DNA of 64,000 bases, taken from the IMG/VR virus record IMGVR_UViG_3300036045_000002, positions 16,086 through 80,085 of that record, one strand, 5' to 3'. Origin of the DNA: a virus. Shown here piece by piece: positions 1 to 64,000 of this stretch (positions are counted from its first letter, which is position 1; every line of letters starts with the position of its first letter). The notes beneath the pieces were generated by a model that was not told the origin of the DNA, searched no databases, and worked only from the letters and a program-made list of their open reading frames with translations. The position numbers were made by a program, and so were the translations under genes.

Positions 1-338
1 GCGTCGTCCACCTCCGGGTACTCGTCCTCGTCCTCCCCACGGGCGGCCGCCCCCTGTTTGGACGTGCTGGACTTGCCGGCCTTCGGGACGTCCGGGAGGC
101 GGGTCTTGACGGCCTTCTTGACCTTCAGGTGTTCGGCGTCGTCCATGACCCGGCCGGACTGGTCGAGCGAGTCGTCGTGGTCGCGGCCCTTCTTGGTCCG
201 ACCTTCCAGGCGCTCGAATTTGCCGGGGAAGGCGACGTCCAACTCGTTATCGGAGTCGAACTCGTCCCCGGCGCGGTAGGTCTCGCCGTCCCCCTCCTGG
301 TGGGGGGCCGCGTTCGGGAGTAAACGGAAGCGAGGCAT
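1..338 (-). CDS. Partial hypothetical protein, C-terminus beyond left edge
   Basis: This gene is cut by the window edge. It begins at an ATG whose complement lies at 336-338, with GGAG about six bases upstream. The visible 112 residues start MPRFRLLPNAAPHQEGDGE and are highly charged. A Lys/Arg-rich stretch is followed by an acidic EDEDEYPEVDD run at the edge. No domain is recognised. It lies directly downstream of the major capsid gene in the leftward operon, so a small virion or head-completion role is possible by position only. Confidence 0.7.
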   Translation of the reverse strand, partial: MPRFRLLPNAAPHQEGDGETYRAGDEFDSDNELDVAFPGKFERLEGRTKKGRDHDDSLDQSGRVMDDAEHLKVKKAVKTRLPDVPKAGKSSTSKQGAAARGEDEDEYPEVDD

Positions 339-390
339 ATGATCTCCTTCGTGAGGAATCCGGAAGCGGGCGACCTGGTCTGGTTGAACG

Positions 391-1455
391 TTACGGGGCC
401 ACGCCGTCCACGATCCCGGTGTTCCCGTCGCTGTTCGACCGGAGGCGGGGGACCATGATGCCCATGACCTTGAAGTTCTTCTGCATCCCGCCGTGGGAGT
501 CCCACTGGAGGGTCCGGAGCCGCATGCCGGTGACGGCTTGGATCACGTCCGAGGTCATCTGGACGAGGAGGATCCGGTAGCCCGACAGGTAGTCGGCCTT
601 CCGCCAGATCCGAACGTCGTCGTTCCGCCGGAGCCGGTCCATCGTCGTCACGCCGGGGTAGGCGGCCGAGTAGTCGGCGTACAGGTATTTCGTCCAGGCC
701 GGGCTGTACCAGACCATGTACGGCCCGTTGAAGTACACGTCCTGGGCGGCCTGGATCATGTCCAGGACCTCGTTGTTCAGCGTCTCCGGCGTCCAGCCCA
801 CCGCCGTCGGGTTGGTCAGGGTCTTCGTCAGCCTGGCCGGGAAGTTCGTCAGCCCGTACACCGTCCCGCCGCCGTAGGTGTACGAACTGGTCGTGCCGAG
901 GGTCAGCTTTTCGATCTGCTCCACGCACTTCCTGGTCGTTTGCTCGACCATCGTCGTGTCGAGCGGCATCCCCTGACCCTGGCTGACCGCGATCTCCCGC
1001 AAGGAGAAGTGGAAGTCACCATGGACGATTGGTAGCGGCAGGTTGCCGATGTCGAACTGCGGCCGGTCGCGTTCGGCCTGCCGGAGGCCGTCCATGCTGA
1101 GCGTGGCGTTGCCGGCGTCGGTCATCGTCTGGTGCTGGAGGACGGTGACACTCATCCCGTTCGGGATGTTGTACGTCAGCCCGGCCCCCACGATGTCCCC
1201 CCACACCCGGAGCATCGGCCGGGCGGCCCGGAGGACGGCCTCGTCCATCTGCATCCACTGGTCCTTCCGGAGGGTCGCCGGGGCGTTGGTGTACTGCACC
1301 TCCTCCTTCCCCATCGCCCGGTTGAAGACCTTGACGCAGTTCCGCCCCCGACCGTCCACGAACGGCCGGAGGACTCCGGTGTCCATGCCGGACGCCAACA
1401 GCCGGTCGGCCACGTCGCCCGACCCCTGCTGCTTGTAGATGAATTCGACTGCCAT
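391..1455 (-). CDS. Major capsid protein, HK97 fold, encapsulin-like
   Basis: This 354-residue protein follows the prohead protease and decoration genes, the classic position of a major capsid protein. Its middle and end resemble the encapsulin (Linocin M18) branch of the HK97 fold. Residues about 138-190 read LPLPIVHGDFHFSLREI, then a PLDTT helix start and an invariant-looking LTLGT turn, like the E-loop to spine-helix region of encapsulins. Residues about 245-262 (NGPYMVWYSPAWTKYL) match the GPY strand and helix of the A-domain. GAGAGG precedes the ATG. The assembled shell would package the genome. The capsid call is firm from context and motifs; the encapsulin affinity is from memory of the family and is less certain. 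Confidence 0.85.
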   Translation of the reverse strand: MAVEFIYKQQGSGDVADRLLASGMDTGVLRPFVDGRGRNCVKVFNRAMGKEEVQYTNAPATLRKDQWMQMDEAVLRAARPMLRVWGDIVGAGLTYNIPNGMSVTVLQHQTMTDAGNATLSMDGLRQAERDRPQFDIGNLPLPIVHGDFHFSLREIAVSQGQGMPLDTTMVEQTTRKCVEQIEKLTLGTTSSYTYGGGTVYGLTNFPARLTKTLTNPTAVGWTPETLNNEVLDMIQAAQDVYFNGPYMVWYSPAWTKYLYADYSAAYPGVTTMDRLRRNDDVRIWRKADYLSGYRILLVQMTSDVIQAVTGMRLRTLQWDSHGGMQKNFKVMGIMVPRLRSNSDGNTGIVDGVAP

Positions 1456-1519
1456 TTTGCCCTCTCAGGTGCGTTTGGTGAGTTTCTTGTTGGCGGGACG
1501 GGACGGCGATCAAGATTGG

Positions 1520-1945
1520 TCACTTGATCCTGATCTTGACCCACCCGGTCGAACCGGACGTGGTCACGGCCTCCTCGGCGAACCCGAAGATGTCGTCGGA
1601 CGTCGCCGTGACCACCTTCTTCAAGTACCCGTCGCCGTTGGAGACCAGTTGGTCGTTGATGACGATGGTCTGGGAGGCGGCCAGGCGCATGTACAGGACC
1701 TCGCCCGGCGTGGCCTGGTGATACCGGACCAGGTCGCCGGAGGCGTAGGCGTCTACCGTGGTCTTGCCGATCAGGGCGTCCTCGATGGCCACCCCCCGGT
1801 TCCAGTTCCCGACCGCGGTGCCGTGCGGGATCAGCAACCCGCTGGTGTTCTTCGCCAGCGCCATCCCGGGCAGGATCGACGCGGCGGCCCGTCCCTCCTC
1901 GTAGAAGGAACCCATGTCGCCCTTGAGCAGAATCGTGTTCGGCAT
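1520..1945 (-). CDS. Capsid decoration / head stabilisation protein
   Basis: This 141-residue protein is encoded between the prohead protease and the major capsid protein, the usual place for a head decoration protein. It is rich in Gly, Ala and small beta-strand residues, has no hydrophobic segment, and has the run of short strands and turns (ASGDLVRYHQATPGEVLYMRL) typical of DUF2190-like or lambda gpD-like decoration proteins. AGGAG precedes the ATG. The role is inferred mainly from gene order and size. Confidence 0.65.
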   Translation of the reverse strand: MPNTILLKGDMGSFYEEGRAAASILPGMALAKNTSGLLIPHGTAVGNWNRGVAIEDALIGKTTVDAYASGDLVRYHQATPGEVLYMRLAASQTIVINDQLVSNGDGYLKKVVTATSDDIFGFAEEAVTTSGSTGWVKIRIK

Positions 1946-1997
1946 CAGCCGTCTCCTGGAAGGTTAGTAATTTCTGGTAGCGGCGCTCGGTCCGGCG

Positions 1998-3476
1998 TCA
2001 CTTCAGCGGGTTGTCGAACGTCATCTCCGGCACGTCCGGGAAGTCCTCGGGGGGCTCGGCGTAGGCGTTGGTCGTGAACCCGCCGGGGGCTCCGGCGAAG
2101 ACGTTGGCCGCGAACCCGTTCAGGAACCGGGGGTCCTCGGCCGGCGTCACCACCTGGCCGCGGGCCAGTTCCGCCATGGCCGCCAGGGTCACCAGGTCGA
2201 ACCCGGCAAGCGCCGCGTCGGTGAACTTGTTCTGCGGGCTCGCCTTGATCTGGTTGACGTACTGCGTCCGCTGGGCGTTCAGGGCCATCTGGCCCTGGTT
2301 GACGACGGCCACGACCTCAGGCGGGGCCTGGGTCTTGGTCAGCCACTCGGTCAGGTTGGCCGGCGGGGCGACGACCGGGACAGGAGCGGGCTGAGGCACG
2401 ACCGTGGCCGTGTTAGCCAGCACCGTCTTCTGGACGACCTTCATGGCCTGGAGCGTGGCGTCCGGCAGGGCCTCGAACGCAGCCCGCTGACTCTCCTCGA
2501 TCTGTCCGTTGGCGATGAGGGCGTCGATGTGGACCTTTTTGTCGAACATCTTCTGGACCTCGTTGGTAATGACCGGAGAAACCTTTTCGGTCGTGCTGTT
2601 CGACACGGCCTTGTACTCGACGGTACGCACGACCTGGACCGCCGACCCGACGAGCTTCACCTCGTCGGCCGCGGAGTAGTCAATCCGGTAGTGGTCGCCT
2701 TTCTCGTCCACGAAGATCGCGTAGTCCTGGTAAACCTCCGAGACGTACCCGTTCCAGTACTTGCCCTTGGTCCCGTACCTCGACGACACCAGGTCGGACA
2801 GTGTCCGGATTACCTGGCCGAACGACAACTCGTTGGCGACCAGTTCGACCCCGACGGCCTTCAACGCCGTCCGGACGGAGCGGTCAAGGAGGAGTTGGGT
2901 GGACTCCGGTTCCTTGACCGCGTTCGCGTACAGCCCGGCCCCCATCGCGACGGAACACGCCCCGACCTTGTCCGGGAGCATGGCCAGGTGATCGGGCCGG
3001 AAGTTCCGGACGGTGCCGACGTATTTCTTGCCGTTGAACTCGCCGGGGGTCGGATCAAGGTCGGCGTCGAGCCCGGTGGACAGTTCCATCGGCTGGCCGT
3101 TCAGGACGGCGGAGTACACCCGCTCGTCCAGTTCCCGCGTCCGGTCCTCGTCGAACCAGAGTTCCGGCTTGAGCTTCCTGTCCTGGTGTTCCGTGTTGAA
3201 CACGGTGCCAATCTTCCTGGTGTCGAAAAAGGTCGGCCGCTTGGCCGACACGAAGACCCCTCCCTCCTCCGGATGGTACAGGACGATCGGCTGGCCGTTC
3301 CAGGCGTGCGGGTTCCGGCCGAGCTCCTCGTCCGGGTACATGACCGGGCCGCCTGACCCCTCGATGACGCCTTCGATCAGCATCACGGCCGGGGCCACCA
3401 GGTGAGGCCGCCCTTCCAACGTTTCCCGCCTCGGCCTCTGTCCGGCCGTGTTGAACACGACCCGTTGTAGGACCAT
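1998..3476 (-). CDS. Prohead serine protease, DUF2213-like, with long C-terminal scaffold-like region
   Basis: This 492-residue protein is likely the capsid maturation protease. The N-terminal part has WNGQPIVLYHPEEGG (candidate catalytic His), then QPMELSTG (candidate Ser) and FRPDHLAMLPDKVGACS, the pattern of DUF2213 phage proteases. A second region (GYVSEVYQDYAIFV and following) also resembles the tail of that family. The C-terminal 200 residues are Gln/Ala/Pro-rich and helical, as in proteases fused to a scaffold segment. The start chosen is the ATG at 3476, preceded by GAGGG; a longer in-frame reading to 3578 would overlap the upstream gene and has Arg-rich, non-protein-like sequence. 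Confidence 0.75.
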   Translation of the reverse strand: MVLQRVVFNTAGQRPRRETLEGRPHLVAPAVMLIEGVIEGSGGPVMYPDEELGRNPHAWNGQPIVLYHPEEGGVFVSAKRPTFFDTRKIGTVFNTEHQDRKLKPELWFDEDRTRELDERVYSAVLNGQPMELSTGLDADLDPTPGEFNGKKYVGTVRNFRPDHLAMLPDKVGACSVAMGAGLYANAVKEPESTQLLLDRSVRTALKAVGVELVANELSFGQVIRTLSDLVSSRYGTKGKYWNGYVSEVYQDYAIFVDEKGDHYRIDYSAADEVKLVGSAVQVVRTVEYKAVSNSTTEKVSPVITNEVQKMFDKKVHIDALIANGQIEESQRAAFEALPDATLQAMKVVQKTVLANTATVVPQPAPVPVVAPPANLTEWLTKTQAPPEVVAVVNQGQMALNAQRTQYVNQIKASPQNKFTDAALAGFDLVTLAAMAELARGQVVTPAEDPRFLNGFAANVFAGAPGGFTTNAYAEPPEDFPDVPEMTFDNPLK

Positions 3477-3574
3477 TGTTCCCTCGCGTGAGCGGTCGTG
3501 GGGGCCGGCTTTGCCTGCCGCGCCGGAGAAGCAGGCCCGGAACCGGCACCGGACCGGCCCCCACACCCGGTTTG

Positions 3575-3961
3575 TCAATCAGCCTCCTCGCCCTCCGAGA
3601 CCGACTCGACCCGGTCGTGGACTTCGTCCATGCACGACGCCAGGCAGGCCGCGAGGGCCTTCTGGAGGGCGGCCGGCATGGCGTCGTCCCCGCCTTGCTT
3701 GGCGAGTTCCCGCGCCGGCTTGGCGGCGAACGCCCGGACCTCGTCCCGGAGGGACTCGAAGGCCGCGGCCGCCTTCGCGTCCTCCGGGCCGGCCTGGAAG
3801 GTGCCGTTACCCAGATTCCGGAGCCACTCGGCCCCCTCCCGGACGCCTTCTTCCAGCTTGTGCAGGAAGTCGGCCGCCTTGTCGAGGGCGTCCGGGGCCT
3901 TGTCGGTGATGATCGCCCACGCGGCCTGGAACTTCGGGAGTAGTGAGGCAAGACCCAACAT
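3575..3961 (-). CDS. Small helical protein of unknown function
   Basis: This 128-residue protein is predicted almost entirely helical (KFQAAWAIITDKAPDALDKAADF and Ala/Glu/Lys-rich stretches) and ends in an acidic tail, SVSEGEEAD. The start at 3961 is set by GAGGAC seven bases upstream. A longer reading to 4075 would pass straight through the strong terminator-like stem-loop at 3995-4069 and is rejected. It sits between a membrane protein and the prohead protease. No family is recognised; scaffold or chaperone roles are possible but unsupported. Confidence 0.6.
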   Translation of the reverse strand: MLGLASLLPKFQAAWAIITDKAPDALDKAADFLHKLEEGVREGAEWLRNLGNGTFQAGPEDAKAAAAFESLRDEVRAFAAKPARELAKQGGDDAMPAALQKALAACLASCMDEVHDRVESVSEGEEAD

Positions 3962-3989
3962 GCTTTGTCCTCGGCTGGGAAGGCTCTGT

Positions 3990-4069
3990 AAAAACGACCC
4001 GCCTGGGAAGAGTCGGTTTTCCCGAACCGACTCTTTTACCAGGTCGCCCACGCTGAACCAGGCGGGTCG
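3990..4069 (-). terminator. Nested stem-loop terminator in the structural operon
   Basis: Read on the minus strand, a perfect 12-bp stem (4058-4069 with 3995-4006, CGACCCGCCTGG and its complement) encloses a second perfect 11-bp stem (4025-4035 with 4008-4018, loop of six). The outer stem is followed by TTTTTAC (3994 downward). This is the layout of an intrinsic terminator. It lies just before the 3575-3961, protease and capsid genes, so it may attenuate or divide the operon. The inner stem followed by TTTTA could also act on the plus strand. Confidence 0.75.
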
Positions 4070-4076
4070 CGTCACG

Positions 4077-4646
4077 TCAATCCTCGGTGCGCTTCTTCCG
4101 ACCCTTGGCCAGTTGAGGCCGGGCGTCCTCCTGGGCCGGTTCTTCGGGCGCGGGTGCTTCCTCGACCGGCGGCCCCTCGGTCGAGACTTCGGTCTCGACC
4201 GGCTCCTCGTCCTCCACCAGGGAAACCTGGGCCATGACCGGACCGGCGAACATGGCCAGGATGGAGATGATCGCCAGGACGACCTGAAGGATCTGGTCCT
4301 TGTTGTCCCGCAGCCATTGCAGGAAGGACCCGTCCCCGAGCCCGGCCATCTTGAGCCTTTTCTTCTTGGCCAAGGCGTCGATCTCGGTCTCGGTCACCGT
4401 GTCCGCCAGGTCGCGGGCCGCCTCCCACGAGTAGCCGTGGGACTGGACCAGGCCCTCGGCCACCCGGTTGCGGATGAAGTTGTACTTGATCCGGTCGCGG
4501 ACCGGCCCGGTCGCCAGTTGCGAGGCCCGCGACTCGACCTCCGTGTCGCCCGCGTCTTCGGACTGCTTGGTGATCGGCCTCAGACCGACCTTCCCGCCAC
4601 CGTCGGAGGCCAGACCACCTCCCCGGAACCTCGAATCGTTGCTCAT
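4077..4646 (-). CDS. Single-pass membrane protein, unknown function
   Basis: This 189-residue protein has one clear transmembrane helix near residues 118-140 (QILQVVLAIISILAMFAGPV), flanked by a charged N-terminal half and an acidic, Pro/Glu-rich tail that ends in the basic GRKKRTED. An alternative reading of the same DNA in another frame (to 4653) is Arg/Gly-rich and looks like a shadow. GAGGTG precedes the ATG. It belongs to a run of exported or membrane proteins placed between the portal and prohead protease genes, so a holin, spanin or superinfection role is possible; none is proven. Confidence 0.6.
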   Translation of the reverse strand: MSNDSRFRGGGLASDGGGKVGLRPITKQSEDAGDTEVESRASQLATGPVRDRIKYNFIRNRVAEGLVQSHGYSWEAARDLADTVTETEIDALAKKKRLKMAGLGDGSFLQWLRDNKDQILQVVLAIISILAMFAGPVMAQVSLVEDEEPVETEVSTEGPPVEEAPAPEEPAQEDARPQLAKGRKKRTED

Positions 4647-4686
4647 CCGGCACCTCTGAGGTTAGTGGGCGAACTTCATGGCCTTA

Positions 4687-5172
4687 CTACCGACCGTTCA
4701 GCCACCTCCGGACCGGGCCTGACCTGGCCTGGTATCCGGCGGTCTGGCAGTTACCGCCGACACACCCGCCGCCGGCGTTAATGCCTCCAGACAGTCCCGC
4801 AGGAGGAGCACCGGTGAGAGTGCGTACCGTCCCCGTTGAACCCGAGGATACGGTACTGACTCCGGCCGCAGGCAGGACAGTCGTGCCCGGGATGGTGCGG
4901 CACCCCGCCGAGTCGCACACCGTATACCCCGGGCTGGACGCGAAAGGGTTGGCCGGCACCACCGTGGCCGGTTGGGGGGTTGGCCAGACCAGCCGGTCCG
5001 GGGCGTAGGTCAGGGAGTTGACCTTCTTCTCCAAGGCGTCCACCTTGGTCTCCAGGTCGGACAGACGCTTCTCGAAATTCCAGTCCACCTTCACGTCCTG
5101 GGCGACGCAAATCGCAGGCGTCGCGAGAAAGACGAACAGGAGCGGTGTGACCGCCGTTAGAACGCGAAGCAC
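4687..5172 (-). CDS. Exported coiled-coil protein, possible frame disturbance near C-terminus
   Basis: The start is the GTG at 5172, with GGAGGA five bases upstream. The first 25 residues (LTAVTPLLFVFLATPAICVA then Q) are a classic signal peptide. A short coiled coil follows (FEKRLSDLETKVDALEKKV), then a Pro/Thr/Gly-rich region and a C-terminal GGGCVGGNCQ segment. Between 4778 and 4885 this frame has unusually A/T-rich third positions, while another frame of the same strand encodes a zinc-ribbon-like segment with normal codon bias. The gene may therefore be frameshifted or overprinted. Function is unknown; location between papain-like and membrane protein genes suggests action at the host envelope. 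Confidence 0.6.
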   Translation of the reverse strand: MLRVLTAVTPLLFVFLATPAICVAQDVKVDWNFEKRLSDLETKVDALEKKVNSLTYAPDRLVWPTPQPATVVPANPFASSPGYTVCDSAGCRTIPGTTVLPAAGVSTVSSGSTGTVRTLTGAPPAGLSGGINAGGGCVGGNCQTAGYQARSGPVRRWLNGR

Positions 5173-5198
5173 AGGAGTCCTCCGGGCGAAAGGTGTCG

Positions 5199-6197
5199 TC
5201 AGAAGTTCCAGGTCACGTTGATCTTGTCCTCCTCGATCTCGAAAGGCGGGAAGCCGAACACGGCGGCGTACTCCCCACTCCGGATGGTCTGGTCTTGGAC
5301 GTTCCAGTCCACACCGAACACGTTGCCCGGGTAACCGGGCAGGCGAGGGCCGGAGGGGGTCGTCCGGCCCCAGGACTGGTAGTAGGCGAACACCTTCCGG
5401 CCGGAAGGCAGGACCTCGACACCGCACCGGACATGGTAGTGGTGCCACGTCCCGCGAGGCGAGCAGCACCCTTCCGCGTCCCGGGACATGGTAAACCCGC
5501 GGGAGTCGGAGCCGACGATGATTCCTCCGGAAGCGATGGCGTCGGCGGCCTCGGCGGCGGAGGTCACCGGGGTCCACTCGGTGACGATGTTGTCCTTGGC
5601 CAGGTCGTCGATTTTCCTGGCCAGGTCGGTCATCTGCCCGGCCCCCAGCTTGCAGGCCAGATCGTCCGAACCCTCGCCGTAGTACCTGGTGTCGCCGACC
5701 TCCTCCCGGTGGACCAGGCCCATCTTGGCCATCGCCTCGGGGATCGACCCGGAGGCCACGCCGTCGTTGTTGTCGTTCGTCCACGACCCGTTCAGCATGT
5801 TGTACAACTTCCGGGCGTGGTAGTAGAGGCCGGCGTGGCTGACCCGCTTGAACTCGACCCGCTTCCCGGCAGCGATCAGGATGCACTGGACGAGGTCGCA
5901 GGTGGCCGAGCCGGACCGGCCACCACAGGTCCCGCGAGGCTGGTACTGGATCAGGTCCTCGGCCTTGGCCCCCAACACCTTCTCGACCGCCTTCCAGTGG
6001 TTGACGCTCGTCTTGCCGTCCCACTTCCCCTGCATCTTGGGAAACCGCTGGTGGAACGTCGGCTTGGCCTGGATCATCTGGTCCACGTCGGCCGTCTTCG
6101 GGACGATGCCGAAGTTCCAGGCGACGGCGGCCGGGTCGTTCGGGTCGGCCCCGAAGTTGACCACCTTCCTGCCGCCGACCGCGGTGAAGTCGTCCAT
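5199..6197 (-). CDS. Papain-like cysteine peptidase fold protein
   Basis: This 332-residue protein carries the landmarks of a C1/papain-like fold. QPRGTCGGRSGS (residues 86-97) resembles the oxyanion Gln plus nucleophilic Cys, with C91 as the nucleophile. WHHYHV (251-256) supplies the His. YYQSWGR (272-278) resembles the NSWG motif, but with Gln in place of the catalytic Asn. No signal peptide is visible. It is flanked by two exported proteins and lies between portal and protease genes. It could be an endolysin-like hydrolase, a virion-associated protease or an inactive relative. CGGAGG precedes the ATG. Confidence 0.6.
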   Translation of the reverse strand: MDDFTAVGGRKVVNFGADPNDPAAVAWNFGIVPKTADVDQMIQAKPTFHQRFPKMQGKWDGKTSVNHWKAVEKVLGAKAEDLIQYQPRGTCGGRSGSATCDLVQCILIAAGKRVEFKRVSHAGLYYHARKLYNMLNGSWTNDNNDGVASGSIPEAMAKMGLVHREEVGDTRYYGEGSDDLACKLGAGQMTDLARKIDDLAKDNIVTEWTPVTSAAEAADAIASGGIIVGSDSRGFTMSRDAEGCCSPRGTWHHYHVRCGVEVLPSGRKVFAYYQSWGRTTPSGPRLPGYPGNVFGVDWNVQDQTIRSGEYAAVFGFPPFEIEEDKINVTWNF

Positions 6198-6219
6198 CTC
6201 GAACCTCCGTTTGGCGCTT

Positions 6220-7017
6220 TTACTTCAACTTGGACAAGGCTTCCATCACCGTCTTGAAGGTCGCCTTGACCTTCACCTTCTCGGCCGCCGTCAGGGCGAG
6301 GGTCGGGCTGATCTGGCCGGTCGGGAAGGTCTTGGACAGTTCGGCCCCGATGGTCGCCTGCACCTTCGGATACTTACCACCGGTCCCCAAGTCCTGGGCG
6401 TGCCTGGTCATGGACGTGAACAGGCCGACCCACGTGTCCGTCCCGTCCACCGACGCCAGGGACTTTTCGTAGAATTTGGTCAGGCCGGCGACCAGGTTGG
6501 CCTTGTCCGTCTCCTTGTCGTAGGCGACCTGCAGGTCCTTCTGGAACTGGGTCAGGACGTCCGGCGGCGGGACCGGAGGGTCAGGCGGGGACGGATTGCC
6601 TCCCATGACCTCCAGCCTTTTGCGCTGGACGGAGAAGTCCTTCTTGCTGACGACCAGGATCTCGACCGACCCTTTCTCGACCGGCATGACGACGAAGACG
6701 TTCTTCTCCTTGAAGTCGCGGAACTCGAACCGGCCGCTCCCGTCCACGAACTTGCCGGCGATGCTGAGAGGCCCGGCCTTGTGGACGATCTTGACCTTCC
6801 CTTCCGGACTGTCCAACACGACCAGGTCTTCGTCCGAGGCGACGTAGTACAACTGGTCGGCCGGGAGGGTGTTGACCGGCAACACCGGGACCGGCATCGG
6901 CTGCGGGACGGCCACCTCCGGCCATCTGACAGCCGACTTGTCGGTCGCGGCAGGTTGGATCCCGGCCGAGACGCCCCCGACGAGGAGCAGGAACAACGCT
7001 GGGAGGGCGTGACGCAT
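6220..7017 (-). CDS. Exported protein of unknown function
   Basis: This 265-residue protein begins MRHALPALFLLLVGGVSAG, a textbook signal peptide. The start at 7017 is supported by AAGGAG six bases upstream; a longer in-frame reading to 7053 is less likely. The mature part has beta-rich sequence with DEDLVVLDSPEGKVKIVHKAGP and a Ser/Pro linker, then a helical C-terminal half. No family is recognised. Secretion by a phage gene inside the structural operon suggests a lysis or envelope-modifying role, or a host-derived gene. Confidence 0.6.
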   Translation of the reverse strand: MRHALPALFLLLVGGVSAGIQPAATDKSAVRWPEVAVPQPMPVPVLPVNTLPADQLYYVASDEDLVVLDSPEGKVKIVHKAGPLSIAGKFVDGSGRFEFRDFKEKNVFVVMPVEKGSVEILVVSKKDFSVQRKRLEVMGGNPSPPDPPVPPPDVLTQFQKDLQVAYDKETDKANLVAGLTKFYEKSLASVDGTDTWVGLFTSMTRHAQDLGTGGKYPKVQATIGAELSKTFPTGQISPTLALTAAEKVKVKATFKTVMEALSKLK

Positions 7018-7049
7018 CCGATCTCCTTCTTGGTTAGGGTTAGGAGTCC

Positions 7050-8603
7050 TCACTTCGCCTTACCCAGACCATTCCTTCGGCCCAGGGCACCGGTCCTCGA
7101 ACCAGGCTTGGTGTCGGCCCGCATCTTGGCGATGGCGACCGGCTGGTCCGCCTTCTCCTTCAACGCGGCGACGATGGCGTCCTCGCCGCCCGACCCCTCC
7201 ACGATGGCTTCCGCCTCCGCGATGGAGAAGTTCAGGACGTGAACCAGGAAGGTCTTCGGCCGCATGACCGCGTAGGACCCGCTGGTGACGTACTGGAGCA
7301 ACGCCTGGGCCTTCTGGAGCGAGACCTTCGCCTTGTCCGTGTCGGTCAGGTTGTTCAGGTCCGGCCAGTAGCAGATGAACCTCGGGACGTCCGGGATCAC
7401 CCCGAACCACTGGAGTCGCTTGACGAACGGCCGGATGACCCGCGGGAACACGAACCTGTCCTGCCGGCCCTTCAGCCGCCTGTTCCAGGTGATCTGGTCC
7501 ATCTGGCTGGCCAGGTACCCGGCCTCCGTGCCCATGAATACCCGCAACGGCACCTTAATGGCCGCGCAGATGAGTTGGAGCAAGGACAGGACGTGGGCCG
7601 TCGGGTCGGCGACCTGGGGGGCCAGGCTCTTGGCCGTCATTCCGACCAGCCGCATGTACCTCTGAAGGCCGAGGGAGTACGCCTCGATCTCCGCCTTGAG
7701 CGAGTCGGTGTTCAACTCCCCCGTGGCCGCGATCTCCGGGAACGCCTCGAAGCTGATGCCCGGGAACGCCCCCTTGTAGAACATTTCCGGGGCCGAGTAG
7801 CTGACCTTCCGGATGCCCAGGATGTCGTTCAACACCGGCCGCAACCGGGGGGTGCCGAACACGTCGCTGGACTTGCAGTTGTCGGCCAGGTGCAGGACCC
7901 GCGTCCAGTGGACCTTCAACTCGTCGGCCTCGGACTTACTGTCCAGGACGAAGTCAGTCCCGTCGTCCGGCCCGGCCACCCGGAACGTGTACTCGGACGG
8001 CTGCCCGTACCTCCGGCTCCTCTGGTTGGTGTTGACCCTCGTGACGGTGAACTGGTCCTCCGAGAACGGCCGCATGTACAGGAACTCTCGCGGCTTCTCC
8101 GGCTGCTTGCCGTCCCAGATGCCCTCCTCGCTCAACCCCTCGATTGACTGGTTGAGCGGCTTGCCGTCGTCGTGGACCATCAGCATGGCCCCGCACCGGC
8201 CGATCCCGGCGGCCTCGTCGAACCGGTGCAGGTAGTGGAACGGGTCGTGGTTGAACACGAACTCGTCCCACACCCGCTCGAACCTGGTCCGCTTCGGCTC
8301 CTCCGTTTCGTAAACTTCTGGTTGGATCGACCACGACTCCTCCGGGTAGACCTGGACGACCCGCGTGGCCACCCCGATCCGTTCGTACATGTGCCGGTAC
8401 AACTCGATGGTCGGCTCGGTCTCGGGGTACCCGCACTCCTTCTCGATGTTCCGCTTCGCCTGGTCGAGTTGGCCGCCGAGCAGCGCCGACGACCTGGACA
8501 GGAGCAGGTTGCAGATGTAATCCGCCCGCCCCTCCTGGTTGGCGATCAACTCCAGCCGGCCGCGGGCCTGGTTGGCGGTCATCCTGGGGGCCCGGCCACT
8601 CAT
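7050..8603 (-). CDS. Portal protein, DUF1073 / HI1409-like
   Basis: This 517-residue protein is the probable dodecameric portal at the unique capsid vertex. It has the expected size and lies upstream of the protease, decoration and capsid genes. Its N-terminal ELYRHMYERIGVATRVVQVYPEESW resembles the start of DUF1073-type portals, where a helix precedes a Trp-containing strand. A central GTEAGYLASQMDQITWNRRLKGRQ is like the portal wing/stem motif, and the C-terminal domain is helical. The start is the ATG at 8603, overlapping the stop of the upstream gene as ATGA; a longer frame to 8816 is rejected. Sequence relatives of this family include Acb1-type proteins, but nothing specific points to anti-CBASS activity here. 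Confidence 0.8.
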   Translation of the reverse strand: MSGRAPRMTANQARGRLELIANQEGRADYICNLLLSRSSALLGGQLDQAKRNIEKECGYPETEPTIELYRHMYERIGVATRVVQVYPEESWSIQPEVYETEEPKRTRFERVWDEFVFNHDPFHYLHRFDEAAGIGRCGAMLMVHDDGKPLNQSIEGLSEEGIWDGKQPEKPREFLYMRPFSEDQFTVTRVNTNQRSRRYGQPSEYTFRVAGPDDGTDFVLDSKSEADELKVHWTRVLHLADNCKSSDVFGTPRLRPVLNDILGIRKVSYSAPEMFYKGAFPGISFEAFPEIAATGELNTDSLKAEIEAYSLGLQRYMRLVGMTAKSLAPQVADPTAHVLSLLQLICAAIKVPLRVFMGTEAGYLASQMDQITWNRRLKGRQDRFVFPRVIRPFVKRLQWFGVIPDVPRFICYWPDLNNLTDTDKAKVSLQKAQALLQYVTSGSYAVMRPKTFLVHVLNFSIAEAEAIVEGSGGEDAIVAALKEKADQPVAIAKMRADTKPGSRTGALGRRNGLGKAK

Positions 8604-8911
8604 CGCCTCACCGCCTTCAGTTCGATAGTCTGGTCGTCGTCCCAGCCGTTGCAGGAGAAGACGACCCTCAGGAAGTAAAAGGCGTTCTCGACCAGTGTTG
8701 CCGTTACGGTCCGGTCGATGGTCTGCTTGTAGTTCCCGGCCGACCCGGTGATGTAGGGGACGGTCCCGGAGGTGACCACCGTCCCCCCGTCCTGTGCCGT
8801 CAGCGTGAAGTTGCACGTCCCGTTGTTCAACGGTGCGCCTTCCTCGTCCTTGGCCTTCAAGTACCGGATTCTATGGTCACAGTTGATGTAAATCAACCCT
8901 TTCGCGGGCAT
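8600..8911 (-). CDS. Small beta-rich virion-type protein
   Basis: This 103-residue protein has alternating beta-strand sequence (GTCNFTLTAQDGGTVVTSGTV) with the look of an Ig-like or baseplate/adaptor domain. It is encoded between the giant appendage protein and the portal and overlaps the portal start by four bases. GAGGTG precedes the ATG. Function is unknown, but position supports a structural role. Confidence 0.6.
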   Translation of the reverse strand: MPAKGLIYINCDHRIRYLKAKDEEGAPLNNGTCNFTLTAQDGGTVVTSGTVPYITGSAGNYKQTIDRTVTATLVENAFYFLRVVFSCNGWDDDQTIELKAVRR

Positions 8912-8920
8912 GCCAACACC

Positions 8921-11900
8921 TCACACCAGCGAGGAGGTTCCCGGGACGATGGAGAGCGACGCCTGGACGGCCGGGACGAAGGAGAACGACACCGAGACCG
9001 GCCCGCCGCTGTACCCGAACCCGCCTGACGCGGCCACGTTGACCGACAACACCGTCACGACCCCGACTCCGGGGACCGCCATGGCACCTCCAGTCGTCCA
9101 GGTCGGAGCGGAGGCCGAGACGCCGACGCCTGCCGACCCGGGGACCGCCACGTAGGTGACGTTCGCGGCCGGGTTTACCCCCGCCGCGACGACGAGGCAC
9201 GTTCCCGGCGTGACGGTAACACCCCCCTGGACGGTGGCCGGGTTCGCCCCCGAAACGGTCACGACGGCGACGGAGGGGGTGCCTACCGCCGCACCGACAC
9301 CTGCCGTCGGGTTGACCCCCGAAACCGTTACCAGACCGGTTCCTGGCGTGGAAAATACCGGCCCCTGGACGGTAGCAGGATTAACCCCCAGCACGGACAC
9401 GCTACCGAGGCCTGGGACGGCCGTAACCGGCCCCTGCAAGGTAACCGGATTAACCCCGGTGACCGTGACCAGTCCGACGGACGGTGCGCCGACGACCCCG
9501 CCTTGAATCGTGGCCGGGTTCACCCCGGAGACTGTGACCAAGGCTACGCCCGACGCGGTCGTGAAAGTCCCCGCCGTCGCCGGGTTGACGCCCGAAACCG
9601 CCACCACCGCCGTCCCAGGCGTCGAATACCCGGTCACGGAGGCCAACGGGTCGATCCCGGACACCACCACGGTGGCCAACCCGGGGGTGGAGACAACACC
9701 CCCTTGGATCGTGACCGGGTTGACGCCGGCAACCTGGACCAGGCCGGTGCCTGGAGTCACCGTGATACCGCCTTGCAGCGTCGCGGGGTTGACTCCGGTC
9801 ACGCTGACTAAGCCGACCGACGGGACGGAAGTAATCCCTCCTTGGATGGTAACCGGATCGACTCCGGTTATGGCGACCGACCCTATCCCCGCGACCGCCA
9901 CCGTCCCAGACCCGGACGACGGGTTCACCCCGGTGACCGTGACCAGTCCGACGGACGGTGCGCCGACGACCCCGCCTTGAATCGTGGCCGGGTTCACCCC
10001 GGAGACCGAGACGGTCGCGACCGTCGGCGTCCCGGTCTGGCTCGGAGGCGGGACGTCGTTTGTGGCCGAGAACCCGCTGAAGTCCAGGACCGGGACCAGG
10101 ACGTCGATCGGAGCGCCGGACAGCTCCGTCACGTGGAGCGTCGCGTCCCCGCCGGAGTAGTCGAGCGTCAGGACGTCGCCGAACGCAACCGGTCCACCGC
10201 TGACCGAAAACTCCCAGATGTTCGTCCCGCTGCCGGACGAGTAGCTGATGCTGACCCCGGCCCCGGACGAGTTCAGCGAAAACCCGGACCCGGACCCCTC
10301 GACCCCGGACGTAGACCCGCCGGGCAGGTTCCACTGGACGGTCAGCGTGTCGCCGGCCGCGTTCACCGTCGCACTCGCCACGTCGGCCCTGGTCAGATTG
10401 CTGGGATTGTCCATCCCAACGTTCTGCGAGCCCATCGTGGTGCCCCAGACGTTCCTGACGGAACCTGGGGTGTACTGCAAATTGACCGTCTCGCCCGACA
10501 GGACCCACTTGGACGAGTCGTACCAGTCGAACGCGACCGACAGCAGGCCTGACCTGACCACAGAGTCGGGCGAGAAACTCCCGTGGTCGGTGACAATCGT
10601 CCAGGCGGACGTCGTGGACAGCCCGGTCGTCGCAATCTCGGTCGTCGGCGTCATCAGGATGCCGGTCGCCGACACGTCCACCACGCCGCTCGAAACGTCG
10701 ATCCCGGGGGCACCCTGGGTGCTATTGTTGGTGACGGTAAAGTTGGAGATCGCGGCCACGTCGTACCCGGACGCGACCGACTCGACGGTCCCGGGGGTGT
10801 AACTGGCCCGGTAAACGTCCGCCGAGTAGACCTTCGGCGTCCCGGTGGACGGCCGGGACAGGTTGTACACCAGCGTACTCGTCCCGCTGCCGGACGAGTA
10901 CGACAAGGACGCCGCACTCGCCCCGATCTGGCTGGACAGTTGGCCGAACCCGCTCGTCCCGGTCACCGCCTCGTCGAAGGTGAACGAGACCTGCGTCCCG
11001 GCCGAGTTGATCGTGACCGAGGTCAGTGTCGGGGATTTGACCCGGGCCGGGTCAACGCCGGACACTGTGACCGACCCGACCCCGGCCGTCGCGGTGACAC
11101 CTCCCTGGACTGTAACCGGATTAACCCCGGTGACCGTGACCAGACCGACGGACGGGGTAGCGGTGACCCCGCCTTGAATCGTGGCCGGGTTGACGCCCGT
11201 AACGCCGACGGAGGCAACGGAAGGAGTCGCGGTCTGAGGACTGCCTCCGGTCGTGGCCCCGAACAACCACGTCTTTCTCGACCACCTCCTAATGAGGTCC
11301 GGGTGCCCGCGGAAGAAGCTGTCATTCAGGAACGAGATTTCGTCAAACTGCAAAGCCCGGTCGAAGACCCTGATGCCGCCGACGGTGATCGACCAGTATT
11401 GGTTCTGGCCGGGGTAGTCGTTGTAGGCGACCCGGCCGATAACCCCCGACGTGTCCCACACCTGAGGTGCGGCGATCAGCCCGTCAACGAACCTCCCGCC
11501 TAGACAGAGACTGGTGGCACTTCCGTTCCACGAGACCGAGACGGTCGTCCACTTCCCCGTGGTCAGGCCGTAGGGAACCGGGCTCCCGCTCGCGCCTCCG
11601 ACCCGGGTGTCGGTCGAATTATTGTACCAGCCCACATACCAGTACGCGACGGTACTGGTACTGACCGAGATGTCGAACAGTTGCAGCGGCGAACTGTTCC
11701 GGAATCCAAAAATCTGACCACCGTTGACCGCGCTCGTCGCGTCCTCGTCCGGCCGGAACTCGACGACCACCGTCCCGGCCGCCGTCGGCATCGAAAAACC
11801 GGACAGGTCGGCCCGCTGACTACTCCCGCGGTCGTAGACCGCCGCCGCCAGCCCGCCGGGCGTGGCGGTCAGCGTCGGCCCGTTCGCCCGGGAAAGCTGC

Positions 11901-12037
11901 TTCCCTTTCCGGCCGACCAGGTCGAAGATGGTGACTCCGGTGCCCTGTCCTTGCACCGGGCACCAAGCGGCCACCAGTCCACGGTTCAACGGATGGTCGG
12001 TCAGCGGATTCGCGAGGTCGATCTGCTGACCGATCAC
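8921..12037 (-). CDS. Large LamG / Ig-like repeat appendage (fibre) protein
   Basis: This 1038-residue protein is likely a surface appendage or receptor-binding fibre. Residues about 20-250 look like a LamG/concanavalin A-type jelly roll (AAWCPVQGQGTGVTIFDLVGR, later GGIRVFDRALQFDEISFLND). Then come three copies of a roughly 22-residue repeat based on VSGVNPATIQGGVTATPSVG, two Ig-like domains of the SwmB/Big type (residues about 340-690), and about 13 more copies of the short repeat to near the C-terminus. The repeat may form a beta-solenoid or a stalk of collagen-like regularity. The start is a GTG with AAGGAG eight bases upstream. Internal DNA repeats include an exact 80-bp duplication. Confidence 0.75.
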   Translation of the reverse strand: MIGQQIDLANPLTDHPLNRGLVAAWCPVQGQGTGVTIFDLVGRKGKQLSRANGPTLTATPGGLAAAVYDRGSSQRADLSGFSMPTAAGTVVVEFRPDEDATSAVNGGQIFGFRNSSPLQLFDISVSTSTVAYWYVGWYNNSTDTRVGGASGSPVPYGLTTGKWTTVSVSWNGSATSLCLGGRFVDGLIAAPQVWDTSGVIGRVAYNDYPGQNQYWSITVGGIRVFDRALQFDEISFLNDSFFRGHPDLIRRWSRKTWLFGATTGGSPQTATPSVASVGVTGVNPATIQGGVTATPSVGLVTVTGVNPVTVQGGVTATAGVGSVTVSGVDPARVKSPTLTSVTINSAGTQVSFTFDEAVTGTSGFGQLSSQIGASAASLSYSSGSGTSTLVYNLSRPSTGTPKVYSADVYRASYTPGTVESVASGYDVAAISNFTVTNNSTQGAPGIDVSSGVVDVSATGILMTPTTEIATTGLSTTSAWTIVTDHGSFSPDSVVRSGLLSVAFDWYDSSKWVLSGETVNLQYTPGSVRNVWGTTMGSQNVGMDNPSNLTRADVASATVNAAGDTLTVQWNLPGGSTSGVEGSGSGFSLNSSGAGVSISYSSGSGTNIWEFSVSGGPVAFGDVLTLDYSGGDATLHVTELSGAPIDVLVPVLDFSGFSATNDVPPPSQTGTPTVATVSVSGVNPATIQGGVVGAPSVGLVTVTGVNPSSGSGTVAVAGIGSVAITGVDPVTIQGGITSVPSVGLVSVTGVNPATLQGGITVTPGTGLVQVAGVNPVTIQGGVVSTPGLATVVVSGIDPLASVTGYSTPGTAVVAVSGVNPATAGTFTTASGVALVTVSGVNPATIQGGVVGAPSVGLVTVTGVNPVTLQGPVTAVPGLGSVSVLGVNPATVQGPVFSTPGTGLVTVSGVNPTAGVGAAVGTPSVAVVTVSGANPATVQGGVTVTPGTCLVVAAGVNPAANVTYVAVPGSAGVGVSASAPTWTTGGAMAVPGVGVVTVLSVNVAASGGFGYSGGPVSVSFSFVPAVQASLSIVPGTSSLV
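9453..9532. repeat. 80-bp direct repeat, copy 1, inside appendage gene
   Basis: This stretch is identical base for base to 9927-10006 in the same gene. It encodes almost four GVNP repeat half-units. Synonymous sites are also identical, so the duplication is recent or maintained by recombination. Confidence 0.9.
9927..10006. repeat. 80-bp direct repeat, copy 2, inside appendage gene
   Basis: Identical to 9453-9532, 474 bp apart and in the same reading frame, so unequal recombination between them would delete or add whole repeat units (158 residues) without breaking the frame. Confidence 0.9.
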
Positions 12038-12049
12038 GGCGACTCCTTC

Positions 12050-12550
12050 TCACGCACTGGTCGCGTAGACCGGTTGGTCGGCGTAGGTGTGGTTGCCGCC
12101 GGTCGCGTTCAGGTTGACGCCGGTGTTGTGGGCGACGAAGATCGCGACCTTTTTCGGGACGACCCCGCCGAACACCTGGGCCAGGCTGAAGAAGAACGGG
12201 TAGACGCGGTTGCTGGTCGTGGCGTCCACCCGCATCACGGCGGCCAACTTGGCGAACCCGTCCCGGACGCCTTCACTCGTGACCGTCTCGGCCGAGGCCG
12301 TCCCGTCGAACACGTCCGGCCAGGTCGAGCCGTCGTAACTAGCGACGGCATAAATCCGGATTTCCGTAGCAGCCGTCGGGGACGTGCCGACCGTCACGTT
12401 ACCCTGGATCTCCCGATCCAGGCTCTTGTCCGTCGTGTTGTCCACGATGAACCACTCGTACCCGGCCGTCCAGGTGGACGAAGACCCGAGGGACGTGATT
12501 CCCCCAGAGCCGGTTACCGCCGTCCCGTATTCCGTCTTGATACTGGCCAC
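12050..12550 (-). CDS. Virion-type protein of unknown function
   Basis: This 166-residue protein is rich in Thr, Ser, Gly and beta-strand sequence (GYEWFIVDNTTDKSLDREIQG, EIRIYAVASYDGSTW). It begins at a GTG at 12550 preceded by GAGGTGG. It sits just upstream of the appendage gene, where tail or fibre-attachment proteins are expected. No known family is recognised. Confidence 0.6.
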   Translation of the reverse strand: MASIKTEYGTAVTGSGGITSLGSSSTWTAGYEWFIVDNTTDKSLDREIQGNVTVGTSPTAATEIRIYAVASYDGSTWPDVFDGTASAETVTSEGVRDGFAKLAAVMRVDATTSNRVYPFFFSLAQVFGGVVPKKVAIFVAHNTGVNLNATGGNHTYADQPVYATSA

Positions 12551-12568
12551 TGGCCACCTCGGTCAAGG

Positions 12569-13129
12569 TCAGGCGGCCTTGGCGGCCCGGAAGTCCTCGA
12601 CGGTCACCGTCCACCCGAGTTCGTCCAGCCTTGACGCCGGCCTGGTGCAGAACGCGGCGAAGGCGTCGGCGTCGGCCCTGGTAAACACCCCGCCGGCGAC
12701 GAGGGCGTTCACCATCCCGGCCGTCGCCGGGTCCGACGGGTCTACGGCCCGATCGGACGCACCCTGGATGAGTAGGACGACGCCCCAGCACACCGACGCC
12801 ACCTGCGGGTCGGCATGACCCTGCCCGTCGATGAGCGCCTTCAGCAGCCCGCGGGCCATCAGGAAGTTGGTGAACACCGGCAGGCCCACCGCCACCGTCC
12901 TGGTCCGTCTGGCCGGGTCGCGGAGTACGCCCAGGCACCCGGCGGCCCCGTCCGAGGTCAGCGTCCCGAACCTGGACTTGATCCGGTCCCAGCGGGCGTG
13001 ACCGGCCTCGTCGTCCTCGGCCGGCTCGTCCTCGGACTGGAACACGTCCGACCAGAACGGCAGCAGGGCGGCCGACAGCGGCCCGGACTCGACCTCGGCC
13101 TTGAGTTCGGCCGGCGTTGGGGTCTTCAC
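12569..13129 (-). CDS. Helical protein of unknown function
   Basis: This 186-residue protein is mostly helical and acidic at its N-terminus (DVFQSEDEPAEDDEAGHARW). It starts at a GTG at 13129 with TGAGGTGA upstream. It is encoded among virion-type genes and could be an adaptor or connector, but no motif supports a specific call. Confidence 0.55.
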   Translation of the reverse strand: MKTPTPAELKAEVESGPLSAALLPFWSDVFQSEDEPAEDDEAGHARWDRIKSRFGTLTSDGAAGCLGVLRDPARRTRTVAVGLPVFTNFLMARGLLKALIDGQGHADPQVASVCWGVVLLIQGASDRAVDPSDPATAGMVNALVAGGVFTRADADAFAAFCTRPASRLDELGWTVTVEDFRAAKAA

Positions 13130-13137
13130 CAGTCACC

Positions 13138-13725
13138 TCACGGCAGGTTGCGGGCGGCGTCCACGTCGGCCGCGGTCACGGCCCCCTCGAACCCGAGGTT
13201 GTCCGGGTTGAGTGCCGACCCGCGGGCCTGGGCGATGGTGTTCCCGGTGTCCACCGTCGGCAGGATCCCGCCTGTGGCGACCACGACCACGGCGAACAAC
13301 TTCTCGGCCCGTGTCGCCTTCCGCCGCGACACGTTCAGGATGTGGACCCGTTGCTTCCCGCTGGCCGTCCCGACGCCGCCGTTAAAAATGTTGAAGATCC
13401 CGTCCCGCAGGTTCAGTTTGCCGACCGGGGCCGTGTCGCCCATGAACATCTGCGTCCAGGAATTCTGCTCCGGGACCGTCTGGGCCTTGAAGGTGGCCCA
13501 GTCCCAGACCGACTGGGTGACGCCGTCCGTGCCGAGCCCGGTCTGATGGTACACCTCCGACCTGGTCACCGACGACCGCCAGACCCAGTAGTCCGGGACG
13601 GCGGTCAGGTTGAACGCCGCGGCGATGAACAGGTTCGAGTCGGCCGTCTGCGGGAGGGCGTTCAGGACCGCGTCCGCGACGACGGCCGCCTTAAGCTGGG
13701 TCAGTTGCGTTCCGGTCAACGGCAT
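13138..13725 (-). CDS. Virion-type protein of unknown function
   Basis: This 195-residue protein starts at the ATG at 13725 (MPLTGTQLTQLKAAVVADA), with AGGAGG six bases upstream; the reading to 13755 is rejected. It has Trp-rich central sequence (AVPDYWVWRSSVTRSEVYHQ) and a beta-rich second half. Similar N-terminal helices (TQLxxLKAAI) occur in short phage proteins of unknown role found near head genes, but this is from memory only. It overlaps the end of the HNH gene by 35 bases. Confidence 0.6.
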   Translation of the reverse strand: MPLTGTQLTQLKAAVVADAVLNALPQTADSNLFIAAAFNLTAVPDYWVWRSSVTRSEVYHQTGLGTDGVTQSVWDWATFKAQTVPEQNSWTQMFMGDTAPVGKLNLRDGIFNIFNGGVGTASGKQRVHILNVSRRKATRAEKLFAVVVVATGGILPTVDTGNTIAQARGSALNPDNLGFEGAVTAADVDAARNLP

Positions 13726-14122
13726 CGGAGTCCTCCTGAGGCGGGTGCGGGTCAACGGCCTTGGTCATCTGGGCCTTGGCCAGGAAGTTCCTGGCGTCGA
13801 TCCTCACGCCGGCGTTGCTCTTGCACCAGTCCCACAGGTGGCCGAACGTGAAGTGACACCTGTTACTGGTCTCGTCACACAGGACGATCAGGTTGTCCGG
13901 GTCCAGCTCCAACCCGGGGGCCAGATGGTACGGCTCGACGTGGTGGACTTCCAGGCCCTTGACCGACCCGCAGGCCGAGCACAGCGGGTGTCTCTTGATC
14001 GCCTCGGCCCGGACCTTCGCCCACTTCGGGCTCCTGGGCCGGCCGCCGAAAACCCGGAAGACGTACCCGTCCTGGATCACGGTCGTGAACAGTTGCGAGG
14101 CGTCCGGGCTCACGACGGTCAC
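13691..14122 (-). CDS. HNH endonuclease
   Basis: This 143-residue protein carries an HNH nuclease core. LCSACG (C48, C51) and a CDE...CHFTFGH segment (around residues 82-95) look like the zinc-binding pairs, and LEVHHVEPYHL (58-68) with DPDNLIVLC (74-82) are the metal-binding HH and N. HNH proteins next to terminase/portal genes often assist genome packaging in cos-type phages, but here the terminase is 6 kb away on a separate unit. The start is a GTG overlapping the previous stop as GTGA, with AAGGAG upstream. Confidence 0.85.
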   Translation of the reverse strand: MTVVSPDASQLFTTVIQDGYVFRVFGGRPRSPKWAKVRAEAIKRHPLCSACGSVKGLEVHHVEPYHLAPGLELDPDNLIVLCDETSNRCHFTFGHLWDWCKSNAGVRIDARNFLAKAQMTKAVDPHPPQEDSDAVDRNATDPA

Positions 14123-14577
14123 TCCTTCCTGGCCTTCACCCCCACGACGACCGGCTTGACCTCGGCCTTCTGGTCCGGCCCGGCCTTGGCGGCCTGCCTC
14201 GCCGCCCGGACGGCCTGGACCTTGGCCAGGAGTCCCGCGTCCTCGACCCCCATCGCCTGCAGGTCCTTCTCCTTCATCCCGGCCAGCCGATGGACGAGGG
14301 CCTCCTGCCGGAGGAGGTTTTCCCGGTGCCCCTGGAGGACCTGCGCCCGGGCCTTCGCCTCCAGGCGTTCCCGGTCGAGGGCCTCCAGTTCGGCCTCGAC
14401 CTCCTCCAGCGTCATCCTGGCGACGTCCTGGCCTTCCTTCTTCACCTGCTCGGCCGTCATCCGCCGGCAGTTCCGGACGATGTCGTCCTGGGCCGTCTTT
14501 CGGGGCCGGCGGGAGGCGACCTCGGTCTTCGCCCCTTCCTTCTTCCCGGACTCGTGGGCGGGTGTTTTCTCGGGCAT
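14119..14577 (-). CDS. Coiled-coil protein of unknown function
   Basis: This 152-residue protein has a basic N-terminus (KKEGAKTEVASRRPRK) and a long coiled coil at about residues 40-100 (MTLEEVEAELEALDRERLEAK). It is encoded immediately before the HNH gene, overlapping it by four bases, so the two are probably translationally coupled. No ribosome site stronger than GGGG is seen. Function is unknown. Confidence 0.55.
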   Translation of the reverse strand: MPEKTPAHESGKKEGAKTEVASRRPRKTAQDDIVRNCRRMTAEQVKKEGQDVARMTLEEVEAELEALDRERLEAKARAQVLQGHRENLLRQEALVHRLAGMKEKDLQAMGVEDAGLLAKVQAVRAARQAAKAGPDQKAEVKPVVVGVKARKE

Positions 14578-14624
14578 GACGTTTTACCCCGGTTGGACGC
14601 GATTGTAGAGCGAAATTCCGCCGG

Positions 14625-15080
14625 TCAGACGGCGAACTGCAGGTTGCCCCCGTTGGCCCCGGCGTTGGCCATGTCCACGCTGAAGTCGCCGCCGTTGGTC
14701 GTGACGTCCGTGAAGTCCAGGTAGACGATGGGGATCGACCCGGCGTCGTTCGTGATCTCCCGGATGAGGACGATCGCGCCGATGGTCGCGTTCGTGGCCC
14801 CGCCGAGGGCCGTCCAGGTGGCCGGGTCGGTGAAGGTGACGATGACCTTGTTGTTCGTGTTGTCCACGGCCAGGGCCACCGACGCCGACTTCCGGCCCGA
14901 CCCGTTGAACCCGCCGGTGTAGTTGGTGGCGGTGATCTCGGTCAGGTCGTCCACTCCGTCGTGGTCGGGGTTGTAGGTGTAGGAGGAGGCCGCCAGGAAC
15001 CACTTCAGGGCCGTCGTGTCCAGGTCGATGGTTCCGTCCAGGACTTTCATGATCCCGTACTGGTACGCCCCGCTGGCCAT
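14625..15080 (-). CDS. Virion-type beta-rich protein
   Basis: This 151-residue protein begins MASGAYQYGIMKVLDGTIDLDT. Its strand-rich sequence, with LKWFLAASSYTYNPDHDGVDDL and TATNYTGGF, resembles small phage tail-tip or fibre proteins that begin by describing a value over a region. GGAGGG precedes the ATG at 15080. It lies in the structural operon; the role is inferred from that. Confidence 0.6.
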   Translation of the reverse strand: MASGAYQYGIMKVLDGTIDLDTTALKWFLAASSYTYNPDHDGVDDLTEITATNYTGGFNGSGRKSASVALAVDNTNNKVIVTFTDPATWTALGGATNATIGAIVLIREITNDAGSIPIVYLDFTDVTTNGGDFSVDMANAGANGGNLQFAV

Positions 15081-15108
15081 GTGTCAGGCCCTCCAGTCTA
15101 CACGTTGG

Positions 15109-15648
15109 TTATTTGGTCGGCTTACCTTCGTCCGCCGCCTGGGCCACCGGGACCGGGTCGGACGGCCGGTTGACCACGACGACCGGGACCGGTTGGCTGT
15201 CCCCGAGCGTCCGGATGGTCCCCTCGCCGGGCGTGGTCTGCGACCCGGCGGCCGGCATGGCGGTCAGGACCTGCTGGACGGCCTCGGCCACCTTGGGGAC
15301 GGCGTGCTGGAGTTCGACCAGGACGGCCTCGGTCTTCTCCTGGGCCCGCTCGGCCCGGGCCTTCTGGGCGTCGGTCACGGCCCCCTCGGCCTGGACGACG
15401 CGGAGGAGGACTTCCAACTTGTCGTTCTGGGCCTGGGCCGTCCGGTTGAGGGCCTTCGTCTCGGCCGCGGCCTTGAGGAGGGCCGCGGTGGCCGCGTCCT
15501 GCCTCCTGGTCGCCCGGTAGACGATCCAGCAGACCAGGGCCATGAGGGTCAGCTTCAGGCAGGAGACGACCATCAGGCCGTACAGGACCCGGTGCGTCCA
15601 TCCCTGGTTGGCGAGGATCCGCGGGACGAGGGTGTAGGGGTCGTCCAT
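15109..15648 (-). CDS. Membrane-anchored coiled-coil protein, spanin- or holin-like candidate
   Basis: This 179-residue protein has one transmembrane helix near residues 22-44 (VLYGLMVVSCLKLTLMALVCWIV), then a long Ala/Glu/Gln coiled coil, and a Pro/Val-rich tail. It follows a second membrane/coiled-coil gene with an ATGA overlap, so the two are co-translated. A pair of this type resembles an inner-membrane spanin and partner, or a holin and accessory, but no lipobox or holin motif is visible. Confidence 0.55.
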   Translation of the reverse strand: MDDPYTLVPRILANQGWTHRVLYGLMVVSCLKLTLMALVCWIVYRATRRQDAATAALLKAAAETKALNRTAQAQNDKLEVLLRVVQAEGAVTDAQKARAERAQEKTEAVLVELQHAVPKVAEAVQQVLTAMPAAGSQTTPGEGTIRTLGDSQPVPVVVVNRPSDPVPVAQAADEGKPTK

Positions 15649-16223
15649 CAGTCGGCCTCCCGCGCAGGCGAGGGGGGTTGGGGGTCCGGAGGCAGGGCCA
15701 GATGGTGGTCGGTGTCCAGGCCCAGGTCGTCGGCGAACGGGACGACGACGACCTTCTTCTGGGACAGGACCGACTCCAGGTACTTTATGTGGTTGATGGC
15801 CCGCTGGAGCCTGGCGGCCAGGGCGGTCGTCCGGGCCTCCTGGAGCCGGCCCCGGTAGGTCGCGTCGGCCGCCTGGTCACGGACGGCGTGGACCTCCTTC
15901 CGGTCCTCCTCCCGGATCTTGGCCCACTCGGCCCGCTCCCGCTCCCGCTCCTTCTCGACCCGGTCCAGGCTCTCCTTGATGGCGGCGTAGGCCGAGGCCT
16001 CCTTCCTCTCCTCCGCGGCCAGCTTGGCCGCCTCCCGCCTCTCCTCGGCCTTCAGCCGGACGTCCCGGTCCTCGACCGTCTCGGCCCGCTTCTTCTCGCG
16101 GTAGGCCCACCACTTGTTGTACAGCCAGGTGGCGGCCACCCCGACCCCGGTGAACAGGGTCGCGATGGCCCCGCCGACCCCGACGGTTTCGAGCGTGTCG
16201 GCCGCGAAGATTGGAAGGAACAC
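15648..16223 (-). CDS. Membrane-anchored coiled-coil protein, lysis candidate
   Basis: This 191-residue protein has an N-terminal hydrophobic segment at about residues 12-36 (ETVGVGGAIATLFTGVGVAA), then a very long charged coiled coil (about residues 40-155) and a Pro-rich tail. A GTG start at 16223 follows GGAGG. Topology N-in with a long soluble coil fits an i-spanin-like protein or a membrane organiser. It is coupled by overlap to another membrane/coiled-coil protein downstream. Confidence 0.55.
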   Translation of the reverse strand: MFLPIFAADTLETVGVGGAIATLFTGVGVAATWLYNKWWAYREKKRAETVEDRDVRLKAEERREAAKLAAEERKEASAYAAIKESLDRVEKERERERAEWAKIREEDRKEVHAVRDQAADATYRGRLQEARTTALAARLQRAINHIKYLESVLSQKKVVVVPFADDLGLDTDHHLALPPDPQPPSPAREAD

Positions 16224-16314
16224 ACGCCGGCCTCCGTCTGTCGTCCTGGTGTCGTCCGCCGGGAAAACGGGAAAAAGGCGAGTGCGGGAGGAGTCCCGGG
16301 ACTCCTCCCGGGCG

Positions 16315-16623
16315 TTACTTCCCGGCCTTGGAGAACTCGGCCTCCAGTTCCTCGACCGAGACCGCCCCGTCCTTGTCCTGGTCGAGGGCGTCCACCACGG
16401 CCTTGGCGTACACGCCCCTCGTGACGAACGTCCCGACCCCCGCGTCCTTGAGGAGGGACTTGACGCCGTCCTCGGTCAACTTGTCCTCCTGGCCGGCGTA
16501 GGCCGCGAAGGCCGCCTTCCAGTCCCCCGAGTACCGGGTGTCCACCAGGGCCTTGACCCGGTCGATCATCTCCTGGTACCTGGAGGCCTGGACGCGGTCG
16601 TCTTCCGGAATGTCGGTAGGCAC
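16315..16623 (-). CDS. EF-hand calcium-binding protein
   Basis: This 102-residue protein carries one canonical EF-hand loop at residues 81-92 (DQDKDGAVSVEE), with Asp at positions 1, 3 and 5, Gly at 6 and Glu at 12, flanked by helices. An upstream helix-loop-helix (AGQEDKLTEDGVKSLLKD) resembles a degenerate partner EF-hand. The start is a GTG at 16623 with GGAGGA upstream. Calcium binding is strongly supported; the role in the phage is unknown, though virion or receptor binding is possible from context. Confidence 0.75.
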   Translation of the reverse strand: MPTDIPEDDRVQASRYQEMIDRVKALVDTRYSGDWKAAFAAYAGQEDKLTEDGVKSLLKDAGVGTFVTRGVYAKAVVDALDQDKDGAVSVEELEAEFSKAGK

Positions 16624-16675
16624 AGGACGGTCCTCCGGTGGTCGGGATTCTCGGACTCGGTTAGGACTGGACGGA

Positions 16676-16921
16676 CTACCTGCGACGGCCCGGCGGGTCG
16701 ACCCACGGCGTCTCCGTCCACGGCCCCTTGAACGCCAGGTGGTACCATTGGTAGGCCACGGCCGGCGGCCAGAACACGGACGTGACCCCGAAGAAGGCCA
16801 GGCCGGCCGGGACCGGGATCAGGTCGGACGACGCGGCCGTCCAGTAGAGGGTGTAGGCGGCCGCGACGCCCAGGTAGGCGTACAGGGCCGTCCACCAGTC
16901 CAGGGGGATTTCGATGGTCAT
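16676..16921 (-). CDS. Small two-pass membrane protein
   Basis: This 81-residue protein starts MTIEIPLDWWTALYAYLGVA and has two hydrophobic stretches, about residues 8-30 and 36-60, separated by SSDLIPVP. That fits a small hairpin membrane protein such as a holin. The ATG at 16921 lacks a good ribosome site, and the gene may depend on translation from the gene ending at 16941. Upstream in-frame sequence to 17317 is Arg/Pro-rich and rejected. Holin is a guess from size and topology. Confidence 0.5.
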   Translation of the reverse strand: MTIEIPLDWWTALYAYLGVAAAYTLYWTAASSDLIPVPAGLAFFGVTSVFWPPAVAYQWYHLAFKGPWTETPWVDPPGRRR

Positions 16922-16940
16922 GGTGGTAGGCCGCGGCAGG

Positions 16941-17141
16941 TCATTCCGGCGGGGGGACGAGGACGACCCGGGTCGTCGCGAAGTCGTAGTACCTTCGGTC
17001 GAGGGCCTGGTCGGTGTACGCCTCGGCCTCCTCCTCCGTCCTGAACAGGAGGGGCCGGTTGTTGTAGCTGACGACAGGCGACCACCGGTCGGGGCCCCCG
17101 TACCCCCTGGACCGGTGCCAGACGACGTACCTCGTGTCCAC
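16941..17141 (-). CDS. Small hypothetical protein
   Basis: This 66-residue protein runs from a GTG at 17141, with GGAGGAG six bases upstream. The sequence (TRYVVWHRSRGYGGPDRWSP, then RTEEEAEAYTDQALDRRYYD) has good codon bias and looks like a compact alpha/beta domain. A much longer open frame continues upstream but becomes Arg/Gly-rich. No family is recognised. Confidence 0.55.
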   Translation of the reverse strand: MDTRYVVWHRSRGYGGPDRWSPVVSYNNRPLLFRTEEEAEAYTDQALDRRYYDFATTRVVLVPPPE

Positions 17142-17320
17142 GTGGCCCTCCTCCGTGGGAAGGGCGACCTGGACGAAACAAGCCCGTGGCCACCTGTCCG
17201 CCCCCTCGCGGCCCCGGGCCTTTCCGGCCACCCCGGAGGCCGGACCCCGTCCCCGTCCGAACGGAATCCGCCCGCCGGCCCGGGAGGTCGCCTTTCGGCG
17301 GGGCCTGGCCTCACCATTGG

Positions 17321-17737
17321 TCAGGTGAACGCGAGGGCCCCGGACGCCTTCAACGACCCGTCCGGGAGCATGACGACCAGGTAGACCGTCTTGGCCCCGG
17401 CCGCGTGGGTGACGGCGATGTCGATGTCCCCGTCGGCCTCGGACACGGACTCCCCCCGCTTCCCGGTGACCGTCTGGGACGTCCAGCCGTCCGTCCCGCC
17501 GGCGACACCGCCGTCCGGGGCCGTCGCCACCAGCGAGTCCCCGTTGGCGTCGTCGGACAGGAACCACCGGACGTGGCCCCGCACGGCCAGGTCCTTGCCG
17601 CCGCCGTCCTTCAACTGGACGGCCACGGTGATGACGTTCGAGACCTCGGCCCCGATGGTGAAACCGGCGTCGCCCACGGCGGCCGAGGCGTACGGACTCT
17701 TGTTGACGGGGATCTTCGGTCGCACGAACGCTGGCAT
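17321..17737 (-). CDS. Beta-rich virion-type protein, first gene of the leftward structural operon
   Basis: This 138-residue protein has an Ig-like look, with alternating strands (VITVAVQLKDGGGKDLAVRG, KTVYLVVMLPDGSLK) and no hydrophobic helix. It is the first gene after the promoter at 17774-17803, about 35 bases downstream, with GGGAG before the ATG. Being first and short, it may be an abundant virion protein. No family is recognised. Confidence 0.6.
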   Translation of the reverse strand: MPAFVRPKIPVNKSPYASAAVGDAGFTIGAEVSNVITVAVQLKDGGGKDLAVRGHVRWFLSDDANGDSLVATAPDGGVAGGTDGWTSQTVTGKRGESVSEADGDIDIAVTHAAGAKTVYLVVMLPDGSLKASGALAFT

Positions 17738-17773
17738 GGCAGGCTCCCGGGTTCGGGCAGGCGTGACGCCTCG

Positions 17774-17803
17774 AATCTAGCACCAGGTTGACCTTGAGGT
17801 CAA
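17774..17803 (-). promoter_or_regulatory. Sigma70-like promoter for the structural operon
   Basis: On the minus strand TTGACC (17803-17798), an 18-bp spacer and TAGATT (17779-17774) precede the 17737 start by about 35 bases. The -35 lies inside the palindrome at 17782-17809. Confidence 0.6.
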
Positions 17804-17809
17804 CCTGGT
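17782..17809. promoter_or_regulatory. 28-bp perfect palindrome, operator candidate
   Basis: Two perfect 13-bp arms (ACCAGGTTGACCT and its complement) around a central TG cover the -35 and spacer of the structural promoter. The position is ideal for a repressor or activator dimer. No second copy was noticed in the window. Confidence 0.7.
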
Positions 17810-18270
17810 AGGCCGGTCTGGCGGGGCCGGCGAAGGCCGGTCCTTGCCGGCGGACGAGGCGGGATTTCCGCCGGTAGGAAAATTTCCACAAATTTCCTGT
17901 TTTCGGGTGGTTTTGACCGGTTTTTCGGGCCAATCTCCGGAAAATTTTGGCGTGTCGGCTTGTAGGCTGCGAGAATTCGGCAAGGCCGGCAAAATTTTGG
18001 TAGCCTGGCTGGAACTTGCGATCACTTCGACGGCCACACGCACGTCGTTTCATTGGTTGACACGCACACTTTATATTGCGCACGTACACGCACGCGATCA
18101 AACGACAGCGCTGCCAAGCACTCGCTAGACAATGCGTGCGTGTACAGACGTAATCAAACAACACTAAGCGCGTACGTCTGCGTGCGCAACGTAAGCAGTA
18201 ATGACCGGTCGAGTCGGCGCTCGCACGACCGGCACACGTCAGTGCGAGCGTGCTACACTGCGTACACATA

Positions 18271-18288
18271 CATGCGCTGTCTCTAGAC
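18271..18288 (+). repeat. TGCGCTGT...CTAGAC repeat, copy 1
   Basis: CATGCGCTGTCTCTAGAC. Related copies lie at 18303-18318 (CATGCGCTGTCTAGAC) and 18537-18554 (CGTGCGCTGTGTCTAGAC). All are in the same orientation in the control region. Confidence 0.6.
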
Positions 18289-18302
18289 GTTACGAACATG
18301 TG

Positions 18303-18318
18303 CATGCGCTGTCTAGAC
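18303..18318 (+). repeat. TGCGCTGT...CTAGAC repeat, copy 2
   Basis: CATGCGCTGTCTAGAC, same orientation as the copies at 18271 and 18537. Confidence 0.6.
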
Positions 18319-18536
18319 ACAACACGCTCTGACATCAGTGCTGAGAAACTGCGTGCGCATGCGTGCGCAACGAACTACGCAATGACATCGCTTCGCGTAA
18401 TTGCGTGCGCACAAATGCGCAGTGAACTGCGCAGTGTCGCACTACGTTATACGCACTCGCTGCGCCCCCTCGCAGCGCCCCCACACACTACGTTTGCTCA
18501 CAGACGCGATTAGCTCGCATCTGCTGCGTTTCTGTG

Positions 18537-18554
18537 CGTGCGCTGTGTCTAGAC
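18537..18554 (+). repeat. TGCGCTGT...CTAGAC repeat, copy 3
   Basis: CGTGCGCTGTGTCTAGAC, same orientation as the copies at 18271 and 18303. Confidence 0.6.
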
Positions 18555-18635
18555 TCGTCTGCGCCCCGCGCCCCGCAGACGCGAGCTAATGCGAAATTCG
18601 CGACTTCGCGGAATTTCGTGGCCGCGCGGCCGCGA

Positions 18636-18721
18636 TTGGCGCGGCCCTTGCATTACATATGTGCGTCGGGGGCAGACAGCACAAGCGGGCACTTCGCTCG
18701 CACGCGAGGGCCCCCGACGCA
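18636..18721 (+). promoter_or_regulatory. Weak promoter candidate and 5' leader hairpin before 18737
   Basis: TTGGCG (18636) and TATGTG (18658) are 16 bp apart, a weak match. A perfect 12-bp inverted repeat (TGCGTCGGGGGC at 18662-18673 with 18710-18721) then encloses CTCGCACGCGAG. The hairpin is clear; the promoter call is weak and rests partly on similarity of layout to the stronger plus-strand leaders. Confidence 0.45.
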
Positions 18722-18736
18722 GGTCAGGAGTTCGTC

Positions 18737-19168
18737 ATGGGTAGCGCGAAGAAGGCGGCGGTCGCGAGCAAGAAGACCCCCAAGGTGGTGGCCGCGCCGG
18801 TTCAGGCCGAGCCGCAGAAGGTCGAGGTCGCGGAGGTCAAGGTCACGACGACGAAGGCCCAGGTCGGGGCGGACGCGCTGCGGGGGCGGGTCAGCTGCCG
18901 CACGCACGCGATGCACGAGGTGCTGGTCGAGGCGTTCAAGAAGGGGTCGCTGGTGAGCACGAAGGACATCGTCGCGGGGGCCCGGGCGCTCCTGGGCGAG
19001 GGGCACGCGAGCTTCGCGAAGCTGGACAAGACGGCCCCCTCGCACCTGAACACGATGAAGGGCCGGGGGTACGTGGAGCGGGTCACGCTCGCGGGGGGCG
19101 ACGGGGTCAGCAGCACAGGGTGGCGGCTGACGGCCGCGGGCGCGAAGCTGGTCGGGCTCGGCGGCTAA
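18737..19168 (+). CDS. Winged-helix-like DNA-binding protein with basic tail
   Basis: This 143-residue protein has a low-complexity Ala/Lys/Val N-terminus (residues 1-45) and a C-terminal winged-helix-like region. There, SHLNTMKGRGYVERV looks like the recognition helix and first wing strand, followed by TGWRLTAAGAKLV. The same kind of domain ends the proteins at 40438 and 41750. It is likely an abundant nucleoid-type or regulatory protein. CAGGAG sits seven bases before the ATG at 18737; an upstream in-frame start at 18659 would read through the leader hairpin. GCG and CGG codons are more common here than in the structural genes. Confidence 0.65.
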   Translation: MGSAKKAAVASKKTPKVVAAPVQAEPQKVEVAEVKVTTTKAQVGADALRGRVSCRTHAMHEVLVEAFKKGSLVSTKDIVAGARALLGEGHASFAKLDKTAPSHLNTMKGRGYVERVTLAGGDGVSSTGWRLTAAGAKLVGLGG

Positions 19169-19180
19169 GACGCACGAGGA

Positions 19181-19200
19181 GCGCCCCCCACGGGGGGCGC
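19181..19200 (+). terminator. GC-rich intercistronic hairpin
   Basis: An 8-bp perfect stem (GCGCCCCC with GGGGGCGC, loop CACG) between two small genes. No T-run follows, so it may protect the upstream mRNA or only weaken transcription. Confidence 0.5.
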
Positions 19201-19243
19201 TCGCTCTCACCCTCAACCTCACACTCTCTCAGGAGACAAGGTC

Positions 19244-19396
19244 ATGGTCTGGGTGCTCTACGCGACGCGGTGCTTCACGCACGAGGCGGGCCGGTTCGCC
19301 ACGCTAGTCGAGGCCTGGCGGCACATGGAACGGCTGGAGCGGACGAACAACAAGGACGGGTACTTCAAGTTCCACATCGCGCCGGCGGCGGCCTGA
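19244..19396 (+). CDS. Small protein, 50 residues
   Basis: The protein begins MVWVLYATRCFTHEAGRF and continues through a helical WRHMERLERTNN to a short strand and AAA end. AGGAGA lies eight bases upstream, and a strong terminator follows at 19421. The frame has phage-like codon bias. No family is recognised. Confidence 0.6.
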   Translation: MVWVLYATRCFTHEAGRFATLVEAWRHMERLERTNNKDGYFKFHIAPAAA

Positions 19397-19420
19397 GCCG
19401 CTCGCGCCGGGCTAGGTCGT

Positions 19421-19456
19421 CCCTCGGACGTACGGAAGCGCGTCCGAGGGCTTTTT
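19421..19456 (+). terminator. Strong intrinsic terminator
   Basis: A perfect 10-bp stem (CCCTCGGACG with CGTCCGAGGG), 10-base loop and five Ts. It ends the short rightward unit begun near 18660. Confidence 0.9.
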
Positions 19457-19551
19457 CACCTACGGCCGAGCGGTCGAAAGGACGTGCGACCGCGAACCGG
19501 CCACGCCAGGCGAACGGCCGCACGAAACCTACGCCTCGCACGACCTAAGGT

Positions 19552-19711
19552 GCGCTCGACCCAAGGTCACCAGTCGAGGTCAGGTGCTCGACCAAAGGTC
19601 GGCGTTGACCAGTCGACCTGAGGTGGAAACCTGCGGAGCGCCCGACCCAAGGTCCTGGTACCGGTAATTCGCGGTCGGGACCGGTTTCTGCCGGGTGCTC
19701 GACCAAAGGTC
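19552..19711 (+). repeat. Four 17-bp iterons
   Basis: GCGCTCGACCCAAGGTC (19552-19568), GTGCTCGACCAAAGGTC (19584-19600), GCGCCCGACCCAAGGTC (19638-19654) and GTGCTCGACCAAAGGTC (19695-19711). The types alternate and all face the same way, spaced 32, 54 and 57 bp start to start. Each includes GACCNAAGGTC, a near-palindrome. Confidence 0.8.
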
Positions 19712-20148
19712 TGGTTTCGCCGGTTTTTAGCGGAAGTGAGTGGTGCGTACCGCAGTGACGGAAATGACCGGTTTTTACCGGCGTGGTCAGGTTGGTCTGG
19801 TCAGGTGACTAAAAATGCGCCTGCCCCGAGAGGGGGCGCTCCGGACGAAAGTCACGGTCAGGCTACACCTGTCATACCCACACGACCAGCGTACCTGGTC
19901 TGCACACGGCCTAAGGCGTACACGCACGCCTCCTCAGGCGTGGAGCCACGCACGAGACTAGGTGGGAGATCCGGTACAGGGTGTTGACGCCGTTTCGACC
20001 TCCCACGACCTCACTTTTCCTCGATCCTTCTAGGCGGATTTGATTTCCAATTGACCGAATTGCGGTTTCGACTTCCTGCCATGCTTTTCCAGGCGTCCGA
20101 ATCACGGTTGCGCTTCCAATTTACCAACTGACCACAACCACGACCGGG

Positions 20149-21888
20149 TTAGACGAGAGGCGTCAGACACCCGATGCCTCCTATCTGGACTTTCCGTTTG
20201 CCACACACCGAGAAGGCGAGGGCGGCGGAGTCCACCTGGTCCTTGTACCTCCCGAACGGGAAATACTTGTGCTCCTCGACCCAGTTCTCCGCCCAGTCCT
20301 TCCAGGAGTTGGAAATCACGTCCCACTGGTGCTCCGGGAGGTAGACGTTGCCGGCGTTCACCTGGACGCTCCAGGGGTCCGCCCGCTCCTCCTTGCCGCC
20401 CGTCGTCTTGTCCACCTTGATGATGGTCACCCGGTAGCCTCTCAGCGTCCTGGTCGCCGTGTTCTCCGCGCTCTCCTTGCCGCCACTCCCAGGTTCTTGT
20501 TCCACGACCACGCGGACCTTGTACCCGTCCAGTTCGGCCGTCCTCCGGATGAGTTGCTCCCGCTCGAAGCTGTCGTGCCGGAACCTGGTCACGTCCAACA
20601 CCCAGAACCGGCCGTCCGTATCGAGTCCTAGAAGAGTCCCGACCGTGAAAGCGCCCCCGGCCGCCGTGCCGGCCTTGTCCCACGACCTCACAAGATTCTG
20701 CCACTTGTCCGGAGGGCTGCCGTGTTTCAGGCGGTTGACCTTGAACCGTTCGCCTTCCGCCGGGACCGGGTCCTGGAGGAACTGCGAGGCGTAGTATTGC
20801 CCCCCCTTCTGCTTCTCCTCCTTGAGGACTTCCGAGTCCAGGCGGTCGGCGTCCAGGAGGCCGGACTTGTACATCGCCCGGACTTCCGACGGCCGGACGT
20901 TCGGGCCGTCCTCCGCAGGAAGGCAGACGTGACGGACTTTACGCCTCTTGAGGAAGAGGGTCGTCGGGTCGTCCTGGTGGAGGCGTTGCATGACCAGGAT
21001 CATCACCGACACCTTCTTGTCCACCTTCCGGTTGGAGAGCTGCCGGTCGATCCAGTAGTTCACCGTCTTCAGGTCGGCGTCCGACCGTGACTTCAGCGGG
21101 TCGAGGGGGTCGTCTATCGCGATGACGTGGGCGTGCATCCCGGTGACCGTGCCGTTCACCCCGACCGCGTACCGGTACCCGCCGTGGGTGTTCTTGAAGT
21201 ACGTCTTGGTGTTCTGGTCTTCCCGGAGTTTGATCTCCGGGAAGAGCTCCTGGAACCTCTCGGACTGGACGATGTCCCGGGACTTGAGCGACAGGTCGAG
21301 GGCCAGGGTCTCCGAGTAGGAAGCGCCGATGTACCGGCAACTCGGCATGTTCACCCAGCACCAGACCGGGAGCATGACCGAGATGATCGTGGACTTGGTC
21401 GTCCCGGGGGGGATGTTGACGACCAGGTCGTAGAGCTTACCTTTCCCCTCGAAAATCCTCTCGGCCACCAGCTGGAGTTGCTCGCACAGGTACCGGATGT
21501 GCCAGTTCCACACCGGTTTCTCCGCGATGACCACGTCCCAGAAGATCCGGACGAAGTCGTAGAACGAGTCCCGGGCCAGCGACCGTTCCAACTCCTGGCG
21601 GGTGAAGGAAGGCCCCCGGTGTTGGTTCGGTTCCGGTTTCTTCCCGAATAATCTAGACCGGATCTGGCCGGCCTTCCTGGCGCGGACGCGCTTGCGGACG
21701 AGGTGGAGGAGGCGACGCACCTGGCGGATGTCGTGCTTCCGGCGTGTTTCCAACGCCTCAGGCAGTGCCTGTCCGATTCCTTTCAGGCGAGGCGGGATTT
21801 CTGTCAGGCGAGACTCGGAGTCGGACAGGAGCGATTTGTGACGCTTCCTGAGACTGGTGTACGGCAGGACCGACTTCATGGTGGTCAC
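20149..21888 (-). CDS. terL: Terminase large subunit
   Basis: This 579-residue protein is the DNA-packaging motor. Residues about 158-168 carry the Walker A-type VNIPPGTTKST, and about 254-260 HVIAIDDPLDP the Walker B plus adjacent acidic residue. The C-terminal nuclease has Asp in RSWDKAG (about 404), Glu in VVVEQEPGSGG (about 463) and Asp in KDQVDSAALAF (about 548), the RNase H-fold triad. The arrangement resembles the phage terminase family with TIGR01630-type C-terminal domains. It starts at GTG 21888, close behind the small subunit stop, with GGAGGAG upstream; ATG at 21879 is an alternative. Confidence 0.95.
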   Translation of the reverse strand: MTTMKSVLPYTSLRKRHKSLLSDSESRLTEIPPRLKGIGQALPEALETRRKHDIRQVRRLLHLVRKRVRARKAGQIRSRLFGKKPEPNQHRGPSFTRQELERSLARDSFYDFVRIFWDVVIAEKPVWNWHIRYLCEQLQLVAERIFEGKGKLYDLVVNIPPGTTKSTIISVMLPVWCWVNMPSCRYIGASYSETLALDLSLKSRDIVQSERFQELFPEIKLREDQNTKTYFKNTHGGYRYAVGVNGTVTGMHAHVIAIDDPLDPLKSRSDADLKTVNYWIDRQLSNRKVDKKVSVMILVMQRLHQDDPTTLFLKRRKVRHVCLPAEDGPNVRPSEVRAMYKSGLLDADRLDSEVLKEEKQKGGQYYASQFLQDPVPAEGERFKVNRLKHGSPPDKWQNLVRSWDKAGTAAGGAFTVGTLLGLDTDGRFWVLDVTRFRHDSFEREQLIRRTAELDGYKVRVVVEQEPGSGGKESAENTATRTLRGYRVTIIKVDKTTGGKEERADPWSVQVNAGNVYLPEHQWDVISNSWKDWAENWVEEHKYFPFGRYKDQVDSAALAFSVCGKRKVQIGGIGCLTPLV

Positions 21889-21889
21889 G

Positions 21890-22654
21890 TCACTCCTCCT
21901 TCGCGGGCAGTACCCGGTCGCCGTCCCGGTCCCGGATCTTCTGGAGGAGCTTGCGCCGCTCCTCCACCGGGAGGTCGAGGTCGTCCAACGTAACGACCGC
22001 GTGCCCGACTTGCCCCCGGACGTTCACGTCCACAGACTTCCGCACTTCCTTCTTCGTCCCGTACCCGCGGTCGGCGTTGTACGTCTGGTTGACGAACTTG
22101 ACGAGGGCCGGGTCGCCGGCCTTGACCAGGGAGATGAGTTGGGCCTCGAAGAAGTTCTTCTTGTGCCAGTCCATCTCCCGGACGAGTTCCCCGAACCCCG
22201 GGTCGTCCGTGACCCACCGGTCGAAGGTGATCTTCCGGATGTTGACGGCCCGGCAGGCCTCGGTCGCGTTCCAGTTGTAATGCACGAGGGCGTGGAGGAA
22301 GAGGTGTTGGCGGCCCCGCTTCCCGCAGTCCTTGAGCATCCGTTCCACGTAGGTAATCGGGTTGTTGGTCGGGTCCAGGATGGCCTCCCACACTGGCTTC
22401 AGGTGCTCCGGGAGTTGGTCGTAGACGTACTCCATGTACGTCTGCGCCCCGGCGTCGGCCCTGCGGGCCTCGTCTAAGGCGTACTTGACGGAGTCCCGCT
22501 CCCGCTTCCACTTCCTGAAGGTCGTTTCCGGCACCCCGAGAGCCTTAGCGACGTCCCGGTCGGACATCCCGGTCTTGGCCAGGCGGTAGACGATGAGGGG
22601 GGTCTTGTCCGTGAAGATCCGGTCAGGATGGTCTTTCTTGGTCTTGGCTTTCAC
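21890..22654 (-). CDS. terS: Terminase small subunit
   Basis: This 254-residue protein has two helix-turn-helix candidates. GMSDRDVAKALGVPETTFRKW (about residues 29-49) is very clear, and TEACRAVNIRKITFDRW is a second, similar unit. Its position directly before terL fits a DNA-recognition small terminase subunit. The acidic-basic C-terminal end may contact TerL. The start is a GTG at 22654 with GGAG eight bases upstream. The unit is transcribed from its own promoter at 22693-22721, separately from the structural operon. Confidence 0.8.
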   Translation of the reverse strand: MKAKTKKDHPDRIFTDKTPLIVYRLAKTGMSDRDVAKALGVPETTFRKWKRERDSVKYALDEARRADAGAQTYMEYVYDQLPEHLKPVWEAILDPTNNPITYVERMLKDCGKRGRQHLFLHALVHYNWNATEACRAVNIRKITFDRWVTDDPGFGELVREMDWHKKNFFEAQLISLVKAGDPALVKFVNQTYNADRGYGTKKEVRKSVDVNVRGQVGHAVVTLDDLDLPVEERRKLLQKIRDRDGDRVLPAKEE

Positions 22655-22692
22655 CGGTTTTCTCCGGAGGGTGTGGTGGGACGCCGGAAGTG

Positions 22693-22721
22693 AGTCTAAC
22701 CCGCGAGGCCGAAAGTGTCAA
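22693..22721 (-). promoter_or_regulatory. Consensus-like sigma70 promoter for terminase operon
   Basis: On the minus strand TTGACA (22721-22716), a 17-bp spacer and TAGACT (22698-22693). This is the best sigma70 match in the window and lies about 40 bases before the terS start. Confidence 0.8.
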
Positions 22722-22788
22722 CGTGGGGTCAGTAAGCCTGCCGGTCATTTCCCGTCAATTCCCAGCGAATTTAGCCTGAAGATTCCCG

Positions 22789-22817
22789 TTGTAGTGGTTC
22801 GCGTAATTGCGTATGCT
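22789..22817 (+). promoter_or_regulatory. Sigma70-like promoter, plus strand
   Basis: TTGTAG, a 17-bp spacer and TATGCT. It fires away from the terminase promoter and begins the main early/middle gene block. A leader hairpin starts at 22826, near the expected +1. Confidence 0.65.
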
Positions 22818-22825
22818 CACGCACG

Positions 22826-22866
22826 CTGGGCGCACGGCGCGCCCAGACAAGGGCGCGAGACGCGCC
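22826..22866 (+). promoter_or_regulatory. 5' leader hairpins with ACGGC loop
   Basis: CTGGGCGC-ACGGC-GCGCCCAG (22826-22846) is a perfect 8-bp stem, followed by GGCGCG-AGA-CGCGCC (22852-22866). The loop ACGGC recurs at 28118 and 35420. Confidence 0.75.
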
Positions 22867-22887
22867 AATCTAACCACAGAGTCCGTC

Positions 22888-23157
22888 GTGATTACGACCA
22901 TGTCCGAACACGAAATCTACCAGAACATCCTGGGGCCCGTGTACGAGCGCACCAAGAGCATGGCGGTCGCGCCCGACGAGGTGGACGAGATGGAGTGGTT
23001 CTGCAAGTGCGCCGACACGCCGGTCCAGCACGAGATGCACACGAGAGAGGCCGGGGGTCTCGTGGACGAGGTGATGTACGTCCTGGAGCACGGCTACCAG
23101 GCGTTGCTCGACATGGAGATGGAAGCCGCCTACGACCGATACTACAACTACAACTGA
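22888..23157 (+). CDS. Hypothetical protein, first early gene
   Basis: This 89-residue acidic protein (EHEIYQNILGPVYERTKSMA, later DMEMEAAYDRYYNYN) is the first gene after the 22789 promoter. The GTG at 22888 is chosen because the leader GAGTCCGTCGTG is repeated before several other genes here; ATG at 22900 is also possible. No family is recognised. Its place and acidity fit an early host-takeover protein, which is speculation. Confidence 0.55.
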   Translation: MITTMSEHEIYQNILGPVYERTKSMAVAPDEVDEMEWFCKCADTPVQHEMHTREAGGLVDEVMYVLEHGYQALLDMEMEAAYDRYYNYN

Positions 23158-23167
23158 GGAGAAGGTC

Positions 23168-23365
23168 ATGGAAGACTGCCAGCGATGCGAAGCCCTCAAG
23201 AGCGCAGGCAAGGTCCTGAGGTGCCGGAAGTGCCTGTTCGACCCGTTCTTCGAGGACGCGCCCCGAGCGCCCCGCGACGACATCGCAAACCCCGCGCCAG
23301 ATCGCGTAGCGTCGCGTCTGGCGCGTTTCCGCGACGCAGACGAGACGAGTCACACGTTCGCGTAG
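23168..23365 (+). CDS. Small zinc-finger protein
   Basis: This 65-residue protein has CQRCEALKSAGKVLRCRKC (residues 4-22), two CxxC pairs likely to bind one zinc ion. GGAGAAGG precedes the ATG. The last 30 codons run over an inverted repeat (23293-23325) of the same kind as those in intergenic regions at 29391 and 47006, so the functional protein may have ended earlier in ancestors. Confidence 0.55.
   Translation: MEDCQRCEALKSAGKVLRCRKCLFDPFFEDAPRAPRDDIANPAPDRVASRLARFRDADETSHTFA
23293..23325 (+). promoter_or_regulatory. Inverted repeat CGCGCCAGA...TCTGGCGCG
   Basis: A perfect 9-bp stem upstream of the 29-bp element at 23365. The same GCGCCAGA arm recurs at 29391, 36555 and 47007, ahead of the same element. 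Confidence 0.55.
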
Positions 23366-23393
23366 GTCGTCGATTCTACGCGATTCTAGAGCG
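23365..23393 (+). promoter_or_regulatory. 29-bp conserved upstream element, copy 1
   Basis: A 29-bp sequence beginning GGTCGTCGATTCTACG and ending CGATTCTAGAGCG. Copies of the same length lie at 29462-29490 and 36607-36635, and the last 16 bases recur at 47014-47029. It may be a promoter for a phage or host sigma factor, or an operator. Confidence 0.55.
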
Positions 23394-23460
23394 TTCAGGA
23401 ATGAAACCGGTCGTCCTCTACTACCGTGGCCAGAAACTCACCATCAAAAGGAGTGACCTC

Positions 23461-24417
23461 GTGTCCAGGCGCAAGCAGACCACCCACCAGCAGGCCGTCG
23501 TCAAGACCATCAAGGCCATGTCCGGCGGGACGACCTTCGACAAGGTGCCGAAGGAGATGAAGCGCAACAACCTGCCAGGCCTCAGGTCCGAGGACAGCTT
23601 CTTCGGCGTGGTCAGGTCGTACTTCAAGTACCGCGACTACTCCGACCATACCGACCCGATGCCAGCACCGGAGGACACAAACGTCAGGTACACAGAGCCC
23701 GCACTCGACCAACCGGACGCGAAACCGATCACCCTGGCCCACCGCGAGTACCTGGACGAGAAGGACGACACCATCGTCCGGTGCACTGCGAACAAAATCG
23801 TGTCCAACTATGACGAACTGCCTCAGGACGTCCGCACACGGCTCAGGAACACCAAGGACGCGACGGCGATCAGACCTGAATTCCTAGACGGTGTGGTCGG
23901 GCCGTTATTCTACCGAACAATGGAACTCACCGCCGAGCACCTCTGGTCCGTCCGCCTCAACCCCAGCATCCCGCTGGGTATCGTCCTCGACTGGCTGGAG
24001 ACCAAGGAACTGCACTACGACCTGGAAGGGCACTTCGGGGCGACGGCAATGAGGGGCAAGAACGAGCAGGTAGTAAGGATTCACCTACTCCTGACCGTCC
24101 AGGTCCCGCCAGGAGGCGGCGGGAACGCACACCGGTTCCCGCCGAGGCTCACGGTGCAGGACGAGCAGGAACTCCTCGGCCTGATGAGGCACGTCTACCA
24201 CGAGATTTACAACGACGCGACCGAAATCAGCGAGGACGAAGAGTCCATTAAGTTCATGGTCCCGGACTACCTGGAAACGTACCACACCATCTACAACCAT
24301 CACCGGTATGCCAAACCCCAGGACAGGAAGGAGGCGTTCGACCGGAACCGCGAATTGACCGCGCTGTTCTTCAAACTTCCGCGTGACGTCCAAGACCGAC
24401 TCCTCAGGAGCATCTGA
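23461..24417 (+). CDS. Hypothetical protein
   Basis: This 318-residue protein has no recognised domain. It has a basic N-terminus (RRKQTTHQQAVVKTIKAM) and several charged helices, and ends RDVQDRLLRSI. The GTG at 23461 is chosen for its strong AAAGGAG; an in-frame ATG at 23401 follows the 29-bp element at once but has no spaced ribosome site. The middle region includes a Gly-rich VPPGGGGNAH loop. The stop overlaps the next start (TGATG), so the two are co-translated. Confidence 0.6.
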   Translation: MSRRKQTTHQQAVVKTIKAMSGGTTFDKVPKEMKRNNLPGLRSEDSFFGVVRSYFKYRDYSDHTDPMPAPEDTNVRYTEPALDQPDAKPITLAHREYLDEKDDTIVRCTANKIVSNYDELPQDVRTRLRNTKDATAIRPEFLDGVVGPLFYRTMELTAEHLWSVRLNPSIPLGIVLDWLETKELHYDLEGHFGATAMRGKNEQVVRIHLLLTVQVPPGGGGNAHRFPPRLTVQDEQELLGLMRHVYHEIYNDATEISEDEESIKFMVPDYLETYHTIYNHHRYAKPQDRKEAFDRNRELTALFFKLPRDVQDRLLRSI

Positions 24418-24614
24418 TGACCTGCGTCAACTGCAACCAGACCATTCTGAACCTGAAGACGCTGTACTGGCAACCAGGGATTTGCGGCCACTGGTTCATG
24501 GTCTGTCCGCACTGCCCGTTGACCGTACCGTGCCCGGTCTGCGCCGGAAAGCCTCTGGTGCAACTCGACCAGCCGACCGACGCCGACACCCCCACCATCG
24601 TCCAGGAGACCTGA
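24417..24614 (+). CDS. Small zinc-ribbon protein
   Basis: This 65-residue protein has five cysteines in CVNC, ICGHW, CPHC and CPVC arrangements, enough for one or two zinc sites. It overlaps the previous stop by one base (TGATG). It is one of several small Cys-rich proteins in this stretch; protein or nucleic acid binding is likely, but a partner is unknown. Confidence 0.65.
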   Translation: MTCVNCNQTILNLKTLYWQPGICGHWFMVCPHCPLTVPCPVCAGKPLVQLDQPTDADTPTIVQET

Positions 24615-24616
24615 CC

Positions 24617-24886
24617 GTGTACAACGCGAAAAGACCGGCCGACATCGTCCACTGCCAGCTGTGCGGGAAGGTCGTGGAGACCGGAAACTGGACGGCAGTC
24701 CGATTCCACGAGTGCAAGCACCGGTTCTACTGCTGCTGGCAGTGCGCCGAGTCGCCGGACGGCGTGTGCCCGAAGTGCGTGCCGAAGGGCGAGCTGGACT
24801 CGGACGCGGACACGGTCGCCGAACCGACCCCGTTAGCGAAAGATTCCGCCGGGAACGCCTTGGGAAGCTCCGAGTCTGCCGAGTAG
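24617..24886 (+). CDS. Small Cys/His zinc-binding protein
   Basis: This 89-residue protein starts at GTG 24617 (AGGAGACC upstream). It carries CQLCG, then HECKHRFYCCWQC and CPKC within 50 residues, a RING- or B-box-like spacing of metal ligands. The rest is an acidic, disordered tail. It could be a protein-binding adaptor. A true RING E3 is not implied in a phage of bacteria. Confidence 0.6.
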   Translation: MYNAKRPADIVHCQLCGKVVETGNWTAVRFHECKHRFYCCWQCAESPDGVCPKCVPKGELDSDADTVAEPTPLAKDSAGNALGSSESAE

Positions 24887-24911
24887 CGTCAACGTCGGGC
24901 GCTGTGCGCCC
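24860..24911 (+). promoter_or_regulatory. Weak promoter and leader hairpin before 24940
   Basis: TTGGGA (24860) and TAGCGT (24884) are 18 bp apart and overlap the upstream gene end. GGGCGC-TGT-GCGCCC (24897-24911) follows at the expected +1. The layout matches the stronger units, the sequence match is weak. Confidence 0.4.
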
Positions 24912-24939
24912 CGAGAGTCACACCGACCAGGAGTCCGTG

Positions 24940-25167
24940 ATGCCGAGAACGTCCGCCAGCCGCTACTGCCGCGTCTGCCGTAAGCCGATCCCCAAGGAGC
25001 GGATCGCGGCCCTCCCGCAAACCACGACGTGCGTGTTCTGCTCCGACGAGGAGCCGACGCAAGGGCTGATAGAGTTCGGCCACAAGACCGCGCCGAGCCT
25101 GGTGATCCTCCCGAACGACCCGGAACAGCGACGCCGCGCCCGGAGGAGTTTCCGGCGGGCCCGCTGA
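24940..25167 (+). CDS. DksA/TraR-type zinc finger protein
   Basis: This 75-residue protein carries C10 and C13 in YCRVCRKPIP, then KERIAALPQTTTCVFC with C31 and C34. The CxxC...IPxxRxxALPxTxxCxxC pattern is the hallmark of the DksA/TraR zinc finger, which docks at the secondary channel of RNA polymerase. The usual N-terminal coiled coil is missing; instead there is a C-terminal basic tail (EQRRRARRSFRRAR). It may bind RNA polymerase or nucleic acid. The leader GGAGTCCGTG before the ATG matches other genes of this block. Confidence 0.7.
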   Translation: MPRTSASRYCRVCRKPIPKERIAALPQTTTCVFCSDEEPTQGLIEFGHKTAPSLVILPNDPEQRRRARRSFRRAR

Positions 25168-25186
25168 TTCGCAGCCGAGACCAACC

Positions 25187-25450
25187 GTGCCGAAGACCAG
25201 GAACAACGACGTTGAAGTCCTCGCCACCTGGCTGTGCGGGGCGAGCCTCCAGAAGCCGGACGGGTTCGACACCCTCCGGCAGATCGTCCGCCAGGCCGCG
25301 GTTGACGCGGCCGAGATGTACGCGGACGAAGGCGAACTGAAAGGGGACGAGGACGAGCCGGCCGACCCGCTCGGGGTGCGGGACATCGTCGCGAGGTTCG
25401 CGACGGCCCTGGACGAGGACAAACGGCTCCGGGACGAGGAGGAGGAGTGA
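25187..25450 (+). CDS. Small acidic hypothetical protein
   Basis: This 87-residue acidic, helical protein (TLRQIVRQAAVDAAEMYADEG, ending DEEEE) begins with a GTG at 25187. It ends one base before the AAA+ gene starts, so they are probably co-translated. No family is recognised; it could be a partner or regulator of the ATPase. Confidence 0.55.
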   Translation: MPKTRNNDVEVLATWLCGASLQKPDGFDTLRQIVRQAAVDAAEMYADEGELKGDEDEPADPLGVRDIVARFATALDEDKRLRDEEEE

Positions 25451-26881
25451 GTGGGCTACTTCTCACCGCAAGACGTGGCGAACGTCGCGCTCGACCATCT
25501 CAAGGAGAACAAGTACACCGACGACCAAAGGTACGGGCTGAACACCGGGCAACTCCACCGGGCCGTCGTCAACAAGGACCGGGACAAGTACCAGAACCTC
25601 GACCACGCCGAGTTCCGGGCCATAATGAACCGGCTGCACTCGGCGGGGGTCGTCAAGCGGAGTGGGACCGGGAAGTTCGTCTGGCAGATTAGGAAGGAGG
25701 CCCTCGACTGGAACCGGACGTGGCCGTTCAAGAAGCTACCGACCGCGCCGGGGAACGAGCCTCCGGCCTACACCAACCCGAAGACCCACACCCACGACCA
25801 TCACGGACACCCGAACTTCCAGGAGAATTTCGAGGACGAGAAGCCTCAGTCCCAGCCGCCTCCCGACCTGAGTCACGTCCACGACCTGCTCGGCAAGCTG
25901 GCCCTCAAGCTCGCGGAGCACGAGGCCGTCCTCCAGGGGATCGCGCCCGTCCTGGCGACGATCATGGCCGAGGTTCAGGGGTTGAAGGACAGGAAGGACT
26001 CCCACGTCAAGGTACTCAAGGTCGAACTGCCCAACGGGAAGACGGTCAAGCTCAAGGACGTCGTCCTCCCGCGGGTGTTCGACCGGGTGTTCTCGCTCGC
26101 TAGGTGCCGGCGGAACATCATGCTGTTCGGCCCGGCCGGGTGCGGGAAGACGTACCTGGCGAAACTGGTCGCGGACTCGCTCGGCCTGGACTTCGGGTCG
26201 GTGAGTTGCACGGCCGGGATGTCCGAGTCACACCTGCTCGGCCGCACCGTGCCAGACCTGACGAAGGGGGAGAACGTGTTCCAGGGGGCCGCGTTCCTGG
26301 ACTGCTACGAAAAAGGAGGGGTCTACCTGTTCGACGAACTGGACGCGGCCGACCCGAACCTGCTCCTGTGCGTCAACACGGCCCTGGCGAACGGGTACTG
26401 TAACGTCCCGAACCGGCGGAAGAAGCCGCGGGCCGACCGGCACGAGGACTTCGTGTGCGTCGGCACGGCGAACACCGTCGGGCGGGGGGCGACCCGCATG
26501 TACCAGGGCCGGAACCAGCTGGACGAGGCGACGCTCGACAGGTTCCGGATCGGCATGGTCGAGTGCGACTACGACCCGAGCGTAGAACTGGCCGTGTGTC
26601 CGGACATCGGCGGCGAGGAGGGCCGCGCCTGGAACCCGCCCCTCAGGCAGAACGGCCACGACAACACCGTAGGCAAGCTCGTGTCACTCGGGTACAACCT
26701 CCGGCAGACGTGCCAGTTCGTCCGGCACAAAATCGAGCAGACCGGGATGCGGCGGATCATGAGCACCCGGTTCCTGGAGGACGCCTACGTCATGATGTCG
26801 GCCGGAGGGTGGGACCTGAAGACGGTGTTGGAGGCGTATTTCGAGGGCTGGACACCTGAAGAGAAGGCGAAGGTGACGTGA
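25451..26881 (+). CDS. MoxR-like AAA+ ATPase with N-terminal winged helix
   Basis: This 476-residue protein has an N-terminal winged-helix-like region (residues 1-80, with LHRAVVNKDRDKYQNLDHAEF and a GTGKFVWQI wing), a His/Pro-rich linker, a helix region, and an AAA_5/MoxR ATPase from about residue 195. Walker A is GPAGCGKT (227-234), Walker B VYLFDELDAAD (about 290-300), and sensor 1 VGTANT follows. It then has a helical lid. MoxR ATPases usually act as chaperones with VWA-domain partners, and the gene two positions downstream may be one. Confidence 0.8.
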   Translation: MGYFSPQDVANVALDHLKENKYTDDQRYGLNTGQLHRAVVNKDRDKYQNLDHAEFRAIMNRLHSAGVVKRSGTGKFVWQIRKEALDWNRTWPFKKLPTAPGNEPPAYTNPKTHTHDHHGHPNFQENFEDEKPQSQPPPDLSHVHDLLGKLALKLAEHEAVLQGIAPVLATIMAEVQGLKDRKDSHVKVLKVELPNGKTVKLKDVVLPRVFDRVFSLARCRRNIMLFGPAGCGKTYLAKLVADSLGLDFGSVSCTAGMSESHLLGRTVPDLTKGENVFQGAAFLDCYEKGGVYLFDELDAADPNLLLCVNTALANGYCNVPNRRKKPRADRHEDFVCVGTANTVGRGATRMYQGRNQLDEATLDRFRIGMVECDYDPSVELAVCPDIGGEEGRAWNPPLRQNGHDNTVGKLVSLGYNLRQTCQFVRHKIEQTGMRRIMSTRFLEDAYVMMSAGGWDLKTVLEAYFEGWTPEEKAKVT

Positions 26882-27159
26882 TGCAAGGGCCGATCACCAT
26901 GCACGAGATCAACCTGGACCCGCTTCCGACGCGGGAGGAAGTTCGCGCCTTCGTCAGGTCGCTGACCGACCAGGACCGGGACGACCTGAAGATGCGGGTC
27001 GAGTTCATGACGTACCAGGAGGTCGAGGACTGGCGGGCGAAGGCGGCGCGCGAGAAGGACAGGCCGGCCTACCTGAAGTCGCTGTACGTTTGCACGGCGA
27101 AGATGATGAAGGACGGCGTCGTGGTCGCGGTCATCGGCCTGGTCGAGGGCGACAGGTGA
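26881..27159 (+). CDS. Hypothetical protein between AAA+ and VWA-like genes
   Basis: This 92-residue protein begins at ATG 26881, overlapping the AAA+ stop by one base. It is helical and charged (LPTREEVRAFVRSLTDQDRD). Tight spacing on both sides suggests it works with the ATPase and the downstream protein. No family is recognised. Confidence 0.55.
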   Translation: MQGPITMHEINLDPLPTREEVRAFVRSLTDQDRDDLKMRVEFMTYQEVEDWRAKAAREKDRPAYLKSLYVCTAKMMKDGVVVAVIGLVEGDR

Positions 27160-28055
27160 GGCACTTCATCGACCAGGAACTGAGGGGCCACGGGCTGATA
27201 TTCGACGGCCCCCTCGACCTCGTTACCAACGCGAAGGCGGCCTACCACCGGAAGCCGCTCGTGAAGAACCTGTCGGTCAACTGGCCCGGCCGGCGGGGCG
27301 ACGGGTGGGCGGACATGGAACGGTTCCTGCACAGTCCGTGGCCGGAAGGCGTCAAGATGGTCGAGTACGTGGTCGAAAGGATCAAGAAGACCGACCTGCC
27401 GATGCCGAAGGACGTCCGGAGGAAGCCTCGCTGGAGCGAGGACGACGGCGACGTGGACGTTGACCGGGTGCTCCGGGGCGAGGCGGACTACATGCGGGAC
27501 GTCCGGAGGCAGCGGGTGTCAGGCAGCTTCCAGGTCAGCCTGATATCGAACCTGGACTGCGGGCGAGGTCACCGGTGTAACCCGAGCGGCGTGTTCTTCC
27601 GGAGTGCCTGCTGCATCGCCCTCGCCGACGTCCTGGAGTCGATCGGCTACTCGGTCGAAATCTGGACGTGGACGCGAGGCACGCACGTCTTCCCGAAACC
27701 CAACCATCACCAGTTCGTCGCGTGCCGGCCGAAGCGGATGGGCGACCCGGTGGACTACGACGCCTTGTGCGACACCATGAGTTCCTGGTTCACGTCCAAG
27801 GCGACGTTCGGGGCGTTCGCGGCGAACCCGGTCGCCGCGCCCCTCGACTTGGGGTACCTGTGCGAGGCCGACTCCGGCACACTCCTGCTGTCCGAGTGCG
27901 GCATGGGCGGGTGGGAGAAACACCTAGACCTGGAGCAAGGCACGCTCCCGGTGTGTATTCCGCTCATCACCGGCTGGAGCCGGGAGGACGGCCTGGAGTC
28001 GGCGACGGAGAAGGCCCGCCTGGTACTCGACCACATCGTCCGGTCGCAGTCCTAG
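27156..28055 (+). CDS. Possible degenerate VWA-domain protein
   Basis: This 299-residue protein starts at a GTG that overlaps the previous stop as GTGA. From about residue 120, VSGSFQVSLISNLDCGRGH, then FFRSACCIALADVLESIGYS and VEIWTWTRGTHVFP, read like strand 1, helix 1 and strand 2 of a VWA domain of the CobT type. The MIDAS DxSxS motif is replaced by an NLDCGRGHRC loop. Pairing with a MoxR-like ATPase supports the idea. The call is tentative and rests on reading, not a search. Confidence 0.5.
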   Translation: MRHFIDQELRGHGLIFDGPLDLVTNAKAAYHRKPLVKNLSVNWPGRRGDGWADMERFLHSPWPEGVKMVEYVVERIKKTDLPMPKDVRRKPRWSEDDGDVDVDRVLRGEADYMRDVRRQRVSGSFQVSLISNLDCGRGHRCNPSGVFFRSACCIALADVLESIGYSVEIWTWTRGTHVFPKPNHHQFVACRPKRMGDPVDYDALCDTMSSWFTSKATFGAFAANPVAAPLDLGYLCEADSGTLLLSECGMGGWEKHLDLEQGTLPVCIPLITGWSREDGLESATEKARLVLDHIVRSQS

Positions 28056-28073
28056 GAAAAGATCGGTCGTCGC

Positions 28074-28102
28074 TTGCTCAGGTCTAACTGCGTCTCTATA
28101 CT
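28074..28102 (+). promoter_or_regulatory. Sigma70-like promoter before the NusG-like gene
   Basis: TTGCTC, a 17-bp spacer and TATACT, followed at once by the leader hairpin at 28106. Confidence 0.7.
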
Positions 28103-28105
28103 GAC

Positions 28106-28134
28106 GTTGTGGGGCGCACGGCGCGCCCCACAAC
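28106..28134 (+). promoter_or_regulatory. 12-bp stem leader hairpin with ACGGC loop
   Basis: GTTGTGGGGCGC (28106-28117), loop ACGGC and the perfect complement (28123-28134). It starts near +1, so the RNA would begin inside or just at the stem. Same loop as at 22834 and 35420. Confidence 0.85.
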
Positions 28135-28160
28135 TCCGTCACCCGAACCGAGAGTCCGTC

Positions 28161-29357
28161 ATGCCCGCGACCGAGACGACCCCCGTCGAGCGCTGCGAGT
28201 CTTGCCTGCAGCCGAACGCGACCTACCTGATGAAGTCGTTCCTGTCCGAGCGCCTCTGCCCGTTCTGCTTCAACCGCAAGAAGAACGGCGGCCCGCAGCC
28301 GCAGGTCGTCTACGTCCCGAGCAGCGAGGCGAACAAGGCCAGGTGCGAGGGGTGCCTGCTCGTCAAGCTCGTCCAGAACATGACGCTAGTGGACGGCCAG
28401 CACGTCTGCGCCGGCTGCGCCAAGGGGCTGTCGAAGAAGTGGTTCGCGGTCGCCGTCTCCGGCAGCGACAACAAGGTCAAGGCGAACATCCGCAAGCGGT
28501 TCCAGGCCCCCCACCTGGTCGGCAAGCTCGGCCGGGTCGTCATCCCGAAGCACAAGCAGGCCCGGACGACGAAGGACAGGTGGGAGGTGTACGCGGACGA
28601 GAGGCTGCTCGGCGTCGTGTCCGCGGCCGACCACGACCAGGCGATGTACGAGGCCCGGCTGAAATTCGAGCGGCCGAGGAAGAAGTCCGTGTACAAGCCC
28701 GAGGACGCGCAGGCCGGGGCCATGAGCGAGGTCAGGAAGGAGAAGCACGGCCGGCGGGTGTACTACGCGGCCTACGACGCCGACGGCAAGATGCTCGGCC
28801 GCGTCACGGGCCACAAGAACCAGGAGGTCGCGACCGTCGCCCTCACCGCGATGTACGGGCCGAAGGAGAAGGTCAACAAGAACCCGCGGGAGTCCGTGAC
28901 CGAGTACCACGTCGTCACCGACGTGAAGCTGGCCGTACACGGGGGGAGGACCGTCGTCCAGAATCAGCGGGCCATGCCCGGGTACCTGCTGGTCGAGTGC
29001 GAGGCCGACGACTGCGTGTTCAAGGAGATCAAGGACGTGTCGGGCGTGTACTCGCTGCTCCCGTTCTGGGAGGACATGAAGTACGACGACCTGGAAGAAG
29101 GCGAAGTCGTCCAGGGGGCCACGTCCCTGTCGAAGGCCGAGGTGGACGGGTGGGTCAAGCGGCCGGAGGACAAGCCCGTGGCGCTGGCCTACGCCGTGGG
29201 CGACGAGGTCACGCTCGGGGACGGGCCGATGAAGGGGACGAAGGTCAAGGTCGTCGCGATCACCGGGCACGTCATGGCCCCCGAGGTCAAGGTCTCGGCC
29301 ACGATCCTGGGCCGGGAGGTCGAGATCAAGGTCAAGCACACCGAGGTCCGCAAGTGA
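28161..29357 (+). CDS. NusG-like transcription factor with zinc-finger N-terminus and large NGN insertion
   Basis: This 398-residue protein is a strong candidate for a phage NusG/RfaH/LoaP-type factor. Residues 12-86 contain four CxxC pairs. KKWFAVAVSGSDNKVKANIRKR (from 92) is the first strand and helix of an NGN domain, with GRVVIPK nearby. After an insertion of about 135 residues (131-265), NQRAMPGYLLVECEADDCVF (268-287) supplies the PGYLL strand, followed by SGVYSLL. A KOW-like end (345-398: AVGDEVTLGDGPMKGTKVKV, then ILGREVEIKV) completes the fold. Such proteins bind RNA polymerase across the clamp and can antiterminate. It lies under a promoter with a special leader hairpin. GAGTCCGTC precedes the ATG. 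Confidence 0.8.
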   Translation: MPATETTPVERCESCLQPNATYLMKSFLSERLCPFCFNRKKNGGPQPQVVYVPSSEANKARCEGCLLVKLVQNMTLVDGQHVCAGCAKGLSKKWFAVAVSGSDNKVKANIRKRFQAPHLVGKLGRVVIPKHKQARTTKDRWEVYADERLLGVVSAADHDQAMYEARLKFERPRKKSVYKPEDAQAGAMSEVRKEKHGRRVYYAAYDADGKMLGRVTGHKNQEVATVALTAMYGPKEKVNKNPRESVTEYHVVTDVKLAVHGGRTVVQNQRAMPGYLLVECEADDCVFKEIKDVSGVYSLLPFWEDMKYDDLEEGEVVQGATSLSKAEVDGWVKRPEDKPVALAYAVGDEVTLGDGPMKGTKVKVVAITGHVMAPEVKVSATILGREVEIKVKHTEVRK

Positions 29358-29390
29358 CGCGGGGCGCTTCGTCGCGCCGTCTGTGACCCA

Positions 29391-29421
29391 GCGCCAGATC
29401 GCACAGAATCGCGTCTGGCGC
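29391..29421 (+). promoter_or_regulatory. Inverted repeat GCGCCAGA...TCTGGCGC
   Basis: An 8-bp stem with 15-base loop in the gap after the NusG-like gene. A second stem (TCGAAAGTG...CACTTTCGA, about 29431-29458) follows before the 29-bp element. Either could act as a weak terminator or regulatory fold. Confidence 0.5.
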
Positions 29422-29461
29422 GAGGTCGTGTCGAAAGTGAAGTGCGTCACACTTTCGATAC

Positions 29462-29490
29462 GGTCGTTGAACTGACGCGACTCTAGAGCG
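29462..29490 (+). promoter_or_regulatory. 29-bp conserved upstream element, copy 2
   Basis: GGTCGTTGAACTGACGCG then ACTCTAGAGCG, the same length as copies at 23365 and 36607. It ends 12 bases before the GTG at 29503, in front of AAAGGG. Confidence 0.6.
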
Positions 29491-29502
29491 AAAGGGACTG
29501 CC

Positions 29503-30240
29503 GTGATTACCCTGTTCCAGTGCGACGCGCCGACCAGCGTCGCAGACCTCGCCGGCGTCGAAATCCCGGTCCCCCCGCACGCCGACCCGAACGAGTGGAC
29601 TGCCGGACTGCCTCACGCCGACGCGGGCAGGCACATGAACAAGGCGTTCAAGGCCCGCGGCTGGCGGGTCCTGGCCAGGAACTACGCCGTCAGCCCGAAC
29701 CAGGCCAACCTGGCCGCGTCCTTCACCGTCGTAGGTCCCGACCTCAGGTGTGCGCCCGGGTACCACGTCTCCGTCGGGTTCATGACCAACAACGAGCAAC
29801 GCCGGGCCCTGACCTTCTTCTACGGACTGACCGAGGCGACGCCGGACGGCCACGGCCTCGTACTAGGTCGGGTGAAGGCGGACGACAAGGCGTACTTCCA
29901 GGTCGCCGATTTCGGTCAGATGACCGACCAGACCTTGAACGACCTCCAACAACTGGTGGACGGTGGCTGGCAAAGACTGAAGGCCGCCCGAACCGTCGTC
30001 CTGACCGAGCCCGAGAGGTGCGACCTGACGATGCGGCCCTGCCGGCTACACCCGTACCACGGAAGGTTCCCGTGGGGCAAACTCGGGTACGTGGACAAGG
30101 TCTGGACCGAGATGCGGGAAGGCGGGGCCAAGGCGACGGCGTGGACGCTGTACCGGGCGTTCGCGGCCGTCGTCGCCACGAACCCGCCGTACTCCCAGAT
30201 GCTCCAGCTGGACGGCATCCGGACGGCGTTGACGGTTTGA
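29503..30240 (+). CDS. Hypothetical protein
   Basis: This 245-residue protein starts at GTG 29503 after AAAGGGACTGCC, a leader shared with the radical SAM gene at 47042. It has a mixed alpha/beta sequence (RHMNKAFKARGWRVLARNYA, YFQVADFGQMTDQ) and no known motif. It stands alone between the NusG-like gene and the sigma-like gene, in its own unit. Confidence 0.6.
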   Translation: MITLFQCDAPTSVADLAGVEIPVPPHADPNEWTAGLPHADAGRHMNKAFKARGWRVLARNYAVSPNQANLAASFTVVGPDLRCAPGYHVSVGFMTNNEQRRALTFFYGLTEATPDGHGLVLGRVKADDKAYFQVADFGQMTDQTLNDLQQLVDGGWQRLKAARTVVLTEPERCDLTMRPCRLHPYHGRFPWGKLGYVDKVWTEMREGGAKATAWTLYRAFAAVVATNPPYSQMLQLDGIRTALTV

Positions 30241-30250
30241 GGAAATCAGG

Positions 30251-30278
30251 TTGACGCGCGGGGGGCGTCCAGTATGAT
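30251..30278 (+). promoter_or_regulatory. Sigma70-like promoter before the sigma-like gene
   Basis: TTGACG, a 16-bp spacer and TATGAT, about 45 bases before the GTG at 30322. No leader hairpin is seen here. Confidence 0.75.
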
Positions 30279-30321
30279 GCGACACTCCCCACTAACCCAA
30301 CGGACCCCAGGAGCCCGCGTC

Positions 30322-30897
30322 GTGACCAGGCGACAGCACACCCCCGCCGACCAGACGTTCGAGGAGACGAGGAACTTCGTCCACAAACTCCTGAACTCGT
30401 TCGCCCGGGCGTACCCGTACCTCGACCGGGACGACCTCACGTCGGCCGCCTACTACGGGTGGACGCAGGCGTACCAGACCTTCCGGCACGAACTCGGGTA
30501 CGCCTTCCTGACGTGGGTCGGGGAGAAGGTGGACAAGAGGCTCAAGGACGTGCTCCGGCGGACCCTCCACGAGAGACGGAAGAACGCCCGGACCGTGAGG
30601 ATCGAGACCGGGGAGGACTGGACGGGCGGTCACGACGGGAACACGGTCAACGTACCTGACCGGGAGCCGACGCCGCAGTTCCCCCGGGTCGAGTGGTTCG
30701 ACTCCCTGTCCCCCGACGCCCAGGTCGTCGCGACACTGGCCCTGGACAGCCCGATCGACGTCCGGCTCATCCTGTCCCAGTTCGGGGTCGAGGACGGCGG
30801 GGCCTGGCGGCAGGCCATCCGGGAGCACCTGGGCGAGGCCGGGTGGGGTGCCCGCCGGCTGAAAAGAACGTTCCTGGAAATAAGAGGTGCGTTGTGA
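30322..30897 (+). CDS. Sigma-factor-like protein, region 2
   Basis: This 191-residue protein has the signature of sigma70 region 2 at about residues 15-78. FVHKLLNSFARAYPYLDRDDL followed by AAYYGWTQAYQTF and GYAFLTWVGEKVDKRLKDVLR corresponds to regions 2.1-2.4, where the DDLxxxxxxG and FLTW(V) pattern melts and reads the -10 element. The C-terminal half has a short helix-turn-helix-like stretch but no clear region 4. It could direct transcription from unusual phage promoters, or be an anti-sigma-like competitor. GTG start with CAGGAG upstream; the reading from 30274 is rejected. Confidence 0.7.
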   Translation: MTRRQHTPADQTFEETRNFVHKLLNSFARAYPYLDRDDLTSAAYYGWTQAYQTFRHELGYAFLTWVGEKVDKRLKDVLRRTLHERRKNARTVRIETGEDWTGGHDGNTVNVPDREPTPQFPRVEWFDSLSPDAQVVATLALDSPIDVRLILSQFGVEDGGAWRQAIREHLGEAGWGARRLKRTFLEIRGAL

Positions 30898-31139
30898 AGG
30901 ACGGCAAGCCGAAGACCAGGCGCGACGCGGCCATCGACCACGTCGTCGCCAGGAGGTACCGGGGCCAGGTGTTGTCCGCCGCCGAGTGGGCGGAGGTCAG
31001 GCGGGTGCTGGGGGAGGTGTACGACCTGTACTTCGACCCGGTGCAGGTCGAACTCGTCATGAACGACCCCGGGCCGGACGCCCGCGAGACGAAGGAAGTC
31101 CTGGTGGAGATCCATAACTGGCTGGCAAGGTACAAGTAA
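30894..31139 (+). CDS. Small hypothetical protein coupled to sigma-like gene
   Basis: This 81-residue protein starts at a GTG overlapping the sigma-like stop as GTGA. It is charged and helical (RYRGQVLSAAEWAEVRRVLG, then TKEVLVEIHNWLARY). Because it is translationally coupled, it may modulate the sigma-like protein. No family is recognised. Confidence 0.6.
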   Translation: MKDGKPKTRRDAAIDHVVARRYRGQVLSAAEWAEVRRVLGEVYDLYFDPVQVELVMNDPGPDARETKEVLVEIHNWLARYK

Positions 31140-31186
31140 CCGTCATCCCGGGACCCTCCCGGAAACGGAGATAAGGAGAACGACCA

Positions 31187-31891
31187 ATGTCCAAGTTCAC
31201 GCCCAGGCTGGAGGCGCTCGACGGCAGGCAGGTCCCCGGGTCGCTGATCGTCAACGCCCTGACGGCCGGCCTGGAGAACCTGTTCGTGTACGTCGGCGAC
31301 GGGCCGAAGCTGATGCTCCCGGGAGGCGTCGATCCGGCCATGCTGAACCAGCAACCGGCCGGGGCCGCCCCCGCGCCGGTGACCCCGCTGCCGCTGGCGA
31401 CCTGGAACGTCAACGTGACGCCGGCCGCCCTCAACAGCGACGGCATCGGGACCTCGGACATCGCCTCGACGGCCGGGGTCGCCGACTCCGGGCTCTGGAA
31501 CGTCCAGGTGACGTTCACCATCTACCAGTGTACGGCCAACCAGCCGGGGGCCATCACCTACAGCCCGACGACCGGCCTCCCGACGAACGGGACGTTCGAG
31601 TACACGGTCAACATCAACGGCGTGGCCGGTCCCACCGGTATCGACGTGAACTCCCTCGCGACCGACTTCGCCGCGGGCCTGACCACGGCCGGGTTCCCGT
31701 CGGGGGCCAGCGGGGCGATCGTCCACGTCAACGGCCCGTCGGCCGTGCCGGTGGTGATCGACGGCGTGACGCACACGGCCCACGGGATCGTGAAGTCCGT
31801 GTCCATCGTGTGCGTCAAGGCCACGGACTTCAACGGCAACAACCTGCCGGGCCTGGGTAACTACGCCCCGACCGTCCAGCAATCGCCGTGA
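31187..31891 (+). CDS. Secreted-type beta protein with planctomycete N-terminal motif
   Basis: This 234-residue protein begins MSKFTPRLEALDGRQVPGS, strongly recalling the RLExLEDRxVP motif found at the start of many exported Gemmata-group proteins. A Pro/Ala linker (residues 55-70) and a beta-rich C-terminal domain (about 70-230, Ser/Thr/Gly/Asn-rich) follow. It may be a late-acquired host gene or a virion protein using a host sorting signal. It stands alone between a coupled regulator pair and nucleotide genes, with AAGGAG before the ATG. Confidence 0.65.
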   Translation: MSKFTPRLEALDGRQVPGSLIVNALTAGLENLFVYVGDGPKLMLPGGVDPAMLNQQPAGAAPAPVTPLPLATWNVNVTPAALNSDGIGTSDIASTAGVADSGLWNVQVTFTIYQCTANQPGAITYSPTTGLPTNGTFEYTVNINGVAGPTGIDVNSLATDFAAGLTTAGFPSGASGAIVHVNGPSAVPVVIDGVTHTAHGIVKSVSIVCVKATDFNGNNLPGLGNYAPTVQQSP

Positions 31892-31908
31892 CCTCGCGTT
31901 AAGACTAG

Positions 31909-31936
31909 GGAACGGCCGGACACCAACGGCCGTTCC
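31909..31936 (+). terminator. Hairpin after 31891, possible terminator
   Basis: A perfect 10-bp stem (GGAACGGCCG with CGGCCGTTCC, loop of eight) followed by AGCCTTTC. The T-run is short. Confidence 0.55.
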
Positions 31937-31955
31937 AGCCTTTCAAGGTACCGAC

Positions 31956-32096
31956 ATGATCGCGTTCATCCGGCAGTTCTGGCGATTCTGGACGTGCTGT
32001 TACTGGTCGGAGCACTCGACCATCTACCACTGGAAGACCGGCGAGCACTGCTGGCGGTGTAAGCGGTGTAACACCATCTGGATGAAACTACCTTAA
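31956..32096 (+). CDS. Tiny Trp/Cys-rich protein, 46 residues
   Basis: The sequence starts MIAFIRQFWRFWTCCYW, then HCWRCKRCNTIWMKLP. The HCxxCxxC end could bind zinc or iron. CAAGG lies seven bases before the ATG, and the stop is fused to the ribosome site of dcd (TAAGGAGG), which supports real translation. Function is unknown. Confidence 0.55.
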   Translation: MIAFIRQFWRFWTCCYWSEHSTIYHWKTGEHCWRCKRCNTIWMKLP

Positions 32097-32106
32097 GGAG
32101 GCCATC

Positions 32107-32874
32107 GTGGGAGTCTTGTCAGATTGGCAGATCGCTCGGGACGTGAAGATCACGGACGCCCAGCCGAACCAGAAGCGGCACGGAAAGATCAGCTACGGAT
32201 ACACGTCGTACGGCTACGACGCACGGGTCGGGTATAAGTTCAAGGTGTTCTCGCCGATCATGTGCCGGGAGGTCGATCCGAAGCAGTTCGACCAGAACGC
32301 CCTCGTGGACGTGGACCTCACACCTTACGACCACGACCTGACTTACCAACCGGCCGAGAACATGCGGCAGGCCGGAGGCACCTGGTACTGCCGTCGGTGC
32401 TTCGACGCCTTCAAGGAGCGGGAGGCGGCCGGCCCCCGGTGCAAGGTCCAGCCGCCGGACCACATCCTCATCCCGCCGCACTCGTTCGTCCTGGGGGAGA
32501 CGGTCGAGGAGTTCACAATCCCGCGGGACTGCCTGTGCATCGTGGTCGGAAAATCCACCTACGCCAGGTGCGGACTCGTGGTCAACGTCACGCCCGGCGA
32601 GCCGGAGTGGACCGGAAAGTGGACGGTGGAGATCAGCAACACCACGCCACTCCCGGCCCGGGTGTACTGCGGCGAAGGGATAATGCAGTGCGTCTTCCTC
32701 CGGACGGACGGATACGGCGAATTGGTCGTGAGAAAGGCCCTGGAGTCGATGACGGACGGTGAGGCCGACTCCTTCATCAAGATGGCGACCTGCAACGTGT
32801 CCTACGCCGACAAGAGAGGCCGATACCAAGGCCAAGAAGGAGTCACCACCCCGACGGTCGATAAAAAGGAGTGA
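32107..32874 (+). CDS. dcd: dCTP deaminase with extra zinc-finger-like insertion
   Basis: This 255-residue enzyme would convert dCTP to dUTP, feeding dUMP to ThyX. It has the family pattern in order: LSDWQI, ISYGYTSYGYDAR (about 28-40), IPPHSFVLGETVEEF, and VGKSTYARCGLVVNVTPGEP (about 147-166, active-site region), then NTTPLPARVYCGEGIMQ. Length is about 60 above usual, partly owing to an insertion YCRRCFDAFKEREAAGPRC near residues 96-117 that looks like a metal-binding finger. GTG start with TAAGGAGG upstream. Confidence 0.9.
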   Translation: MGVLSDWQIARDVKITDAQPNQKRHGKISYGYTSYGYDARVGYKFKVFSPIMCREVDPKQFDQNALVDVDLTPYDHDLTYQPAENMRQAGGTWYCRRCFDAFKEREAAGPRCKVQPPDHILIPPHSFVLGETVEEFTIPRDCLCIVVGKSTYARCGLVVNVTPGEPEWTGKWTVEISNTTPLPARVYCGEGIMQCVFLRTDGYGELVVRKALESMTDGEADSFIKMATCNVSYADKRGRYQGQEGVTTPTVDKKE

Positions 32875-32881
32875 CCGGCCG

Positions 32882-34306
32882 ATGCCCCCCAGAAAGAAAG
32901 CCTACCCGTACCAGAAGCGCGGGATCTGGAAGATCCATGCGTTCAAAGGCCGGGCCCTCCTGGCCGACGACATGGGACTCGGGAAGACCTTCCAGGCCCT
33001 CCAGTACGCGAAGGTCTTCCTCGACTCCGGCCCCGTCGTCGTCGTCTGCCCGGCCAGCGTCAAGTGGAACTGGCAGCGGGAGGCCGAGCAGGTCGGGTTC
33101 CTGACGCACGTCCTCGAACGCCGCCGGCCGCCGACGATGACCGGCAACCTGCTCCGACACCAGTCCAACACCGTCTACGTGGTTAACTATGACATCCTGG
33201 GTGACGGGGCCGAAGGTTCCCGTCACCCGACCTGGAATCACTTCCTGAAGGCCCTCAGGCCGAAACTCGTCCTCCTGGACGAGTGCCACTACCTCAAGTC
33301 CAGGGGGGCCAAGCGGACGAGGTGGGTCCGGCAACTCGTCCAGGACGTCGGGCAGGTCGTCGGCATGTCCGGCACGCCGATGACGAGCCGGCCTGCCGAA
33401 CTCTGGTCGGTGCTGAACATCCTGAGGCCGGACGAGTTCCCGGAGTTCGGCAAGTTCGCCAGGAGGTACTGCGCCCAGGAGTGGACGCCGTGGGGGATGA
33501 AGTACGGCGGGGCGAAGCGGCTGCCCGAACTCCACCGGCGGCTCAAAGGCGAACTGATGGTCAGACGCCGGAAGGCCGACGTCCTGGACGAGTTGCCGGC
33601 GAAGACCCGGGTCGTCGTCCCGGTAGACCTGCCGGACATGAGGCAGTATTTGGAGGCCGAGCGAGACCTGGTCCGGTGGCTCAGGAAGACGCACCCGGAC
33701 AAGCGGAAGGGATTCCGGAACTCGCAACGGATGGTCAGGTTCGGATACCTGAAACGGCTGATCGGGGAACTCAAACTCCCGGCCGTGAAGCAGTGGGTCG
33801 AGGACTTCCTAGGCGGGTCGGACGGCAAGCTCATCGCGTTTGCCGTCCACAAGAAGGTCGTGGGGCCGCTGGTCGAGACGTTCAAGAGGTGCGCCGTCAA
33901 GGTGGACGGGTCCGTCACCGGGCGGGCCAGGCAGGCCACGTTCGACCGGTTCACGGCGAACGACGCCGTCCGGCTGCTCGTCGGCAATGTCCAGGCGGCC
34001 GGGGTCGGCTGGAACGGCCAGGTGGCCAACTCGGTCGTGTTCGCCGAGTTCGGCCTGACGCCGGGGGAGCACACCCAGGCCGAGGACCGGGCCCACCGGA
34101 TGGGCCAGAAGAAGCCGGTGACCATCTACTACCTGGTGGCCAGAGGCACCATCGAGGAAGACCTGGTCAGAAAGGTCCAGCGGAAGCAGCAAGTCCTGGA
34201 CGAGGCCCTGGACGGCGACAAGGCCGTGGACGGATTCGACATCCTGGACGACCTGGAGGCGAAACTACTCAAGCGAGGAGGGAGACGTGGCCGTAAGAAA
34301 CCCTGA
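32882..34306 (+). CDS. SNF2-family DNA helicase/translocase
   Basis: This 474-residue ATPase has the SNF2 motifs. LLADDMGLGKTFQALQ (Walker A, about residues 27-42), VVVCPASVKWNWQ (Ia), LVLLDECHYLKS (DEAH box as DECH, about 132), GMSGTPMTSRPAELW (III), and a RecA-like second lobe with QAAGVGWNGQ and DRAHRMGQKKPVTIYYLVA (V-VI) are clear. The short form resembles phage SNF2 enzymes and SMARCAL1-type annealing helicases that act at replication forks. It is just upstream of the primase. Confidence 0.9.
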   Translation: MPPRKKAYPYQKRGIWKIHAFKGRALLADDMGLGKTFQALQYAKVFLDSGPVVVVCPASVKWNWQREAEQVGFLTHVLERRRPPTMTGNLLRHQSNTVYVVNYDILGDGAEGSRHPTWNHFLKALRPKLVLLDECHYLKSRGAKRTRWVRQLVQDVGQVVGMSGTPMTSRPAELWSVLNILRPDEFPEFGKFARRYCAQEWTPWGMKYGGAKRLPELHRRLKGELMVRRRKADVLDELPAKTRVVVPVDLPDMRQYLEAERDLVRWLRKTHPDKRKGFRNSQRMVRFGYLKRLIGELKLPAVKQWVEDFLGGSDGKLIAFAVHKKVVGPLVETFKRCAVKVDGSVTGRARQATFDRFTANDAVRLLVGNVQAAGVGWNGQVANSVVFAEFGLTPGEHTQAEDRAHRMGQKKPVTIYYLVARGTIEEDLVRKVQRKQQVLDEALDGDKAVDGFDILDDLEAKLLKRGGRRGRKKP

Positions 34307-34502
34307 CCAGCAACACACCCGCACGTTCGTCGGCGGGACGGGCACCCTGTACGTCAGGGGGCTCTCGAAACTCATCCGGGACAAGTTCCACGCGGCCTGC
34401 CTGATGCGGGGCCGGACGATGAAAGGCGTCCTGGAGGAGTTCATGCGGGACTACGCCCGCCAGGCCGAGACCGTCCAACGGCACAAGAGGAAGAAGAAAT
34501 GA
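34287..34502 (+). CDS. Small ribbon-helix-helix-like protein
   Basis: This 71-residue protein has TLYVRGLSKLIRDKFHAACL followed by GRTMKGVLEEFMRDYARQ, the strand-helix-helix pattern of an Arc/CopG-type DNA-binding domain. It starts at GTG 34287 inside the SNF2 end (20-base overlap) and overlaps the primase start, so it is translated between them. It could regulate this operon. A basic tail ends the protein. Confidence 0.6.
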   Translation: MAVRNPDQQHTRTFVGGTGTLYVRGLSKLIRDKFHAACLMRGRTMKGVLEEFMRDYARQAETVQRHKRKKK

Positions 34503-35377
34503 CGTTCGACCAGCTGATGCGCGACCTCGGCGTGGAGGTCAGGCGGCACGGCGAGCACCACCACACCACGTCCGGGTGGGTCAACATCGACTGCCCGTTC
34601 TGCTCGCCGAAGGAGAGGCGGTTCCGACTGGGGTACAACCCGCGGGGCGGGTACTGCTCGTGCTGGACGTGCGGGCCGAAGAACGTCCACGCCGTCGTCA
34701 TGGAACTGACCGGCAAGCCTTACGGCCAAGTCCGGCTCGTGGTCGGCGACCTGGAGAGGACGGTCGTCAAGGACGACATCAGGCCGGAAGGCAAGCTCGT
34801 CGAGCCGAAAGGCGTCGGCCGGCTGCTCACCCCCCACCGGGAGTACCTGAGGCACCGGGGGTTCGACCCGGAGTCGGTGGAAAGGCTGTGGGACGTCCGG
34901 GGGACCGGGATGTTCTGCGACCTGCCGTGGCGGCTGTACATTCCGGTCAAGTACCAGGACGAGACGGTCTCGTGGACGACGCGGGCCTGCTCGGACAGCG
35001 CCAAGACGCGGTACCTGTCGGCCGCGCCAGACCAGGAGAAGGTGCCGTTGAAGTCCATGCTGTACGGCGAGGACTACGTGGTCAACGCGGTCGTCGTGGT
35101 CGAGGGTCCTCTGGACGTGTGGCGGATCGGCCCGGGGGCGGTCGCGACGTGCGGGACGGCGTTCTCCAAGGCCCAGGTTCTCCGGCTGTCGAGATTCCCC
35201 GTCCGGGCCGTCTGTTTCGACTCCGACCGGGCCGCCCAGGCGCGGGCGAAGAAGCTGGCCGATCAACTGGACGTGTTCGACGGTAAGACGTGCGTCGTCC
35301 GCCTCCAGACCGGCAAGGACGCGGCCGAAGCGTCCTCGAAAGAAATCGCCAAACTTCGCCGTCGTTTTCTCGATTGA
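34499..35377 (+). CDS. DnaG-type primase
   Basis: This 292-residue protein lays RNA primers for replication. Its N-terminal zinc finger is CPFC (C32, C35) with CSCWTC (C53-C58). The TOPRIM domain has VVVVEGPLDVWRIG (about residues 194-210, the conserved Glu) and VCFDSDRAAQ (about 240-250, DxD). It lacks the helicase-binding tail of bacterial DnaG, as in short phage primases. An ATGA overlap couples it to the preceding small regulator. The DnaB-like helicase is 2.7 kb downstream. Confidence 0.85.
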   Translation: MTFDQLMRDLGVEVRRHGEHHHTTSGWVNIDCPFCSPKERRFRLGYNPRGGYCSCWTCGPKNVHAVVMELTGKPYGQVRLVVGDLERTVVKDDIRPEGKLVEPKGVGRLLTPHREYLRHRGFDPESVERLWDVRGTGMFCDLPWRLYIPVKYQDETVSWTTRACSDSAKTRYLSAAPDQEKVPLKSMLYGEDYVVNAVVVVEGPLDVWRIGPGAVATCGTAFSKAQVLRLSRFPVRAVCFDSDRAAQARAKKLADQLDVFDGKTCVVRLQTGKDAAEASSKEIAKLRRRFLD

Positions 35378-35403
35378 ACAGGACGACATCGCGCCTGTAT
35401 GCT
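35374..35403 (+). promoter_or_regulatory. Sigma70-like promoter
   Basis: TTGAAC, an 18-bp spacer and TATGCT. The sequence TTGAACAGGACG recurs at the promoter at 39522. The -35 overlaps the primase stop codon. Confidence 0.65.
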
Positions 35404-35412
35404 GACGCGATG

Positions 35413-35431
35413 TCGTCGCACGGCGCGACGA
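35413..35431 (+). promoter_or_regulatory. Leader hairpin with ACGGC loop
   Basis: TCGTCGC-ACGGC-GCGACGA, perfect 7-bp stem at +3 or so. It matches the leader hairpins at 22826 and 28106. Confidence 0.75.
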
Positions 35432-35455
35432 CGCACACACACGAGAGATCGCGAC

Positions 35456-35950
35456 GTGAGCAGCACAGACACAGTACGCGCAAGCACAACGGACCCCAAT
35501 CGTGACGCACTCGGCGCAGGACTCCGGACGAGACAGCATTTCGTCCACTGCGCCGTCAAATCACTCGGTCACGCAGCGCTCCAGGAGATTGCGAAGCGGG
35601 CGCAGGAGATCGCGACGCAAGCCGGCTACGAATTCAACGACAAGACGTTCTCGCCTCAATCGACCAGGACAGCACTGGTCGAGATGCGAGGTAAGGAGTT
35701 CGTCCGGCAGTCTGACGACGGGACCTGGACGTTGACTGATCTGGCGCAGGAAGTGATCGACTCGCCGGAGAAAGACGGACGACAATCGCTATCCAGTTAC
35801 AGGAAGCCGGAGATCGGGTCGAAGCGGCTCATGACCATCGACGACAAGGGACGCGTCCTCATCTCCGGCTTCAACGGCGCATTGGTCGAGGTCGAGTACG
35901 TCTCGGAGAACGAAGTCCGGATCCGGAAGGTCAGAATCGTCCCGATCTGA
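35456..35950 (+). CDS. Hypothetical protein
   Basis: This 164-residue protein starts at GTG 35456 with GAGAGATC upstream. Residues 25-110 (AVKSLGHAALQEIAKRAQEI, then FVRQSDDGTWTLTDLAQEVI) have the shape of a winged helix: a helical bundle followed by a wing with DGTWTL. A beta-rich C-terminal part follows (RVLISGFNGALVEVEYV). It may bind DNA. The codon use is slightly more A/T-rich at third positions than that of neighbours. No family is recognised. Confidence 0.6.
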   Translation: MSSTDTVRASTTDPNRDALGAGLRTRQHFVHCAVKSLGHAALQEIAKRAQEIATQAGYEFNDKTFSPQSTRTALVEMRGKEFVRQSDDGTWTLTDLAQEVIDSPEKDGRQSLSSYRKPEIGSKRLMTIDDKGRVLISGFNGALVEVEYVSENEVRIRKVRIVPI

Positions 35951-35974
35951 CACTCACTACCAAAGGAGTCCGTC

Positions 35975-36499
35975 GTGGCCAAAAGAGTCGTCACCACCCG
36001 GTCGAACTACCAGAAGTGGGTCCTGAAACAGTTCGACCTGCACTTCGGCCGGACGCCGGAGCAGAACGACTTCTGGCGAACGGTATACGACAAGTACGTC
36101 CCTCCGCACGACGTCCTCCGGCTGTCCAGGACGTCGGCCGCCTGCGACAAGAACACGAAAGGCGTTCTAGTCCTGCACTGGCACGCATTCTCGGTGATGT
36201 TCGACCCGAAACTGGAACTCGAATTACAGGTCTCCGGCGAGTATTTCCGGGAGGACGTTCGTGCCGTCGCGATAGTGGACAGAGGAGTCACGGTCGGTTA
36301 CTACCGCGAGCCGGTCCTTGTCGCGAGCCGGGCCTACCATCCAGACTACCGACTGAAACACGTCAAGTTCGGCGTCATGCTGGACTGGTTTCAGGACCTG
36401 GATTGCGAAGTCCGGTTCGAGGAATACAAGGACGACAACTTCCACTTCGAGGCGACCGGCAACCATCACTTCTACGTCGAAGTACCTCGGAAAGACTGA
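35975..36499 (+). CDS. Hypothetical protein
   Basis: This 174-residue protein begins at GTG 35975 behind AAAGGAGTCCGTC, the leader motif used several times in this half. The sequence is mixed (YQKWVLKQFDLHFGRTPEQN, HWHAFSVMFDPKLELELQV) with many aromatic residues and no known motif. Third positions are richer in A/T than in the structural genes. Confidence 0.6.
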   Translation: MAKRVVTTRSNYQKWVLKQFDLHFGRTPEQNDFWRTVYDKYVPPHDVLRLSRTSAACDKNTKGVLVLHWHAFSVMFDPKLELELQVSGEYFREDVRAVAIVDRGVTVGYYREPVLVASRAYHPDYRLKHVKFGVMLDWFQDLDCEVRFEEYKDDNFHFEATGNHHFYVEVPRKD

Positions 36500-36561
36500 C
36501 TCGCATTCGCGGCGCTCGACGCGCCCCACACCTGTCTTCCTTTCGCACAGAATTGCGCCAG

Positions 36562-36616
36562 ATCGACGACCGCCGTCAGAGACGAGACTTTTCTCAGACT
36601 GAGTACGGTCGTCGAT
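36562..36616 (+). promoter_or_regulatory. Inverted repeat ATCGACGACCG...CGGTCGTCGAT
   Basis: A perfect 11-bp stem whose right arm is the first part of the 29-bp element at 36607. The stem would hide that element in RNA. Confidence 0.6.
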
Positions 36617-36635
36617 TGTACGCGATTCTAGAGCG
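36607..36635 (+). promoter_or_regulatory. 29-bp conserved upstream element, copy 3
   Basis: GGTCGTCGATTGTACG then CGATTCTAGAGCG. It differs from copy 1 at one base. The next gene starts 164 bases on at 36799, and nothing else recognisable lies between except GAAACGGACC and the Arg/Cys-coding-like spacer. Confidence 0.6.
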
Positions 36636-36798
36636 AAACGGACCTGCGTCCGACAAAACTTCCGGCGATAATCACGTCCGGCGCGCGTGGGATAGGCGGG
36701 GGTCATGTCCCGCCGACAAGCGACTTTCACCAGGGTCGCTTCCCACGCACCTTTTTCCTTCCTGCCTCTGGTGACCACCGCGCCGGTGGAGTTTTACC

Positions 36799-38076
36799 AT
36801 GCCTGACGCTCGCTCGTCCGATCAATCCGTTCCGTCCTCCACCTCGATCCTCGACGCCTTCAACTGGCGTGGAGTCTGGACGCCTGGAGAGGTCATCGCC
36901 CTCCTCATCGACGGCGTCCTCAATCCTACCGAGGTCATGCTCCTCAGCCTGATCGAGTCGGCCGTCAAAGTCCGGGGGGAAGGGTGCTGGATCAGCAACA
37001 ACACGTTCGCGAAGGCACTCGGCCTCGCCAACAAGGCGAACGTGAACCGGATGATCCGGAAACTGAAGAAGCTCGACCTCGTCTACGAAGTCGGCTACGT
37101 CATGAAGAACAACTTGCGGCTGCGGGTCCTCCGAACCCGCCTGCCGGAGTGTCGAGAAATCGGTAAGGGGGACAGCTTTAAAGCTCACCCCCGGACAGCT
37201 TTAAAGCTGGCCGACTCTTCACTACGTTCAGAGATTAAAAAATACGTGGCTCCCTCCGGAGAGCCACGGATCGGGGAGAAACCTGCCTTGTCTGGTCAAT
37301 TCATACCTGAACTGGAAAACACCGGTAAAGGTAAGGGGCCATCGGAAAAGTGGGACAACTGGTGTGCCATGAGGTTGCGCGACTGCGCCGCGAACGCGAC
37401 CAAGATTTCGAGGAAATACGTCCTTTCGGCCGAAGGGAAGCACTTCCGGATGTTGCGCAAGGACCTCGGTGACGACCGAAACCGGATCGAGCGCGTCCTC
37501 GACTTCTATTGCGTCCAGATAGGACGGCCTTTCGTCCCCGACGTCCAGAACGCGAAAACGTTCCGGAGGAAGTGGACCCAACTCGAAGCCGCGTACCAAA
37601 GGTACCTCAAGAACAACCCCGACGTCCAGATTACCGACGAAGCGCACTCCGTTGTCAAGCACTACCTGTTCGGCCTGAACTGGCCGAAGGGAAGCGCGAC
37701 CAAACTTCTGCCGGCCGTCCAGGTGATGCTGGACAGGTATCGTGACTTCCGGGCCAAGCTCCGGGCCTACAAGGAGACCCGCCCCGAGTGGATCAAGGTC
37801 GGCAAGAACACCGTCCAAAACGCCCCCAAGCACCACGCCCTCGCCCACTTCCTGAGCAAGGCGCTGTCGTCTGTTGACTTCTTCGTCGGTCGCTGGTTCG
37901 CCGACCTGTACCAGCGGGTCGTTAACTGGCCGAAGTGGCACGGCAACCTGATGTCGGACGTGTGGAACGGCGACCCCAAGGACCAGAAGTTCGGCAAGGC
38001 TGTTTTGTCCCACTGCCAGACTTGGGGCGACCGGGTGTCCGAGGCGTGGGGCGTCCTGTCCCAGGAGTTGTCATGA
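36799..38076 (+). CDS. Replication initiator-like protein with winged helix
   Basis: This 425-residue protein is probably the origin-binding or helicase-loading protein. Residues about 50-110 form a winged helix (NPTEVMLLSLIESAVKVRGE, GCWISNNTFAKALGLANKAN, then LDLVYEVGYV). The remainder is helical and basic. Its gene ends with an ATGA overlap with the DnaB-like helicase, the O-P or initiator-helicase order of many phages. Codons 124-137 contain two identical iterons and then an AT-rich stretch, as in lambda O. There is no clear ribosome site before ATG 36799. Confidence 0.7.
   Translation: MPDARSSDQSVPSSTSILDAFNWRGVWTPGEVIALLIDGVLNPTEVMLLSLIESAVKVRGEGCWISNNTFAKALGLANKANVNRMIRKLKKLDLVYEVGYVMKNNLRLRVLRTRLPECREIGKGDSFKAHPRTALKLADSSLRSEIKKYVAPSGEPRIGEKPALSGQFIPELENTGKGKGPSEKWDNWCAMRLRDCAANATKISRKYVLSAEGKHFRMLRKDLGDDRNRIERVLDFYCVQIGRPFVPDVQNAKTFRRKWTQLEAAYQRYLKNNPDVQITDEAHSVVKHYLFGLNWPKGSATKLLPAVQVMLDRYRDFRAKLRAYKETRPEWIKVGKNTVQNAPKHHALAHFLSKALSSVDFFVGRWFADLYQRVVNWPKWHGNLMSDVWNGDPKDQKFGKAVLSHCQTWGDRVSEAWGVLSQELS
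37170..37208 (+). repeat. Two 16-bp origin iterons inside the initiator gene
   Basis: GGACAGCTTTAAAGCT at 37170-37185 and 37193-37208, each containing the palindrome AGCTTTAAAGCT, 23 bp apart. An AT-rich stretch (GATTAAAAAATACG, about 37232) and an 8-bp hairpin CGTGGCTC/GAGCCACG (about 37245-37268) follow. The arrangement suits a replication origin. Confidence 0.7.
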
Positions 38077-39482
38077 TCGTCCAGACCCGCGACAGCGTGA
38101 CCGAGCGAACGGTACTGACCGGCATGATCGTTAACACCGAGGTGCTCGGCAGGTTGAGCCCCAAGTGGACCAAGGACGGGCTGTTCTCGTCCGACTGGTC
38201 GAACGTCGTCGCCGGCTGGTGCGTCCGGTACTACGGGAAGTACGGCAAGGCCCCGGAGAAGGCGGTCGAGACCCTGTTCGCCAGTTGGGCCGACGGCCGG
38301 AACGACCGGGAAACGGTGAAACTGGTCGAACGGTACCTGTCGTCCTTGTCCGGCCAGTACCAGAGGACCAAGAAGAAGATCAACCCGGCCTACGTCCTCG
38401 ACCTGGCCGGCGACCATTTCAACGCCGTCCGGTTGAAAAGGCTCGCGGACGCACTCGCCGGGGACATCGACGCCGGGAAAGTCCAGGACGGCTGGAAGCG
38501 GATCGACAAGCTCGGCCGGGTCGAAGTCGGCGTCGGGGCGAGGATCGACGTCCTCCAGAACAAGGCCGCCATGAGGGCCGCGTTCGAGGACGCGAAGTCC
38601 GACGTCCTGGTGAAATACCCCGGGGCCCTCGGCCGGTTCTTCGGCGGGGCGCTTGAGCGGGAAGGATTCGTGGCCTTCATGGGGCCGGAGAAGCGCGGGA
38701 AGACCTGGTGGCTCCTCGACCTGGCCTGGCGGGCCATGCTCCAGAGGAAGCGGGTGGCGTTCTTCGAGGTCGGCGACCTGTCGGAACGGCAGATCCTCAG
38801 GCGATTCGGCGTCCGGGCGGCCGGGAGGCCGATGAAGCCTACGCCCGCCGGGCGGGTGGTCAACTATCCGACCAAACTAGTCCGGAAGGACGACGCCGCG
38901 TTCGACGTGGTCCACGACCCGCGGACGTACAAGGACTGGCTGACCTGGCCAGTCCTCGACAAGGCCATGAAGAAGGTCATGCTCGACCGGGTCAAGTCGA
39001 AGGAGTCCTATTTGGGTCTTTCCGTCCATGCCAACTCCAGTATTTCCGTAGGAGGCATCCGGACGACACTGCGGGAGTGGGAGACGACCGGATGGCGTCC
39101 CGAGGTCGTGGTCATCGACTACGCGGACATCCTCGCCCCACCCGCGGGGTTTCAGGGGGAGTCGCGGGACGCGGTCAATGAAACGTGGAAGGCCCTCCGG
39201 CGGATGTCCCAGGAACTCCACTGCCTGGTGGTCACGGCCACACAGGCGAACGCCATGAGCTACACGGCCGATTCCTTGTCCATGCAGAACTTCAGCGAAG
39301 ACAAGCGGAAGTTCTCCCACGTCACCGGAATGGTCGGCATCAACCAGAGCAACCCGGAGAAGGAGAAGGGGGTACAGCGGTTGAACTGGCTCGTCCTGCG
39401 GGAGGACGAATTCCTGGTTCAAGATCACGTCCTGGTCGCCGGGTGCCTCGCGGTCGCCAACCCGGCGGTGTGCAGTGCCTGA
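38073..39482 (+). CDS. Replicative DNA helicase, DnaB/RecA-fold
   Basis: This 469-residue protein would unwind the fork. Walker A is MGPEKRGKTWW (about residues 203-212), and Walker B is EVVVIDYADIL (about 347-357). SQELHCLVVTATQANA (about 380) resembles DnaB motif H3/sensor Gln, and DLSERQIL after Walker A resembles the conserved E-M-S-x-x-Q/L motif. The N-terminal domain is helical. It follows the initiator with an ATGA overlap and would pair with the primase at 34499. Confidence 0.85.
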   Translation: MIVQTRDSVTERTVLTGMIVNTEVLGRLSPKWTKDGLFSSDWSNVVAGWCVRYYGKYGKAPEKAVETLFASWADGRNDRETVKLVERYLSSLSGQYQRTKKKINPAYVLDLAGDHFNAVRLKRLADALAGDIDAGKVQDGWKRIDKLGRVEVGVGARIDVLQNKAAMRAAFEDAKSDVLVKYPGALGRFFGGALEREGFVAFMGPEKRGKTWWLLDLAWRAMLQRKRVAFFEVGDLSERQILRRFGVRAAGRPMKPTPAGRVVNYPTKLVRKDDAAFDVVHDPRTYKDWLTWPVLDKAMKKVMLDRVKSKESYLGLSVHANSSISVGGIRTTLREWETTGWRPEVVVIDYADILAPPAGFQGESRDAVNETWKALRRMSQELHCLVVTATQANAMSYTADSLSMQNFSEDKRKFSHVTGMVGINQSNPEKEKGVQRLNWLVLREDEFLVQDHVLVAGCLAVANPAVCSA

Positions 39483-39521
39483 GTTCACCTGCCAATGCCT
39501 GTGAATTCCTGCCAACCTAGA

Positions 39522-39551
39522 TTGAACAGGACGTCGCGGATCGCGTAGTCT
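39522..39551 (+). promoter_or_regulatory. Sigma70-like promoter
   Basis: TTGAAC, an 18-bp spacer and TAGTCT. It shares TTGAACAGGACG with the promoter at 35374. Confidence 0.6.
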
Positions 39552-39554
39552 GAC

Positions 39555-39589
39555 GCTGCGATCTCTCGCACGTCGCGAGACGACGCAGC
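39555..39589 (+). promoter_or_regulatory. Two-tier leader hairpin
   Basis: GCTGCG...CGCAGC encloses TCTCGC-ACGTC-GCGAGA. It lies just after the promoter at 39522, like the ACGGC-loop leaders, with loop ACGTC. Confidence 0.65.
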
Positions 39590-39610
39590 AGACGACGAAA
39601 GGGGTCCGAG

Positions 39611-39949
39611 ATGTCCCGCAAGAAGACCCGCAAGCAGATCCTGACCGAGAGCATCCAGGTCGAACTCGACCACACGTTCTCGACCGGGATCAAGACCCGG
39701 CTGAGCAAGGGGATGACGGCCGACAACCTGAGCGAACTGCTGAACGCGATCCGGGCGATGAAGGAGAAGGTCCAGGAGGAGGTCATGGACCAGCTGGCCG
39801 AGAAGGAGCCCGTCAAGGTGTCGCAGGACCTCGAGGACGAGGACGCCGAGGAGGCCCGCCGGATGGCCGAGGCCGAGGAGCGGCACGACGCCGACTACTG
39901 GAAGGGTGACGAGCGCCCCGACCCGCGGCTCGCCCGCGTCGCCGACTGA
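39611..39949 (+). CDS. Helical acidic protein of unknown function
   Basis: This 112-residue protein is helical with an acidic tail (MTADNLSELLNAIRAMKEKV, DLEDEDAEEARRMAEAEE). AAAGGGG precedes the ATG. It is the first gene after the 39522 promoter, has no known motif, and may be produced in large amounts. Confidence 0.6.
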   Translation: MSRKKTRKQILTESIQVELDHTFSTGIKTRLSKGMTADNLSELLNAIRAMKEKVQEEVMDQLAEKEPVKVSQDLEDEDAEEARRMAEAEERHDADYWKGDERPDPRLARVAD

Positions 39950-39961
39950 CCGTGTTCACCC

Positions 39962-39977
39962 GGGGCCTTCGGGCCCC
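39962..39977 (+). terminator. UUCG-loop hairpin between genes
   Basis: GGGGCC-TTCG-GGCCCC followed by TCTTTCC. The tetraloop is very stable; it may be a partial terminator or mRNA end guard. Confidence 0.6.
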
Positions 39978-39999
39978 TCTTTCCCCACAGGAGTCCGAC

Positions 40000-40179
40000 A
40001 TGCACTACCTCGTGAAGCACCCGAAGGACGACAGCTACCTGTACTGCCATCAGACCCCCGGCCGGCACGTCCTGTGGGTCACGGACAAGAGGCTGACCAG
40101 GAAGTTCGACACGGCGGCCGCCGCCAAACGGTTCGCCGTCCTGAACGAGGTCAAACACCGCATTGTCAAGGTCGTCTGA
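40000..40179 (+). CDS. Small hypothetical protein
   Basis: This 59-residue protein (MHYLVKHPKDDSYLYCHQTP, ending KHRIVKVV) starts at ATG 40000 behind CAGGAGTCCGAC. It looks like a small beta-hairpin and helix domain. An upstream start at 39952 would read through the hairpin and is rejected. No family is recognised. Confidence 0.55.
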   Translation: MHYLVKHPKDDSYLYCHQTPGRHVLWVTDKRLTRKFDTAAAAKRFAVLNEVKHRIVKVV

Positions 40180-40207
40180 ACCATACCTACTTACCAAGGA
40201 GTCCGTC

Positions 40208-40435
40208 GTGCCTGACAGCAAACCCAAAACGAAGCCGCCCAACGTCCCCCGGGAACTGTACGACCTCGCGAAGCGGATCATCGCCCAGACGATCATCCGC
40301 AACGCCAAGCATTCCGCCCAGGCCAAGGAACTCAAGGACACCACCGCGAACGTCCGGCTGGTGGCCAAGACCCTCAACGACTTCGTTGAGGTACTCCGGG
40401 CCGAGATCGACCGCCAACTCGGGTGGGAGGAGTGA
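40208..40435 (+). CDS. Small helical hypothetical protein
   Basis: This 75-residue helical protein (ELYDLAKRIIAQTIIRNAKH, TLNDFVEVLRAEIDRQL) starts at GTG 40208 after AAGGAGTCCGTC. It ends two bases before the next gene's start. No family is recognised. Confidence 0.55.
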   Translation: MPDSKPKTKPPNVPRELYDLAKRIIAQTIIRNAKHSAQAKELKDTTANVRLVAKTLNDFVEVLRAEIDRQLGWEE

Positions 40436-40437
40436 CC

Positions 40438-41637
40438 GTGCTGACCTGGAAGAAGCGCAAGGACGGGTCGCTAATCGCGAGGGCCGGCAAGGAGGTCTAT
40501 ACCGTCCACCGGCTCCCGCCGAAAGGCGTCCGGGTCTACCCGATCTTCCGGCTCGGGAAGGACAACAAGCGGCTGTACGACGCGAAAGGCGACTCCGGCA
40601 AGGAGGTCTGCAAGCGGGTCGCCGGCAGGCTGCACTCCGGGGTCAAGTCGGCCTACGACACCGTCCGGACGAAGCTGTCGAAGGACCTGGTGGACGCCTT
40701 CGAGTACCACGTCGAGGTCTTTTACACCAAGTACGTCCCGCGGACTGGGAAAGACTACTGCCCGGACAAGGGGATGTTCCTGGCGGCCGCGAAGGCCGGG
40801 AAGAGTCCTTGGTTGTTGGTCAACACGACCGACGGCCTGTACGACAACTACAGGCCGGACTTCCTCGACGCCTTGTCACTGGAACTATTCCCGGTCTGGT
40901 ACCGCGAAGAGGTCGAGTTGGCGAAGGCGAAGGCGGCCGCGAAGGCGAAGCAAGACGAGGAGGATAAGAAGGCGAACGCCGGTTACTTCGCCCAGACGGC
41001 TTCCGCCGCTAAAAGTCCTGTCAAAGTGGGAAAATACTCGGGCCCCGAACCCGAGTCGCGGGAGAGCAAAAGGCGGCCCCTTTCCGTGCCCACGGTCTAC
41101 GCACCAGTCCCGTTCAAGCCCGAGGACGCGAAGTTCGCCACGCTCTACAAGTGGGCCGAGCGGGTCCGGGACTGGTGGGAGGTCAGGGGCCGGTTCGCGA
41201 CGTATGAGTACCTGTCCTACGCGGCCCGGTATTGTTGCTTCCAGTCTTTCGACCGAGGGACGCTCGCCGCGGACAGGATGGCCCTCATCTACCGCCAGGA
41301 GGCCGGAAGGCGTCAGGCGGCAAACCAGGCCAGGATGGCCGTCGCCGGGCGGAAGGAGGCCCCAGGCGAGACGCCGGCGAAGAAGGCCCCGGGTAAGCTA
41401 GCACCCGAACGGAAGAAGGTCGAAAAGGACGGGTGGGGGTTCAAGAAGACGACCCGGGCCGCCGCCGTCAACGCCGTCTTGACCAAGGAGCCGAAAACGT
41501 TAAAACGGATCGAGCGGGAGTCCAAGGCGACGTCCGTGTCGAGCCACCTGGCCCGGCTCGTCCGGGACAAGAAACTCAAGCGGGTCGGGAAAGACCAGTA
41601 CCGACTCCGCAAGGGCGTGAAGCCTGCCAATTCCTGA
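40438..41637 (+). CDS. Protein with C-terminal winged-helix domain
   Basis: This 399-residue protein has a globular N-terminal part (KRKDGSLIARAGKEVYTVHR), a Lys/Ala-rich linker (about residues 160-205), and a C-terminal DNA-binding domain (about 335-395: GWGFKKTTRAAAVNAVLTKE, then SSHLARLVRDKKLKRVG). The same C-terminal domain ends the next gene, and a related one is at 18737. The first part is unknown. The GTG at 40438 follows GGGAGGAGTGACC. Confidence 0.65.
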   Translation: MLTWKKRKDGSLIARAGKEVYTVHRLPPKGVRVYPIFRLGKDNKRLYDAKGDSGKEVCKRVAGRLHSGVKSAYDTVRTKLSKDLVDAFEYHVEVFYTKYVPRTGKDYCPDKGMFLAAAKAGKSPWLLVNTTDGLYDNYRPDFLDALSLELFPVWYREEVELAKAKAAAKAKQDEEDKKANAGYFAQTASAAKSPVKVGKYSGPEPESRESKRRPLSVPTVYAPVPFKPEDAKFATLYKWAERVRDWWEVRGRFATYEYLSYAARYCCFQSFDRGTLAADRMALIYRQEAGRRQAANQARMAVAGRKEAPGETPAKKAPGKLAPERKKVEKDGWGFKKTTRAAAVNAVLTKEPKTLKRIERESKATSVSSHLARLVRDKKLKRVGKDQYRLRKGVKPANS

Positions 41638-41697
41638 AAATACGCGCGGCCAACCAAAGTTCGGCCGCGAGTCTGAGAGCGAGAAGTCGAGTTGCGG

Positions 41698-41714
41698 GGC
41701 CCGACGTTCGGGCC
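41698..41714 (+). promoter_or_regulatory. Hairpin before 41750
   Basis: GGCCCGA-CGT-TCGGGCC, perfect 7-bp stem about 35 bases before the ATG. A second hairpin (CGCGGCC...GGCCGCG, 41645-41669) precedes it. No clear promoter is seen. Confidence 0.5.
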
Positions 41715-41749
41715 TGCGATCCCAAGCGCCGTAGGTCGAGGAGACCGTC

Positions 41750-42667
41750 ATGCAGGTCAAGAAGTCCGACGCCCTCCAGGTGTTCCAGGCCCTCAAGTTC
41801 CAGAACTGCGCGGCCTGGAACGCCGAGAAGATGACCGAGAAGCTGAACGCCCTCGGCGAGGTCGTGGACGACGCGATGGTCAAGAAGCTCAAGGACCCGG
41901 TCGTGGTGAAGACCCTCAAGAACGTCCTCAAGGCCCTGGCCAAGGACGAGGAGGTCACCATCACGGATGACGCAAAGGCCAAGCCGGCCCCCGCCGCCAA
42001 GGCCACGCCGCCGAAGAAGGGCAGGACGCCGGAGCCGGAGGACGCGGACGAGGAGGAAGAAACGGACGACGAAGAGGACGAGGAAGAGCCCGAAGAAGAA
42101 GACGACCAGGACGACGAACCCGAGGACGAATCAGACGACGAAGACGAGGACGAGGAGGAAGAGCCCTCCGAGGACGAGGAGGGCGACGACGACTCGGACG
42201 AGGAGGACTCGGACGAGGAGGACGACACCGACGAGTCGGACGACGACGAGGACAAGGAGTCGGACGACGAAGCCGAAGACGAGGAGGACGAGGAGATGGA
42301 AGCGCCGGCGAAGAAGAAGAAGACCGCGGCGGCCCCCGCCAAGAAGCAGGCCGCCAAGGCCCCCGAGAAGGGCAAGGTGGCGGCCGCGAAGAAGGGCATC
42401 CCGAAGGCCGGGCCCGGCGGGTCGCTGGAGAAGGACAAGTGGGGCTTCCGGACGCCGAGCCGGACGGCCCGCATCAACGCCGCCCTGTCGGACAAGCCGC
42501 AGTCGGTCAAGGAGTTGGAGCAGAAGGCCAAGGCCACCAGCATCCACTCGCACCTGGGCAAGCTGAAGCTGATGGGCCTCGTGGTCAAGGACGCCGAGGG
42601 TCGGTTCATGCTGTCCAAGAAGGGGGGCGGCAAGGGGCCGGCCCCGAAGGCCGCCGCGAAGAAGTGA
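41750..42667 (+). CDS. Histone-like protein with acidic block and winged-helix end
   Basis: This 305-residue protein has three zones. Residues 1-75 are a helical domain (KSDALQVFQALKFQNCAAWN). Residues 95-185 are an extreme Asp/Glu run. A Lys/Ala/Pro segment (186-225) like histone H1 tails follows. The C-terminal 75 residues are a winged helix (GFRTPSRTARINAALSDKP, then HSHLGKLKLMGLVVKDAEGR) closely related to the end of the previous gene. This layout suits a nucleoid or DNA-packing protein, or a histone-mimic chaperone. GAGGAGACC precedes the ATG. Confidence 0.65.
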   Translation: MQVKKSDALQVFQALKFQNCAAWNAEKMTEKLNALGEVVDDAMVKKLKDPVVVKTLKNVLKALAKDEEVTITDDAKAKPAPAAKATPPKKGRTPEPEDADEEEETDDEEDEEEPEEEDDQDDEPEDESDDEDEDEEEEPSEDEEGDDDSDEEDSDEEDDTDESDDDEDKESDDEAEDEEDEEMEAPAKKKKTAAAPAKKQAAKAPEKGKVAAAKKGIPKAGPGGSLEKDKWGFRTPSRTARINAALSDKPQSVKELEQKAKATSIHSHLGKLKLMGLVVKDAEGRFMLSKKGGGKGPAPKAAAKK

Positions 42668-42679
42668 CCGAGGCCGACC

Positions 42680-42708
42680 AGGAGGGGGCTTGACGGTCCC
42701 CTCCTTTC
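42680..42708 (+). terminator. Terminator-like hairpin before queD
   Basis: An 8-bp perfect stem (AGGAGGGG with CCCCTCCT) followed by TTCCC. It may separate the histone-like gene from the queD operon. Confidence 0.6.
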
Positions 42709-42722
42709 CCAAGGAGTCTTCC

Positions 42723-43178
42723 ATGCACGCGATCACGGTCACAATCCCGTTCTGCGCCGGCCATCGGGTCCTCGGGCACCAAGGCAAGTGCCAGTACCTG
42801 CACGGCCACAACTACCGGGCGGTCGTAACCTTCGAGTCGGACGGACTCGACCATATGGGGTTCGTGGCCGACTTCGGCGTGGTCAAGGACCGACTCAAGA
42901 CGTGGATCGACTCGGCCTGGGACCACAACTTCATCGCCCACCCCCACGACCCGCTCGTCCAATTGTGGGGGCAAGTAGATGTGGTCGGGGGCCTCTTTGG
43001 CAACCCGGGCCACGCCAGGAAGCCTTACGTCATGAGGTGCCACGGAAACCCGACCGCCGAGAACATGGCGAAGGAATTGGCGACCTTTGCGGCCGAGGTC
43101 GCCAAGGAGAACGAGTGCGACCTGGCTGAGGTCGTGATTTACGAAACCGACACGTCGATGGGTCGGTATGTGCCGTAG
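42723..43178 (+). CDS. queD: QueD, 6-carboxy-tetrahydropterin synthase
   Basis: This 151-residue T-fold enzyme makes 6-carboxytetrahydropterin from dihydroneopterin triphosphate, the second step towards 7-deazaguanines. Zinc ligands appear in FCAGHRV and YLHGHNYRAVV, and the catalytic Cys is in GKCQYLHGHNY. FVADFGVVK and NPTAENMAKELA are further family motifs. It is followed by queE and folE. The ATG at 42723 has AAGGAGTCTTCC upstream. Confidence 0.92.
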   Translation: MHAITVTIPFCAGHRVLGHQGKCQYLHGHNYRAVVTFESDGLDHMGFVADFGVVKDRLKTWIDSAWDHNFIAHPHDPLVQLWGQVDVVGGLFGNPGHARKPYVMRCHGNPTAENMAKELATFAAEVAKENECDLAEVVIYETDTSMGRYVP

Positions 43179-43227
43179 CCGATTGGCCCGCCCGCAAACC
43201 TCAACCGAGACCTAACGGAGACCTCCG

Positions 43228-43476
43228 GTGCCGCACGTCGCTAACCCCCCGGCCTACCTGGCCCGCTCGTCCGTCAGCAAGTACGTCCACGAAGGCCGGG
43301 TCGCCAGGTTCGTCGGCGACGGCGCTCCTCTCCCGCCCAGGCCGGCGACCTGCTTCTCACTGGAGCAGGCCCTGACCAACATGAACTGGTCGCTCTCGTC
43401 CATCGACGAAGGCGTCCGGCGAGGCGTCCTGGAGTTCTTCCGCAAGGCCGGCAAGGCCTTCATCCGCATCCTGTGA
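43228..43476 (+). CDS. Small hypothetical protein in the que cluster
   Basis: This 82-residue protein (SSVSKYVHEGRVARFVGDGA, ending RKAGKAFIRIL) starts at GTG 43228 with CGGAG upstream. Its stop overlaps the queE start as GTGA. No family is recognised; coupling suggests a role or regulation linked to the deazaguanine pathway. Confidence 0.55.
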   Translation: MPHVANPPAYLARSSVSKYVHEGRVARFVGDGAPLPPRPATCFSLEQALTNMNWSLSSIDEGVRRGVLEFFRKAGKAFIRIL

Positions 43477-44225
43477 GGCCGACAGTGAGTGACTCACCGA
43501 TTAAATCGAAACTGGTCGAGCCGGGCCGTCAGAACCTCCAGACGGTCGAGAAGCAAGACCTCGACCCGGGCCGCCCATACGAGGTCTTCAAAGTCTGGAA
43601 GACGATCCAGGGCGAAGGCCCGTTCGCCGGCCGGCCGGCCGTGTTCGTCAGGCTGGCCGGGTGTAACCTCCAGTGCCCGGCGTGTGACACGGACTACACG
43701 TCCCGCCGGGACTTGATGTCCACCCACACGCTGTTCGCGGAGGTCGTCAAACTGGCCACCCGCGGCCTGGTCGTCTTCACCGGGGGCGAGCCTTTCCGCC
43801 AGCGACTCGGGCCGATCGTCCGGGAGTTGATTCACACGGGGGACTACTCCGTGCAGATCGAGACCAACGGCACCCTGTGGGACGAGGACATGCCGTGGTT
43901 CGGCGACCTGACCGTCGTGTGCTCGCCGAAGACGCCGAAGATCCACCCGCTCACGGAGGAGCGGGTCAACTACTACAAGTACGTGGTCGAAGACGGTCAC
44001 ATCGACCCGGTGGACGGCCTGCCGACCCGCGTCCTGGGGGCCCCGTGCGCGGCCCACAAGCCGAGGCCGCACTTCCCCCGGCACAAGGTGTACATCCAGC
44101 CGATGGACAACGGGCCGTGGCTGGGAGGCATGACCGGGAACAACGTCCACGCCGCGGCCGAGGTGTGCATGCGGCACGGGTACACGCTGAGCCTCCAAAT
44201 CCACAAGATACTCGGACTCGAATAG
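43473..44225 (+). CDS. queE: QueE, 7-carboxy-7-deazaguanine synthase
   Basis: This 250-residue radical SAM enzyme rearranges carboxytetrahydropterin to 7-carboxy-7-deazaguanine (CDG). KTIQGEGPFAGRPAVFVRLA is the typical start, then GCNLQCPACDTDYT with the CxxxCxxC iron-sulphur site, VFTGGEPF for SAM contact, and IETNGT. GTG at 43473 overlaps the previous stop; GTG at 43485 is an alternative. Confidence 0.92.
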   Translation: MRPTVSDSPIKSKLVEPGRQNLQTVEKQDLDPGRPYEVFKVWKTIQGEGPFAGRPAVFVRLAGCNLQCPACDTDYTSRRDLMSTHTLFAEVVKLATRGLVVFTGGEPFRQRLGPIVRELIHTGDYSVQIETNGTLWDEDMPWFGDLTVVCSPKTPKIHPLTEERVNYYKYVVEDGHIDPVDGLPTRVLGAPCAAHKPRPHFPRHKVYIQPMDNGPWLGGMTGNNVHAAAEVCMRHGYTLSLQIHKILGLE

Positions 44226-44259
44226 CCTGCGCCCGCGACAGGCGAGACTGAAAACGCTG

Positions 44260-44300
44260 GCGACCCGGGCCTCCGGCGGTCGAGGCCCGGGTCGCTTTTT
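44260..44300 (+). terminator. Strong intrinsic terminator after queE
   Basis: A perfect 14-bp stem (44260-44273 with 44282-44295, GCGACCCGGGCCTC and its complement), 8-base loop and five Ts. Confidence 0.92.
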
Positions 44301-44328
44301 CCTAGACCGACAGCCGGAGTTTTCCGCC

Positions 44329-44907
44329 ATGCTGGTGACACGCCCGCCTCGACCGACCCACCACGAGGCCGTCCAGGCCGTCAAGACGCTCCTCCGGTAC
44401 GTCGGCGAGGACCCCGACCGGGAAGGACTGCTGGACACACCGGAGCGGGTGCTCCGGGCGTACTCCGAACTCCTGGCCGGGTACGACCGGCAGGCCGGGT
44501 TCCAACTCAAGACGTTCGCCGACGGCGTGTGCGACGAAATGGTCGTGGTCAAAGGGATCGAGTTCACCAGCTTCTGCGAACACCATTGGCTGCCGTTCTC
44601 CGGCGTCGCCCACGTCGGGTACCTGCCGGACACACGGATCGTGGGCCTGTCGAAGATCCCGCGACTCGTGGACGTGTTCGCCAAGCGGCTCCAGGTGCAG
44701 GAGAGGATGACCCAGCAGGTTGTGGACGCCTTGCAGGAGTACCTGGCCCCCAAGGGGTGCGGGTGCGTGGTCGTCGCGTCCCACTCGTGCATGTCGTGCC
44801 GGGGCGTCAGGAAGCAGAACGCCACCATGACCACGTCCGCCTTGCGGGGGGCGTTTAAAGCGGACGCTTCGACCCGGGCCGAATTCCTGTCCATCGTGAG
44901 AGGGTGA
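44329..44907 (+). CDS. folE: FolE, GTP cyclohydrolase I
   Basis: This 192-residue enzyme makes dihydroneopterin triphosphate from GTP, the entry step for the que pathway. Family marks are DTPERVLRAYSELLAGY, EFTSFCEHHWLPFSGVAHVG (zinc Cys and His pair), LVDVFAKRLQVQERM and SCMSCRGVRKQNATMTT (second zinc Cys). It stands behind a terminator, so it may start a new unit, although no clear promoter is seen. The ATG at 44329 has CGGAG about nine bases upstream. Confidence 0.95.
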   Translation: MLVTRPPRPTHHEAVQAVKTLLRYVGEDPDREGLLDTPERVLRAYSELLAGYDRQAGFQLKTFADGVCDEMVVVKGIEFTSFCEHHWLPFSGVAHVGYLPDTRIVGLSKIPRLVDVFAKRLQVQERMTQQVVDALQEYLAPKGCGCVVVASHSCMSCRGVRKQNATMTTSALRGAFKADASTRAEFLSIVRG

Positions 44908-44910
44908 GTC

Positions 44911-45252
44911 GTGCCTAACCGAAAGGCCGTCAAGAACCGGTACGCCGGAAGAAAATCAACGGCCGGCCCGACCAGGCCGAACACCTGGAGGTACGGTCGG
45001 GTGGAGCCTACGGCCAAGGCCGGCCTGTACCTGCTGAAACTCCGGAGCAGGGTAGACGTTTGCCAGGTCGTCTACCTGCCTCGGGAGGACAACCCGGACG
45101 CGACGTACCTGGCCGTGGTCTGCCGGGGCCTGACGCGGGAGTTCAAACACTGGTCGGACCTGCACGACCTGGTGCGGGACGAGGTCGTGATGTACTACGG
45201 CCCCGTCCAACCGTACAACGACAACACCAACCCGAACCTCCCAGGAGGGTGA
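44911..45252 (+). CDS. Hypothetical protein in deazaguanine cluster
   Basis: This 113-residue protein starts at GTG 44911, three bases after folE. It is basic at the N-terminus (RKAVKNRYAGRKS) and has strand-rich sequence (AGLYLLKLRSRVDVCQVVYL). It ends one base before the next gene. No family is recognised. Confidence 0.55.
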   Translation: MPNRKAVKNRYAGRKSTAGPTRPNTWRYGRVEPTAKAGLYLLKLRSRVDVCQVVYLPREDNPDATYLAVVCRGLTREFKHWSDLHDLVRDEVVMYYGPVQPYNDNTNPNLPGG

Positions 45253-45253
45253 C

Positions 45254-45643
45254 GTGCTCAGCTTCAACACCGCGGTGTGGGTCAAGGCGCGGTTCACCGC
45301 GTTGCACCGGTGGAAGGACGCCCCCGACGAGGCCGCCTTCCTGCGGGACTACCACCGGCACGAGTTCCACGTGGAACTCGGCGTCAAAGTCAACCACGAC
45401 GACCGGGACGTGGAATTCTTGAAACTCAAGAACGACCTGCAGTGCCTGCTCCTGGCCGTCTACCACAACGAGACCTTCGACCACTCCTGCGAGCAGGTCG
45501 CCTCGCAGATCCTGACCAGGTACCACGACGCCGGGTGGGACGTGGCCTACTGCAAGGTGAGCGAGGACGGCGAGAACGGGGCGACCGTCTACGCCGTCAA
45601 GCCCCTCCAAGTCGTCGTCCCCTTCCGGCCGGAGGAGAACTGA
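45254..45643 (+). CDS. T-fold protein, divergent QueD/PTPS relative
   Basis: This 129-residue protein has FTALHRWKDAPDE, then YHRHEFHVELGVKVN, EFLKLKNDL and SCEQVASQIL, the order of QueD/pterin synthase motifs (AxHR, HRHEF in place of HGHNY, DF/EF helix, xxENxA). The catalytic Cys before the HxH motif is missing. It may bind a pterin or deazaguanine, or serve as a structural subunit. GTG start with GGAGGGTGAC; its stop overlaps the glycosyltransferase start (TGATG). Confidence 0.55.
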   Translation: MLSFNTAVWVKARFTALHRWKDAPDEAAFLRDYHRHEFHVELGVKVNHDDRDVEFLKLKNDLQCLLLAVYHNETFDHSCEQVASQILTRYHDAGWDVAYCKVSEDGENGATVYAVKPLQVVVPFRPEEN

Positions 45644-46911
45644 TGCTCTACTACCTGCCACTCGAACCGTACAAGGAACGGTACACGATGCAACTCTCGG
45701 CGGCCGAGACCGGCTGGTTCGAGAGGAACTGGTTGGCGGCCAACGTCAACTACAAACGGATCCAGCCTCCGTTCTCGACGCCTACGACCCCGCCAAGGTC
45801 GATCAAGACCGGGCGGGTGCTGGACGCGGTGGGGAGGTCGCGGTGGGCGATGGGGCAGATCGACCAACTCCTGTCGCTGGCCGACCGGGACTACATCTCC
45901 AGCACCGACGTGATCTACCTGGACGACTTCTGGCACCCCGGCGTCCAGGCCCTCCCGTACCTGTTCCAGCAGAAGGGCATCAAGCCCCGGATGTACGCCT
46001 TCTGCTGGGCGCAGTCCGTTGACCAGTACGACTTCACCTACGCGATGCGGGACTGGATTCGGCACTTCGAGCGCGGCACGGCCGCGCTCCTGGACGGGGT
46101 GTTCGTCGCGTCCACGGAACTCAAGACCCTGCTCGCCCGGGAGTGGGTTGCGCACGAAGGCAAGGTCGAGGTCGTCGGCCTGCCGTTCGACTCGGGTGAG
46201 GTCAAATCGAGAATGCCTGAGGACTACCAGGTGTACACGGACCGGGACCGGCTGTCCAAGCTGATCGACGTGTCCGGTTACCCGACCGAAATGCCCCGAA
46301 AGAACCAGGTCGTGTTCTCGTCCAGGTGGGACCGGGAGAAGGACCCGCAGTTCTTCTGCCGGGTGGCGGAAATCGTCCTCCGGGAGACCCAGGACGTCAA
46401 GTTCGTCGTCTGCTCCTCGGCCGACGTGATCCGGTCTAACTACCCCGGCCTGGTGAACAGCCTGGACGACATGGCGATCCGGCACCCGCACAACTTCCAG
46501 GTCGCGACCGGGCTGACGAAGGAGGCCTACTACCGGATTCTGACCGAGTCCAAGGTCCAGTTCAACTGCGCCGACCAGGACTGGGTGTCGTTCACCCTCC
46601 TGGAGGCCGTCACGGCCGGCTGCTACCCGCTGTACCCGTACTTCCGGAGTTTTCCCGAGACGTTCGACCGGGACATGCGGTTCATGTACCCGAAGGACAA
46701 CGAGCAGGAGGCCGCGAAGAAGCTCCTGGCCGTCCTCCGGACGCCGGACGACCTCTGGGCCGCCGACCAGATCGCCGAAAGGCAGCAGATCGTCCGGCGG
46801 CACGACATGACCTGGATGCGAATTCTTGACAGGATGCAAGTCCACTTCGACTGTGACCCGGAGACCCGCAAGAAGGTGCGAAAGGAAGCGTACGCGCCGG
46901 GCGCTGTCTAG
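45643..46911 (+). CDS. Glycosyltransferase, GT-B type (GT4-like)
   Basis: This 422-residue protein reads as a GT-B glycosyltransferase. The N-terminal half has STDVIYLDDFWHPGVQALPY and later VFVASTELKTLL and VEVVGLPFDSG, typical of the donor-domain entry. Residues about 225-310 (NQVVFSSRWDREKDPQFFCR) and VSFTLLEAVTAGCYPLYPYF (the E-x7-E-like GT4 motif with Glu and Gly) complete the fold. In this cluster it may add sugar to a modified base, but capsid or host targets are also possible. It starts one base into the previous stop. Confidence 0.7.
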   Translation: MLYYLPLEPYKERYTMQLSAAETGWFERNWLAANVNYKRIQPPFSTPTTPPRSIKTGRVLDAVGRSRWAMGQIDQLLSLADRDYISSTDVIYLDDFWHPGVQALPYLFQQKGIKPRMYAFCWAQSVDQYDFTYAMRDWIRHFERGTAALLDGVFVASTELKTLLAREWVAHEGKVEVVGLPFDSGEVKSRMPEDYQVYTDRDRLSKLIDVSGYPTEMPRKNQVVFSSRWDREKDPQFFCRVAEIVLRETQDVKFVVCSSADVIRSNYPGLVNSLDDMAIRHPHNFQVATGLTKEAYYRILTESKVQFNCADQDWVSFTLLEAVTAGCYPLYPYFRSFPETFDRDMRFMYPKDNEQEAAKKLLAVLRTPDDLWAADQIAERQQIVRRHDMTWMRILDRMQVHFDCDPETRKKVRKEAYAPGAV

Positions 46912-46937
46912 CGAAAACTCGCAGACCCCGCGCCATT

Positions 46938-47029
46938 CGCTCTAGAATCGCGTCTGGCGCGTTTTCAACTCGAAAGTGACTCTCTTCTCAGTTTCGTCGG
47001 GACCTCGCGCCAGACGCGATTCTAGAGCG
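46938..47029. repeat. 24-bp perfect inverted repeat around the TCTAGAGCG element
   Basis: The left arm 46938-46961 is the exact complement of 47006-47029, with a 44-base spacer that contains CTCGAAAGTGACTC. The right arm ends in the same 16-base core (ACGCGATTCTAGAGCG, 47014-47029) that closes the 29-bp element elsewhere. It precedes AAAGGGACTGCC and the GTG at 47042. Confidence 0.8.
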
Positions 47030-47041
47030 AAAGGGACTGCC

Positions 47042-47779
47042 GTGACCGACAAGTACGACAACCGCAACCACCCTTTGTTTGAAGGACAGAACAACCAGAA
47101 CTCGCTCAACCTGGGACTCACGACGTTCTGCACCATGCGGTGCCCGAACTGCTCCATTTCCGTCCCGAAGCACAAGGCCGAGAAGACGGCTAAGGACGCG
47201 AGCGTGTCGGACATCATCCGGGACTCCCGCTGGATGCGGGGCCTGCGTCGCGTCCATCTGACCGGAGGAGAGCCTCTTCTCCACCCCGACTTCAGGTACG
47301 TCGCCGAGCACGCCCGCGACTGGTTCCACTGCTCTTACCTGACCGTCGAGACGAACGGCCACCTGTACCACAAGTACAAGGACGTGTTCCGGACGTTTGA
47401 CCTGGTGTTCGTGACCCATTACGAACAAGACACGATCTACCCGGGCAACCCGGGCAACGGTCACATCGTGGACCTAGTCCAACAAGACCTAGGAGACCGG
47501 ATGATCCGGGAGCCTCCGGTCAGGCACGAACACGGCCACGGAATCCGGGAACAACTCGTCCAGCTGAACGCGTCCAAAGGACAACTCCCGGAGGACGTGG
47601 CCTGCTCCAAGTACCGGAACCCGGGCCTCCCGGCCGGCTGGTACGACGGCAAGGTCTACGCCTGCTGCGTGTCGTTCGGCATCAGCTCGGAGCTGGGAAT
47701 TCCGGTGACCGAGGACTGGCGACAGCGAATTCAGAATCTGGCGAAAGGCTGCATCAAGTGCTGCTACCACGGGACGTGA
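47042..47779 (+). CDS. Radical SAM protein in modification cluster
   Basis: This 245-residue protein has CTMRCPNCS, the CxxxCxxC site for a 4Fe-4S cluster, VHLTGGEPLLHPDF (GGE SAM motif), and a Cys-rich end (CCVSF, later CIKCC) that may hold an auxiliary cluster, as in SPASM or twitch proteins. It differs from QueE. Lying directly before the DpdA-like gene with a 1-base gap, it may act on the deazaguanine base or nucleotide. GTG start after AAAGGGACTGCC. Confidence 0.75.
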   Translation: MTDKYDNRNHPLFEGQNNQNSLNLGLTTFCTMRCPNCSISVPKHKAEKTAKDASVSDIIRDSRWMRGLRRVHLTGGEPLLHPDFRYVAEHARDWFHCSYLTVETNGHLYHKYKDVFRTFDLVFVTHYEQDTIYPGNPGNGHIVDLVQQDLGDRMIREPPVRHEHGHGIREQLVQLNASKGQLPEDVACSKYRNPGLPAGWYDGKVYACCVSFGISSELGIPVTEDWRQRIQNLAKGCIKCCYHGT

Positions 47780-47780
47780 C

Positions 47781-48845
47781 ATGGGTACCTCTGGACAAGG
47801 GCTGAAACGGCTGAAGCGGAACAAGTCGGTCGTGTCCCTCCAAGGCATGGACAGGCAGTGCCGGAGCCTCTGGCTGGACTCCGGAGCCCACAGCCTCTAT
47901 CACCAACACTGCTTCAAAACCGCTACCGTACCAATCAAGAGAAAGGTGGTCGTAGACGGAAAGGAAAAGATTGTCTCGTTCTTCCGGCGGGTCCCGATCA
48001 AGGGTCAGAAAAGGTTCGACTGGTTCGGTAAACCTGACAACCTGTCCAAGGCCTTTATCGCCTACCTGAAGGCCTACGCCGACTTCGTCCGGAAAAACGA
48101 GTCCGGTATCGACTACTACGCAAACGTGGACGTAATTTACAGCCCGGCCTTGTCCTGGGCCGCTCTCAAACACCTGGAGAAGGATGAGGGACTGCGCCCC
48201 GTTCCGATCATTCACCACGGCACCGACTTGGACTGGGTCGAACGCCATCTGAACGCCGGCTACAAATACATCGGGCTAGGTGGCCTGGGCCAGGAATCGA
48301 ACGTCGAGACTTACCACAGAGACACGGACAAGGTCTACAACCTTCTGTGCGATAACAAGGACCGGTTACCGTGTGTGAGGACACACGGGTTTGCGATGAC
48401 CAGCTACAAACTGCTGATCCGGTACCCGTGGTGGTCGGTCGATTCGACCAGCGCCTACCGGGTCGCCGGATTCGGCAGTATATTCCTCCCACACCGCCGG
48501 GCCGGGAAGTGGGACTTCTCTATCGCCCCGTACATCGTCGCCTTCAGCAGCCGGAGTTCGGCCAAAAAAGGGAAAAGGAAGCACATCGCCTACTTTCAGA
48601 ACTCCGACATGAAACTGCACCGGCAGATATTACTAGACTGGCTCGCCGAGATCGACATGCCGCTAGGCGAGATGGGCGAAGATGACGAGGTAATTACCTA
48701 CGGCGTCGCGTCCGAATACAACGCCCGTGCCGTCGCCAACCTGAAGTTCTTCCAGAAACTGTGTGACTGGCTGCCGAAATGGCCGTGGCCGTTCAAGATC
48801 GACACGGACGTGGGCAAGTTCGTTCCGGACCGGAGACTGAAGTGA
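47781..48845 (+). CDS. DpdA/TGT-like deazaguanine transglycosylase
   Basis: This 354-residue protein resembles the TIM barrel of tRNA-guanine transglycosylase and phage DpdA. LWLDSGAHSLY (about residues 30-40) is the strand with catalytic-type Asp. YYANVDVIYSP follows. VPIIHHGTDLDWVERHLNAG and YIGLGGLGQ match the QGG and GGL segments. THGFAMTSYKLLIRYPWWSV then DSTSAYRVAG resembles the strand with the second Asp (DMFDCV-like). The enzyme would swap guanine in DNA for a 7-deazaguanine. The first strand and helix of the barrel are absent from the N-terminus. It is coupled to the next gene, which seems to encode them. Confidence 0.65.
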   Translation: MGTSGQGLKRLKRNKSVVSLQGMDRQCRSLWLDSGAHSLYHQHCFKTATVPIKRKVVVDGKEKIVSFFRRVPIKGQKRFDWFGKPDNLSKAFIAYLKAYADFVRKNESGIDYYANVDVIYSPALSWAALKHLEKDEGLRPVPIIHHGTDLDWVERHLNAGYKYIGLGGLGQESNVETYHRDTDKVYNLLCDNKDRLPCVRTHGFAMTSYKLLIRYPWWSVDSTSAYRVAGFGSIFLPHRRAGKWDFSIAPYIVAFSSRSSAKKGKRKHIAYFQNSDMKLHRQILLDWLAEIDMPLGEMGEDDEVITYGVASEYNARAVANLKFFQKLCDWLPKWPWPFKIDTDVGKFVPDRRLK

Positions 48846-49072
48846 GAATCTACTTCTCAGGCGGGAGTCCCATTCCGGAGGCCAACCTCCGTGACCCGCC
48901 TCCGGACATCATGCTGTCGATGTTCGTGGACGCGAGCAACGGCGAGCCGAGGTCGAGGCTCCGGAAGATCCTGGACATCCGGACGAAGGCCAAGGCCCTG
49001 AAGCTGAAGAAAGGAAAGCCCGATGCGACCAGAAAAGCCAAGCCGCCCGTCGAGCGTAAGACGCCTCGCTGA
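48842..49072 (+). CDS. Small protein resembling the missing N-terminus of the DpdA-like barrel
   Basis: This 76-residue protein starts at a GTG that overlaps the DpdA-like stop as GTGA. RIYFSGGSPIPEANLRDPPP followed by DIMLSMFVDASNG reads like the first beta-alpha-beta of DpdA/TGT-type enzymes (YFSGG, P-E helix, iMLSyF strand), normally placed before the LDSGAH strand. A basic end (KAKALKLKKGKPD) follows. It could complete the barrel in trans. It overlaps the clamp gene by 50 bases. Confidence 0.6.
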   Translation: MRIYFSGGSPIPEANLRDPPPDIMLSMFVDASNGEPRSRLRKILDIRTKAKALKLKKGKPDATRKAKPPVERKTPR

Positions 49073-50105
49073 CGGGAGCGTCGAAGTTGACCGGCTGGAG
49101 TTCCAGACCCGCCTGGAGGAGGTCAAGCACGGCCTGGCCGTCAAGGAGATGCTTGACCAGTCCTCCTGCTTCGTGTTCAAGAACGGCGAGGTCGTAACCT
49201 TCAACGAGGAGGTGGCCTGCGCCACCAGGTCGATGCTCCCGGACGAGGCCAAGGGAGCCGTCCAGGCGAAGAAGTTCCTGGAGATCGTCCGGAGTCTGCC
49301 GGACGCCCGGGTGACCGTCCGGGTCGAGGAGAGCACCTTCCGGATCGAGGGGAAGAACAAACGGTTCACCTGCCCGATGCAGCGGAAGATCCTGATCCCG
49401 ACGGACGTGGTGGAACGGCCCGGCACCTGGCGGGGGCTGGACAAGGAGTTCAACCAGGCGGTGGACTTGGTCAAGGAGTGCGCCACGACCGACCACTCGG
49501 CCTTCACCTTGACGTGCGTCCACATCCATCCCAGGTGGATCGAGGCCTTCGACAACACCCAGCTGGCCCGGTACGATTTCAAGGGCGGCACGGGGGTGAC
49601 GAAGGCCTTCCTGGTGAAGCGGGACGCGATCAAGTCGGTGCTGTACATCGACCCGGTCGAGATGTGCGAGACCGGGAACTGGCTGCACTTCCGGTCGGCC
49701 TCTAAGGCCGTCATGTCGATCCACCGGTACGTGGCGGAGGCGGCCGACTACCAGAATCTCGACCAGTTCCTCAAGATCCGGGGGCAGGAGATCCAACTCC
49801 CGGACGGCCTCAAGGAGGCGGCCGAGCGGGCCAACATCATCTCGTCCACGAACGCCGAGGGTAACCTGGTCACGGTCGAGTTGACCGGCAAGGTCCTGAG
49901 GATCGTCGGAGACAGCGACGCCGGCCGGTACGAGGAGGTCAAGCGGGTCACGGACTACAAGGGGCCGGCCATGAGGTTCCGGATCGCCCCCGGCCTCCTG
50001 GTCGGGATTACCAACAAGAAGCAACGGTGTGAGATCAGCGAGTCCAACCGGCTCCGGATGAAGACCAAGAACTTCACCTACGTCGCGTGCCTGAGGAAGG
50101 TGTGA
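49023..50105 (+). CDS. Sliding clamp-like protein (DnaN-like)
   Basis: This 360-residue protein has the length and repeated alpha-beta layout of a DNA polymerase III beta clamp. CFVFKNGEVVTFNEEVACAT, then AVQAKKFLEIVRSLPDARVT and RVEESTFRIEGKNKRFTCPM correspond to the first domain. The last domain ends with LLVGITNKKQRCEISESNRL and FTYVACLRKV. It would tether the polymerase encoded at 55467. It begins inside the previous gene at ATG 49023 with AAAGGA upstream. Confidence 0.7.
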   Translation: MRPEKPSRPSSVRRLADGSVEVDRLEFQTRLEEVKHGLAVKEMLDQSSCFVFKNGEVVTFNEEVACATRSMLPDEAKGAVQAKKFLEIVRSLPDARVTVRVEESTFRIEGKNKRFTCPMQRKILIPTDVVERPGTWRGLDKEFNQAVDLVKECATTDHSAFTLTCVHIHPRWIEAFDNTQLARYDFKGGTGVTKAFLVKRDAIKSVLYIDPVEMCETGNWLHFRSASKAVMSIHRYVAEAADYQNLDQFLKIRGQEIQLPDGLKEAAERANIISSTNAEGNLVTVELTGKVLRIVGDSDAGRYEEVKRVTDYKGPAMRFRIAPGLLVGITNKKQRCEISESNRLRMKTKNFTYVACLRKV

Positions 50106-50106
50106 C

Positions 50107-50352
50107 ATGAAATGGACTGTTATATTCAGTCACGACCGGGACGACTACGGGTTTGAGACCTTCGACGACGAAGCCGAGGCCTGGAAGTTTTACCTGGAGG
50201 CGATGCGGAGGTACAAAGGCAGTCCTAACGCCCCGCAGTTCGGCAGCTACGTCGTGGTAATCAAAGGCGAAGTGGTGGTCGAACACGATGGACACATTCT
50301 TCCCGACGGGCACGGTCAGGCAAGTCCGAAAACCCCTCCCGCTTCTCCCTAA
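50107..50352 (+). CDS. Small hypothetical protein
   Basis: This 81-residue protein (WTVIFSHDRDDYGFETFDDE, then AWKFYLEAMRRYKGS) starts just after the clamp stop and overlaps the UDG fusion gene by 65 bases. The overlapped end is Pro/Ala/Ser-rich and probably shaped by the other gene. No family is recognised. Confidence 0.5.
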   Translation: MKWTVIFSHDRDDYGFETFDDEAEAWKFYLEAMRRYKGSPNAPQFGSYVVVIKGEVVVEHDGHILPDGHGQASPKTPPASP

Positions 50353-51490
50353 GTGCGGGGCCTGCGGGCTCGACAAGTCCGGGTGCCTGAACCCGAAGAT
50401 GCCGGTCGCCGGGAAAGGCCGCCGCAAGATCCTGGTCGTCGGCGAGGCCCCGGGCGAGACGGAGGACCGGACGAACCGGCCGTTCGTCGGCAAGGCCGGC
50501 AGGTACCTGCGGAGGGCGCTGGACCAGGTCGGCGTTGACCTGGACGAGGACTGCTGGACGACTAACGCACTGATCTGTAGGCCGCCGGACAACAAGATCA
50601 AGGACGAGAACGCCGTCGAATACTGCCGGCCCAACCTGCTCCGGGAGATCGACAGGTTGAAGCCACAAACGGTCGTCCTACTCGGGGCGACTCCTGTCAA
50701 GAGTCTGATCGGGTTCCTGTGGAAGGAGTCCGTCGGCACGATCTCCAGGTGGGTGGGTTGGAACGTGCCGTGCCAAAGGTTCAACTGCTGGGTGTGCCCG
50801 GCCAACCATCCGTCGTACCTGATCCGGCTGGACAACCCGCTCGCCGACAGGCTGTTCCTCGGCACCCTCAGGAAGGCGTTCGCGCACGACAGGCGGCCGT
50901 GGGACACGGTCCCGGACTACCGGGACAAGGTCGAGGTCGAGTTCGACACGGACAAGGCCGCCGGGGCCGTGCTAGGCATGGTCGGGAAGCGTCCGGTGGC
51001 GTTCGATTTCGAGACCAACATGCTCAAGCCGGACTCGGACGCGGCCCGGATCGTGTGCTGCTCGGTCAGCGACGGCAGGAGGACGGTCGCGTACCCCTGG
51101 TACGGGGCCGCCGTGCGGGCCACGAAGGCCCTGGTCGAATCCGGTACGCCGCTGATCGCGTCGAACATGAAGTTCGAGGACCGGTGGACGCGAAAGGTGC
51201 TAAAGGCGAAGGTCAGGAACTGGAACTGGGATACGATGCTCGCCGCCCACGTCATCGACAACCGGCCCGACATCACCAGCATCAAATTCCAGGCGTTCGC
51301 GCTACTCGGCCAGGAGAGCTACGACGACCACGTGAAGCCGTACCTGGAGTCCAGGCAGCCTGGGGGGTACTCCAAGAACCGGGTCACCCAGGTGGACATG
51401 AGGGACCTCATGCTCTACTGCGGCCTGGACTCTCTCCTGGAATGGAAGGTCGCCCACATCCAGAAACGGAGGCTGGGGTTCGATGCCTGA
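50288..51490 (+). CDS. Uracil-DNA glycosylase (family 4/5) fused to a 3'-5' exonuclease domain
   Basis: This 400-residue protein joins two enzymes. Residues about 15-200 are an iron-sulphur UDG: cysteines in KCGACGLDKSGC, then VVGEAPGETEDRTNRPFVGK (water-activating and uracil pocket motif), ALICRPPDN, and CPANHPSYLIR (HPS motif 3). Residues about 220-400 are a DnaQ/PolA-type exonuclease: PVAFDFETNMLKP (ExoI DxE), ASNMKFEDRW and NWDTMLAAHVID (ExoII), and MLYCGLDSLLEWKV (ExoIII). The UDG may remove dU arising from the phage's own deaminase, coupled to proofreading for the separate polymerase. The polymerase part is missing. Confidence 0.85.
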   Translation: MDTFFPTGTVRQVRKPLPLLPKCGACGLDKSGCLNPKMPVAGKGRRKILVVGEAPGETEDRTNRPFVGKAGRYLRRALDQVGVDLDEDCWTTNALICRPPDNKIKDENAVEYCRPNLLREIDRLKPQTVVLLGATPVKSLIGFLWKESVGTISRWVGWNVPCQRFNCWVCPANHPSYLIRLDNPLADRLFLGTLRKAFAHDRRPWDTVPDYRDKVEVEFDTDKAAGAVLGMVGKRPVAFDFETNMLKPDSDAARIVCCSVSDGRRTVAYPWYGAAVRATKALVESGTPLIASNMKFEDRWTRKVLKAKVRNWNWDTMLAAHVIDNRPDITSIKFQAFALLGQESYDDHVKPYLESRQPGGYSKNRVTQVDMRDLMLYCGLDSLLEWKVAHIQKRRLGFDA

Positions 51491-51581
51491 CCTGAACACC
51501 GTGGAAGGCGTGTCGCTAGTCTGCTTCGCCTTCCTGCTGATGTGCCTGGTCGTCTACGCCTGGTCCAGGAGGAGGGAATGA
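51483..51581 (+). CDS. Tiny single-pass membrane peptide, 32 residues
   Basis: The sequence runs MPDLNTVEGVSLVCFAFLLM then a short hydrophobic and WSRRRE end, one transmembrane helix with positive-inside tail. It lies between overlapping genes (8-base overlap before, 4 after), with GGAGG upstream. Small size lowers confidence. Role unknown. Confidence 0.45.
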   Translation: MPDLNTVEGVSLVCFAFLLMCLVVYAWSRRRE

Positions 51582-51832
51582 TAGTCGTCAAGATCGAACT
51601 GCTGCCGAAAGGCCGGACTAAGGGCAAGCGACTCCTCGGCGTCATCTGCGTCGCGAACGACGGCACCGGAACATCGAAAGTCGGGAGTTACGTCTACGCC
51701 CTGTCCCACGCCGGCAGGTACATCGCCACCAGGAAGAGGACCTACAAGAAAGGCAAGGTCGTCAACTTCCCGCGACACCTGAGCCCGTACCGACTGATCG
51801 CCCGCATCCTCAAAGACGCCAAGGAGACGTGA
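51578..51832 (+). CDS. Small hypothetical protein before ribonucleotide reductase
   Basis: This 84-residue basic protein (IVVKIELLPKGRTKGKRLLG, TRKRTYKKGKVVNFPRHL) has strand-rich sequence. Its stop overlaps the ribonucleotide reductase start as ATGA. No family is recognised. Confidence 0.55.
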   Translation: MIVVKIELLPKGRTKGKRLLGVICVANDGTGTSKVGSYVYALSHAGRYIATRKRTYKKGKVVNFPRHLSPYRLIARILKDAKET

Positions 51833-54021
51833 TGACCGAGACCGACGTGCCGATGAAGGGTGAGGTTTCCGACGTGGCCATGAAGGTCCTGTCGGCTAGG
51901 TACTTCGCCCAGGAGAAAAAGGAGACGAAACCCGAGGACCTGTTCCGGCGGGTATCGGGCGGGAAGGACGAATACTTCCACCTGATGAACGACCTGGTCT
52001 TCCTGCCGAACAGCCCGACCCTGTTCAACATGGGCCTGGAGAACGGCTGTACTTTGTCCGCATGTTTCGTGTTCGACGTGGACGACACCCTCCTGGACGG
52101 CCCCCGGTCGATCATGGCCACCCAGGCCAAGGCCGCGGCCGTGGCCAAGGCCGGCGGGGGCGTCGGGTACTACTTCGGGAATCTGCGGCCGAAGGGGGCA
52201 CCGATCCGGAGCGTCCACCGGGAGGCGTGCGGGCCGGTGGCCGCCCTCCGGCACTACCATTCCATCCGGAACCTCATCAAGCAGGGTGCCCGGCGGGACC
52301 TGGCCCAGATGGGCGTCCTGAACGCCGACCACCCGGACATCCGGGAATGGATCCACTGCAAGGACGAAGACCCCAAGGCCCTGGAGTCGTTCAACATCTC
52401 GGTCTCGTGGCGGGACGCAATGTTGAAGAAGGTAGACCCGCCCTTCCAGGGCAGCCCGAAATCCGCCACGGCCGAGACCGACTTGTGGCACGAGCAGTGC
52501 CAGTCCGCCTGGAAGACCGGCGACCCGGGGATGCTGTTCTGGGACGCGATCAACCGGGCCAACGCGACCCCACACCTGGGGAACATCAACGCGACCAATC
52601 CGTGCGGCGAAACGCCCAACCTGTGCGACGAGCCGTGCAACCTGGGGTCGCTCGCCGTCTGCAGGTTCTTGAAGAAGGCGGGGAATCGTTGGGACGTCAT
52701 GTGGGACTTGCTCCGCGACTACGCCCGCCTGGCTACCCGATTCTTGGACGACATCCTCGACTGGAACCAATTTCCCCACGCGGATATCGACCAGGCGGCC
52801 AAGGCGACCCGCAAACTCGGGCTCGGTGTCATGGGGTGGGCCGACATGCTCGCGATTCTGGGTGTCCCCTACGCCTCGTCGGCCGCAATCGACCTCGCCC
52901 ACGAGGTCATGGGGACGATCAATCAGGCGGCAATGGACGAGTCGATGGAGTTGGCCGGCCTGAAGGGACCTTACCCGGCGTGGGAATCCGGTGATCCCCG
53001 CCTCGGGTGGAAGAAAGCCAGAAACTCGACCCGGACTAGCATCGCCCCGACCGGCACCATCAGCCTGATCGCCAACGTGTTCTCGTCCATCGAGCCGTAC
53101 TTCGCGTTCGACGCCGAGCGGACGACGAACGAAGGGATGAAGCTCAAGGACGGCGTCCCGGAGTGGGTCAAGAAGCACATCCCGAACGGCCACACGCCGG
53201 AACTCGCCAACCAGATCCCGTACCAGTGGCACGTCCGGCACCAGGCGGCCTTCCAGAGGCACACCGACCTGGGGGTGTCCAAGACCATCAACATGCCGAA
53301 TAACGCAACCGTGGCCGACATCTCGAAGGCATACCATATGATGTGGAAGGAAGGGTGCAAAGGCGGGACGATTTACCGGGACGGGTGCCGGACGGAGCAG
53401 GTCCTGGTGTCGAAGGACAAGAAGTCCGTCTACACCACGTCGGAAACGCGGGACACGGCCCCCGCCCGACGCAAACTCCCCGCCGAGCGTAAGTCGCTCA
53501 CCAAGAAGTTCAGGATCGGCGGAACGAAAGGCTACGCGACGGTCGGGCTGTACGAGGACGGGACGCCGGGGGAGGTGTTCATCACCGTGGACAACATGGG
53601 GAGCACCCTCGACGGGTTCCTCGACTCCTGGGCCAAGACCTTCTCCAACGCCATCCAGTACGGAACGCCTCTCGCGGCGCTCGTCCGGCTGCACCGGAAT
53701 TCCAGGTTCGACCCGGCCGGGTTCACCGGCGACCCGGACGTCCCGAGTTGCACGTCCATCCCGGACTTCATCGTCCGGTGGATGGAAATCCGGTTCCTCA
53801 ACCAGAAGACGGTCACGGTCGAGACGTTCGTGGTCAAGGACGGGAAGACGGAGGCGACGTTCGCCTCGACCGACCAGGTCGTCAAAAACCTGGTCGTGAT
53901 TCGGACTACCGAAGAGCCCAAGTCCGGGGCGCTGTGCCCGGACTGCGGGACGGAGATGATCTACCAGGCGTCGTGTCTCACCTGCGTCAAGCCGGGATGC
54001 GGGTTCACCAAGTGCGGGTGA
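51832..54021 (+). CDS. nrdJ: Class II (B12-dependent) ribonucleotide reductase
   Basis: This 729-residue enzyme makes deoxyribonucleotides with adenosylcobalamin. LMNDLVFLPNSPTLFNMG, GGGVGYYFGNLRPKGAPI, then NATNPCGETPNL (active-site Cys with N and E), and STRTSIAPTGTISLIANVFS and VSKTINMPNNAT are NrdJ family marks. The C-terminal CPDCG...CLTC...CGFTKCG supplies the redox and zinc cysteines. No NrdB subunit is needed, and it works with or without oxygen. ATG 51832 overlaps the previous stop; GTG at 51829 is possible. Confidence 0.93.
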   Translation: MTETDVPMKGEVSDVAMKVLSARYFAQEKKETKPEDLFRRVSGGKDEYFHLMNDLVFLPNSPTLFNMGLENGCTLSACFVFDVDDTLLDGPRSIMATQAKAAAVAKAGGGVGYYFGNLRPKGAPIRSVHREACGPVAALRHYHSIRNLIKQGARRDLAQMGVLNADHPDIREWIHCKDEDPKALESFNISVSWRDAMLKKVDPPFQGSPKSATAETDLWHEQCQSAWKTGDPGMLFWDAINRANATPHLGNINATNPCGETPNLCDEPCNLGSLAVCRFLKKAGNRWDVMWDLLRDYARLATRFLDDILDWNQFPHADIDQAAKATRKLGLGVMGWADMLAILGVPYASSAAIDLAHEVMGTINQAAMDESMELAGLKGPYPAWESGDPRLGWKKARNSTRTSIAPTGTISLIANVFSSIEPYFAFDAERTTNEGMKLKDGVPEWVKKHIPNGHTPELANQIPYQWHVRHQAAFQRHTDLGVSKTINMPNNATVADISKAYHMMWKEGCKGGTIYRDGCRTEQVLVSKDKKSVYTTSETRDTAPARRKLPAERKSLTKKFRIGGTKGYATVGLYEDGTPGEVFITVDNMGSTLDGFLDSWAKTFSNAIQYGTPLAALVRLHRNSRFDPAGFTGDPDVPSCTSIPDFIVRWMEIRFLNQKTVTVETFVVKDGKTEATFASTDQVVKNLVVIRTTEEPKSGALCPDCGTEMIYQASCLTCVKPGCGFTKCG

Positions 54022-54025
54022 CAAC

Positions 54026-54319
54026 ATGCCGAAGGTCGGGAACAACCGGGACCGGGACGAAAAGCCGAAGTGCCCGTTCAAAGTCGGGGACGTCGTCCAG
54101 ATTAACAGCGGCGGGCCGCTGTCCACCGTCATAGGCGTGAACGCCTACGCCAGGACCATCGACATCTGCTGGTACACATACATCACCGACCACGGGTACT
54201 CGACCTGCGGGTCGGCGTCCGGCTTACCCGCCGACTGCTTCCAGATCGCCCGCGAGGTCATCACCCACAGGAGTTCGGAAGATGAGGACGATACTCAACC
54301 CGACTGTGTACCTGCTTAA
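54026..54319 (+). CDS. DUF2158-like small protein
   Basis: This 97-residue protein has CPFKVGDVVQINSGGPLSTV, close to the FKVGDVVxLKSGGPxMTV start of YodC/DUF2158 proteins, and later ICWYTYITDHGYSTCG and DCFQ. It has a disordered acidic end. These are small SH3-like proteins of unknown job. It overlaps the thyX gene by 38 bases. The ATG at 54026 lies five bases after the nrdJ stop. Confidence 0.6.
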   Translation: MPKVGNNRDRDEKPKCPFKVGDVVQINSGGPLSTVIGVNAYARTIDICWYTYITDHGYSTCGSASGLPADCFQIAREVITHRSSEDEDDTQPDCVPA

Positions 54320-55235
54320 CGCCCAGGCCATCAACGACCATGAACTCGACCGGTTCCTCGGTGACCACGACGTCCACGGGTGGGAGACGGACACGGAGGT
54401 CGGGGCCGAGAAGACGGTCGAAGTCGGCGGCCGGCTGTGCTACATGAGTTTTGCGAAGCCTCGACCCGGTGGGAACGAGGGGTACATCAAACACCTCCTA
54501 GAGGTCGGTCACGGCTCCGTCCTGGAACACGCCGTCTTCACGGTCGTCATCACCGGGGTGTCCAGGTCGTTCACCCACGAACTCGTCCGGCACCGGGCCG
54601 GGTTCAGCTACTCCCAACTCAGCCAACGGTACGTGGACGAGTCGGTGTGCGAGGTCGTCGTCCCCCACCATCTCAAGGCCGAGATCCTGGCCGCCCAGGC
54701 GTTCGTCGCCATCAGGCAGGCCGGGGACACCTACGAGAAGGTCTTAACCGTAGACCTGATCGACTACTGGTTGACGGCCGACGCCGAGGACTGGAAGGTG
54801 AGCCTGACGGTCCAGGTCCGGATCGGCCTGATGTGGTTACGGAATATGCTCCGCAACAACGAGGACTACAGGATTCTAACCGAGTATCTGGTCGGCAGGC
54901 AGACCGCCGCCGTCCTCAAGGAGTACGGCCTCCAGGCCTCGACCGACCTTCACCAGGAGCAGAGGACCGCCATCCGTAAGGACGCCCGTGGGACGGCCCG
55001 GTCCGTACTCCCCAACGCCACCGAGACGAAGATTCAAGTGACGGCGAACGCCCGGGCCTGGCGGGGGTTTCTCGACCAGCGGGCGACGAAGGCGGCCGAG
55101 GTCGAGGCCCGCAAGGTCGCCCACGAGGTGTGGCACGCCCTGTACCGGGCCGCTCCCCACCTGTTCCAGGACTACGCCGTCCACCGGCTGCCGGACGGGA
55201 CCTTGGCCCTGGAGACGCCGTACAAGAAGGTGTGA
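54282..55235 (+). CDS. thyX: ThyX, flavin-dependent thymidylate synthase
   Basis: This 317-residue enzyme methylates dUMP to dTMP with FAD and methylene-tetrahydrofolate. VRHRAGFSYSQLSQRY carries the RHRxxSxxxxSxRY signature (about residues 102-116), after GHGSVLEHAVFTVVITGVSR (the other substrate loop). It closes the pyrimidine route started by the dCTP deaminase. The C-terminal region is longer than usual. ATG 54282 starts within the previous gene. Confidence 0.95.
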   Translation: MRTILNPTVYLLNAQAINDHELDRFLGDHDVHGWETDTEVGAEKTVEVGGRLCYMSFAKPRPGGNEGYIKHLLEVGHGSVLEHAVFTVVITGVSRSFTHELVRHRAGFSYSQLSQRYVDESVCEVVVPHHLKAEILAAQAFVAIRQAGDTYEKVLTVDLIDYWLTADAEDWKVSLTVQVRIGLMWLRNMLRNNEDYRILTEYLVGRQTAAVLKEYGLQASTDLHQEQRTAIRKDARGTARSVLPNATETKIQVTANARAWRGFLDQRATKAAEVEARKVAHEVWHALYRAAPHLFQDYAVHRLPDGTLALETPYKKV

Positions 55236-55236
55236 C

Positions 55237-55467
55237 ATGCTCCTGGAAGTGGTCAACGCGATGACGAAACGGATGGCGCAGGTCACGGACTTCCTGGAGG
55301 GCCTGCCTAACTCCGACCTGGTGAACTTCCGGGCCCTCCACGAGATGATGCCTCTCCGGAAGCTCCAGCTGATGCGGGCCGGCCAGCGAGGCAAGCCGGA
55401 CACCTTGAAGTTCATGAACCACGTCGTCGTCATGAAGTCCTTGTTCGTCCTGTCCGGGAAGGTGTGA
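55237..55467 (+). CDS. Small helical hypothetical protein
   Basis: This 76-residue protein (VVNAMTKRMAQVTDFLEGLP, then HEMMPLRKLQLMRAGQ) is helical and basic. It lies directly between thyX and the polymerase and overlaps the polymerase start by one base. No family is recognised; it may be a polymerase accessory, by position only. Confidence 0.55.
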   Translation: MLLEVVNAMTKRMAQVTDFLEGLPNSDLVNFRALHEMMPLRKLQLMRAGQRGKPDTLKFMNHVVVMKSLFVLSGKV

Positions 55468-56942
55468 TGCGCCCAACGACCAGGCAAGCCTACAAGTTCT
55501 TCCACGAAGGCACGAAAGTCCTGTCCAGGATCGAAGGCAACGGCGTCCAGATCGACGTTGGCTACCTGGACAGGACGATCAAGCGGGTCTCGGACGAGAT
55601 CGACCGGAAGACCGAGGCCCTCCGGGAGTCGAAGGTCTACGCCAAGTGGAAGAAGCGGTTCGGCCGGAAGGCCAACCTGGACAGCACCCCGCAACTCGCG
55701 GACGTCCTGTTCAAGGACATGGGGTTCGAGCCGACCGAGTTCACCGAGAAGACGAAGGACCTGGACGAGCACCAGCGCCGGCACAAGACCGACGAATACT
55801 CCCTCCGGAACATCGACCATCCCTTCATCAAGGACTTCTTCTCCGTCCGGAAGCTCAAGAAGGTCCTCGGCACCTACCTCAAAGGCGTCCGCCGGGAGGT
55901 CACGCCGACAGGCCTCCTGCACCCGTCGTACAACCTGGCCGGCGGCCAGACCGACGACCAGAAAGGCGGGGCCGCGTCCTACCGGGGGAGTTCGTCCAAC
56001 CCTAACTTCCAGAACATCCCCATCCGCAACAAGGTCATGGGCGGGCTCATCCGGCCGTGCTTCGTCGCCAGGAAAGGCCGGAGACTGGTCGAGCGGGACT
56101 TCTCCGGCATCGAGGTCCGGGTCAGCGCCTGCTACAACAAGGACCCGAACCTCATCCGGTACATCAACGACAAGTCCACGGACATGCACCGGGACGAGGC
56201 GTGCGAACTGTTCATCCTCAAGCCGGACCAAGTGGTCAAGGGGACGACGCGGGACGCCTCTAAGAACATGTGGGTCTTCCCACAATTCTACGGCAGCGTC
56301 TGGTTCCAGTGCGCCCCGCCGATCTGGGAGGCGATGGACCGGCGGGACTTCCGGGTCGGCGAGTCCGGGATCACGATCCGGGAGCACCTCAGGAGGCACG
56401 GCATTACCGAACTCGGGGAGTGCGACCCGGAGAAGGGCGAGCCGGGAAAGGGGACGTTCGCCCGCCACCTGATGCAGGCCGAGAAGAAGCTCTGGAACGA
56501 CCGGTTCCCGGTCTACACGAAGTGGAAGAAGGACTTCTACAACCGGTACCTGGAGCGCGGGTACTTCGACCTGTACACCGGGTTCAGGTGCGCCGGCCTG
56601 TTCCGCCGCAACCAGGTCATCAACTTCCCGGTCCAGGGGGCCGCGTTCCACTGCCTGCTCTGGACGCTCATCGAGATCCAGAAGGAGATCGACCGACGCC
56701 GGATGCGGACTCTCCTGGTCGGCGAAATCCACGACTCGTTCTTCGGCGACTGCCCGGAGGACGAGGTCCAGGAGTACCTGGACCTGACGGGCGAGATCGC
56801 GGAGGAGAGGCTGCCCAAGGCGTGGGACTGGATCAACGTGCCGATCGAGACCGAGGTGGACGTCGTCCCGGCCGGGAAGTCGTGGTACGACAAGGAGCAG
56901 TGGGTCAGGAACGCCAAGGGCGTGTGGGAGGCCAAGGCGTGA
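55467..56942 (+). CDS. Family A DNA polymerase, polymerase domain only
   Basis: This 491-residue protein holds the Pol I palm, fingers and thumb without exonuclease domains. SSNPNFQNIPIRN is the usual pre-motif A sequence; motif A is ERDFSGIEVRV; motif B is RDASKNMWVFPQFYGSVW (Lys and YG); motif C is GEIHDSFFGD, with Ser where most have Glu. An insertion of about 80 residues lies between motif B and C. Proofreading seems to come from the UDG-exonuclease protein, and 5' nuclease from the gene at 63149. ATG 55467 overlaps the previous stop. Confidence 0.92.
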   Translation: MRPTTRQAYKFFHEGTKVLSRIEGNGVQIDVGYLDRTIKRVSDEIDRKTEALRESKVYAKWKKRFGRKANLDSTPQLADVLFKDMGFEPTEFTEKTKDLDEHQRRHKTDEYSLRNIDHPFIKDFFSVRKLKKVLGTYLKGVRREVTPTGLLHPSYNLAGGQTDDQKGGAASYRGSSSNPNFQNIPIRNKVMGGLIRPCFVARKGRRLVERDFSGIEVRVSACYNKDPNLIRYINDKSTDMHRDEACELFILKPDQVVKGTTRDASKNMWVFPQFYGSVWFQCAPPIWEAMDRRDFRVGESGITIREHLRRHGITELGECDPEKGEPGKGTFARHLMQAEKKLWNDRFPVYTKWKKDFYNRYLERGYFDLYTGFRCAGLFRRNQVINFPVQGAAFHCLLWTLIEIQKEIDRRRMRTLLVGEIHDSFFGDCPEDEVQEYLDLTGEIAEERLPKAWDWINVPIETEVDVVPAGKSWYDKEQWVRNAKGVWEAKA

Positions 56943-57679
56943 GGAAGTTCAAATTCGACAAAGGCGTGTTGGTCAACGCCGACTGCCTGGACGTCCTCCG
57001 TCACGTCCGCGAGAACTCGGTGGACCTCATATTCGCCGACCCGCCGTTCAACGTCGGCTACAAGTACGACCGGTACGACGACAGGCGGGACCCCGACGAA
57101 TACCTGTCCTGGTGCGAGAAGTGGATCGCGGCCTGCTGGCAGTGCCTGAGGCCGTCCGGGTCGATCTTCGTCGCCATCGGGGACGAGTTCGCCGGGCACT
57201 TCAAGGTAATCCTGGACACGTTCTTCGACCCGCGGAACTGGATCGTCTGGCACTACACGTTCGGGGTATACTGCGACACCAAGTTCGGGCGTGGCCACGC
57301 CCACGTCTTCTACCACACCAAGGGCAAGAAGGGGTTCACCTGGAATCCGGACGAGATCCGGGAGCCGTCGGCCAGGCAACTCAAGTACAACGACAAGCGG
57401 GCCAACCCCAAGGGCCGAGTCCCGTGCGACGTTTGGAACTTCCCGCGGGTGTGCGGGACGTTCAAGGAGCGGACAGGACACCCGTGCCAGATGCCGGAAT
57501 CGCTCCTCGAACGGATCGTCAAGGTCTCGTCCAACCCGAACGACGTGGTCCTAGACCCGTTCGCCGGCAGCGGGACGACCCTGGCCGTCGCGAACAAACT
57601 CGGCCGACGGTTTATCGGGTGCGAGATTTCCGACGCCTACGCCCGCTCCGCAGCGATCCGAATTCGACGGGGGCGATGA
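56939..57679 (+). CDS. DNA methyltransferase, beta-class (N6-adenine or N4-cytosine)
   Basis: This 246-residue protein has DLIFADPPFNVGYKYDRYDD (motif IV DPPF, about residues 29-48) before DVVLDPFAGSGTTLAVANKL (motif I FxGxGT, near residue 205), the order of beta-class enzymes. No target-recognition insertion of note is visible, so it is a solitary MTase. It could protect phage DNA from host restriction. The GTG at 56939 overlaps the polymerase stop as GTGA. Confidence 0.9.
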   Translation: MRKFKFDKGVLVNADCLDVLRHVRENSVDLIFADPPFNVGYKYDRYDDRRDPDEYLSWCEKWIAACWQCLRPSGSIFVAIGDEFAGHFKVILDTFFDPRNWIVWHYTFGVYCDTKFGRGHAHVFYHTKGKKGFTWNPDEIREPSARQLKYNDKRANPKGRVPCDVWNFPRVCGTFKERTGHPCQMPESLLERIVKVSSNPNDVVLDPFAGSGTTLAVANKLGRRFIGCEISDAYARSAAIRIRRGR

Positions 57680-57738
57680 TGCGTCTGCCGTCCGGGAGTC
57701 GCGTCTCGGGCGAAAGGCGACTCGTTTCCGGACTCGTC

Positions 57739-58143
57739 ATGCGAATCATCATCGTCGGGCCCCTGGAGTTTGATGACTGGCCGTGCGTCCGAGACAACCT
57801 GGACAGGCTGACCAAGAGGCTGAAGACTGTCGAACTGGTGACGGACGCCCGGCCCGGACTCGAATACCACGTCAACCCGTCCAGCTTTCCGGTCGCCGAG
57901 CAGTGGTTGACTTACCGGTGGCGCAGGTCGGCGGCTGCTGGCTTCCCCGAGAGGTTCTGCAAGACCAACAGGCACTTCGCGGACGAGGTCACCTGGGACG
58001 TCAAGGGGCAACGGCTGGAGATGGTGAGCAACGCCGACGCCCTGATCGCGTTCTGGGACTCAGGAAACGTGGACGAACACGTCGCGGAACTGGCCAAGCT
58101 GGCCGCATTCTACGACCTGAAGGTCAGGAAGGTGCTGGTGTGA
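57739..58143 (+). CDS. SLOG/DUF2493-like protein
   Basis: This 134-residue protein starts MRIIIVGPLEFDDWPCVRDN and has NADALIAFWDSGNVDEHVAE near the C-terminus, the pattern of YspA/DUF2493 proteins of the SLOG superfamily, which bind nucleotides or nucleotide-derived ligands. The middle substrate segment is atypical (the GGARGAD motif is not clear). Upstream in-frame ATGs at 57676/57679 overlap the methyltransferase stop and would add about 20 residues; ATG 57739 is chosen because the fold starts there. Confidence 0.6.
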   Translation: MRIIIVGPLEFDDWPCVRDNLDRLTKRLKTVELVTDARPGLEYHVNPSSFPVAEQWLTYRWRRSAAAGFPERFCKTNRHFADEVTWDVKGQRLEMVSNADALIAFWDSGNVDEHVAELAKLAAFYDLKVRKVLV

Positions 58144-58448
58144 TCTACGAATCTATGACCAGGTTGTACGTCGGCCCGTGGGTCGTCCGGGTCTGGCGGA
58201 CGGAGACCGAACTGCAGGTCTTTTACCGAAATGACGACCTGGTCAAGGCCGGCCGGCTGTTGAACCTCCAGTACACCATGTACAGCAACGGCTGGCCGGA
58301 TTACGACTGGAAACCCGGCAAACCGATCATAGACTGGTCGATGAAGTTCGTCGCCGAGGAGTTTGCCAAATTCGACCGGGTGAGCGCCCTAGAGGTGACT
58401 GAGAAAACGTCCGGGTGCGGGGTCGTCATCTACGTGGAGTGGCCGTGA
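58140..58448 (+). CDS. Hypothetical protein
   Basis: This 102-residue protein (RLYVGPWVVRVWRTETELQV, later KFVAEEFAKFDRVSALEV) starts at GTG 58140 overlapping the previous stop and ends overlapping the clamp-loader start. It is strand-rich, with GCGVVIYVEWP at the end. No family is recognised. Confidence 0.55.
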   Translation: MIYESMTRLYVGPWVVRVWRTETELQVFYRNDDLVKAGRLLNLQYTMYSNGWPDYDWKPGKPIIDWSMKFVAEEFAKFDRVSALEVTEKTSGCGVVIYVEWP

Positions 58449-59389
58449 CCATGGAACTTTATCGCAAGTATAGGCCGAAGAAGTTCGCCGACGTCCTGGG
58501 GCAGGACGAGTCCGTCAAGGCCCTCAAGGAGATGATAGCCGCCAAGGACGTCCCCCACGCCCTCCTGTTCACCGGCCCGAGCGGGACCGGGAAGACGACG
58601 CTGGCCCGCATCCTGGCCAGGACGTTGGGGGCCGACAACCCGTTCGACCTGAAGGAGTTCAACGCCGCCAACGAGAACGGGGTCGCCGTCGTCCGCCGGA
58701 TCGACACGATGACCAACAGCGCCCCGATGATGGGCCGGTGCCGGGCGTTCATCATGGACGAGGCCCACGAACTGACCAGGAACGCCCAGGAGGCCTTCCT
58801 GAAGACCCTGGAGGAGTGCCCGGCCCACGCATACGTCATGCTCTGCACGACCGACCCGAAGGGCCTGATCCCGACCGTCCAGACCAGGTGTACGCAGTTC
58901 CGGTTGGCCGCCATCGACAAGGGCGAGATGTGCAAGATCCTGGCCCGCGTGGTCGAGAAGGAGACGACCTCGGACAGGTACCCGGCGGAGGAGGTCCTGG
59001 AGGCCATCGCCGACGTGTCCGACGGGTCGGCCCGGCACGCCATCAACGTCTTGGGCAAGGTGCTGAAGCTGGAAACGGTCGAGGAGATGCTGGAGGCGGT
59101 CGAGAAGTCCTCGACCAGGACGCAGGCGTTCGACCTGGTCAAGCTCCTGATGGGGTGGGGCGGGCCGCAGAAGCCGAAGTGGCCGCAGGTGAAGAAGGTC
59201 CTGGAGGGTCTGGAGGGCGAGGAGGCCGAGGGAATCCGGCGGCTCGTCCTGAAGTGCCTGGTCAAGGAGGCCTTGAAAGGCGGGAAGTCCACGACCCGGG
59301 CGGCCCACGTCTACGACGCCTTCCGGGACATGTTCGTGTCCGGCTACGCCGACCTGGTGTTCGCCTGCGCCGCCGTCTGCCAGCAGTAG
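58445..59389 (+). CDS. Clamp-loader AAA+ ATPase (DnaX/RFC-like)
   Basis: This 314-residue protein loads the sliding clamp. ELYRKYRPKKFADVLGQDES is the RFC/DnaX opening; Walker A is FTGPSGTGKTTLA (about 42-53); Walker B is AFIMDEAHEL; sensor 1 is LCTTDPKGLIPTVQTRC with the SRC-like TRC. A helical lid and collar domain follow. Together with the clamp at 49023 it forms a phage clamp system. The GTG at 58445 overlaps the previous stop; ATG 58451 is an alternative. Confidence 0.9.
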   Translation: MTMELYRKYRPKKFADVLGQDESVKALKEMIAAKDVPHALLFTGPSGTGKTTLARILARTLGADNPFDLKEFNAANENGVAVVRRIDTMTNSAPMMGRCRAFIMDEAHELTRNAQEAFLKTLEECPAHAYVMLCTTDPKGLIPTVQTRCTQFRLAAIDKGEMCKILARVVEKETTSDRYPAEEVLEAIADVSDGSARHAINVLGKVLKLETVEEMLEAVEKSSTRTQAFDLVKLLMGWGGPQKPKWPQVKKVLEGLEGEEAEGIRRLVLKCLVKEALKGGKSTTRAAHVYDAFRDMFVSGYADLVFACAAVCQQ

Positions 59390-59429
59390 CGGACCCCGAC
59401 AATGCGTGTGAGAAAGGAGGGCCGTCCAA

Positions 59430-59903
59430 GTGCCCGCGTTCGAGGAAATCGACCTGGCCAGGCTGGAGGAGCACTGGGTCGAACACCCGAAGCTCTACCA
59501 GCAGTACGCCGACATGCTCGCCCAGGCCAAGAAGAAGCAGGACGAGGCCAACCGGCTGTTTGAACTCGCGGAGGCGGACGCGAAGATGACCGTCCGCAAG
59601 AACCCGGCCAAGTACGGGGTGACGAAGCTGACGGACGGGGCCGTCAAGGAGGTGTACGTCAAGGTCCGGGCGTACCAGGACGCCTTGCTGGCCGTGAACA
59701 AGGCCAAGCACCGGGTGGACGTCCTGGTCGCCGCCATCAACTCACTGGAGCACCGGAAGCGGGCCCTGGAGAACCTGGTCACCCTGTTCGGCCAGAACTA
59801 CTTCTCCAGGCCCCAGGTGTCGAAAGCGGCCAACTCCAAGTTCCTGGAGGACGCCGACCACCGGAAGGACAAGGCGTCCGTGACCCGCAAGCGGAAGATT
59901 TGA
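59430..59903 (+). CDS. Conserved coiled-coil phage protein, recombination context
   Basis: This 157-residue protein (DLARLEEHWVEHPKLYQQYA, then ALLAVNKAKHRVDVLVAAIN and EHRKRALENLVTLFGQNYFS) resembles a coiled-coil protein that many phages carry next to ssDNA-binding and RecA-like genes. Its role is unknown, though recombination mediator activity has been suspected from context. GTG 59430 has AAAGGAGG upstream. Confidence 0.65.
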   Translation: MPAFEEIDLARLEEHWVEHPKLYQQYADMLAQAKKKQDEANRLFELAEADAKMTVRKNPAKYGVTKLTDGAVKEVYVKVRAYQDALLAVNKAKHRVDVLVAAINSLEHRKRALENLVTLFGQNYFSRPQVSKAANSKFLEDADHRKDKASVTRKRKI

Positions 59904-59936
59904 CCCTCAACCACGACAGCGCCGAGGAGACGAGAC

Positions 59937-61367
59937 ATGGCCAAGACCAAGCGGCAGCGCGAGAAGACGAAGATCGCCTACACCAGGACGAAGGACTGGG
60001 TCGAGAACCAGGACAGCGGGTACGAGACGACCAGCTTCACCGCCCCCGAGGGCATGACCGTCTACCGCTGGAAGAAGGGCCGGAACGTCCTCGACTTCAT
60101 GCCGTTCCGCGTCGGGAGCAACAACCCGAACGCCGACGAGGGCAGCGTCCACTGGGAGCGGACGTACTTCACCCACAGCATCCCGACCCCCGACGGCGAC
60201 CGGAAGTACGCCTGCCTGGCGAAAAACTTCGGGAAGAAGTGCCCGGTGTGCGTCGAGGTCGCCAAGATGCGTCGCCGGCCGGGCGCGGACGACGAGTCGC
60301 TGAAGAAGATGGAGCCGAAGAAGCGGCGGCTGTTCTTCGTCATCGACCGGTTCGACAAGGAGAAGGGCATCCAGGTCCTGGAGACGGCCCACTTCAAGTC
60401 CTTCGGCGAGATGTTCCAGGACTACCTGGACGCGGCGGCCGACGACAGCCCGTTCCTCGACTTCTTCCACCTCGAGGACGGCATGACGGTGGACGTGAAC
60501 TGCAAGGAGGACAGCTACAACGGTCGGAAGTTCAACAAGCCGACCGTCATCCAGTTCGTCCCCCGGAAGACGCAGTACGAGGACGACATGCTGGACGAGA
60601 TCCCGTCGCTGGACGACGTCCCGCGGGAGCTGACCTACGAGGAGCTCCGGAACATCTTCCTCCAGGAGGAGCCCGAGGAGGAGAAGCCGAAGGTCAGGCC
60701 GAAGAAGAAGTCTCAGGACGCCGTGGACTCGTTCGGGGACGAGGAGGACGAAGATGAAGAGGACGATGACGGAGATTCGGAAGGCGACGGCGAGGAAGAT
60801 GATGAGGACGCCGAGGACGACGGCGACTCCGGCACCGAAGACGACGAAGAGGAGTCCGAAGACGAAGATGGTGAGTCCGACGAAATCGCCGTCGGCGACA
60901 CCGTGACCTTCGTCAAGAAGAAGAAGGAGCGGACCGGCGAGGTCGTCAAGCTCAACAAGAAGACCGGCGTGGCCCTGGTCAAGGTTGACTACCAGGACCG
61001 GCCGGACGCCATCGACATCGACGACCTGACCAAGGTCGAGGCGGACGAGATCATCATCCAGGACGACGAGGAAGAGCCCGAGCCGAAGAAGAAGGGCAAG
61101 AAGAAGGCGAAGCCGGTCGAGGAGGACGACGAGGACGAGGTCCTGGACGAGGAGGACACGGAAGACGAGGACGAAGAACCGGCCCCCAAGAAGGCCAAGA
61201 AGAAGATGGACAAGCCCAAGGTCGAGGACGACGAGGACGACGAGGACGACGAGGACGACGAGGACGACGAGGACGACCTGCCGTTCGACGACGAGGACGA
61301 CGAGGACGACGATGAGCCCGAGCCGCCGAAGAAGAAGCCGAAGCTCCGCAAGCGGACCGACGACTGA
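59937..61367 (+). CDS. ssDNA-binding protein with long acidic tail (gp32-like)
   Basis: This 476-residue protein is a likely T4 gp32-type ssDNA-binding protein. Residues 40-220 have VYRWKKGRNVLDFMPFRVGS, YACLAKNFGKKCPVCVEVAK (zinc-binding type), then RLFFVIDRFDKEKGIQVLET and FFHLEDGMTVDVN, the OB-fold layout. After residue 250 comes an extremely acidic tail with a small KOW-like basic insert (AVGDTVTFVKKKKERTGEVV). The tail includes a six-fold tandem 9-bp repeat at 61224-61277. The tail is far longer than in T4 gp32. AGGAGACG precedes the ATG. Confidence 0.7.
   Translation: MAKTKRQREKTKIAYTRTKDWVENQDSGYETTSFTAPEGMTVYRWKKGRNVLDFMPFRVGSNNPNADEGSVHWERTYFTHSIPTPDGDRKYACLAKNFGKKCPVCVEVAKMRRRPGADDESLKKMEPKKRRLFFVIDRFDKEKGIQVLETAHFKSFGEMFQDYLDAAADDSPFLDFFHLEDGMTVDVNCKEDSYNGRKFNKPTVIQFVPRKTQYEDDMLDEIPSLDDVPRELTYEELRNIFLQEEPEEEKPKVRPKKKSQDAVDSFGDEEDEDEEDDDGDSEGDGEEDDEDAEDDGDSGTEDDEEESEDEDGESDEIAVGDTVTFVKKKKERTGEVVKLNKKTGVALVKVDYQDRPDAIDIDDLTKVEADEIIIQDDEEEPEPKKKGKKKAKPVEEDDEDEVLDEEDTEDEDEEPAPKKAKKKMDKPKVEDDEDDEDDEDDEDDEDDLPFDDEDDEDDDEPEPPKKKPKLRKRTDD
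61224..61277 (+). repeat. Tandem repeat (GAGGACGAC)x6 in the acidic tail
   Basis: Six exact copies of a 9-bp unit coding Glu-Asp-Asp. Copy number could vary by slippage without shifting frame. Confidence 0.9.
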
Positions 61368-61377
61368 CCCCCTCGCC

Positions 61378-61409
61378 TGACGCCAGGCCTCGGAAAGGGC
61401 CTGGCGTCA
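61378..61409 (+). terminator. Hairpin between the SSB-like and recombinase genes
   Basis: A 12-bp perfect stem (TGACGCCAGGCC and its complement) with 8-base loop, followed by CTCCTTTC. T-run is short, so readthrough is likely. Confidence 0.65.
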
Positions 61410-61424
61410 CTCCTTTCGAGCGCC

Positions 61425-62531
61425 ATGAAAACGAACGACATCAAGGTTGCCATGGGCAAGAAGCCGGACAGGATCGTCGCCATCGCACCGCAGGACTGGT
61501 GCAACTCCGGGTTGACGAACTTGAACCTGGCGTGCTCCGGACACCCCGAACGGGGCCTGGCCAAAGGCATCTACTACAACTACGTCGGCGACAGTTCGGC
61601 CGGCAAGACCTGGCTGCTCATGACGAACATGGCCGAGATGGCCAAGGACCCCAAGTTCGACAGGTACGACCTGGTGTTCGACAACGCCGAGAACGGGGCG
61701 TTGATGGACGTCAGGAAGCAGTTCGGCAGGAAGCTCGCCGGGCGACTACGCCCGCTCGGAGGAACCCGTGAGAACCCCAAGCCGTCGCGCTGCCTGGAGG
61801 AGTTTTACGACCGACTGGACGATCTCCACGCCTCTGGCCGTCCGTACTTCGTGGGGCTCGACAGCATGGACGTACTGGTGCCTCGTGCCGACCTGAAGCA
61901 CCTGAGGAAGACGCGGGCCGCGTCCGAGTCCGGGAAGGAGGCCGGCGGGAGTTACGGCACGGACAAGGCCAAGATCAACTCGGCCCGGCTGCGGGTCGCG
62001 TCGGCCAGGTTGAAGGAGACCGGGTCCATCCTGGTCGTCATTTCCCAGACCCGCCACAACATCGGGTTCGGGGCGCAGTTCAACCCGAAGACGATGGCCG
62101 GCGGCGACGCCCTGAAGTTCTACGCCAGACTCCAACTCTGGCTGTCGGTCGTCGGGAGCGAGACCGAGAAGTTCGGGTCGGAGAAGGTGAAGGTCGGCCA
62201 GTTCGTCCGGGCGAAGATCACCAAGAACCACCTGAGCGGGTGGGAGGGGACGCTGACCTTCCCGCTGTTCAAGGGCGTGGGGATTGACGACGTTGGGGCG
62301 TGCGTGGACTACCTGGTCAGTCACGGTCACTGGTTGAAGGACGGCAAGTCCTTCAACCCACTGGTCGGCAAGATCACCGTCCCGGAGTGGGACGTGAAAA
62401 AGCGGCGGGAAGACCTGGTCAGGTACGTCGAAGCCATGGACAAGGAGGACGAACTCAGGTCGCTGGTGACGACGGTGTGGCAAGAAATCGAGACCAAGAC
62501 CACACTCAAGAGGAAGAGCCGCTATGAGTAA
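61425..62531 (+). CDS. RecA/UvsX-like recombinase
   Basis: This 368-residue ATPase has Walker A VGDSSAGKTWLLM (about residues 54-66), Walker B YFVGLDSMDVLVP, and SILVVISQTRHNIGF, the RecA L1/L2 border-like signature ending in Gln. SGWEGTLTFPLFKGVGID resembles the C-terminal strand of RecA. It would drive strand exchange with the upstream ssDNA-binding protein. The gene overlaps the next by eight bases. Confidence 0.85.
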   Translation: MKTNDIKVAMGKKPDRIVAIAPQDWCNSGLTNLNLACSGHPERGLAKGIYYNYVGDSSAGKTWLLMTNMAEMAKDPKFDRYDLVFDNAENGALMDVRKQFGRKLAGRLRPLGGTRENPKPSRCLEEFYDRLDDLHASGRPYFVGLDSMDVLVPRADLKHLRKTRAASESGKEAGGSYGTDKAKINSARLRVASARLKETGSILVVISQTRHNIGFGAQFNPKTMAGGDALKFYARLQLWLSVVGSETEKFGSEKVKVGQFVRAKITKNHLSGWEGTLTFPLFKGVGIDDVGACVDYLVSHGHWLKDGKSFNPLVGKITVPEWDVKKRREDLVRYVEAMDKEDELRSLVTTVWQEIETKTTLKRKSRYE

Positions 62532-63036
62532 ACCCAAATCGACGGACAAGAAGTACGATGTCTACCGAAAAGACTTCCACGTGAAACCGGGTAGCTCAGA
62601 CGGCGGGGAAAGGTGGGAGCCGAGACAGGTGGTGAGCGCCATTGCTCACCGGGTTCGTGGCCGGTCTGACGCTTGGATCGCGGAGGAGGTCGGTCGAGAA
62701 GTGGACTCGGTCCATCGCTTCCTCTGGGGAATCTTCGACAACCCCGGGTACGACGAGAACGGCAAAAGGTCGTCAGTTCTCAAGAATCTCCTCAAGGATA
62801 AACTCCCGCCGTCGCCTCTAGACCCGGACCGGATTCTTACCGAGGCCGAATCCAACCTGCTGATTAAGATGATCGACAGGAAGAAAAAGGGCCGGCAGTC
62901 TATGGTCCTGTGGAAGAGAGGTCACACTAAGAGGACACTGAGGCTTATCTTCAACCTCACCAACGAACGCCTGCGCGAACTGGAGATGCTGAAGGACGGA
63001 CGTTTTAGATCCATGTTCGACACCCTCCCGGATTGA
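62524..63036 (+). CDS. Hypothetical protein with helix-turn-helix-like region
   Basis: This 170-residue protein has WEPRQVVSAIAHRVRGRSDA and WIAEEVGREVDSVHRFLWG (about residues 30-70), a plausible HTH in a basic context, then a Lys-rich region (DRKKKGRQSMVLWKRGHTKR). The rest is helical. Codon choice is slightly relaxed compared with neighbours. It starts inside the recombinase end. Function unknown; DNA binding likely. Confidence 0.55.
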   Translation: MSKPKSTDKKYDVYRKDFHVKPGSSDGGERWEPRQVVSAIAHRVRGRSDAWIAEEVGREVDSVHRFLWGIFDNPGYDENGKRSSVLKNLLKDKLPPSPLDPDRILTEAESNLLIKMIDRKKKGRQSMVLWKRGHTKRTLRLIFNLTNERLRELEMLKDGRFRSMFDTLPD

Positions 63037-63148
63037 GTGACCCTGAAGAAGTCGGTACAAAAGTGCCCTTGAACACGTCAGAATTTCCAGATAAGCTCCT
63101 AAAGGCAGATTGGTAGCCCGAAGGTTCCTTCGCCCGGAGGGGCTTCCG

Positions 63149-64000
63149 ATGAGCAGGACCTGGCTGGCGCTGGACGTGAACTACCTGACCTGGCGGGCCT
63201 TCCACGTCTTCGGGGGCCTGTCCCACGGCGGGGTCGGCACAGGCGTCGTCTACGGCGTACTCAAGGACGTCGTGTCCCTGTGCGACACCCACGCCTCCAC
63301 CAACCTGGTGTTCTGCTTCGACCACGGCCGCGAACTGAAGCGGAAGGAGGTCTTCCCGGGGTACAAGGCCCGCCGGCACGGCAAGGTCATGACGGAGGAC
63401 GAGAAGCAGGTTTACCAGGACGTGCAACGGCAGATCAACCTGATGAAGACGGAGTACCTGCCGTACCTCGGGTTCGAGAACGTGTTCTACCAGGACGGGT
63501 ACGAGGCGGACGACATCATCGCGTCGGTGTGCGACAACACCCCGGCGAAGGACGAGGTGGTCGTCGTCTCGGGGGACAAGGATCTGCTCCAACTGCTGTC
63601 GGCCCGGGTGTTCGTCTGGCAGCCTACCCACCGGCAAGTGACGACCGTGAAGACGTTCCAGGACAAGTATTACGGCCTTCACCCGCAGCACTGGGCGCGG
63701 GTCAAGGCCATCGCCGGGTGTTCGACGGATGACGTTCCAGGCGTCAAGGGCGTCGGTGACGCGACGGCCGCCAAGTTCCTCATGGGCCTCAAGACCAACA
63801 AGGCGGACGAGATCGAGGCGTGGCTGGTGAGCAACCAGTATCGCAAAAACCTCGACCTCGTCCGACTCCCGTACACCGGAACGCCTGACTACCCGCCTGT
63901 CCAGGACATGGTGGACACCAAGTGCTGGCGGAAGCTGACCACCAGGCTCGGGATGAAGTCGCTGGCCGACCTGGCCCCGCGGCCGGTCGAAGGGTTCGGC
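63149..64000 (+). CDS. 5'-3' exonuclease (FEN/PolI N-terminal domain type), partial
   Basis: This gene is cut at the right edge after 284 codons. It begins MSRTWLALDVNYLTWRAFHV and has VFCFDHGRELKRKEVFPGYK and YQDGYEADDIIASVCDN, then VVVSGDKDLLQLLS and the helix-hairpin-helix VKAIAGCSTDDVPGVKGVGD, all standard for the Pol I 5' nuclease. It would remove primers. CGGAGGGG lies six bases before the ATG. As a free-standing enzyme it is the third separate piece of a Pol I activity set. Confidence 0.93.
   Translation, partial: MSRTWLALDVNYLTWRAFHVFGGLSHGGVGTGVVYGVLKDVVSLCDTHASTNLVFCFDHGRELKRKEVFPGYKARRHGKVMTEDEKQVYQDVQRQINLMKTEYLPYLGFENVFYQDGYEADDIIASVCDNTPAKDEVVVVSGDKDLLQLLSARVFVWQPTHRQVTTVKTFQDKYYGLHPQHWARVKAIAGCSTDDVPGVKGVGDATAAKFLMGLKTNKADEIEAWLVSNQYRKNLDLVRLPYTGTPDYPPVQDMVDTKCWRKLTTRLGMKSLADLAPRPVEGFG

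What the first reader, a model, noticed from the sequence alone, without database searches (positions are those of the whole stretch)
23365..47029. A 29-bp element ending TCTAGAGCG repeated before separate transcription units
Copies at 23365-23393, 29462-29490 and 36607-36635 have the same length and nearly the same bases; the last 16 bases recur at 47014-47029. All follow a GCGCCAGA arm and most precede GAAAGGGAC-type ribosome sites. No normal -35/-10 fits, so a special sigma (perhaps the 30322 protein) or a dimeric repressor is possible.
Basis: partly seen in the sequence, partly recalled or inferred. Interest (0 to 1): 0.7.

Follow-up and report, generated by a model that had tools for sequence, protein, structure and literature searches.

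The report
Repeated long RNA hairpins before genes
A phage genome carries a private set of roughly 100-base imperfect mirror-image repeats, four of them just before genes, that would fold into long RNA hairpins reaching the ribosome-binding region, so they more likely control how the phage's messages are cut or translated than act as unusual promoters.

Summary
The repeat is real, but it was cut too short. In the 80,085-base virus record that holds the window, the core CGCGATTCTAGAGCG (up to 1 mismatch) occurs six times, against 0.006 expected. The 29-bp 'element' is the 3' arm of a ~100-bp imperfect inverted repeat; 5' arms start 75-76 bp upstream in all four copies, and in copy d the arms are a perfect 25-bp inverted repeat. 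Copies b, c and d fold as long RNA hairpins (z -3.3, -6.3, -9.4), with inner stems that differ in sequence yet pair, and the hairpin base reaches the following GG-rich ribosome-site sequence. Copy d shares only the last 16 bases, so there is no common -35, and ordinary sigma-70-like promoters lie elsewhere: the special-sigma reading is weak. A related phage (G011) has its own unrelated family of seven intercistronic hairpins with strong covariation, so this lineage does use repeated intercistronic RNA structures. Best reading: a post-transcriptional element (mRNA processing and/or start-site masking), inferred, not shown. Two extra copies do not fit neatly: one bipartite copy inside a coding gene and one solitary arm antisense to late genes. 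A sequence-read DNA site (ESAS-like) therefore stays a serious rival.

The parts
23293..23400 (+). Copy a: composite inverted-repeat element before gene 23401; 5' arm from 23302, 3' arm from 23377
   Evidence: Arm spacing 75; fold z -2.5 as two local hairpins, long hairpin 4 kcal/mol less stable
29390..29502 (+). Copy b: element before gene 29503; 5' arm from 29399, 3' arm from 29474, then GAAAGGGACTGCCGTG
   Evidence: Arm spacing 75; long hairpin z -3.3; inner stem z -3.0
36540..36648 (+). Copy c: element ~150 nt before the replication-initiator-like gene 36799; 5' arm from 36543, 3' arm from 36619
   Evidence: Arm spacing 76; long hairpin z -6.3; inner stem z -4.6
46924..47041 (+). Copy d: element before radical-SAM (QueE-like) gene 47042; perfect 25-bp inverted repeat 46937-46961 / 47006-47030
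   Evidence: long hairpin z -9.4; inner stem z -3.2
46938..46952 (-). Minus-strand copy of the core = 5' arm of copy d
14596..14615 (+). Copy e: solitary 3' arm (GACGCGATTGTAGAGCGAAA) in a gap between minus-strand late genes, so antisense to them; no partner arm, no stable fold
   Evidence: 1 mismatch of 20 to copy d; PWM score 25.7 against a null maximum of 20.6; fold z +2.4 on the transcribed strand
30322..30897 (+).
28161..29357 (+). Protein with a NusG domain (candidate antitermination factor, role in this element not shown)
   Evidence: Pfam NusG 9e-7; phrog_6386 transcription antiterminator 5e-7

Best explanation
A private family of composite intercistronic elements. Each of copies a-d is a ~100-base imperfect inverted repeat lying along the coding strand; in the mRNA it can fold into a long hairpin whose conserved 3' arm runs into the ribosome-binding region of the next gene (a, b, d). 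Most likely it acts after transcription: in the long transcript the hairpin insulates or partly masks the next gene's start and is cut by a double-strand-specific nuclease (host RNase III type), or opened by a factor reading the conserved 3' arm, so that genes of one transcript are controlled separately. Shown here: the copies, arms, fixed spacing, predicted folds and non-random inner pairing. Inferred: that the RNA forms in the cell, that it is cut or regulates translation, and by which factor.
For: Arms at fixed spacing in a-d. Long-hairpin folds of b, c, d with z -3.3, -6.3, -9.4, and inner stems of different sequence that still pair better than shuffles (z -3.0, -4.6, -3.2). CC upstream can pair with the GG of the ribosome-site sequence in the four-copy alignment. 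a, b and d abut start codons on the sense strand. No T run after the stems, and no terminator call at a-c. The related phage G011 has seven intercistronic hairpins before genes with strong covariation (98.4% of cells paired, 20 double-change cells, 0/500 shuffles as high). [quoted passage not shown] start-masking hairpins of T4 genes e, soc, 49 and I-TevI (PMC3014915).
Against: Copy f (record 2851-2947) has both arms at spacing 75 but lies inside a coding gene and does not fold stably. Copy e is a solitary arm antisense to late genes. In a the inner region does not fold better than chance. The 3' arm is nearly invariant while the 5' arm varies, which points to reading of sequence and not only pairing. 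The RNAalifold covariation term for a-d is zero. c is ~150 nt from its gene. No phage-encoded RNase III was found, so the host enzyme has to be assumed. The G011 family is an analogy, not homologous.
Confidence: 0.45

Rival explanations
1. A bipartite binding site on DNA: two inverted half-sites about seven helical turns apart, bound by a phage protein as an operator or looping site, as was proposed for the ESAS repeats of Cluster K mycobacteriophages.
For: Arm spacing is fixed at 75-76 bp in a-d and again in f, which lies in a coding gene with unrelated inner sequence (joint score 32.9 against a null maximum of 19.5, Gumbel p ~1e-5). e is a solitary site on the strand opposite to the surrounding genes. 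The 3' arm is the most conserved part. ESAS authors favoured DNA-binding proteins (PMC3203893).
Against: It does not explain inner stems of different sequence in b, c and d that pair better than shuffles, nor the hairpin base reaching the ribosome-site sequence. No sigma-70-like promoter is seen at the copies for a repressor to act on. Equal spacing may simply reflect common descent of a-d.
Confidence: 0.27
2. An RNA (or non-template DNA) signal that loads the phage's own NusG-family protein on RNA polymerase for antitermination, LoaP-like, repeated every 6-10 kb along the rightward genes.
For: The phage encodes a NusG-domain protein directly upstream of copy b. A strong terminator-like hairpin with TTTTT lies inside the co-directional cluster at 44260-44300. 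LoaP, a NusG paralogue, needs a leader RNA hairpin (PMC12691694).
Against: G011 has a hairpin family but no NusG match, and G007 has NusG but no repeated intergenic family at k=12. The LoaP hairpin is small with a UNCG loop; these are long and have no common loop. Four copies in one cluster are more than such systems usually need.
Confidence: 0.11
3. Promoters for a special sigma factor (the 30322 protein); possibly with start-masking by the hairpin in longer transcripts, as at T4 late promoters of gene e.
For: Sigma70_r2 protein present and kept in relatives. b and d are identical from the 3' arm to the start codon apart from one base. T4 precedent of a promoter within a start-masking hairpin (PMC3014915).
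Against: No second conserved box upstream of the last 16 bases in d, e and f. The motif is absent from relatives that keep the sigma gene. e is antisense to late genes and f is within a gene. Sigma-70-like promoters serve other places in the cluster.
Confidence: 0.1
4. A small mobile repeat (MITE- or REP-like) that spread in this genome and has no function.
For: Inverted-repeat ends, several copies in one genome, none found in relatives or collections.
Against: No target duplications apparent by eye; sequences just outside the arms are shared between copies. f aligns without a gap to the G007 homologue of its gene, so it is not an insertion. Inner stems stay paired with different sequences.
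Confidence: 0.04

Closest known systems
SAS / ESAS repeats of Cluster K mycobacteriophages (PMC3203893)
   Same: Imperfect inverted repeats just upstream of start codons of a subset of non-structural genes, next to a repeated start-associated sequence, mostly in one orientation with an occasional reverse copy, and private to a phage group.
   Different: ESAS arms are 17 bp with a spacer of 4-13 bp in most sites; here arms start 75-76 bp apart with paired inner stems. ESAS copies gave little support for RNA pairing; three of the four copies here do. The SAS sequence GGGATAGGAGCCC is not present at the copies.
RNase III processing sites of bacteriophage T7 early RNA (PMC4858673)
   Same: Irregular hairpins between co-directional genes on the sense strand, several related copies per genome, upstream of gene starts.
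   Different: Cleavage not tested. T7 R1.1 is a 60-nt RNA; these hairpins are ~100 nt. Here one arm is nearly invariant in sequence.
Start-masking hairpins of T4 genes e, soc, 49 and I-TevI (PMC3014915)
   Same: Helix that reaches the ribosome-binding region of the downstream gene.
   Different: T4 examples are single-gene structures with a late promoter inside; here a repeated family and no recognisable promoter. Masking here rests on only 2-3 weak pairs at the hairpin base.
LoaP / dfn hairpin antitermination (PMC12691694)
   Same: A NusG-family protein in the genome and RNA hairpins in a long gene cluster that contains terminator-like structures.
   Different: Hairpin size and loop unlike dfn; binding untested; NusG and hairpin families do not co-occur in the relatives examined.

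Membership tests
ESAS/SAS-type start-associated repeats | Repeat immediately upstream of start codons of several genes | tested here: met
   a, b, d within ~15 nt of start codons; c ~150 nt away; e and f not at starts
ESAS/SAS-type start-associated repeats | 17-bp imperfect inverted repeats with short (4-13 bp) spacer | tested here: not met
   Arm starts 75-76 bp apart, longer paired inner region
ESAS/SAS-type start-associated repeats | 13-bp SAS GGGATAGGAGCCC | tested here: not met
   Downstream of the arms the sequence is GAAAGGGACTGCC or similar
RNase III processing site | Long, irregular, sense-strand double-stranded RNA between genes | tested here: met
   Predicted folds of b, c, d; a is ambiguous
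RNase III processing site | Cleavage by RNase III in the hairpin | not testable with these tools
   Needs RNA-end mapping or in-vitro cleavage
Alternative-sigma promoter family | Two conserved boxes at fixed spacing upstream of transcript starts | tested here: not met
   Only one conserved block is shared by a-d; the upstream 13 bases of d agree with a-c at 2-4 of 13. Transcript starts not testable
Intrinsic terminator | GC-rich stem directly followed by a T run | tested here: not met
   Stems run into GAAAGGGAC-type sequence; no terminator call at a-c (the scan ended before d)
Known Rfam RNA family | Match to a curated covariance model | tested here: not met
   No match at E <= 1 in the window
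LoaP-type antitermination | NusG-family protein encoded with the RNA signal | tested here: met
   NusG domain in 28161 protein
LoaP-type antitermination | Small UNCG-loop hairpin bound by the protein | tested here: inconclusive
   No shared loop among a-d by inspection of the folds; binding not testable

The most novel reading that the evidence does not exclude
The conserved arm is read in trans as well as in cis: the same bipartite signal is used between genes, inside a coding gene (f) and as a single antisense arm in the late region (e), so that late messages carrying the complementary arm, or one phage factor that reads the arm, switch off or process the messages that carry the element.
Probability: 0.07. 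Interest if true: 0.75.

Novelty: new variant of a known kind. Interest (0 to 1): 0.42.

Why it matters
Two related phages (this one and G011) each carry a private family of intercistronic hairpins with no sequence in common, one of them with clear RNA covariation. If these process or time messages, it would be a case of post-transcriptional control whose layout is kept while the sequence is replaced. It would also offer a direct test of whether ESAS-like repeats in other phages work as RNA or as DNA, a question left open since 2011.

Tried and rejected
Exact 15-mer in IMG/VR: 15 hits, all in unrelated contexts on inspection. Longer or gapped patterns in IMG/VR and GTDB: none. Protein-based search for close relatives of the rep gene: none; of DNA polymerase and TerL: only relatives of ~53% identity or less. 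Rfam: none. No similar phage DNA record. Profile search of four relatives: no copy. Codon rarity as a sign of dual coding at f: the stretch is low (rank fraction 0.005), but a neighbouring stretch of the same gene is lower still, so it is not decisive. The direct-repeat tool mostly returned acidic-repeat coding DNA. Integron attC: only a general resemblance in layout, no GTTRRRY core seen by eye, not pursued. No structure prediction was run: the sigma-like fold would not decide between the explanations. Paper searches for T7 RNase III with narrow terms returned nothing.

Full report
What is there. The window is bases 16086-80085 of an 80,085-base virus record from IMG/VR. The core CGCGATTCTAGAGCG (up to one mismatch) occurs six times in the record, where a dinucleotide model expects 0.006. 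One of these is on the minus strand at 46938-46952; it is the other arm of copy d, which is a perfect 25-bp inverted repeat (46937-46961 / 47006-47030). The other three full copies also have a 5' arm: TCGCGTAGCGTCGCG (a), TCGCACAGAATCGCG (b), TCGCACAGAATTGCG (c). Arm starts lie 75, 75, 76 and 76 bases apart. The 29-bp unit is therefore half of a larger element, and its first 13 bases are shared only by a-c.

Folding. As RNA, b, c and d fold into one long irregular hairpin (z = -3.3, -6.3, -9.4). Copy a prefers two local hairpins (z = -2.5), with the long hairpin 4 kcal/mol less stable. The inner regions, outside the conserved arms, fold better than shuffles in b, c and d (z = -3.0, -4.6, -3.2) but not in a. 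These inner stems have different sequences, for example GATCGACGACCG/CGGTCGTCGATT in c and GTCTGGCGCG/CGCGCCAGAC in d. In the four-copy alignment the base of the hairpin can reach the GG of the following ribosome-site sequence through an upstream CC (one U-G pair). The covariation term of that alignment is zero, so the support comes from independent inner stems, not from column statistics.

Where they are. a, b and d lie directly before start codons in short gaps between rightward genes: 23401 (unknown), 29503 (unknown, shared with relatives) and 47042 (radical SAM, QueE-like). c lies before the replication-initiator-like gene 36799 but ~150 bases upstream, with another structured stretch between. 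No T run follows the stems, so they are not intrinsic terminators. Sigma-70-like promoters are found at other places in the same gene cluster: 30251-30278 by the scan; 22789-22817, 28074-28102 and 39522-39551 read by eye and located.

Two further copies. A bipartite weight-matrix scan finds a fifth two-armed copy, f, at record 2851-2947, before the window. Its arms score about equally and their spacing is exactly 75; the joint score is 32.9, against a maximum of 19.5 in 60 null runs of 160 kb (Gumbel p about 1e-5). It lies inside an SbcC-like coding gene, does not fold stably and is not an insertion relative to the G007 homologue. Copy e (14596-14615) is a solitary 3' arm with one mismatch in 20, in a gap between minus-strand genes. 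These two argue that the sequence itself is read by something, and they are the main reason why confidence in a purely structural role is limited.

Relatives. Four IMG/VR records share a syntenic set of genes at roughly 25-53% identity: G007, G011 and the pair G003/G004. None holds the motif. G011 has a family of its own: seven hairpins with conserved flanks (GACGATCCCCATTACC ... GGACCTGGTGACCGTT) around a variable stem, each directly before a gene in its first 9 kb. Here the RNA evidence is strong: 98.4% of cells paired, 10 of 18 pairs with double-sided changes, 20 such cells, 0 of 500 shuffles as high on percentage paired or covariation score, and slid controls at 30-41% paired. So at least one other member of this group uses repeated, private, intercistronic RNA hairpins. 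That is the best outside support for an RNA role in the window, but it is an analogy, not homology.

Interpretation. The best-supported reading is post-transcriptional: a hairpin that insulates or partly masks the next gene's start and is processed or opened, as RNase III does for T7 early RNA (PMC4858673) or as start-masking hairpins do in T4 (PMC3014915). Processing, masking and the factor are inferred. A DNA-level bipartite site, as proposed for ESAS (PMC3203893), is the main rival and explains f and e better. A NusG-paralogue antitermination signal (28161 protein; LoaP precedent PMC12691694) is possible, but NusG and hairpin families do not co-occur in the relatives. The sigma-promoter idea has a plausible protein (30322) but no promoter-like second box.

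Membership. The element is not filed as ESAS (spacing and SAS sequence tested, not met), nor as an Rfam family (no match), nor as an intrinsic terminator. It resembles RNase III sites in structure, but cleavage was not testable. It is best called a new variant of a known kind: start-associated inverted repeats that probably act as RNA.

Noticed in passing
L058 (G011) 2456-2515, 2895-2954, 3489-3544, 4728-4787, 5435-5497, 5840-5895, 8459-8520: A related phage carries seven copies of its own intercistronic RNA hairpin, each directly before a gene, with strong covariation and a conserved 3x3 internal loop.
   Followed up: yes
37150-37290: Inside the replication-initiator-like gene: two direct copies of GGACAGCTTTAAAGCT (37170, 37193), low GC (0.53) and an A-rich stretch; looks like a lambda-type origin inside the gene.
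   Followed up: partly
22827-22845, 28111-28129, 35412-35432, 39564-39580: Four short GC-rich hairpins with loop ACGGC or ACGTC, each about 10 bases after a -10-like box; a second repeated leader structure.
   Followed up: partly
18050-18620: Non-coding stretch rich in long inverted repeats (arms of 16-26 bases, 50-72 apart), including a ~90-nt hairpin at 18507-18592 and three TCTAGA sites; no Rfam match of note.
   Followed up: partly
36685-36756: Structured stretch (stem GCGTGGG/CCCACGC with two inner hairpins, then CACCTTTTT) between copy c and gene 36799; possible small RNA or attenuator.
   Followed up: no
44260-44300: Strong terminator-like hairpin with TTTTT inside the co-directional gene cluster and no evident promoter after it, which would call for read-through.
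   Followed up: no
23382, 29479, 36624, 47018 and record 2932: Every full 3' arm contains a GANTC site (copy b's change GATTC to GACTC keeps it), and the phage encodes an adenine methyltransferase of the CcrM/YhdJ/RsrI kind at 56939-57679; its specificity is unknown and GANTC is not enriched genome-wide.
   Followed up: partly
L069 2677-2947: The SbcC-like gene has unusually many rare codons around and upstream of copy f.
   Followed up: partly
42723-48845: Cluster with 6-pyruvoyl-tetrahydropterin-synthase-like, radical SAM, GTP-cyclohydrolase-like and queuine tRNA-ribosyltransferase-like proteins, suggesting 7-deazaguanine DNA modification (FolE and QueD calls partly from sequence inspection).
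   Followed up: no
31187-31891: Protein begins MSKFTPRLEALDGRQVPG, which resembles the LE-x-L-x-x-R-x-x-P start of planctomycete exported proteins; the host may be a planctomycete (from memory, no family match).
   Followed up: no

What the first reader, a model, noticed from the sequence alone, without database searches (positions are those of the whole stretch)
28106..29357. Phage NusG-like factor paired with repeated promoter-start hairpins
The 28161 protein has NGN halves and a KOW-like end but with a zinc-finger N-terminus and a 135-residue insertion. At least four plus-strand promoters (22789, 28074, 35374, 39522) are followed within about 3-9 bases by a GC hairpin with loop ACGGC (three cases) or ACGTC. 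One of them sits on this gene itself. NusG paralogues such as RfaH and LoaP act through cis sites (ops or a hairpin) in the leader. This could be a phage-specific processive antitermination or pausing system. The structure of the protein and hairpins is seen; the link is inference.
Basis: partly seen in the sequence, partly recalled or inferred. Interest (0 to 1): 0.85.

Follow-up and report, generated by a model that had tools for sequence, protein, structure and literature searches.

The report
Phage NusG factor plus promoter-start hairpins
An uncultured phage carries its own altered copy of the universal transcription-elongation protein NusG, and four of its promoters start their RNA with the same small hairpin (varying stem, constant loop), which makes a phage-made, hairpin-addressed read-through system plausible and easy to test, although nothing yet shows that the protein and the hairpins work together.

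Summary
The 28161-29357 protein is a divergent NusG-family factor: both NGN halves and the KOW are matched by HMM, by PDB sequence and by fold. It has two N-terminal CxxC zinc-ribbon-like units. A ~120-residue insertion, two beta-beta-alpha-type units, sits at the point where Thermotoga/Aquifex NusG carry domain DII. Exactly four 6-12 bp hairpins with loop ACGNC exist in the 80-kb genome (0.33 expected). All lie on the + strand, directly after sigma70-like promoters and 22-41 nt before a start codon. Outer stem pairs covary while loop and inner CGC/GCG are constant, so they are RNA elements. They are absent from ~130 related loci. Only one other phage of this family (G022) has a NusG: syntenic, with one zinc finger, no insertion and no ACGNC hairpin. 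A strong intrinsic terminator (44259-44296) sits 31 nt before a gene, with no promoter behind it for 18 kb, so readthrough seems needed. Best reading: a phage NusG paralogue recruited at 5'-terminal hairpins for processive transcription (about 0.4). Rivals: 5' mRNA-stabilising hairpins, put-like RNA, or another binder. The protein-hairpin link stays inference. It is a new variant of a known kind, not a member of LoaP, RfaH or housekeeping NusG.

The parts
28161..29357 (+). Phage NusG-family protein, 398 aa: two zinc-ribbon-like units (aa 12-36, 63-86), NGN first half (aa ~91-133), insertion (aa ~134-252), NGN second half (aa ~255-302), KOW (aa ~343-398)
   Evidence: HMM, PDB sequence, alignment, AlphaFold and Foldseek
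28560..28916 (+). Insertion in the NGN domain: two beta-beta(-beta)-alpha units, at the same point as domain DII of Thermotoga/Aquifex NusG; no detectable relative
   Evidence: (secondary structure E140-145 E148-154 H155-169; E190-196 E199-205 E211-216 H221-232)
28106..28134 (+). Site 2: 12-bp hairpin GTTGTGGGGCGC[ACGGC]GCGCCCCACAAC at the transcript start of the NusG gene itself; promoter TTGCTC-17-TATACT at 28074
22826..22846 (+). Site 1: CTGGGCGC[ACGGC]GCGCCCAG after promoter 22789 (TTGTAG-17-TATGCT); first + strand operon, start codon GTG 22888; a second hairpin GGCGCG[AGA]CGCGCC follows
35412..35432 (+). Site 3: GTCGTCGC[ACGGC]GCGACGAC after promoter 35374 (TTGAAC-18-TATGCT); start codon 35456
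39556..39588 (+). Site 4: CTGCG-TCTCGC[ACGTC]GCGAGA-CGCAG after promoter 39522 (TTGAAC-18-TAGTCT); start codon 39611
44259..44296 (+). Strong intrinsic-terminator-like hairpin (15 pairs, TTTTT) inside the + strand gene series, 31 nt before GTP cyclohydrolase I (44329); no promoter-like site behind it until 62777
30322..30897 (+). Phage sigma70 region-2 protein, two genes downstream of nusG
24940..25167 (+). DksA/TraR-type zinc-finger protein; a weaker promoter + hairpin (GGGCGC[TGT]GCGCCC, 24897-24911) precedes it

Best explanation
The gene encodes a phage-specific NusG paralogue that binds the host RNA polymerase through its NGN domain. It is directed to the phage's own transcripts by a short RNA hairpin (CGC-[ACGNC]-GCG core, variable outer stem) made at the very 5' end of four + strand transcription units, its own included. 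Loaded soon after promoter escape, it would keep polymerase processive through pauses and at least one intrinsic terminator. Shown here: NusG homology and domain order; hairpins real, covarying, and tied to promoters; a terminator that seems to need readthrough. Inferred: that the protein binds the hairpin (perhaps by its KOW, zinc ribbons or insertion), and that the result is antitermination rather than pausing or translation coupling.
For: Protein is NusG by HMM, PDB sequence and fold. Exactly four ACGNC hairpins, all at + strand promoters, far above chance; the covariance model separates them cleanly (24.5-27.6 bits; next best 15.8). In the outer three pairs both sides change while the loop and inner CGC/GCG stay fixed, which points to a recognised RNA loop rather than a DNA operator. 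One site is on the nusG gene itself. They are absent from NusG-less relatives. Terminator 44259-44296 lies 31 nt before gene 44329, and no sigma70-like + promoter follows until 62777, so the DNA polymerase, clamp and clamp-loader genes need readthrough or another promoter type. LoaP, a NusG paralogue, is known to need a leader RNA hairpin for antitermination (PMC12691694).
Against: No second genome with both parts: G022's NusG comes without ACGNC hairpins. The leaders lack the terminator that LoaP's dfn leader has. A hairpin with a pyrimidine tail also sits before the UvsX gene in G022 and in NusG-less G027, so mid-operon terminator-like hairpins do not by themselves demand NusG. Phage sigma promoters unlike sigma70 could lie beyond 44297. 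A 5' hairpin with a 22-41 nt leader also suits mRNA stabilisation.
Confidence: 0.4

Rival explanations
1. The hairpins are 5'-terminal mRNA-protecting stem-loops (blocking 5'-end-dependent decay) and the NusG paralogue acts on phage transcription without them.
For: The hairpins begin 3-12 nt after the -10, at or near +1, followed by a short leader of 22-41 nt to the start codon in all four cases. 5'-terminal stem-loops stabilise bacterial mRNA (established: Emory, Bouvet and Belasco 1992, cited in PMC3997798).
Against: A pure stabiliser needs no constant loop, yet ACGNC and the inner CGC/GCG pairs are constant while the outer stem varies. Few such hairpins at promoters in relatives and none on the - strand of this genome.
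Confidence: 0.25
2. The hairpins are put-like RNAs that act on polymerase directly, without the NusG-like protein.
For: HK022 putL lies just downstream of PL, folds from nucleotide 3 on, and suppresses termination with no phage protein (PMC9378689). Site 1 has two tandem hairpins.
Against: put is ~70 nt with two stem-loops; sites 2-4 show one conserved hairpin of 17-33 nt. No Rfam match.
Confidence: 0.1
3. The hairpins are sites for a different phage regulator (an RNA-binding repressor or activator, or part of promoters used with the phage sigma factor or the DksA/TraR-like protein).
For: The genome encodes a sigma70 region-2 protein and a DksA/TraR zinc-finger protein nearby. The promoters share sequence beyond the -10 (TATGCTGACG; TTGAACAGGACG in sites 3 and 4), and site 3 has a 12-bp inverted repeat around the -10.
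Against: Sigma does not need a downstream covarying hairpin. Relatives with orthologues of the sigma gene (G027, G022) lack these hairpins.
Confidence: 0.17
4. Chance or paralogy: sites 3 and 4 (and 1 and 2) are duplicated promoter cassettes and the hairpins have no function.
For: Sites 3 and 4 share upstream sequence (TTGAACAGGACG), so they probably descend from one cassette.
Against: Diverged copies have kept full pairing through changes on both sides, and the hairpin count is far above simulation.
Confidence: 0.08

Closest known systems
LoaP (specialised NusG paralogue with the dfn UNCG leader hairpin)
   Same: NusG-family protein; small GC-rich RNA hairpin in the leader of the controlled units; long operons with terminators (PMC12691694)
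   Different: HMM score 35 bits against a cut-off of 125; loop ACGNC, not UNCG; hairpin at the transcript start, no leader terminator after it; zinc ribbons and insertion; phage-borne
Domain DII-bearing NusG of Thermotoga / Aquifex
   Same: Insertion at the same point of NGN; best fold and sequence matches
   Different: The insertion has no detectable sequence relationship (two beta-beta-alpha-type units); N-terminal zinc ribbons; not the housekeeping gene
RfaH / ops
   Same: Specialised NusG paralogue addressed by a cis element near the start of transcription (PMC5995543)
   Different: No RfaH HMM match; no ops sequence in excess; the KOW is modelled as a beta barrel, not a helical hairpin
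Lambda N/nut (boxB pentaloop hairpin) and HK022 put
   Same: Short hairpin near the 5' end of early phage transcripts linked to processive readthrough; boxB is also a small stem with a 5-nt loop (own knowledge)
   Different: N is a small disordered protein, not NusG; no boxA-like string in the four leaders; put needs no protein
Other phage-encoded NusG homologues (e.g. A0A6J5PZH6; IMG/VR contigs in L213-L222)
   Same: NGN + KOW protein carried by a phage
   Different: None of those read has the zinc ribbons or the insertion; different phage lineages

Membership tests
NusG/Spt5 superfamily | NGN domain | tested here: met
   PF02357 29.7 bits over cut-off 22.2; both halves in order in the PDB match; model pLDDT ~80-87, Foldseek NusG top hits
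NusG/Spt5 superfamily | C-terminal KOW domain | tested here: met
   aa ~343-398, pLDDT ~90; M. tuberculosis NusG CTD TM 0.75
NusG/Spt5 superfamily | binds the polymerase clamp during elongation | not testable with these tools
   needs biochemistry
Housekeeping NusG (TIGR00922 equivalog) | curated score cut-off 135.7 bits | tested here: not met
   57.6 bits; only 22-30% identity to bacterial NusG over the shared core
LoaP | NF033641 cut-off 125 bits | tested here: not met
   35 bits
LoaP | UNCG-type leader hairpin followed by a leader terminator | tested here: not met
   loop is ACGNC; no terminator in the leaders
RfaH | ops element in the leader | tested here: not met
   2 one-mismatch matches against 4.25 expected, none in a leader
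RfaH | helical, autoinhibitory C-terminal domain | tested here: inconclusive
   KOW modelled as beta barrel; fold switching cannot be tested this way
HK022 put | ~70-nt RNA with two stem-loops, protein-independent | tested here: not met
   only site 1 has two hairpins; protein independence not testable
Lambda nut | boxA next to a boxB pentaloop hairpin | tested here: not met
   no CTCTT-type string in the four leaders; the host's boxA is unknown

The most novel reading that the evidence does not exclude
A phage has turned NusG itself into an N/Q-like antiterminator: zinc ribbons and a DII-site insertion read a CGC-[ACGNC]-GCG RNA hairpin at the first nucleotides of each target transcript, so the factor is loaded at promoter escape and stays on polymerase through terminators. 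This would be a new class of hairpin-addressed NusG, with positive autoregulation.
Probability: 0.3. Interest if true: 0.8.

Novelty: new variant of a known kind. Interest (0 to 1): 0.6.

Why it matters
Classical phage antitermination uses small dedicated proteins (N, Q) or RNA (put), while NusG paralogues with cis RNA hairpins are known from cellular operons such as those of LoaP. A phage NusG with its own hairpin code would join the two. It would show that the DII insertion point is a general docking place for recruitment domains, and give a compact four-site system in which NusG-RNA recognition can be tested.

Tried and rejected
Close relatives of the protein: none in IMG/VR by single protein or two-sequence profiles (only G022 again), in phage isolates, or in 85,000 bacterial species (only housekeeping NusG at 22-30%; the short stretches of 33-44% are the NGN N-terminus only). 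Matches of G022's NusG in 'phage' records look like bacterial contigs (Listeria, Salmonella etc.). Promoter+hairpin DNA patterns in IMG/VR gave 3 and 2 hits, about the number I would expect by chance; the first three have no ACGNC hairpin and the last two are not followed by such a hairpin. Rfam: no match. A DNA operator reading was rejected because the palindrome arms differ between sites while staying complementary. A general inverted repeat flanking every -10 was considered; only site 3 is significant (site 4 marginal). Single-sequence AlphaFold was useless outside the insertion. The insertion has no PDB sequence relative and no copy elsewhere in the phage family.

Full report
What the window is. 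The window is bases 16086-80085 of an 80,085-base IMG/VR record. The two contig ends overlap by 523 bp at 96% identity, so the genome is probably circular or circularly permuted and nearly complete. By synteny it belongs to an uncultured phage lineage with the records called here G022 (IMGVR_UViG_3300049847_000321), G027 and G014, which share terminase, SNF2 helicase, primase, DnaB and many other genes at roughly 30-53% identity; no isolate phage in the collection has the primase. Structural genes run on the - strand; early and replication genes run on the + strand from about 22.8 kb to the end of the window and on into the start of the contig.

The protein. The ORF 28161-29357 passes Pfam's NusG threshold, matches PHROG 'transcription antiterminator' and the NusG and LoaP models below their curated cut-offs. 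The PDB sequence match is collinear: aa 90-133 to the NGN start and aa 267-398 to the NGN end and KOW of T. maritima NusG. Alignment with bacterial NusG places a ~120-residue insertion after the 'GRVVIP' strand, where Thermosipho carries its own insertion; T. maritima DII helps recruit NusG to the elongation complex (PMC7819879). A model from that alignment has confident NGN segments and KOW, and two beta-beta-alpha-type units in the insertion; Foldseek returns NusG structures only at the top, DII-bearing ones first. Two CxxC-x~17-CxxC units precede the NGN. In G022 a syntenic NusG has one such zinc unit, no insertion, and 26-29% identity in the NGN/KOW part. Of 78 further records of the family or of pattern hits searched (many of them fragments), none has a NusG. 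Unrelated phages do carry plain NusG homologues, so phage NusG as such is not new.

The hairpins. A scan of the whole genome for loop ACGNC with at least 6 perfect pairs gives exactly four, all on +; simulation gives 0.33 on average, never above 2. Each starts 3-12 nt after the -10 of a promoter-like pair with 17-18 nt spacing and ends 22-41 nt before a start codon. On the + strand 7 of 15 promoter-like pairs are followed by a hairpin, on the - strand 0 of 8; in G022, G027 and G014 it is about 0-6%. The three distinct 17-mers are fully paired (shuffles 76%), three outer pairs change on both sides, and the inner three pairs and the loop (bar one base) are constant. A covariance model gives the four 24.5-27.6 bits; the next best in the window has 15.8, and 645 kb of relatives plus the rest of this contig give nothing above 16.8. 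The model was built from these four, so the clean gap, not the score, is the evidence. They are therefore RNA hairpins with a constant loop and a free outer stem, which argues for recognition of the loop.

What might need them. The + strand has one strong intrinsic terminator, 44259-44296, 31 nt before GTP cyclohydrolase I; no sigma70-like + promoter follows until 62777. The ribonucleotide reductase, DNA polymerase, clamp, clamp loader and other genes beyond it therefore rely on readthrough or on promoters of another type; the phage has a sigma70 region-2 gene, so the second cannot be excluded. The nearest upstream promoter is the hairpin-bearing site 4. G022 has no terminator at this place, so the terminator and the ACGNC hairpins occur together in this genome.

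Mechanism and rivals. I commit to a phage NusG paralogue recruited to polymerase by the 5' hairpin and acting as a processivity factor, with site 2 giving positive feedback (0.4). The steps shown are the NusG homology, the hairpins and the terminator; binding and effect are inferred. Against it stand the lack of a second genome with both parts, and the fact that 5'-terminal hairpins can simply protect mRNA. The constant loop is the main reason to rank the stabiliser lower.

Known families. It is a member of the NusG/Spt5 superfamily, but fails the tests for housekeeping NusG (score), LoaP (score, UNCG loop, leader terminator) and RfaH (ops). It works like LoaP/dfn or N/boxB if the model is right; it is not filed as either.

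Noticed in passing
window 29395-29492, 36540-36637, 46930-47031; also 23300-23395: A second class of repeated leader element: long hairpins (up to about 26 pairs at 46930-47026) whose 3' arm ends in CGCGATTCTAGAGCGAA; the 29.4 and 47.0 kb copies end directly before a start codon (GGGACTGCCGTG). Middle parts vary; no Rfam match, not found in relatives.
   Followed up: partly
L039 (G027:C1) at about 2474, 2930, 3507, 4746, 5453, 5858, 8477: NusG-less relative G027 has about seven copies of its own intergenic RNA element: CCCATTACC-[variable, covarying stem-loop]-GGACCTGGTGACCGTT, each shortly before AAAGGAGCT and a start codon. No Rfam family.
   Followed up: partly
window 35382-35417: A 12-bp inverted repeat (GACGACATCGCG...CGCGATGTCGTC) flanks the -10 of site 3; its right arm overlaps the hairpin's 5' arm, so read-through RNA and promoter-started RNA would fold differently.
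   Followed up: partly
window 50288-51490 and 55467-56942: The DNA polymerase appears split in two genes (PHROG 17 positions 476-827 and 834-1236) with ribonucleotide reductase and thymidylate synthase genes between them; the two are adjacent ORFs in G022.
   Followed up: no
window 43485-48845: Radical SAM protein, GTP cyclohydrolase I and a queuine tRNA-ribosyltransferase-like protein: probable 7-deazaguanine DNA modification set.
   Followed up: no
contig ends: L002:1-523 and window 63478-64000: The contig ends overlap over 523 bp at 96% identity although the record is classed as linear: probably a near-complete circular or permuted genome with strain variation at the joint.
   Followed up: yes
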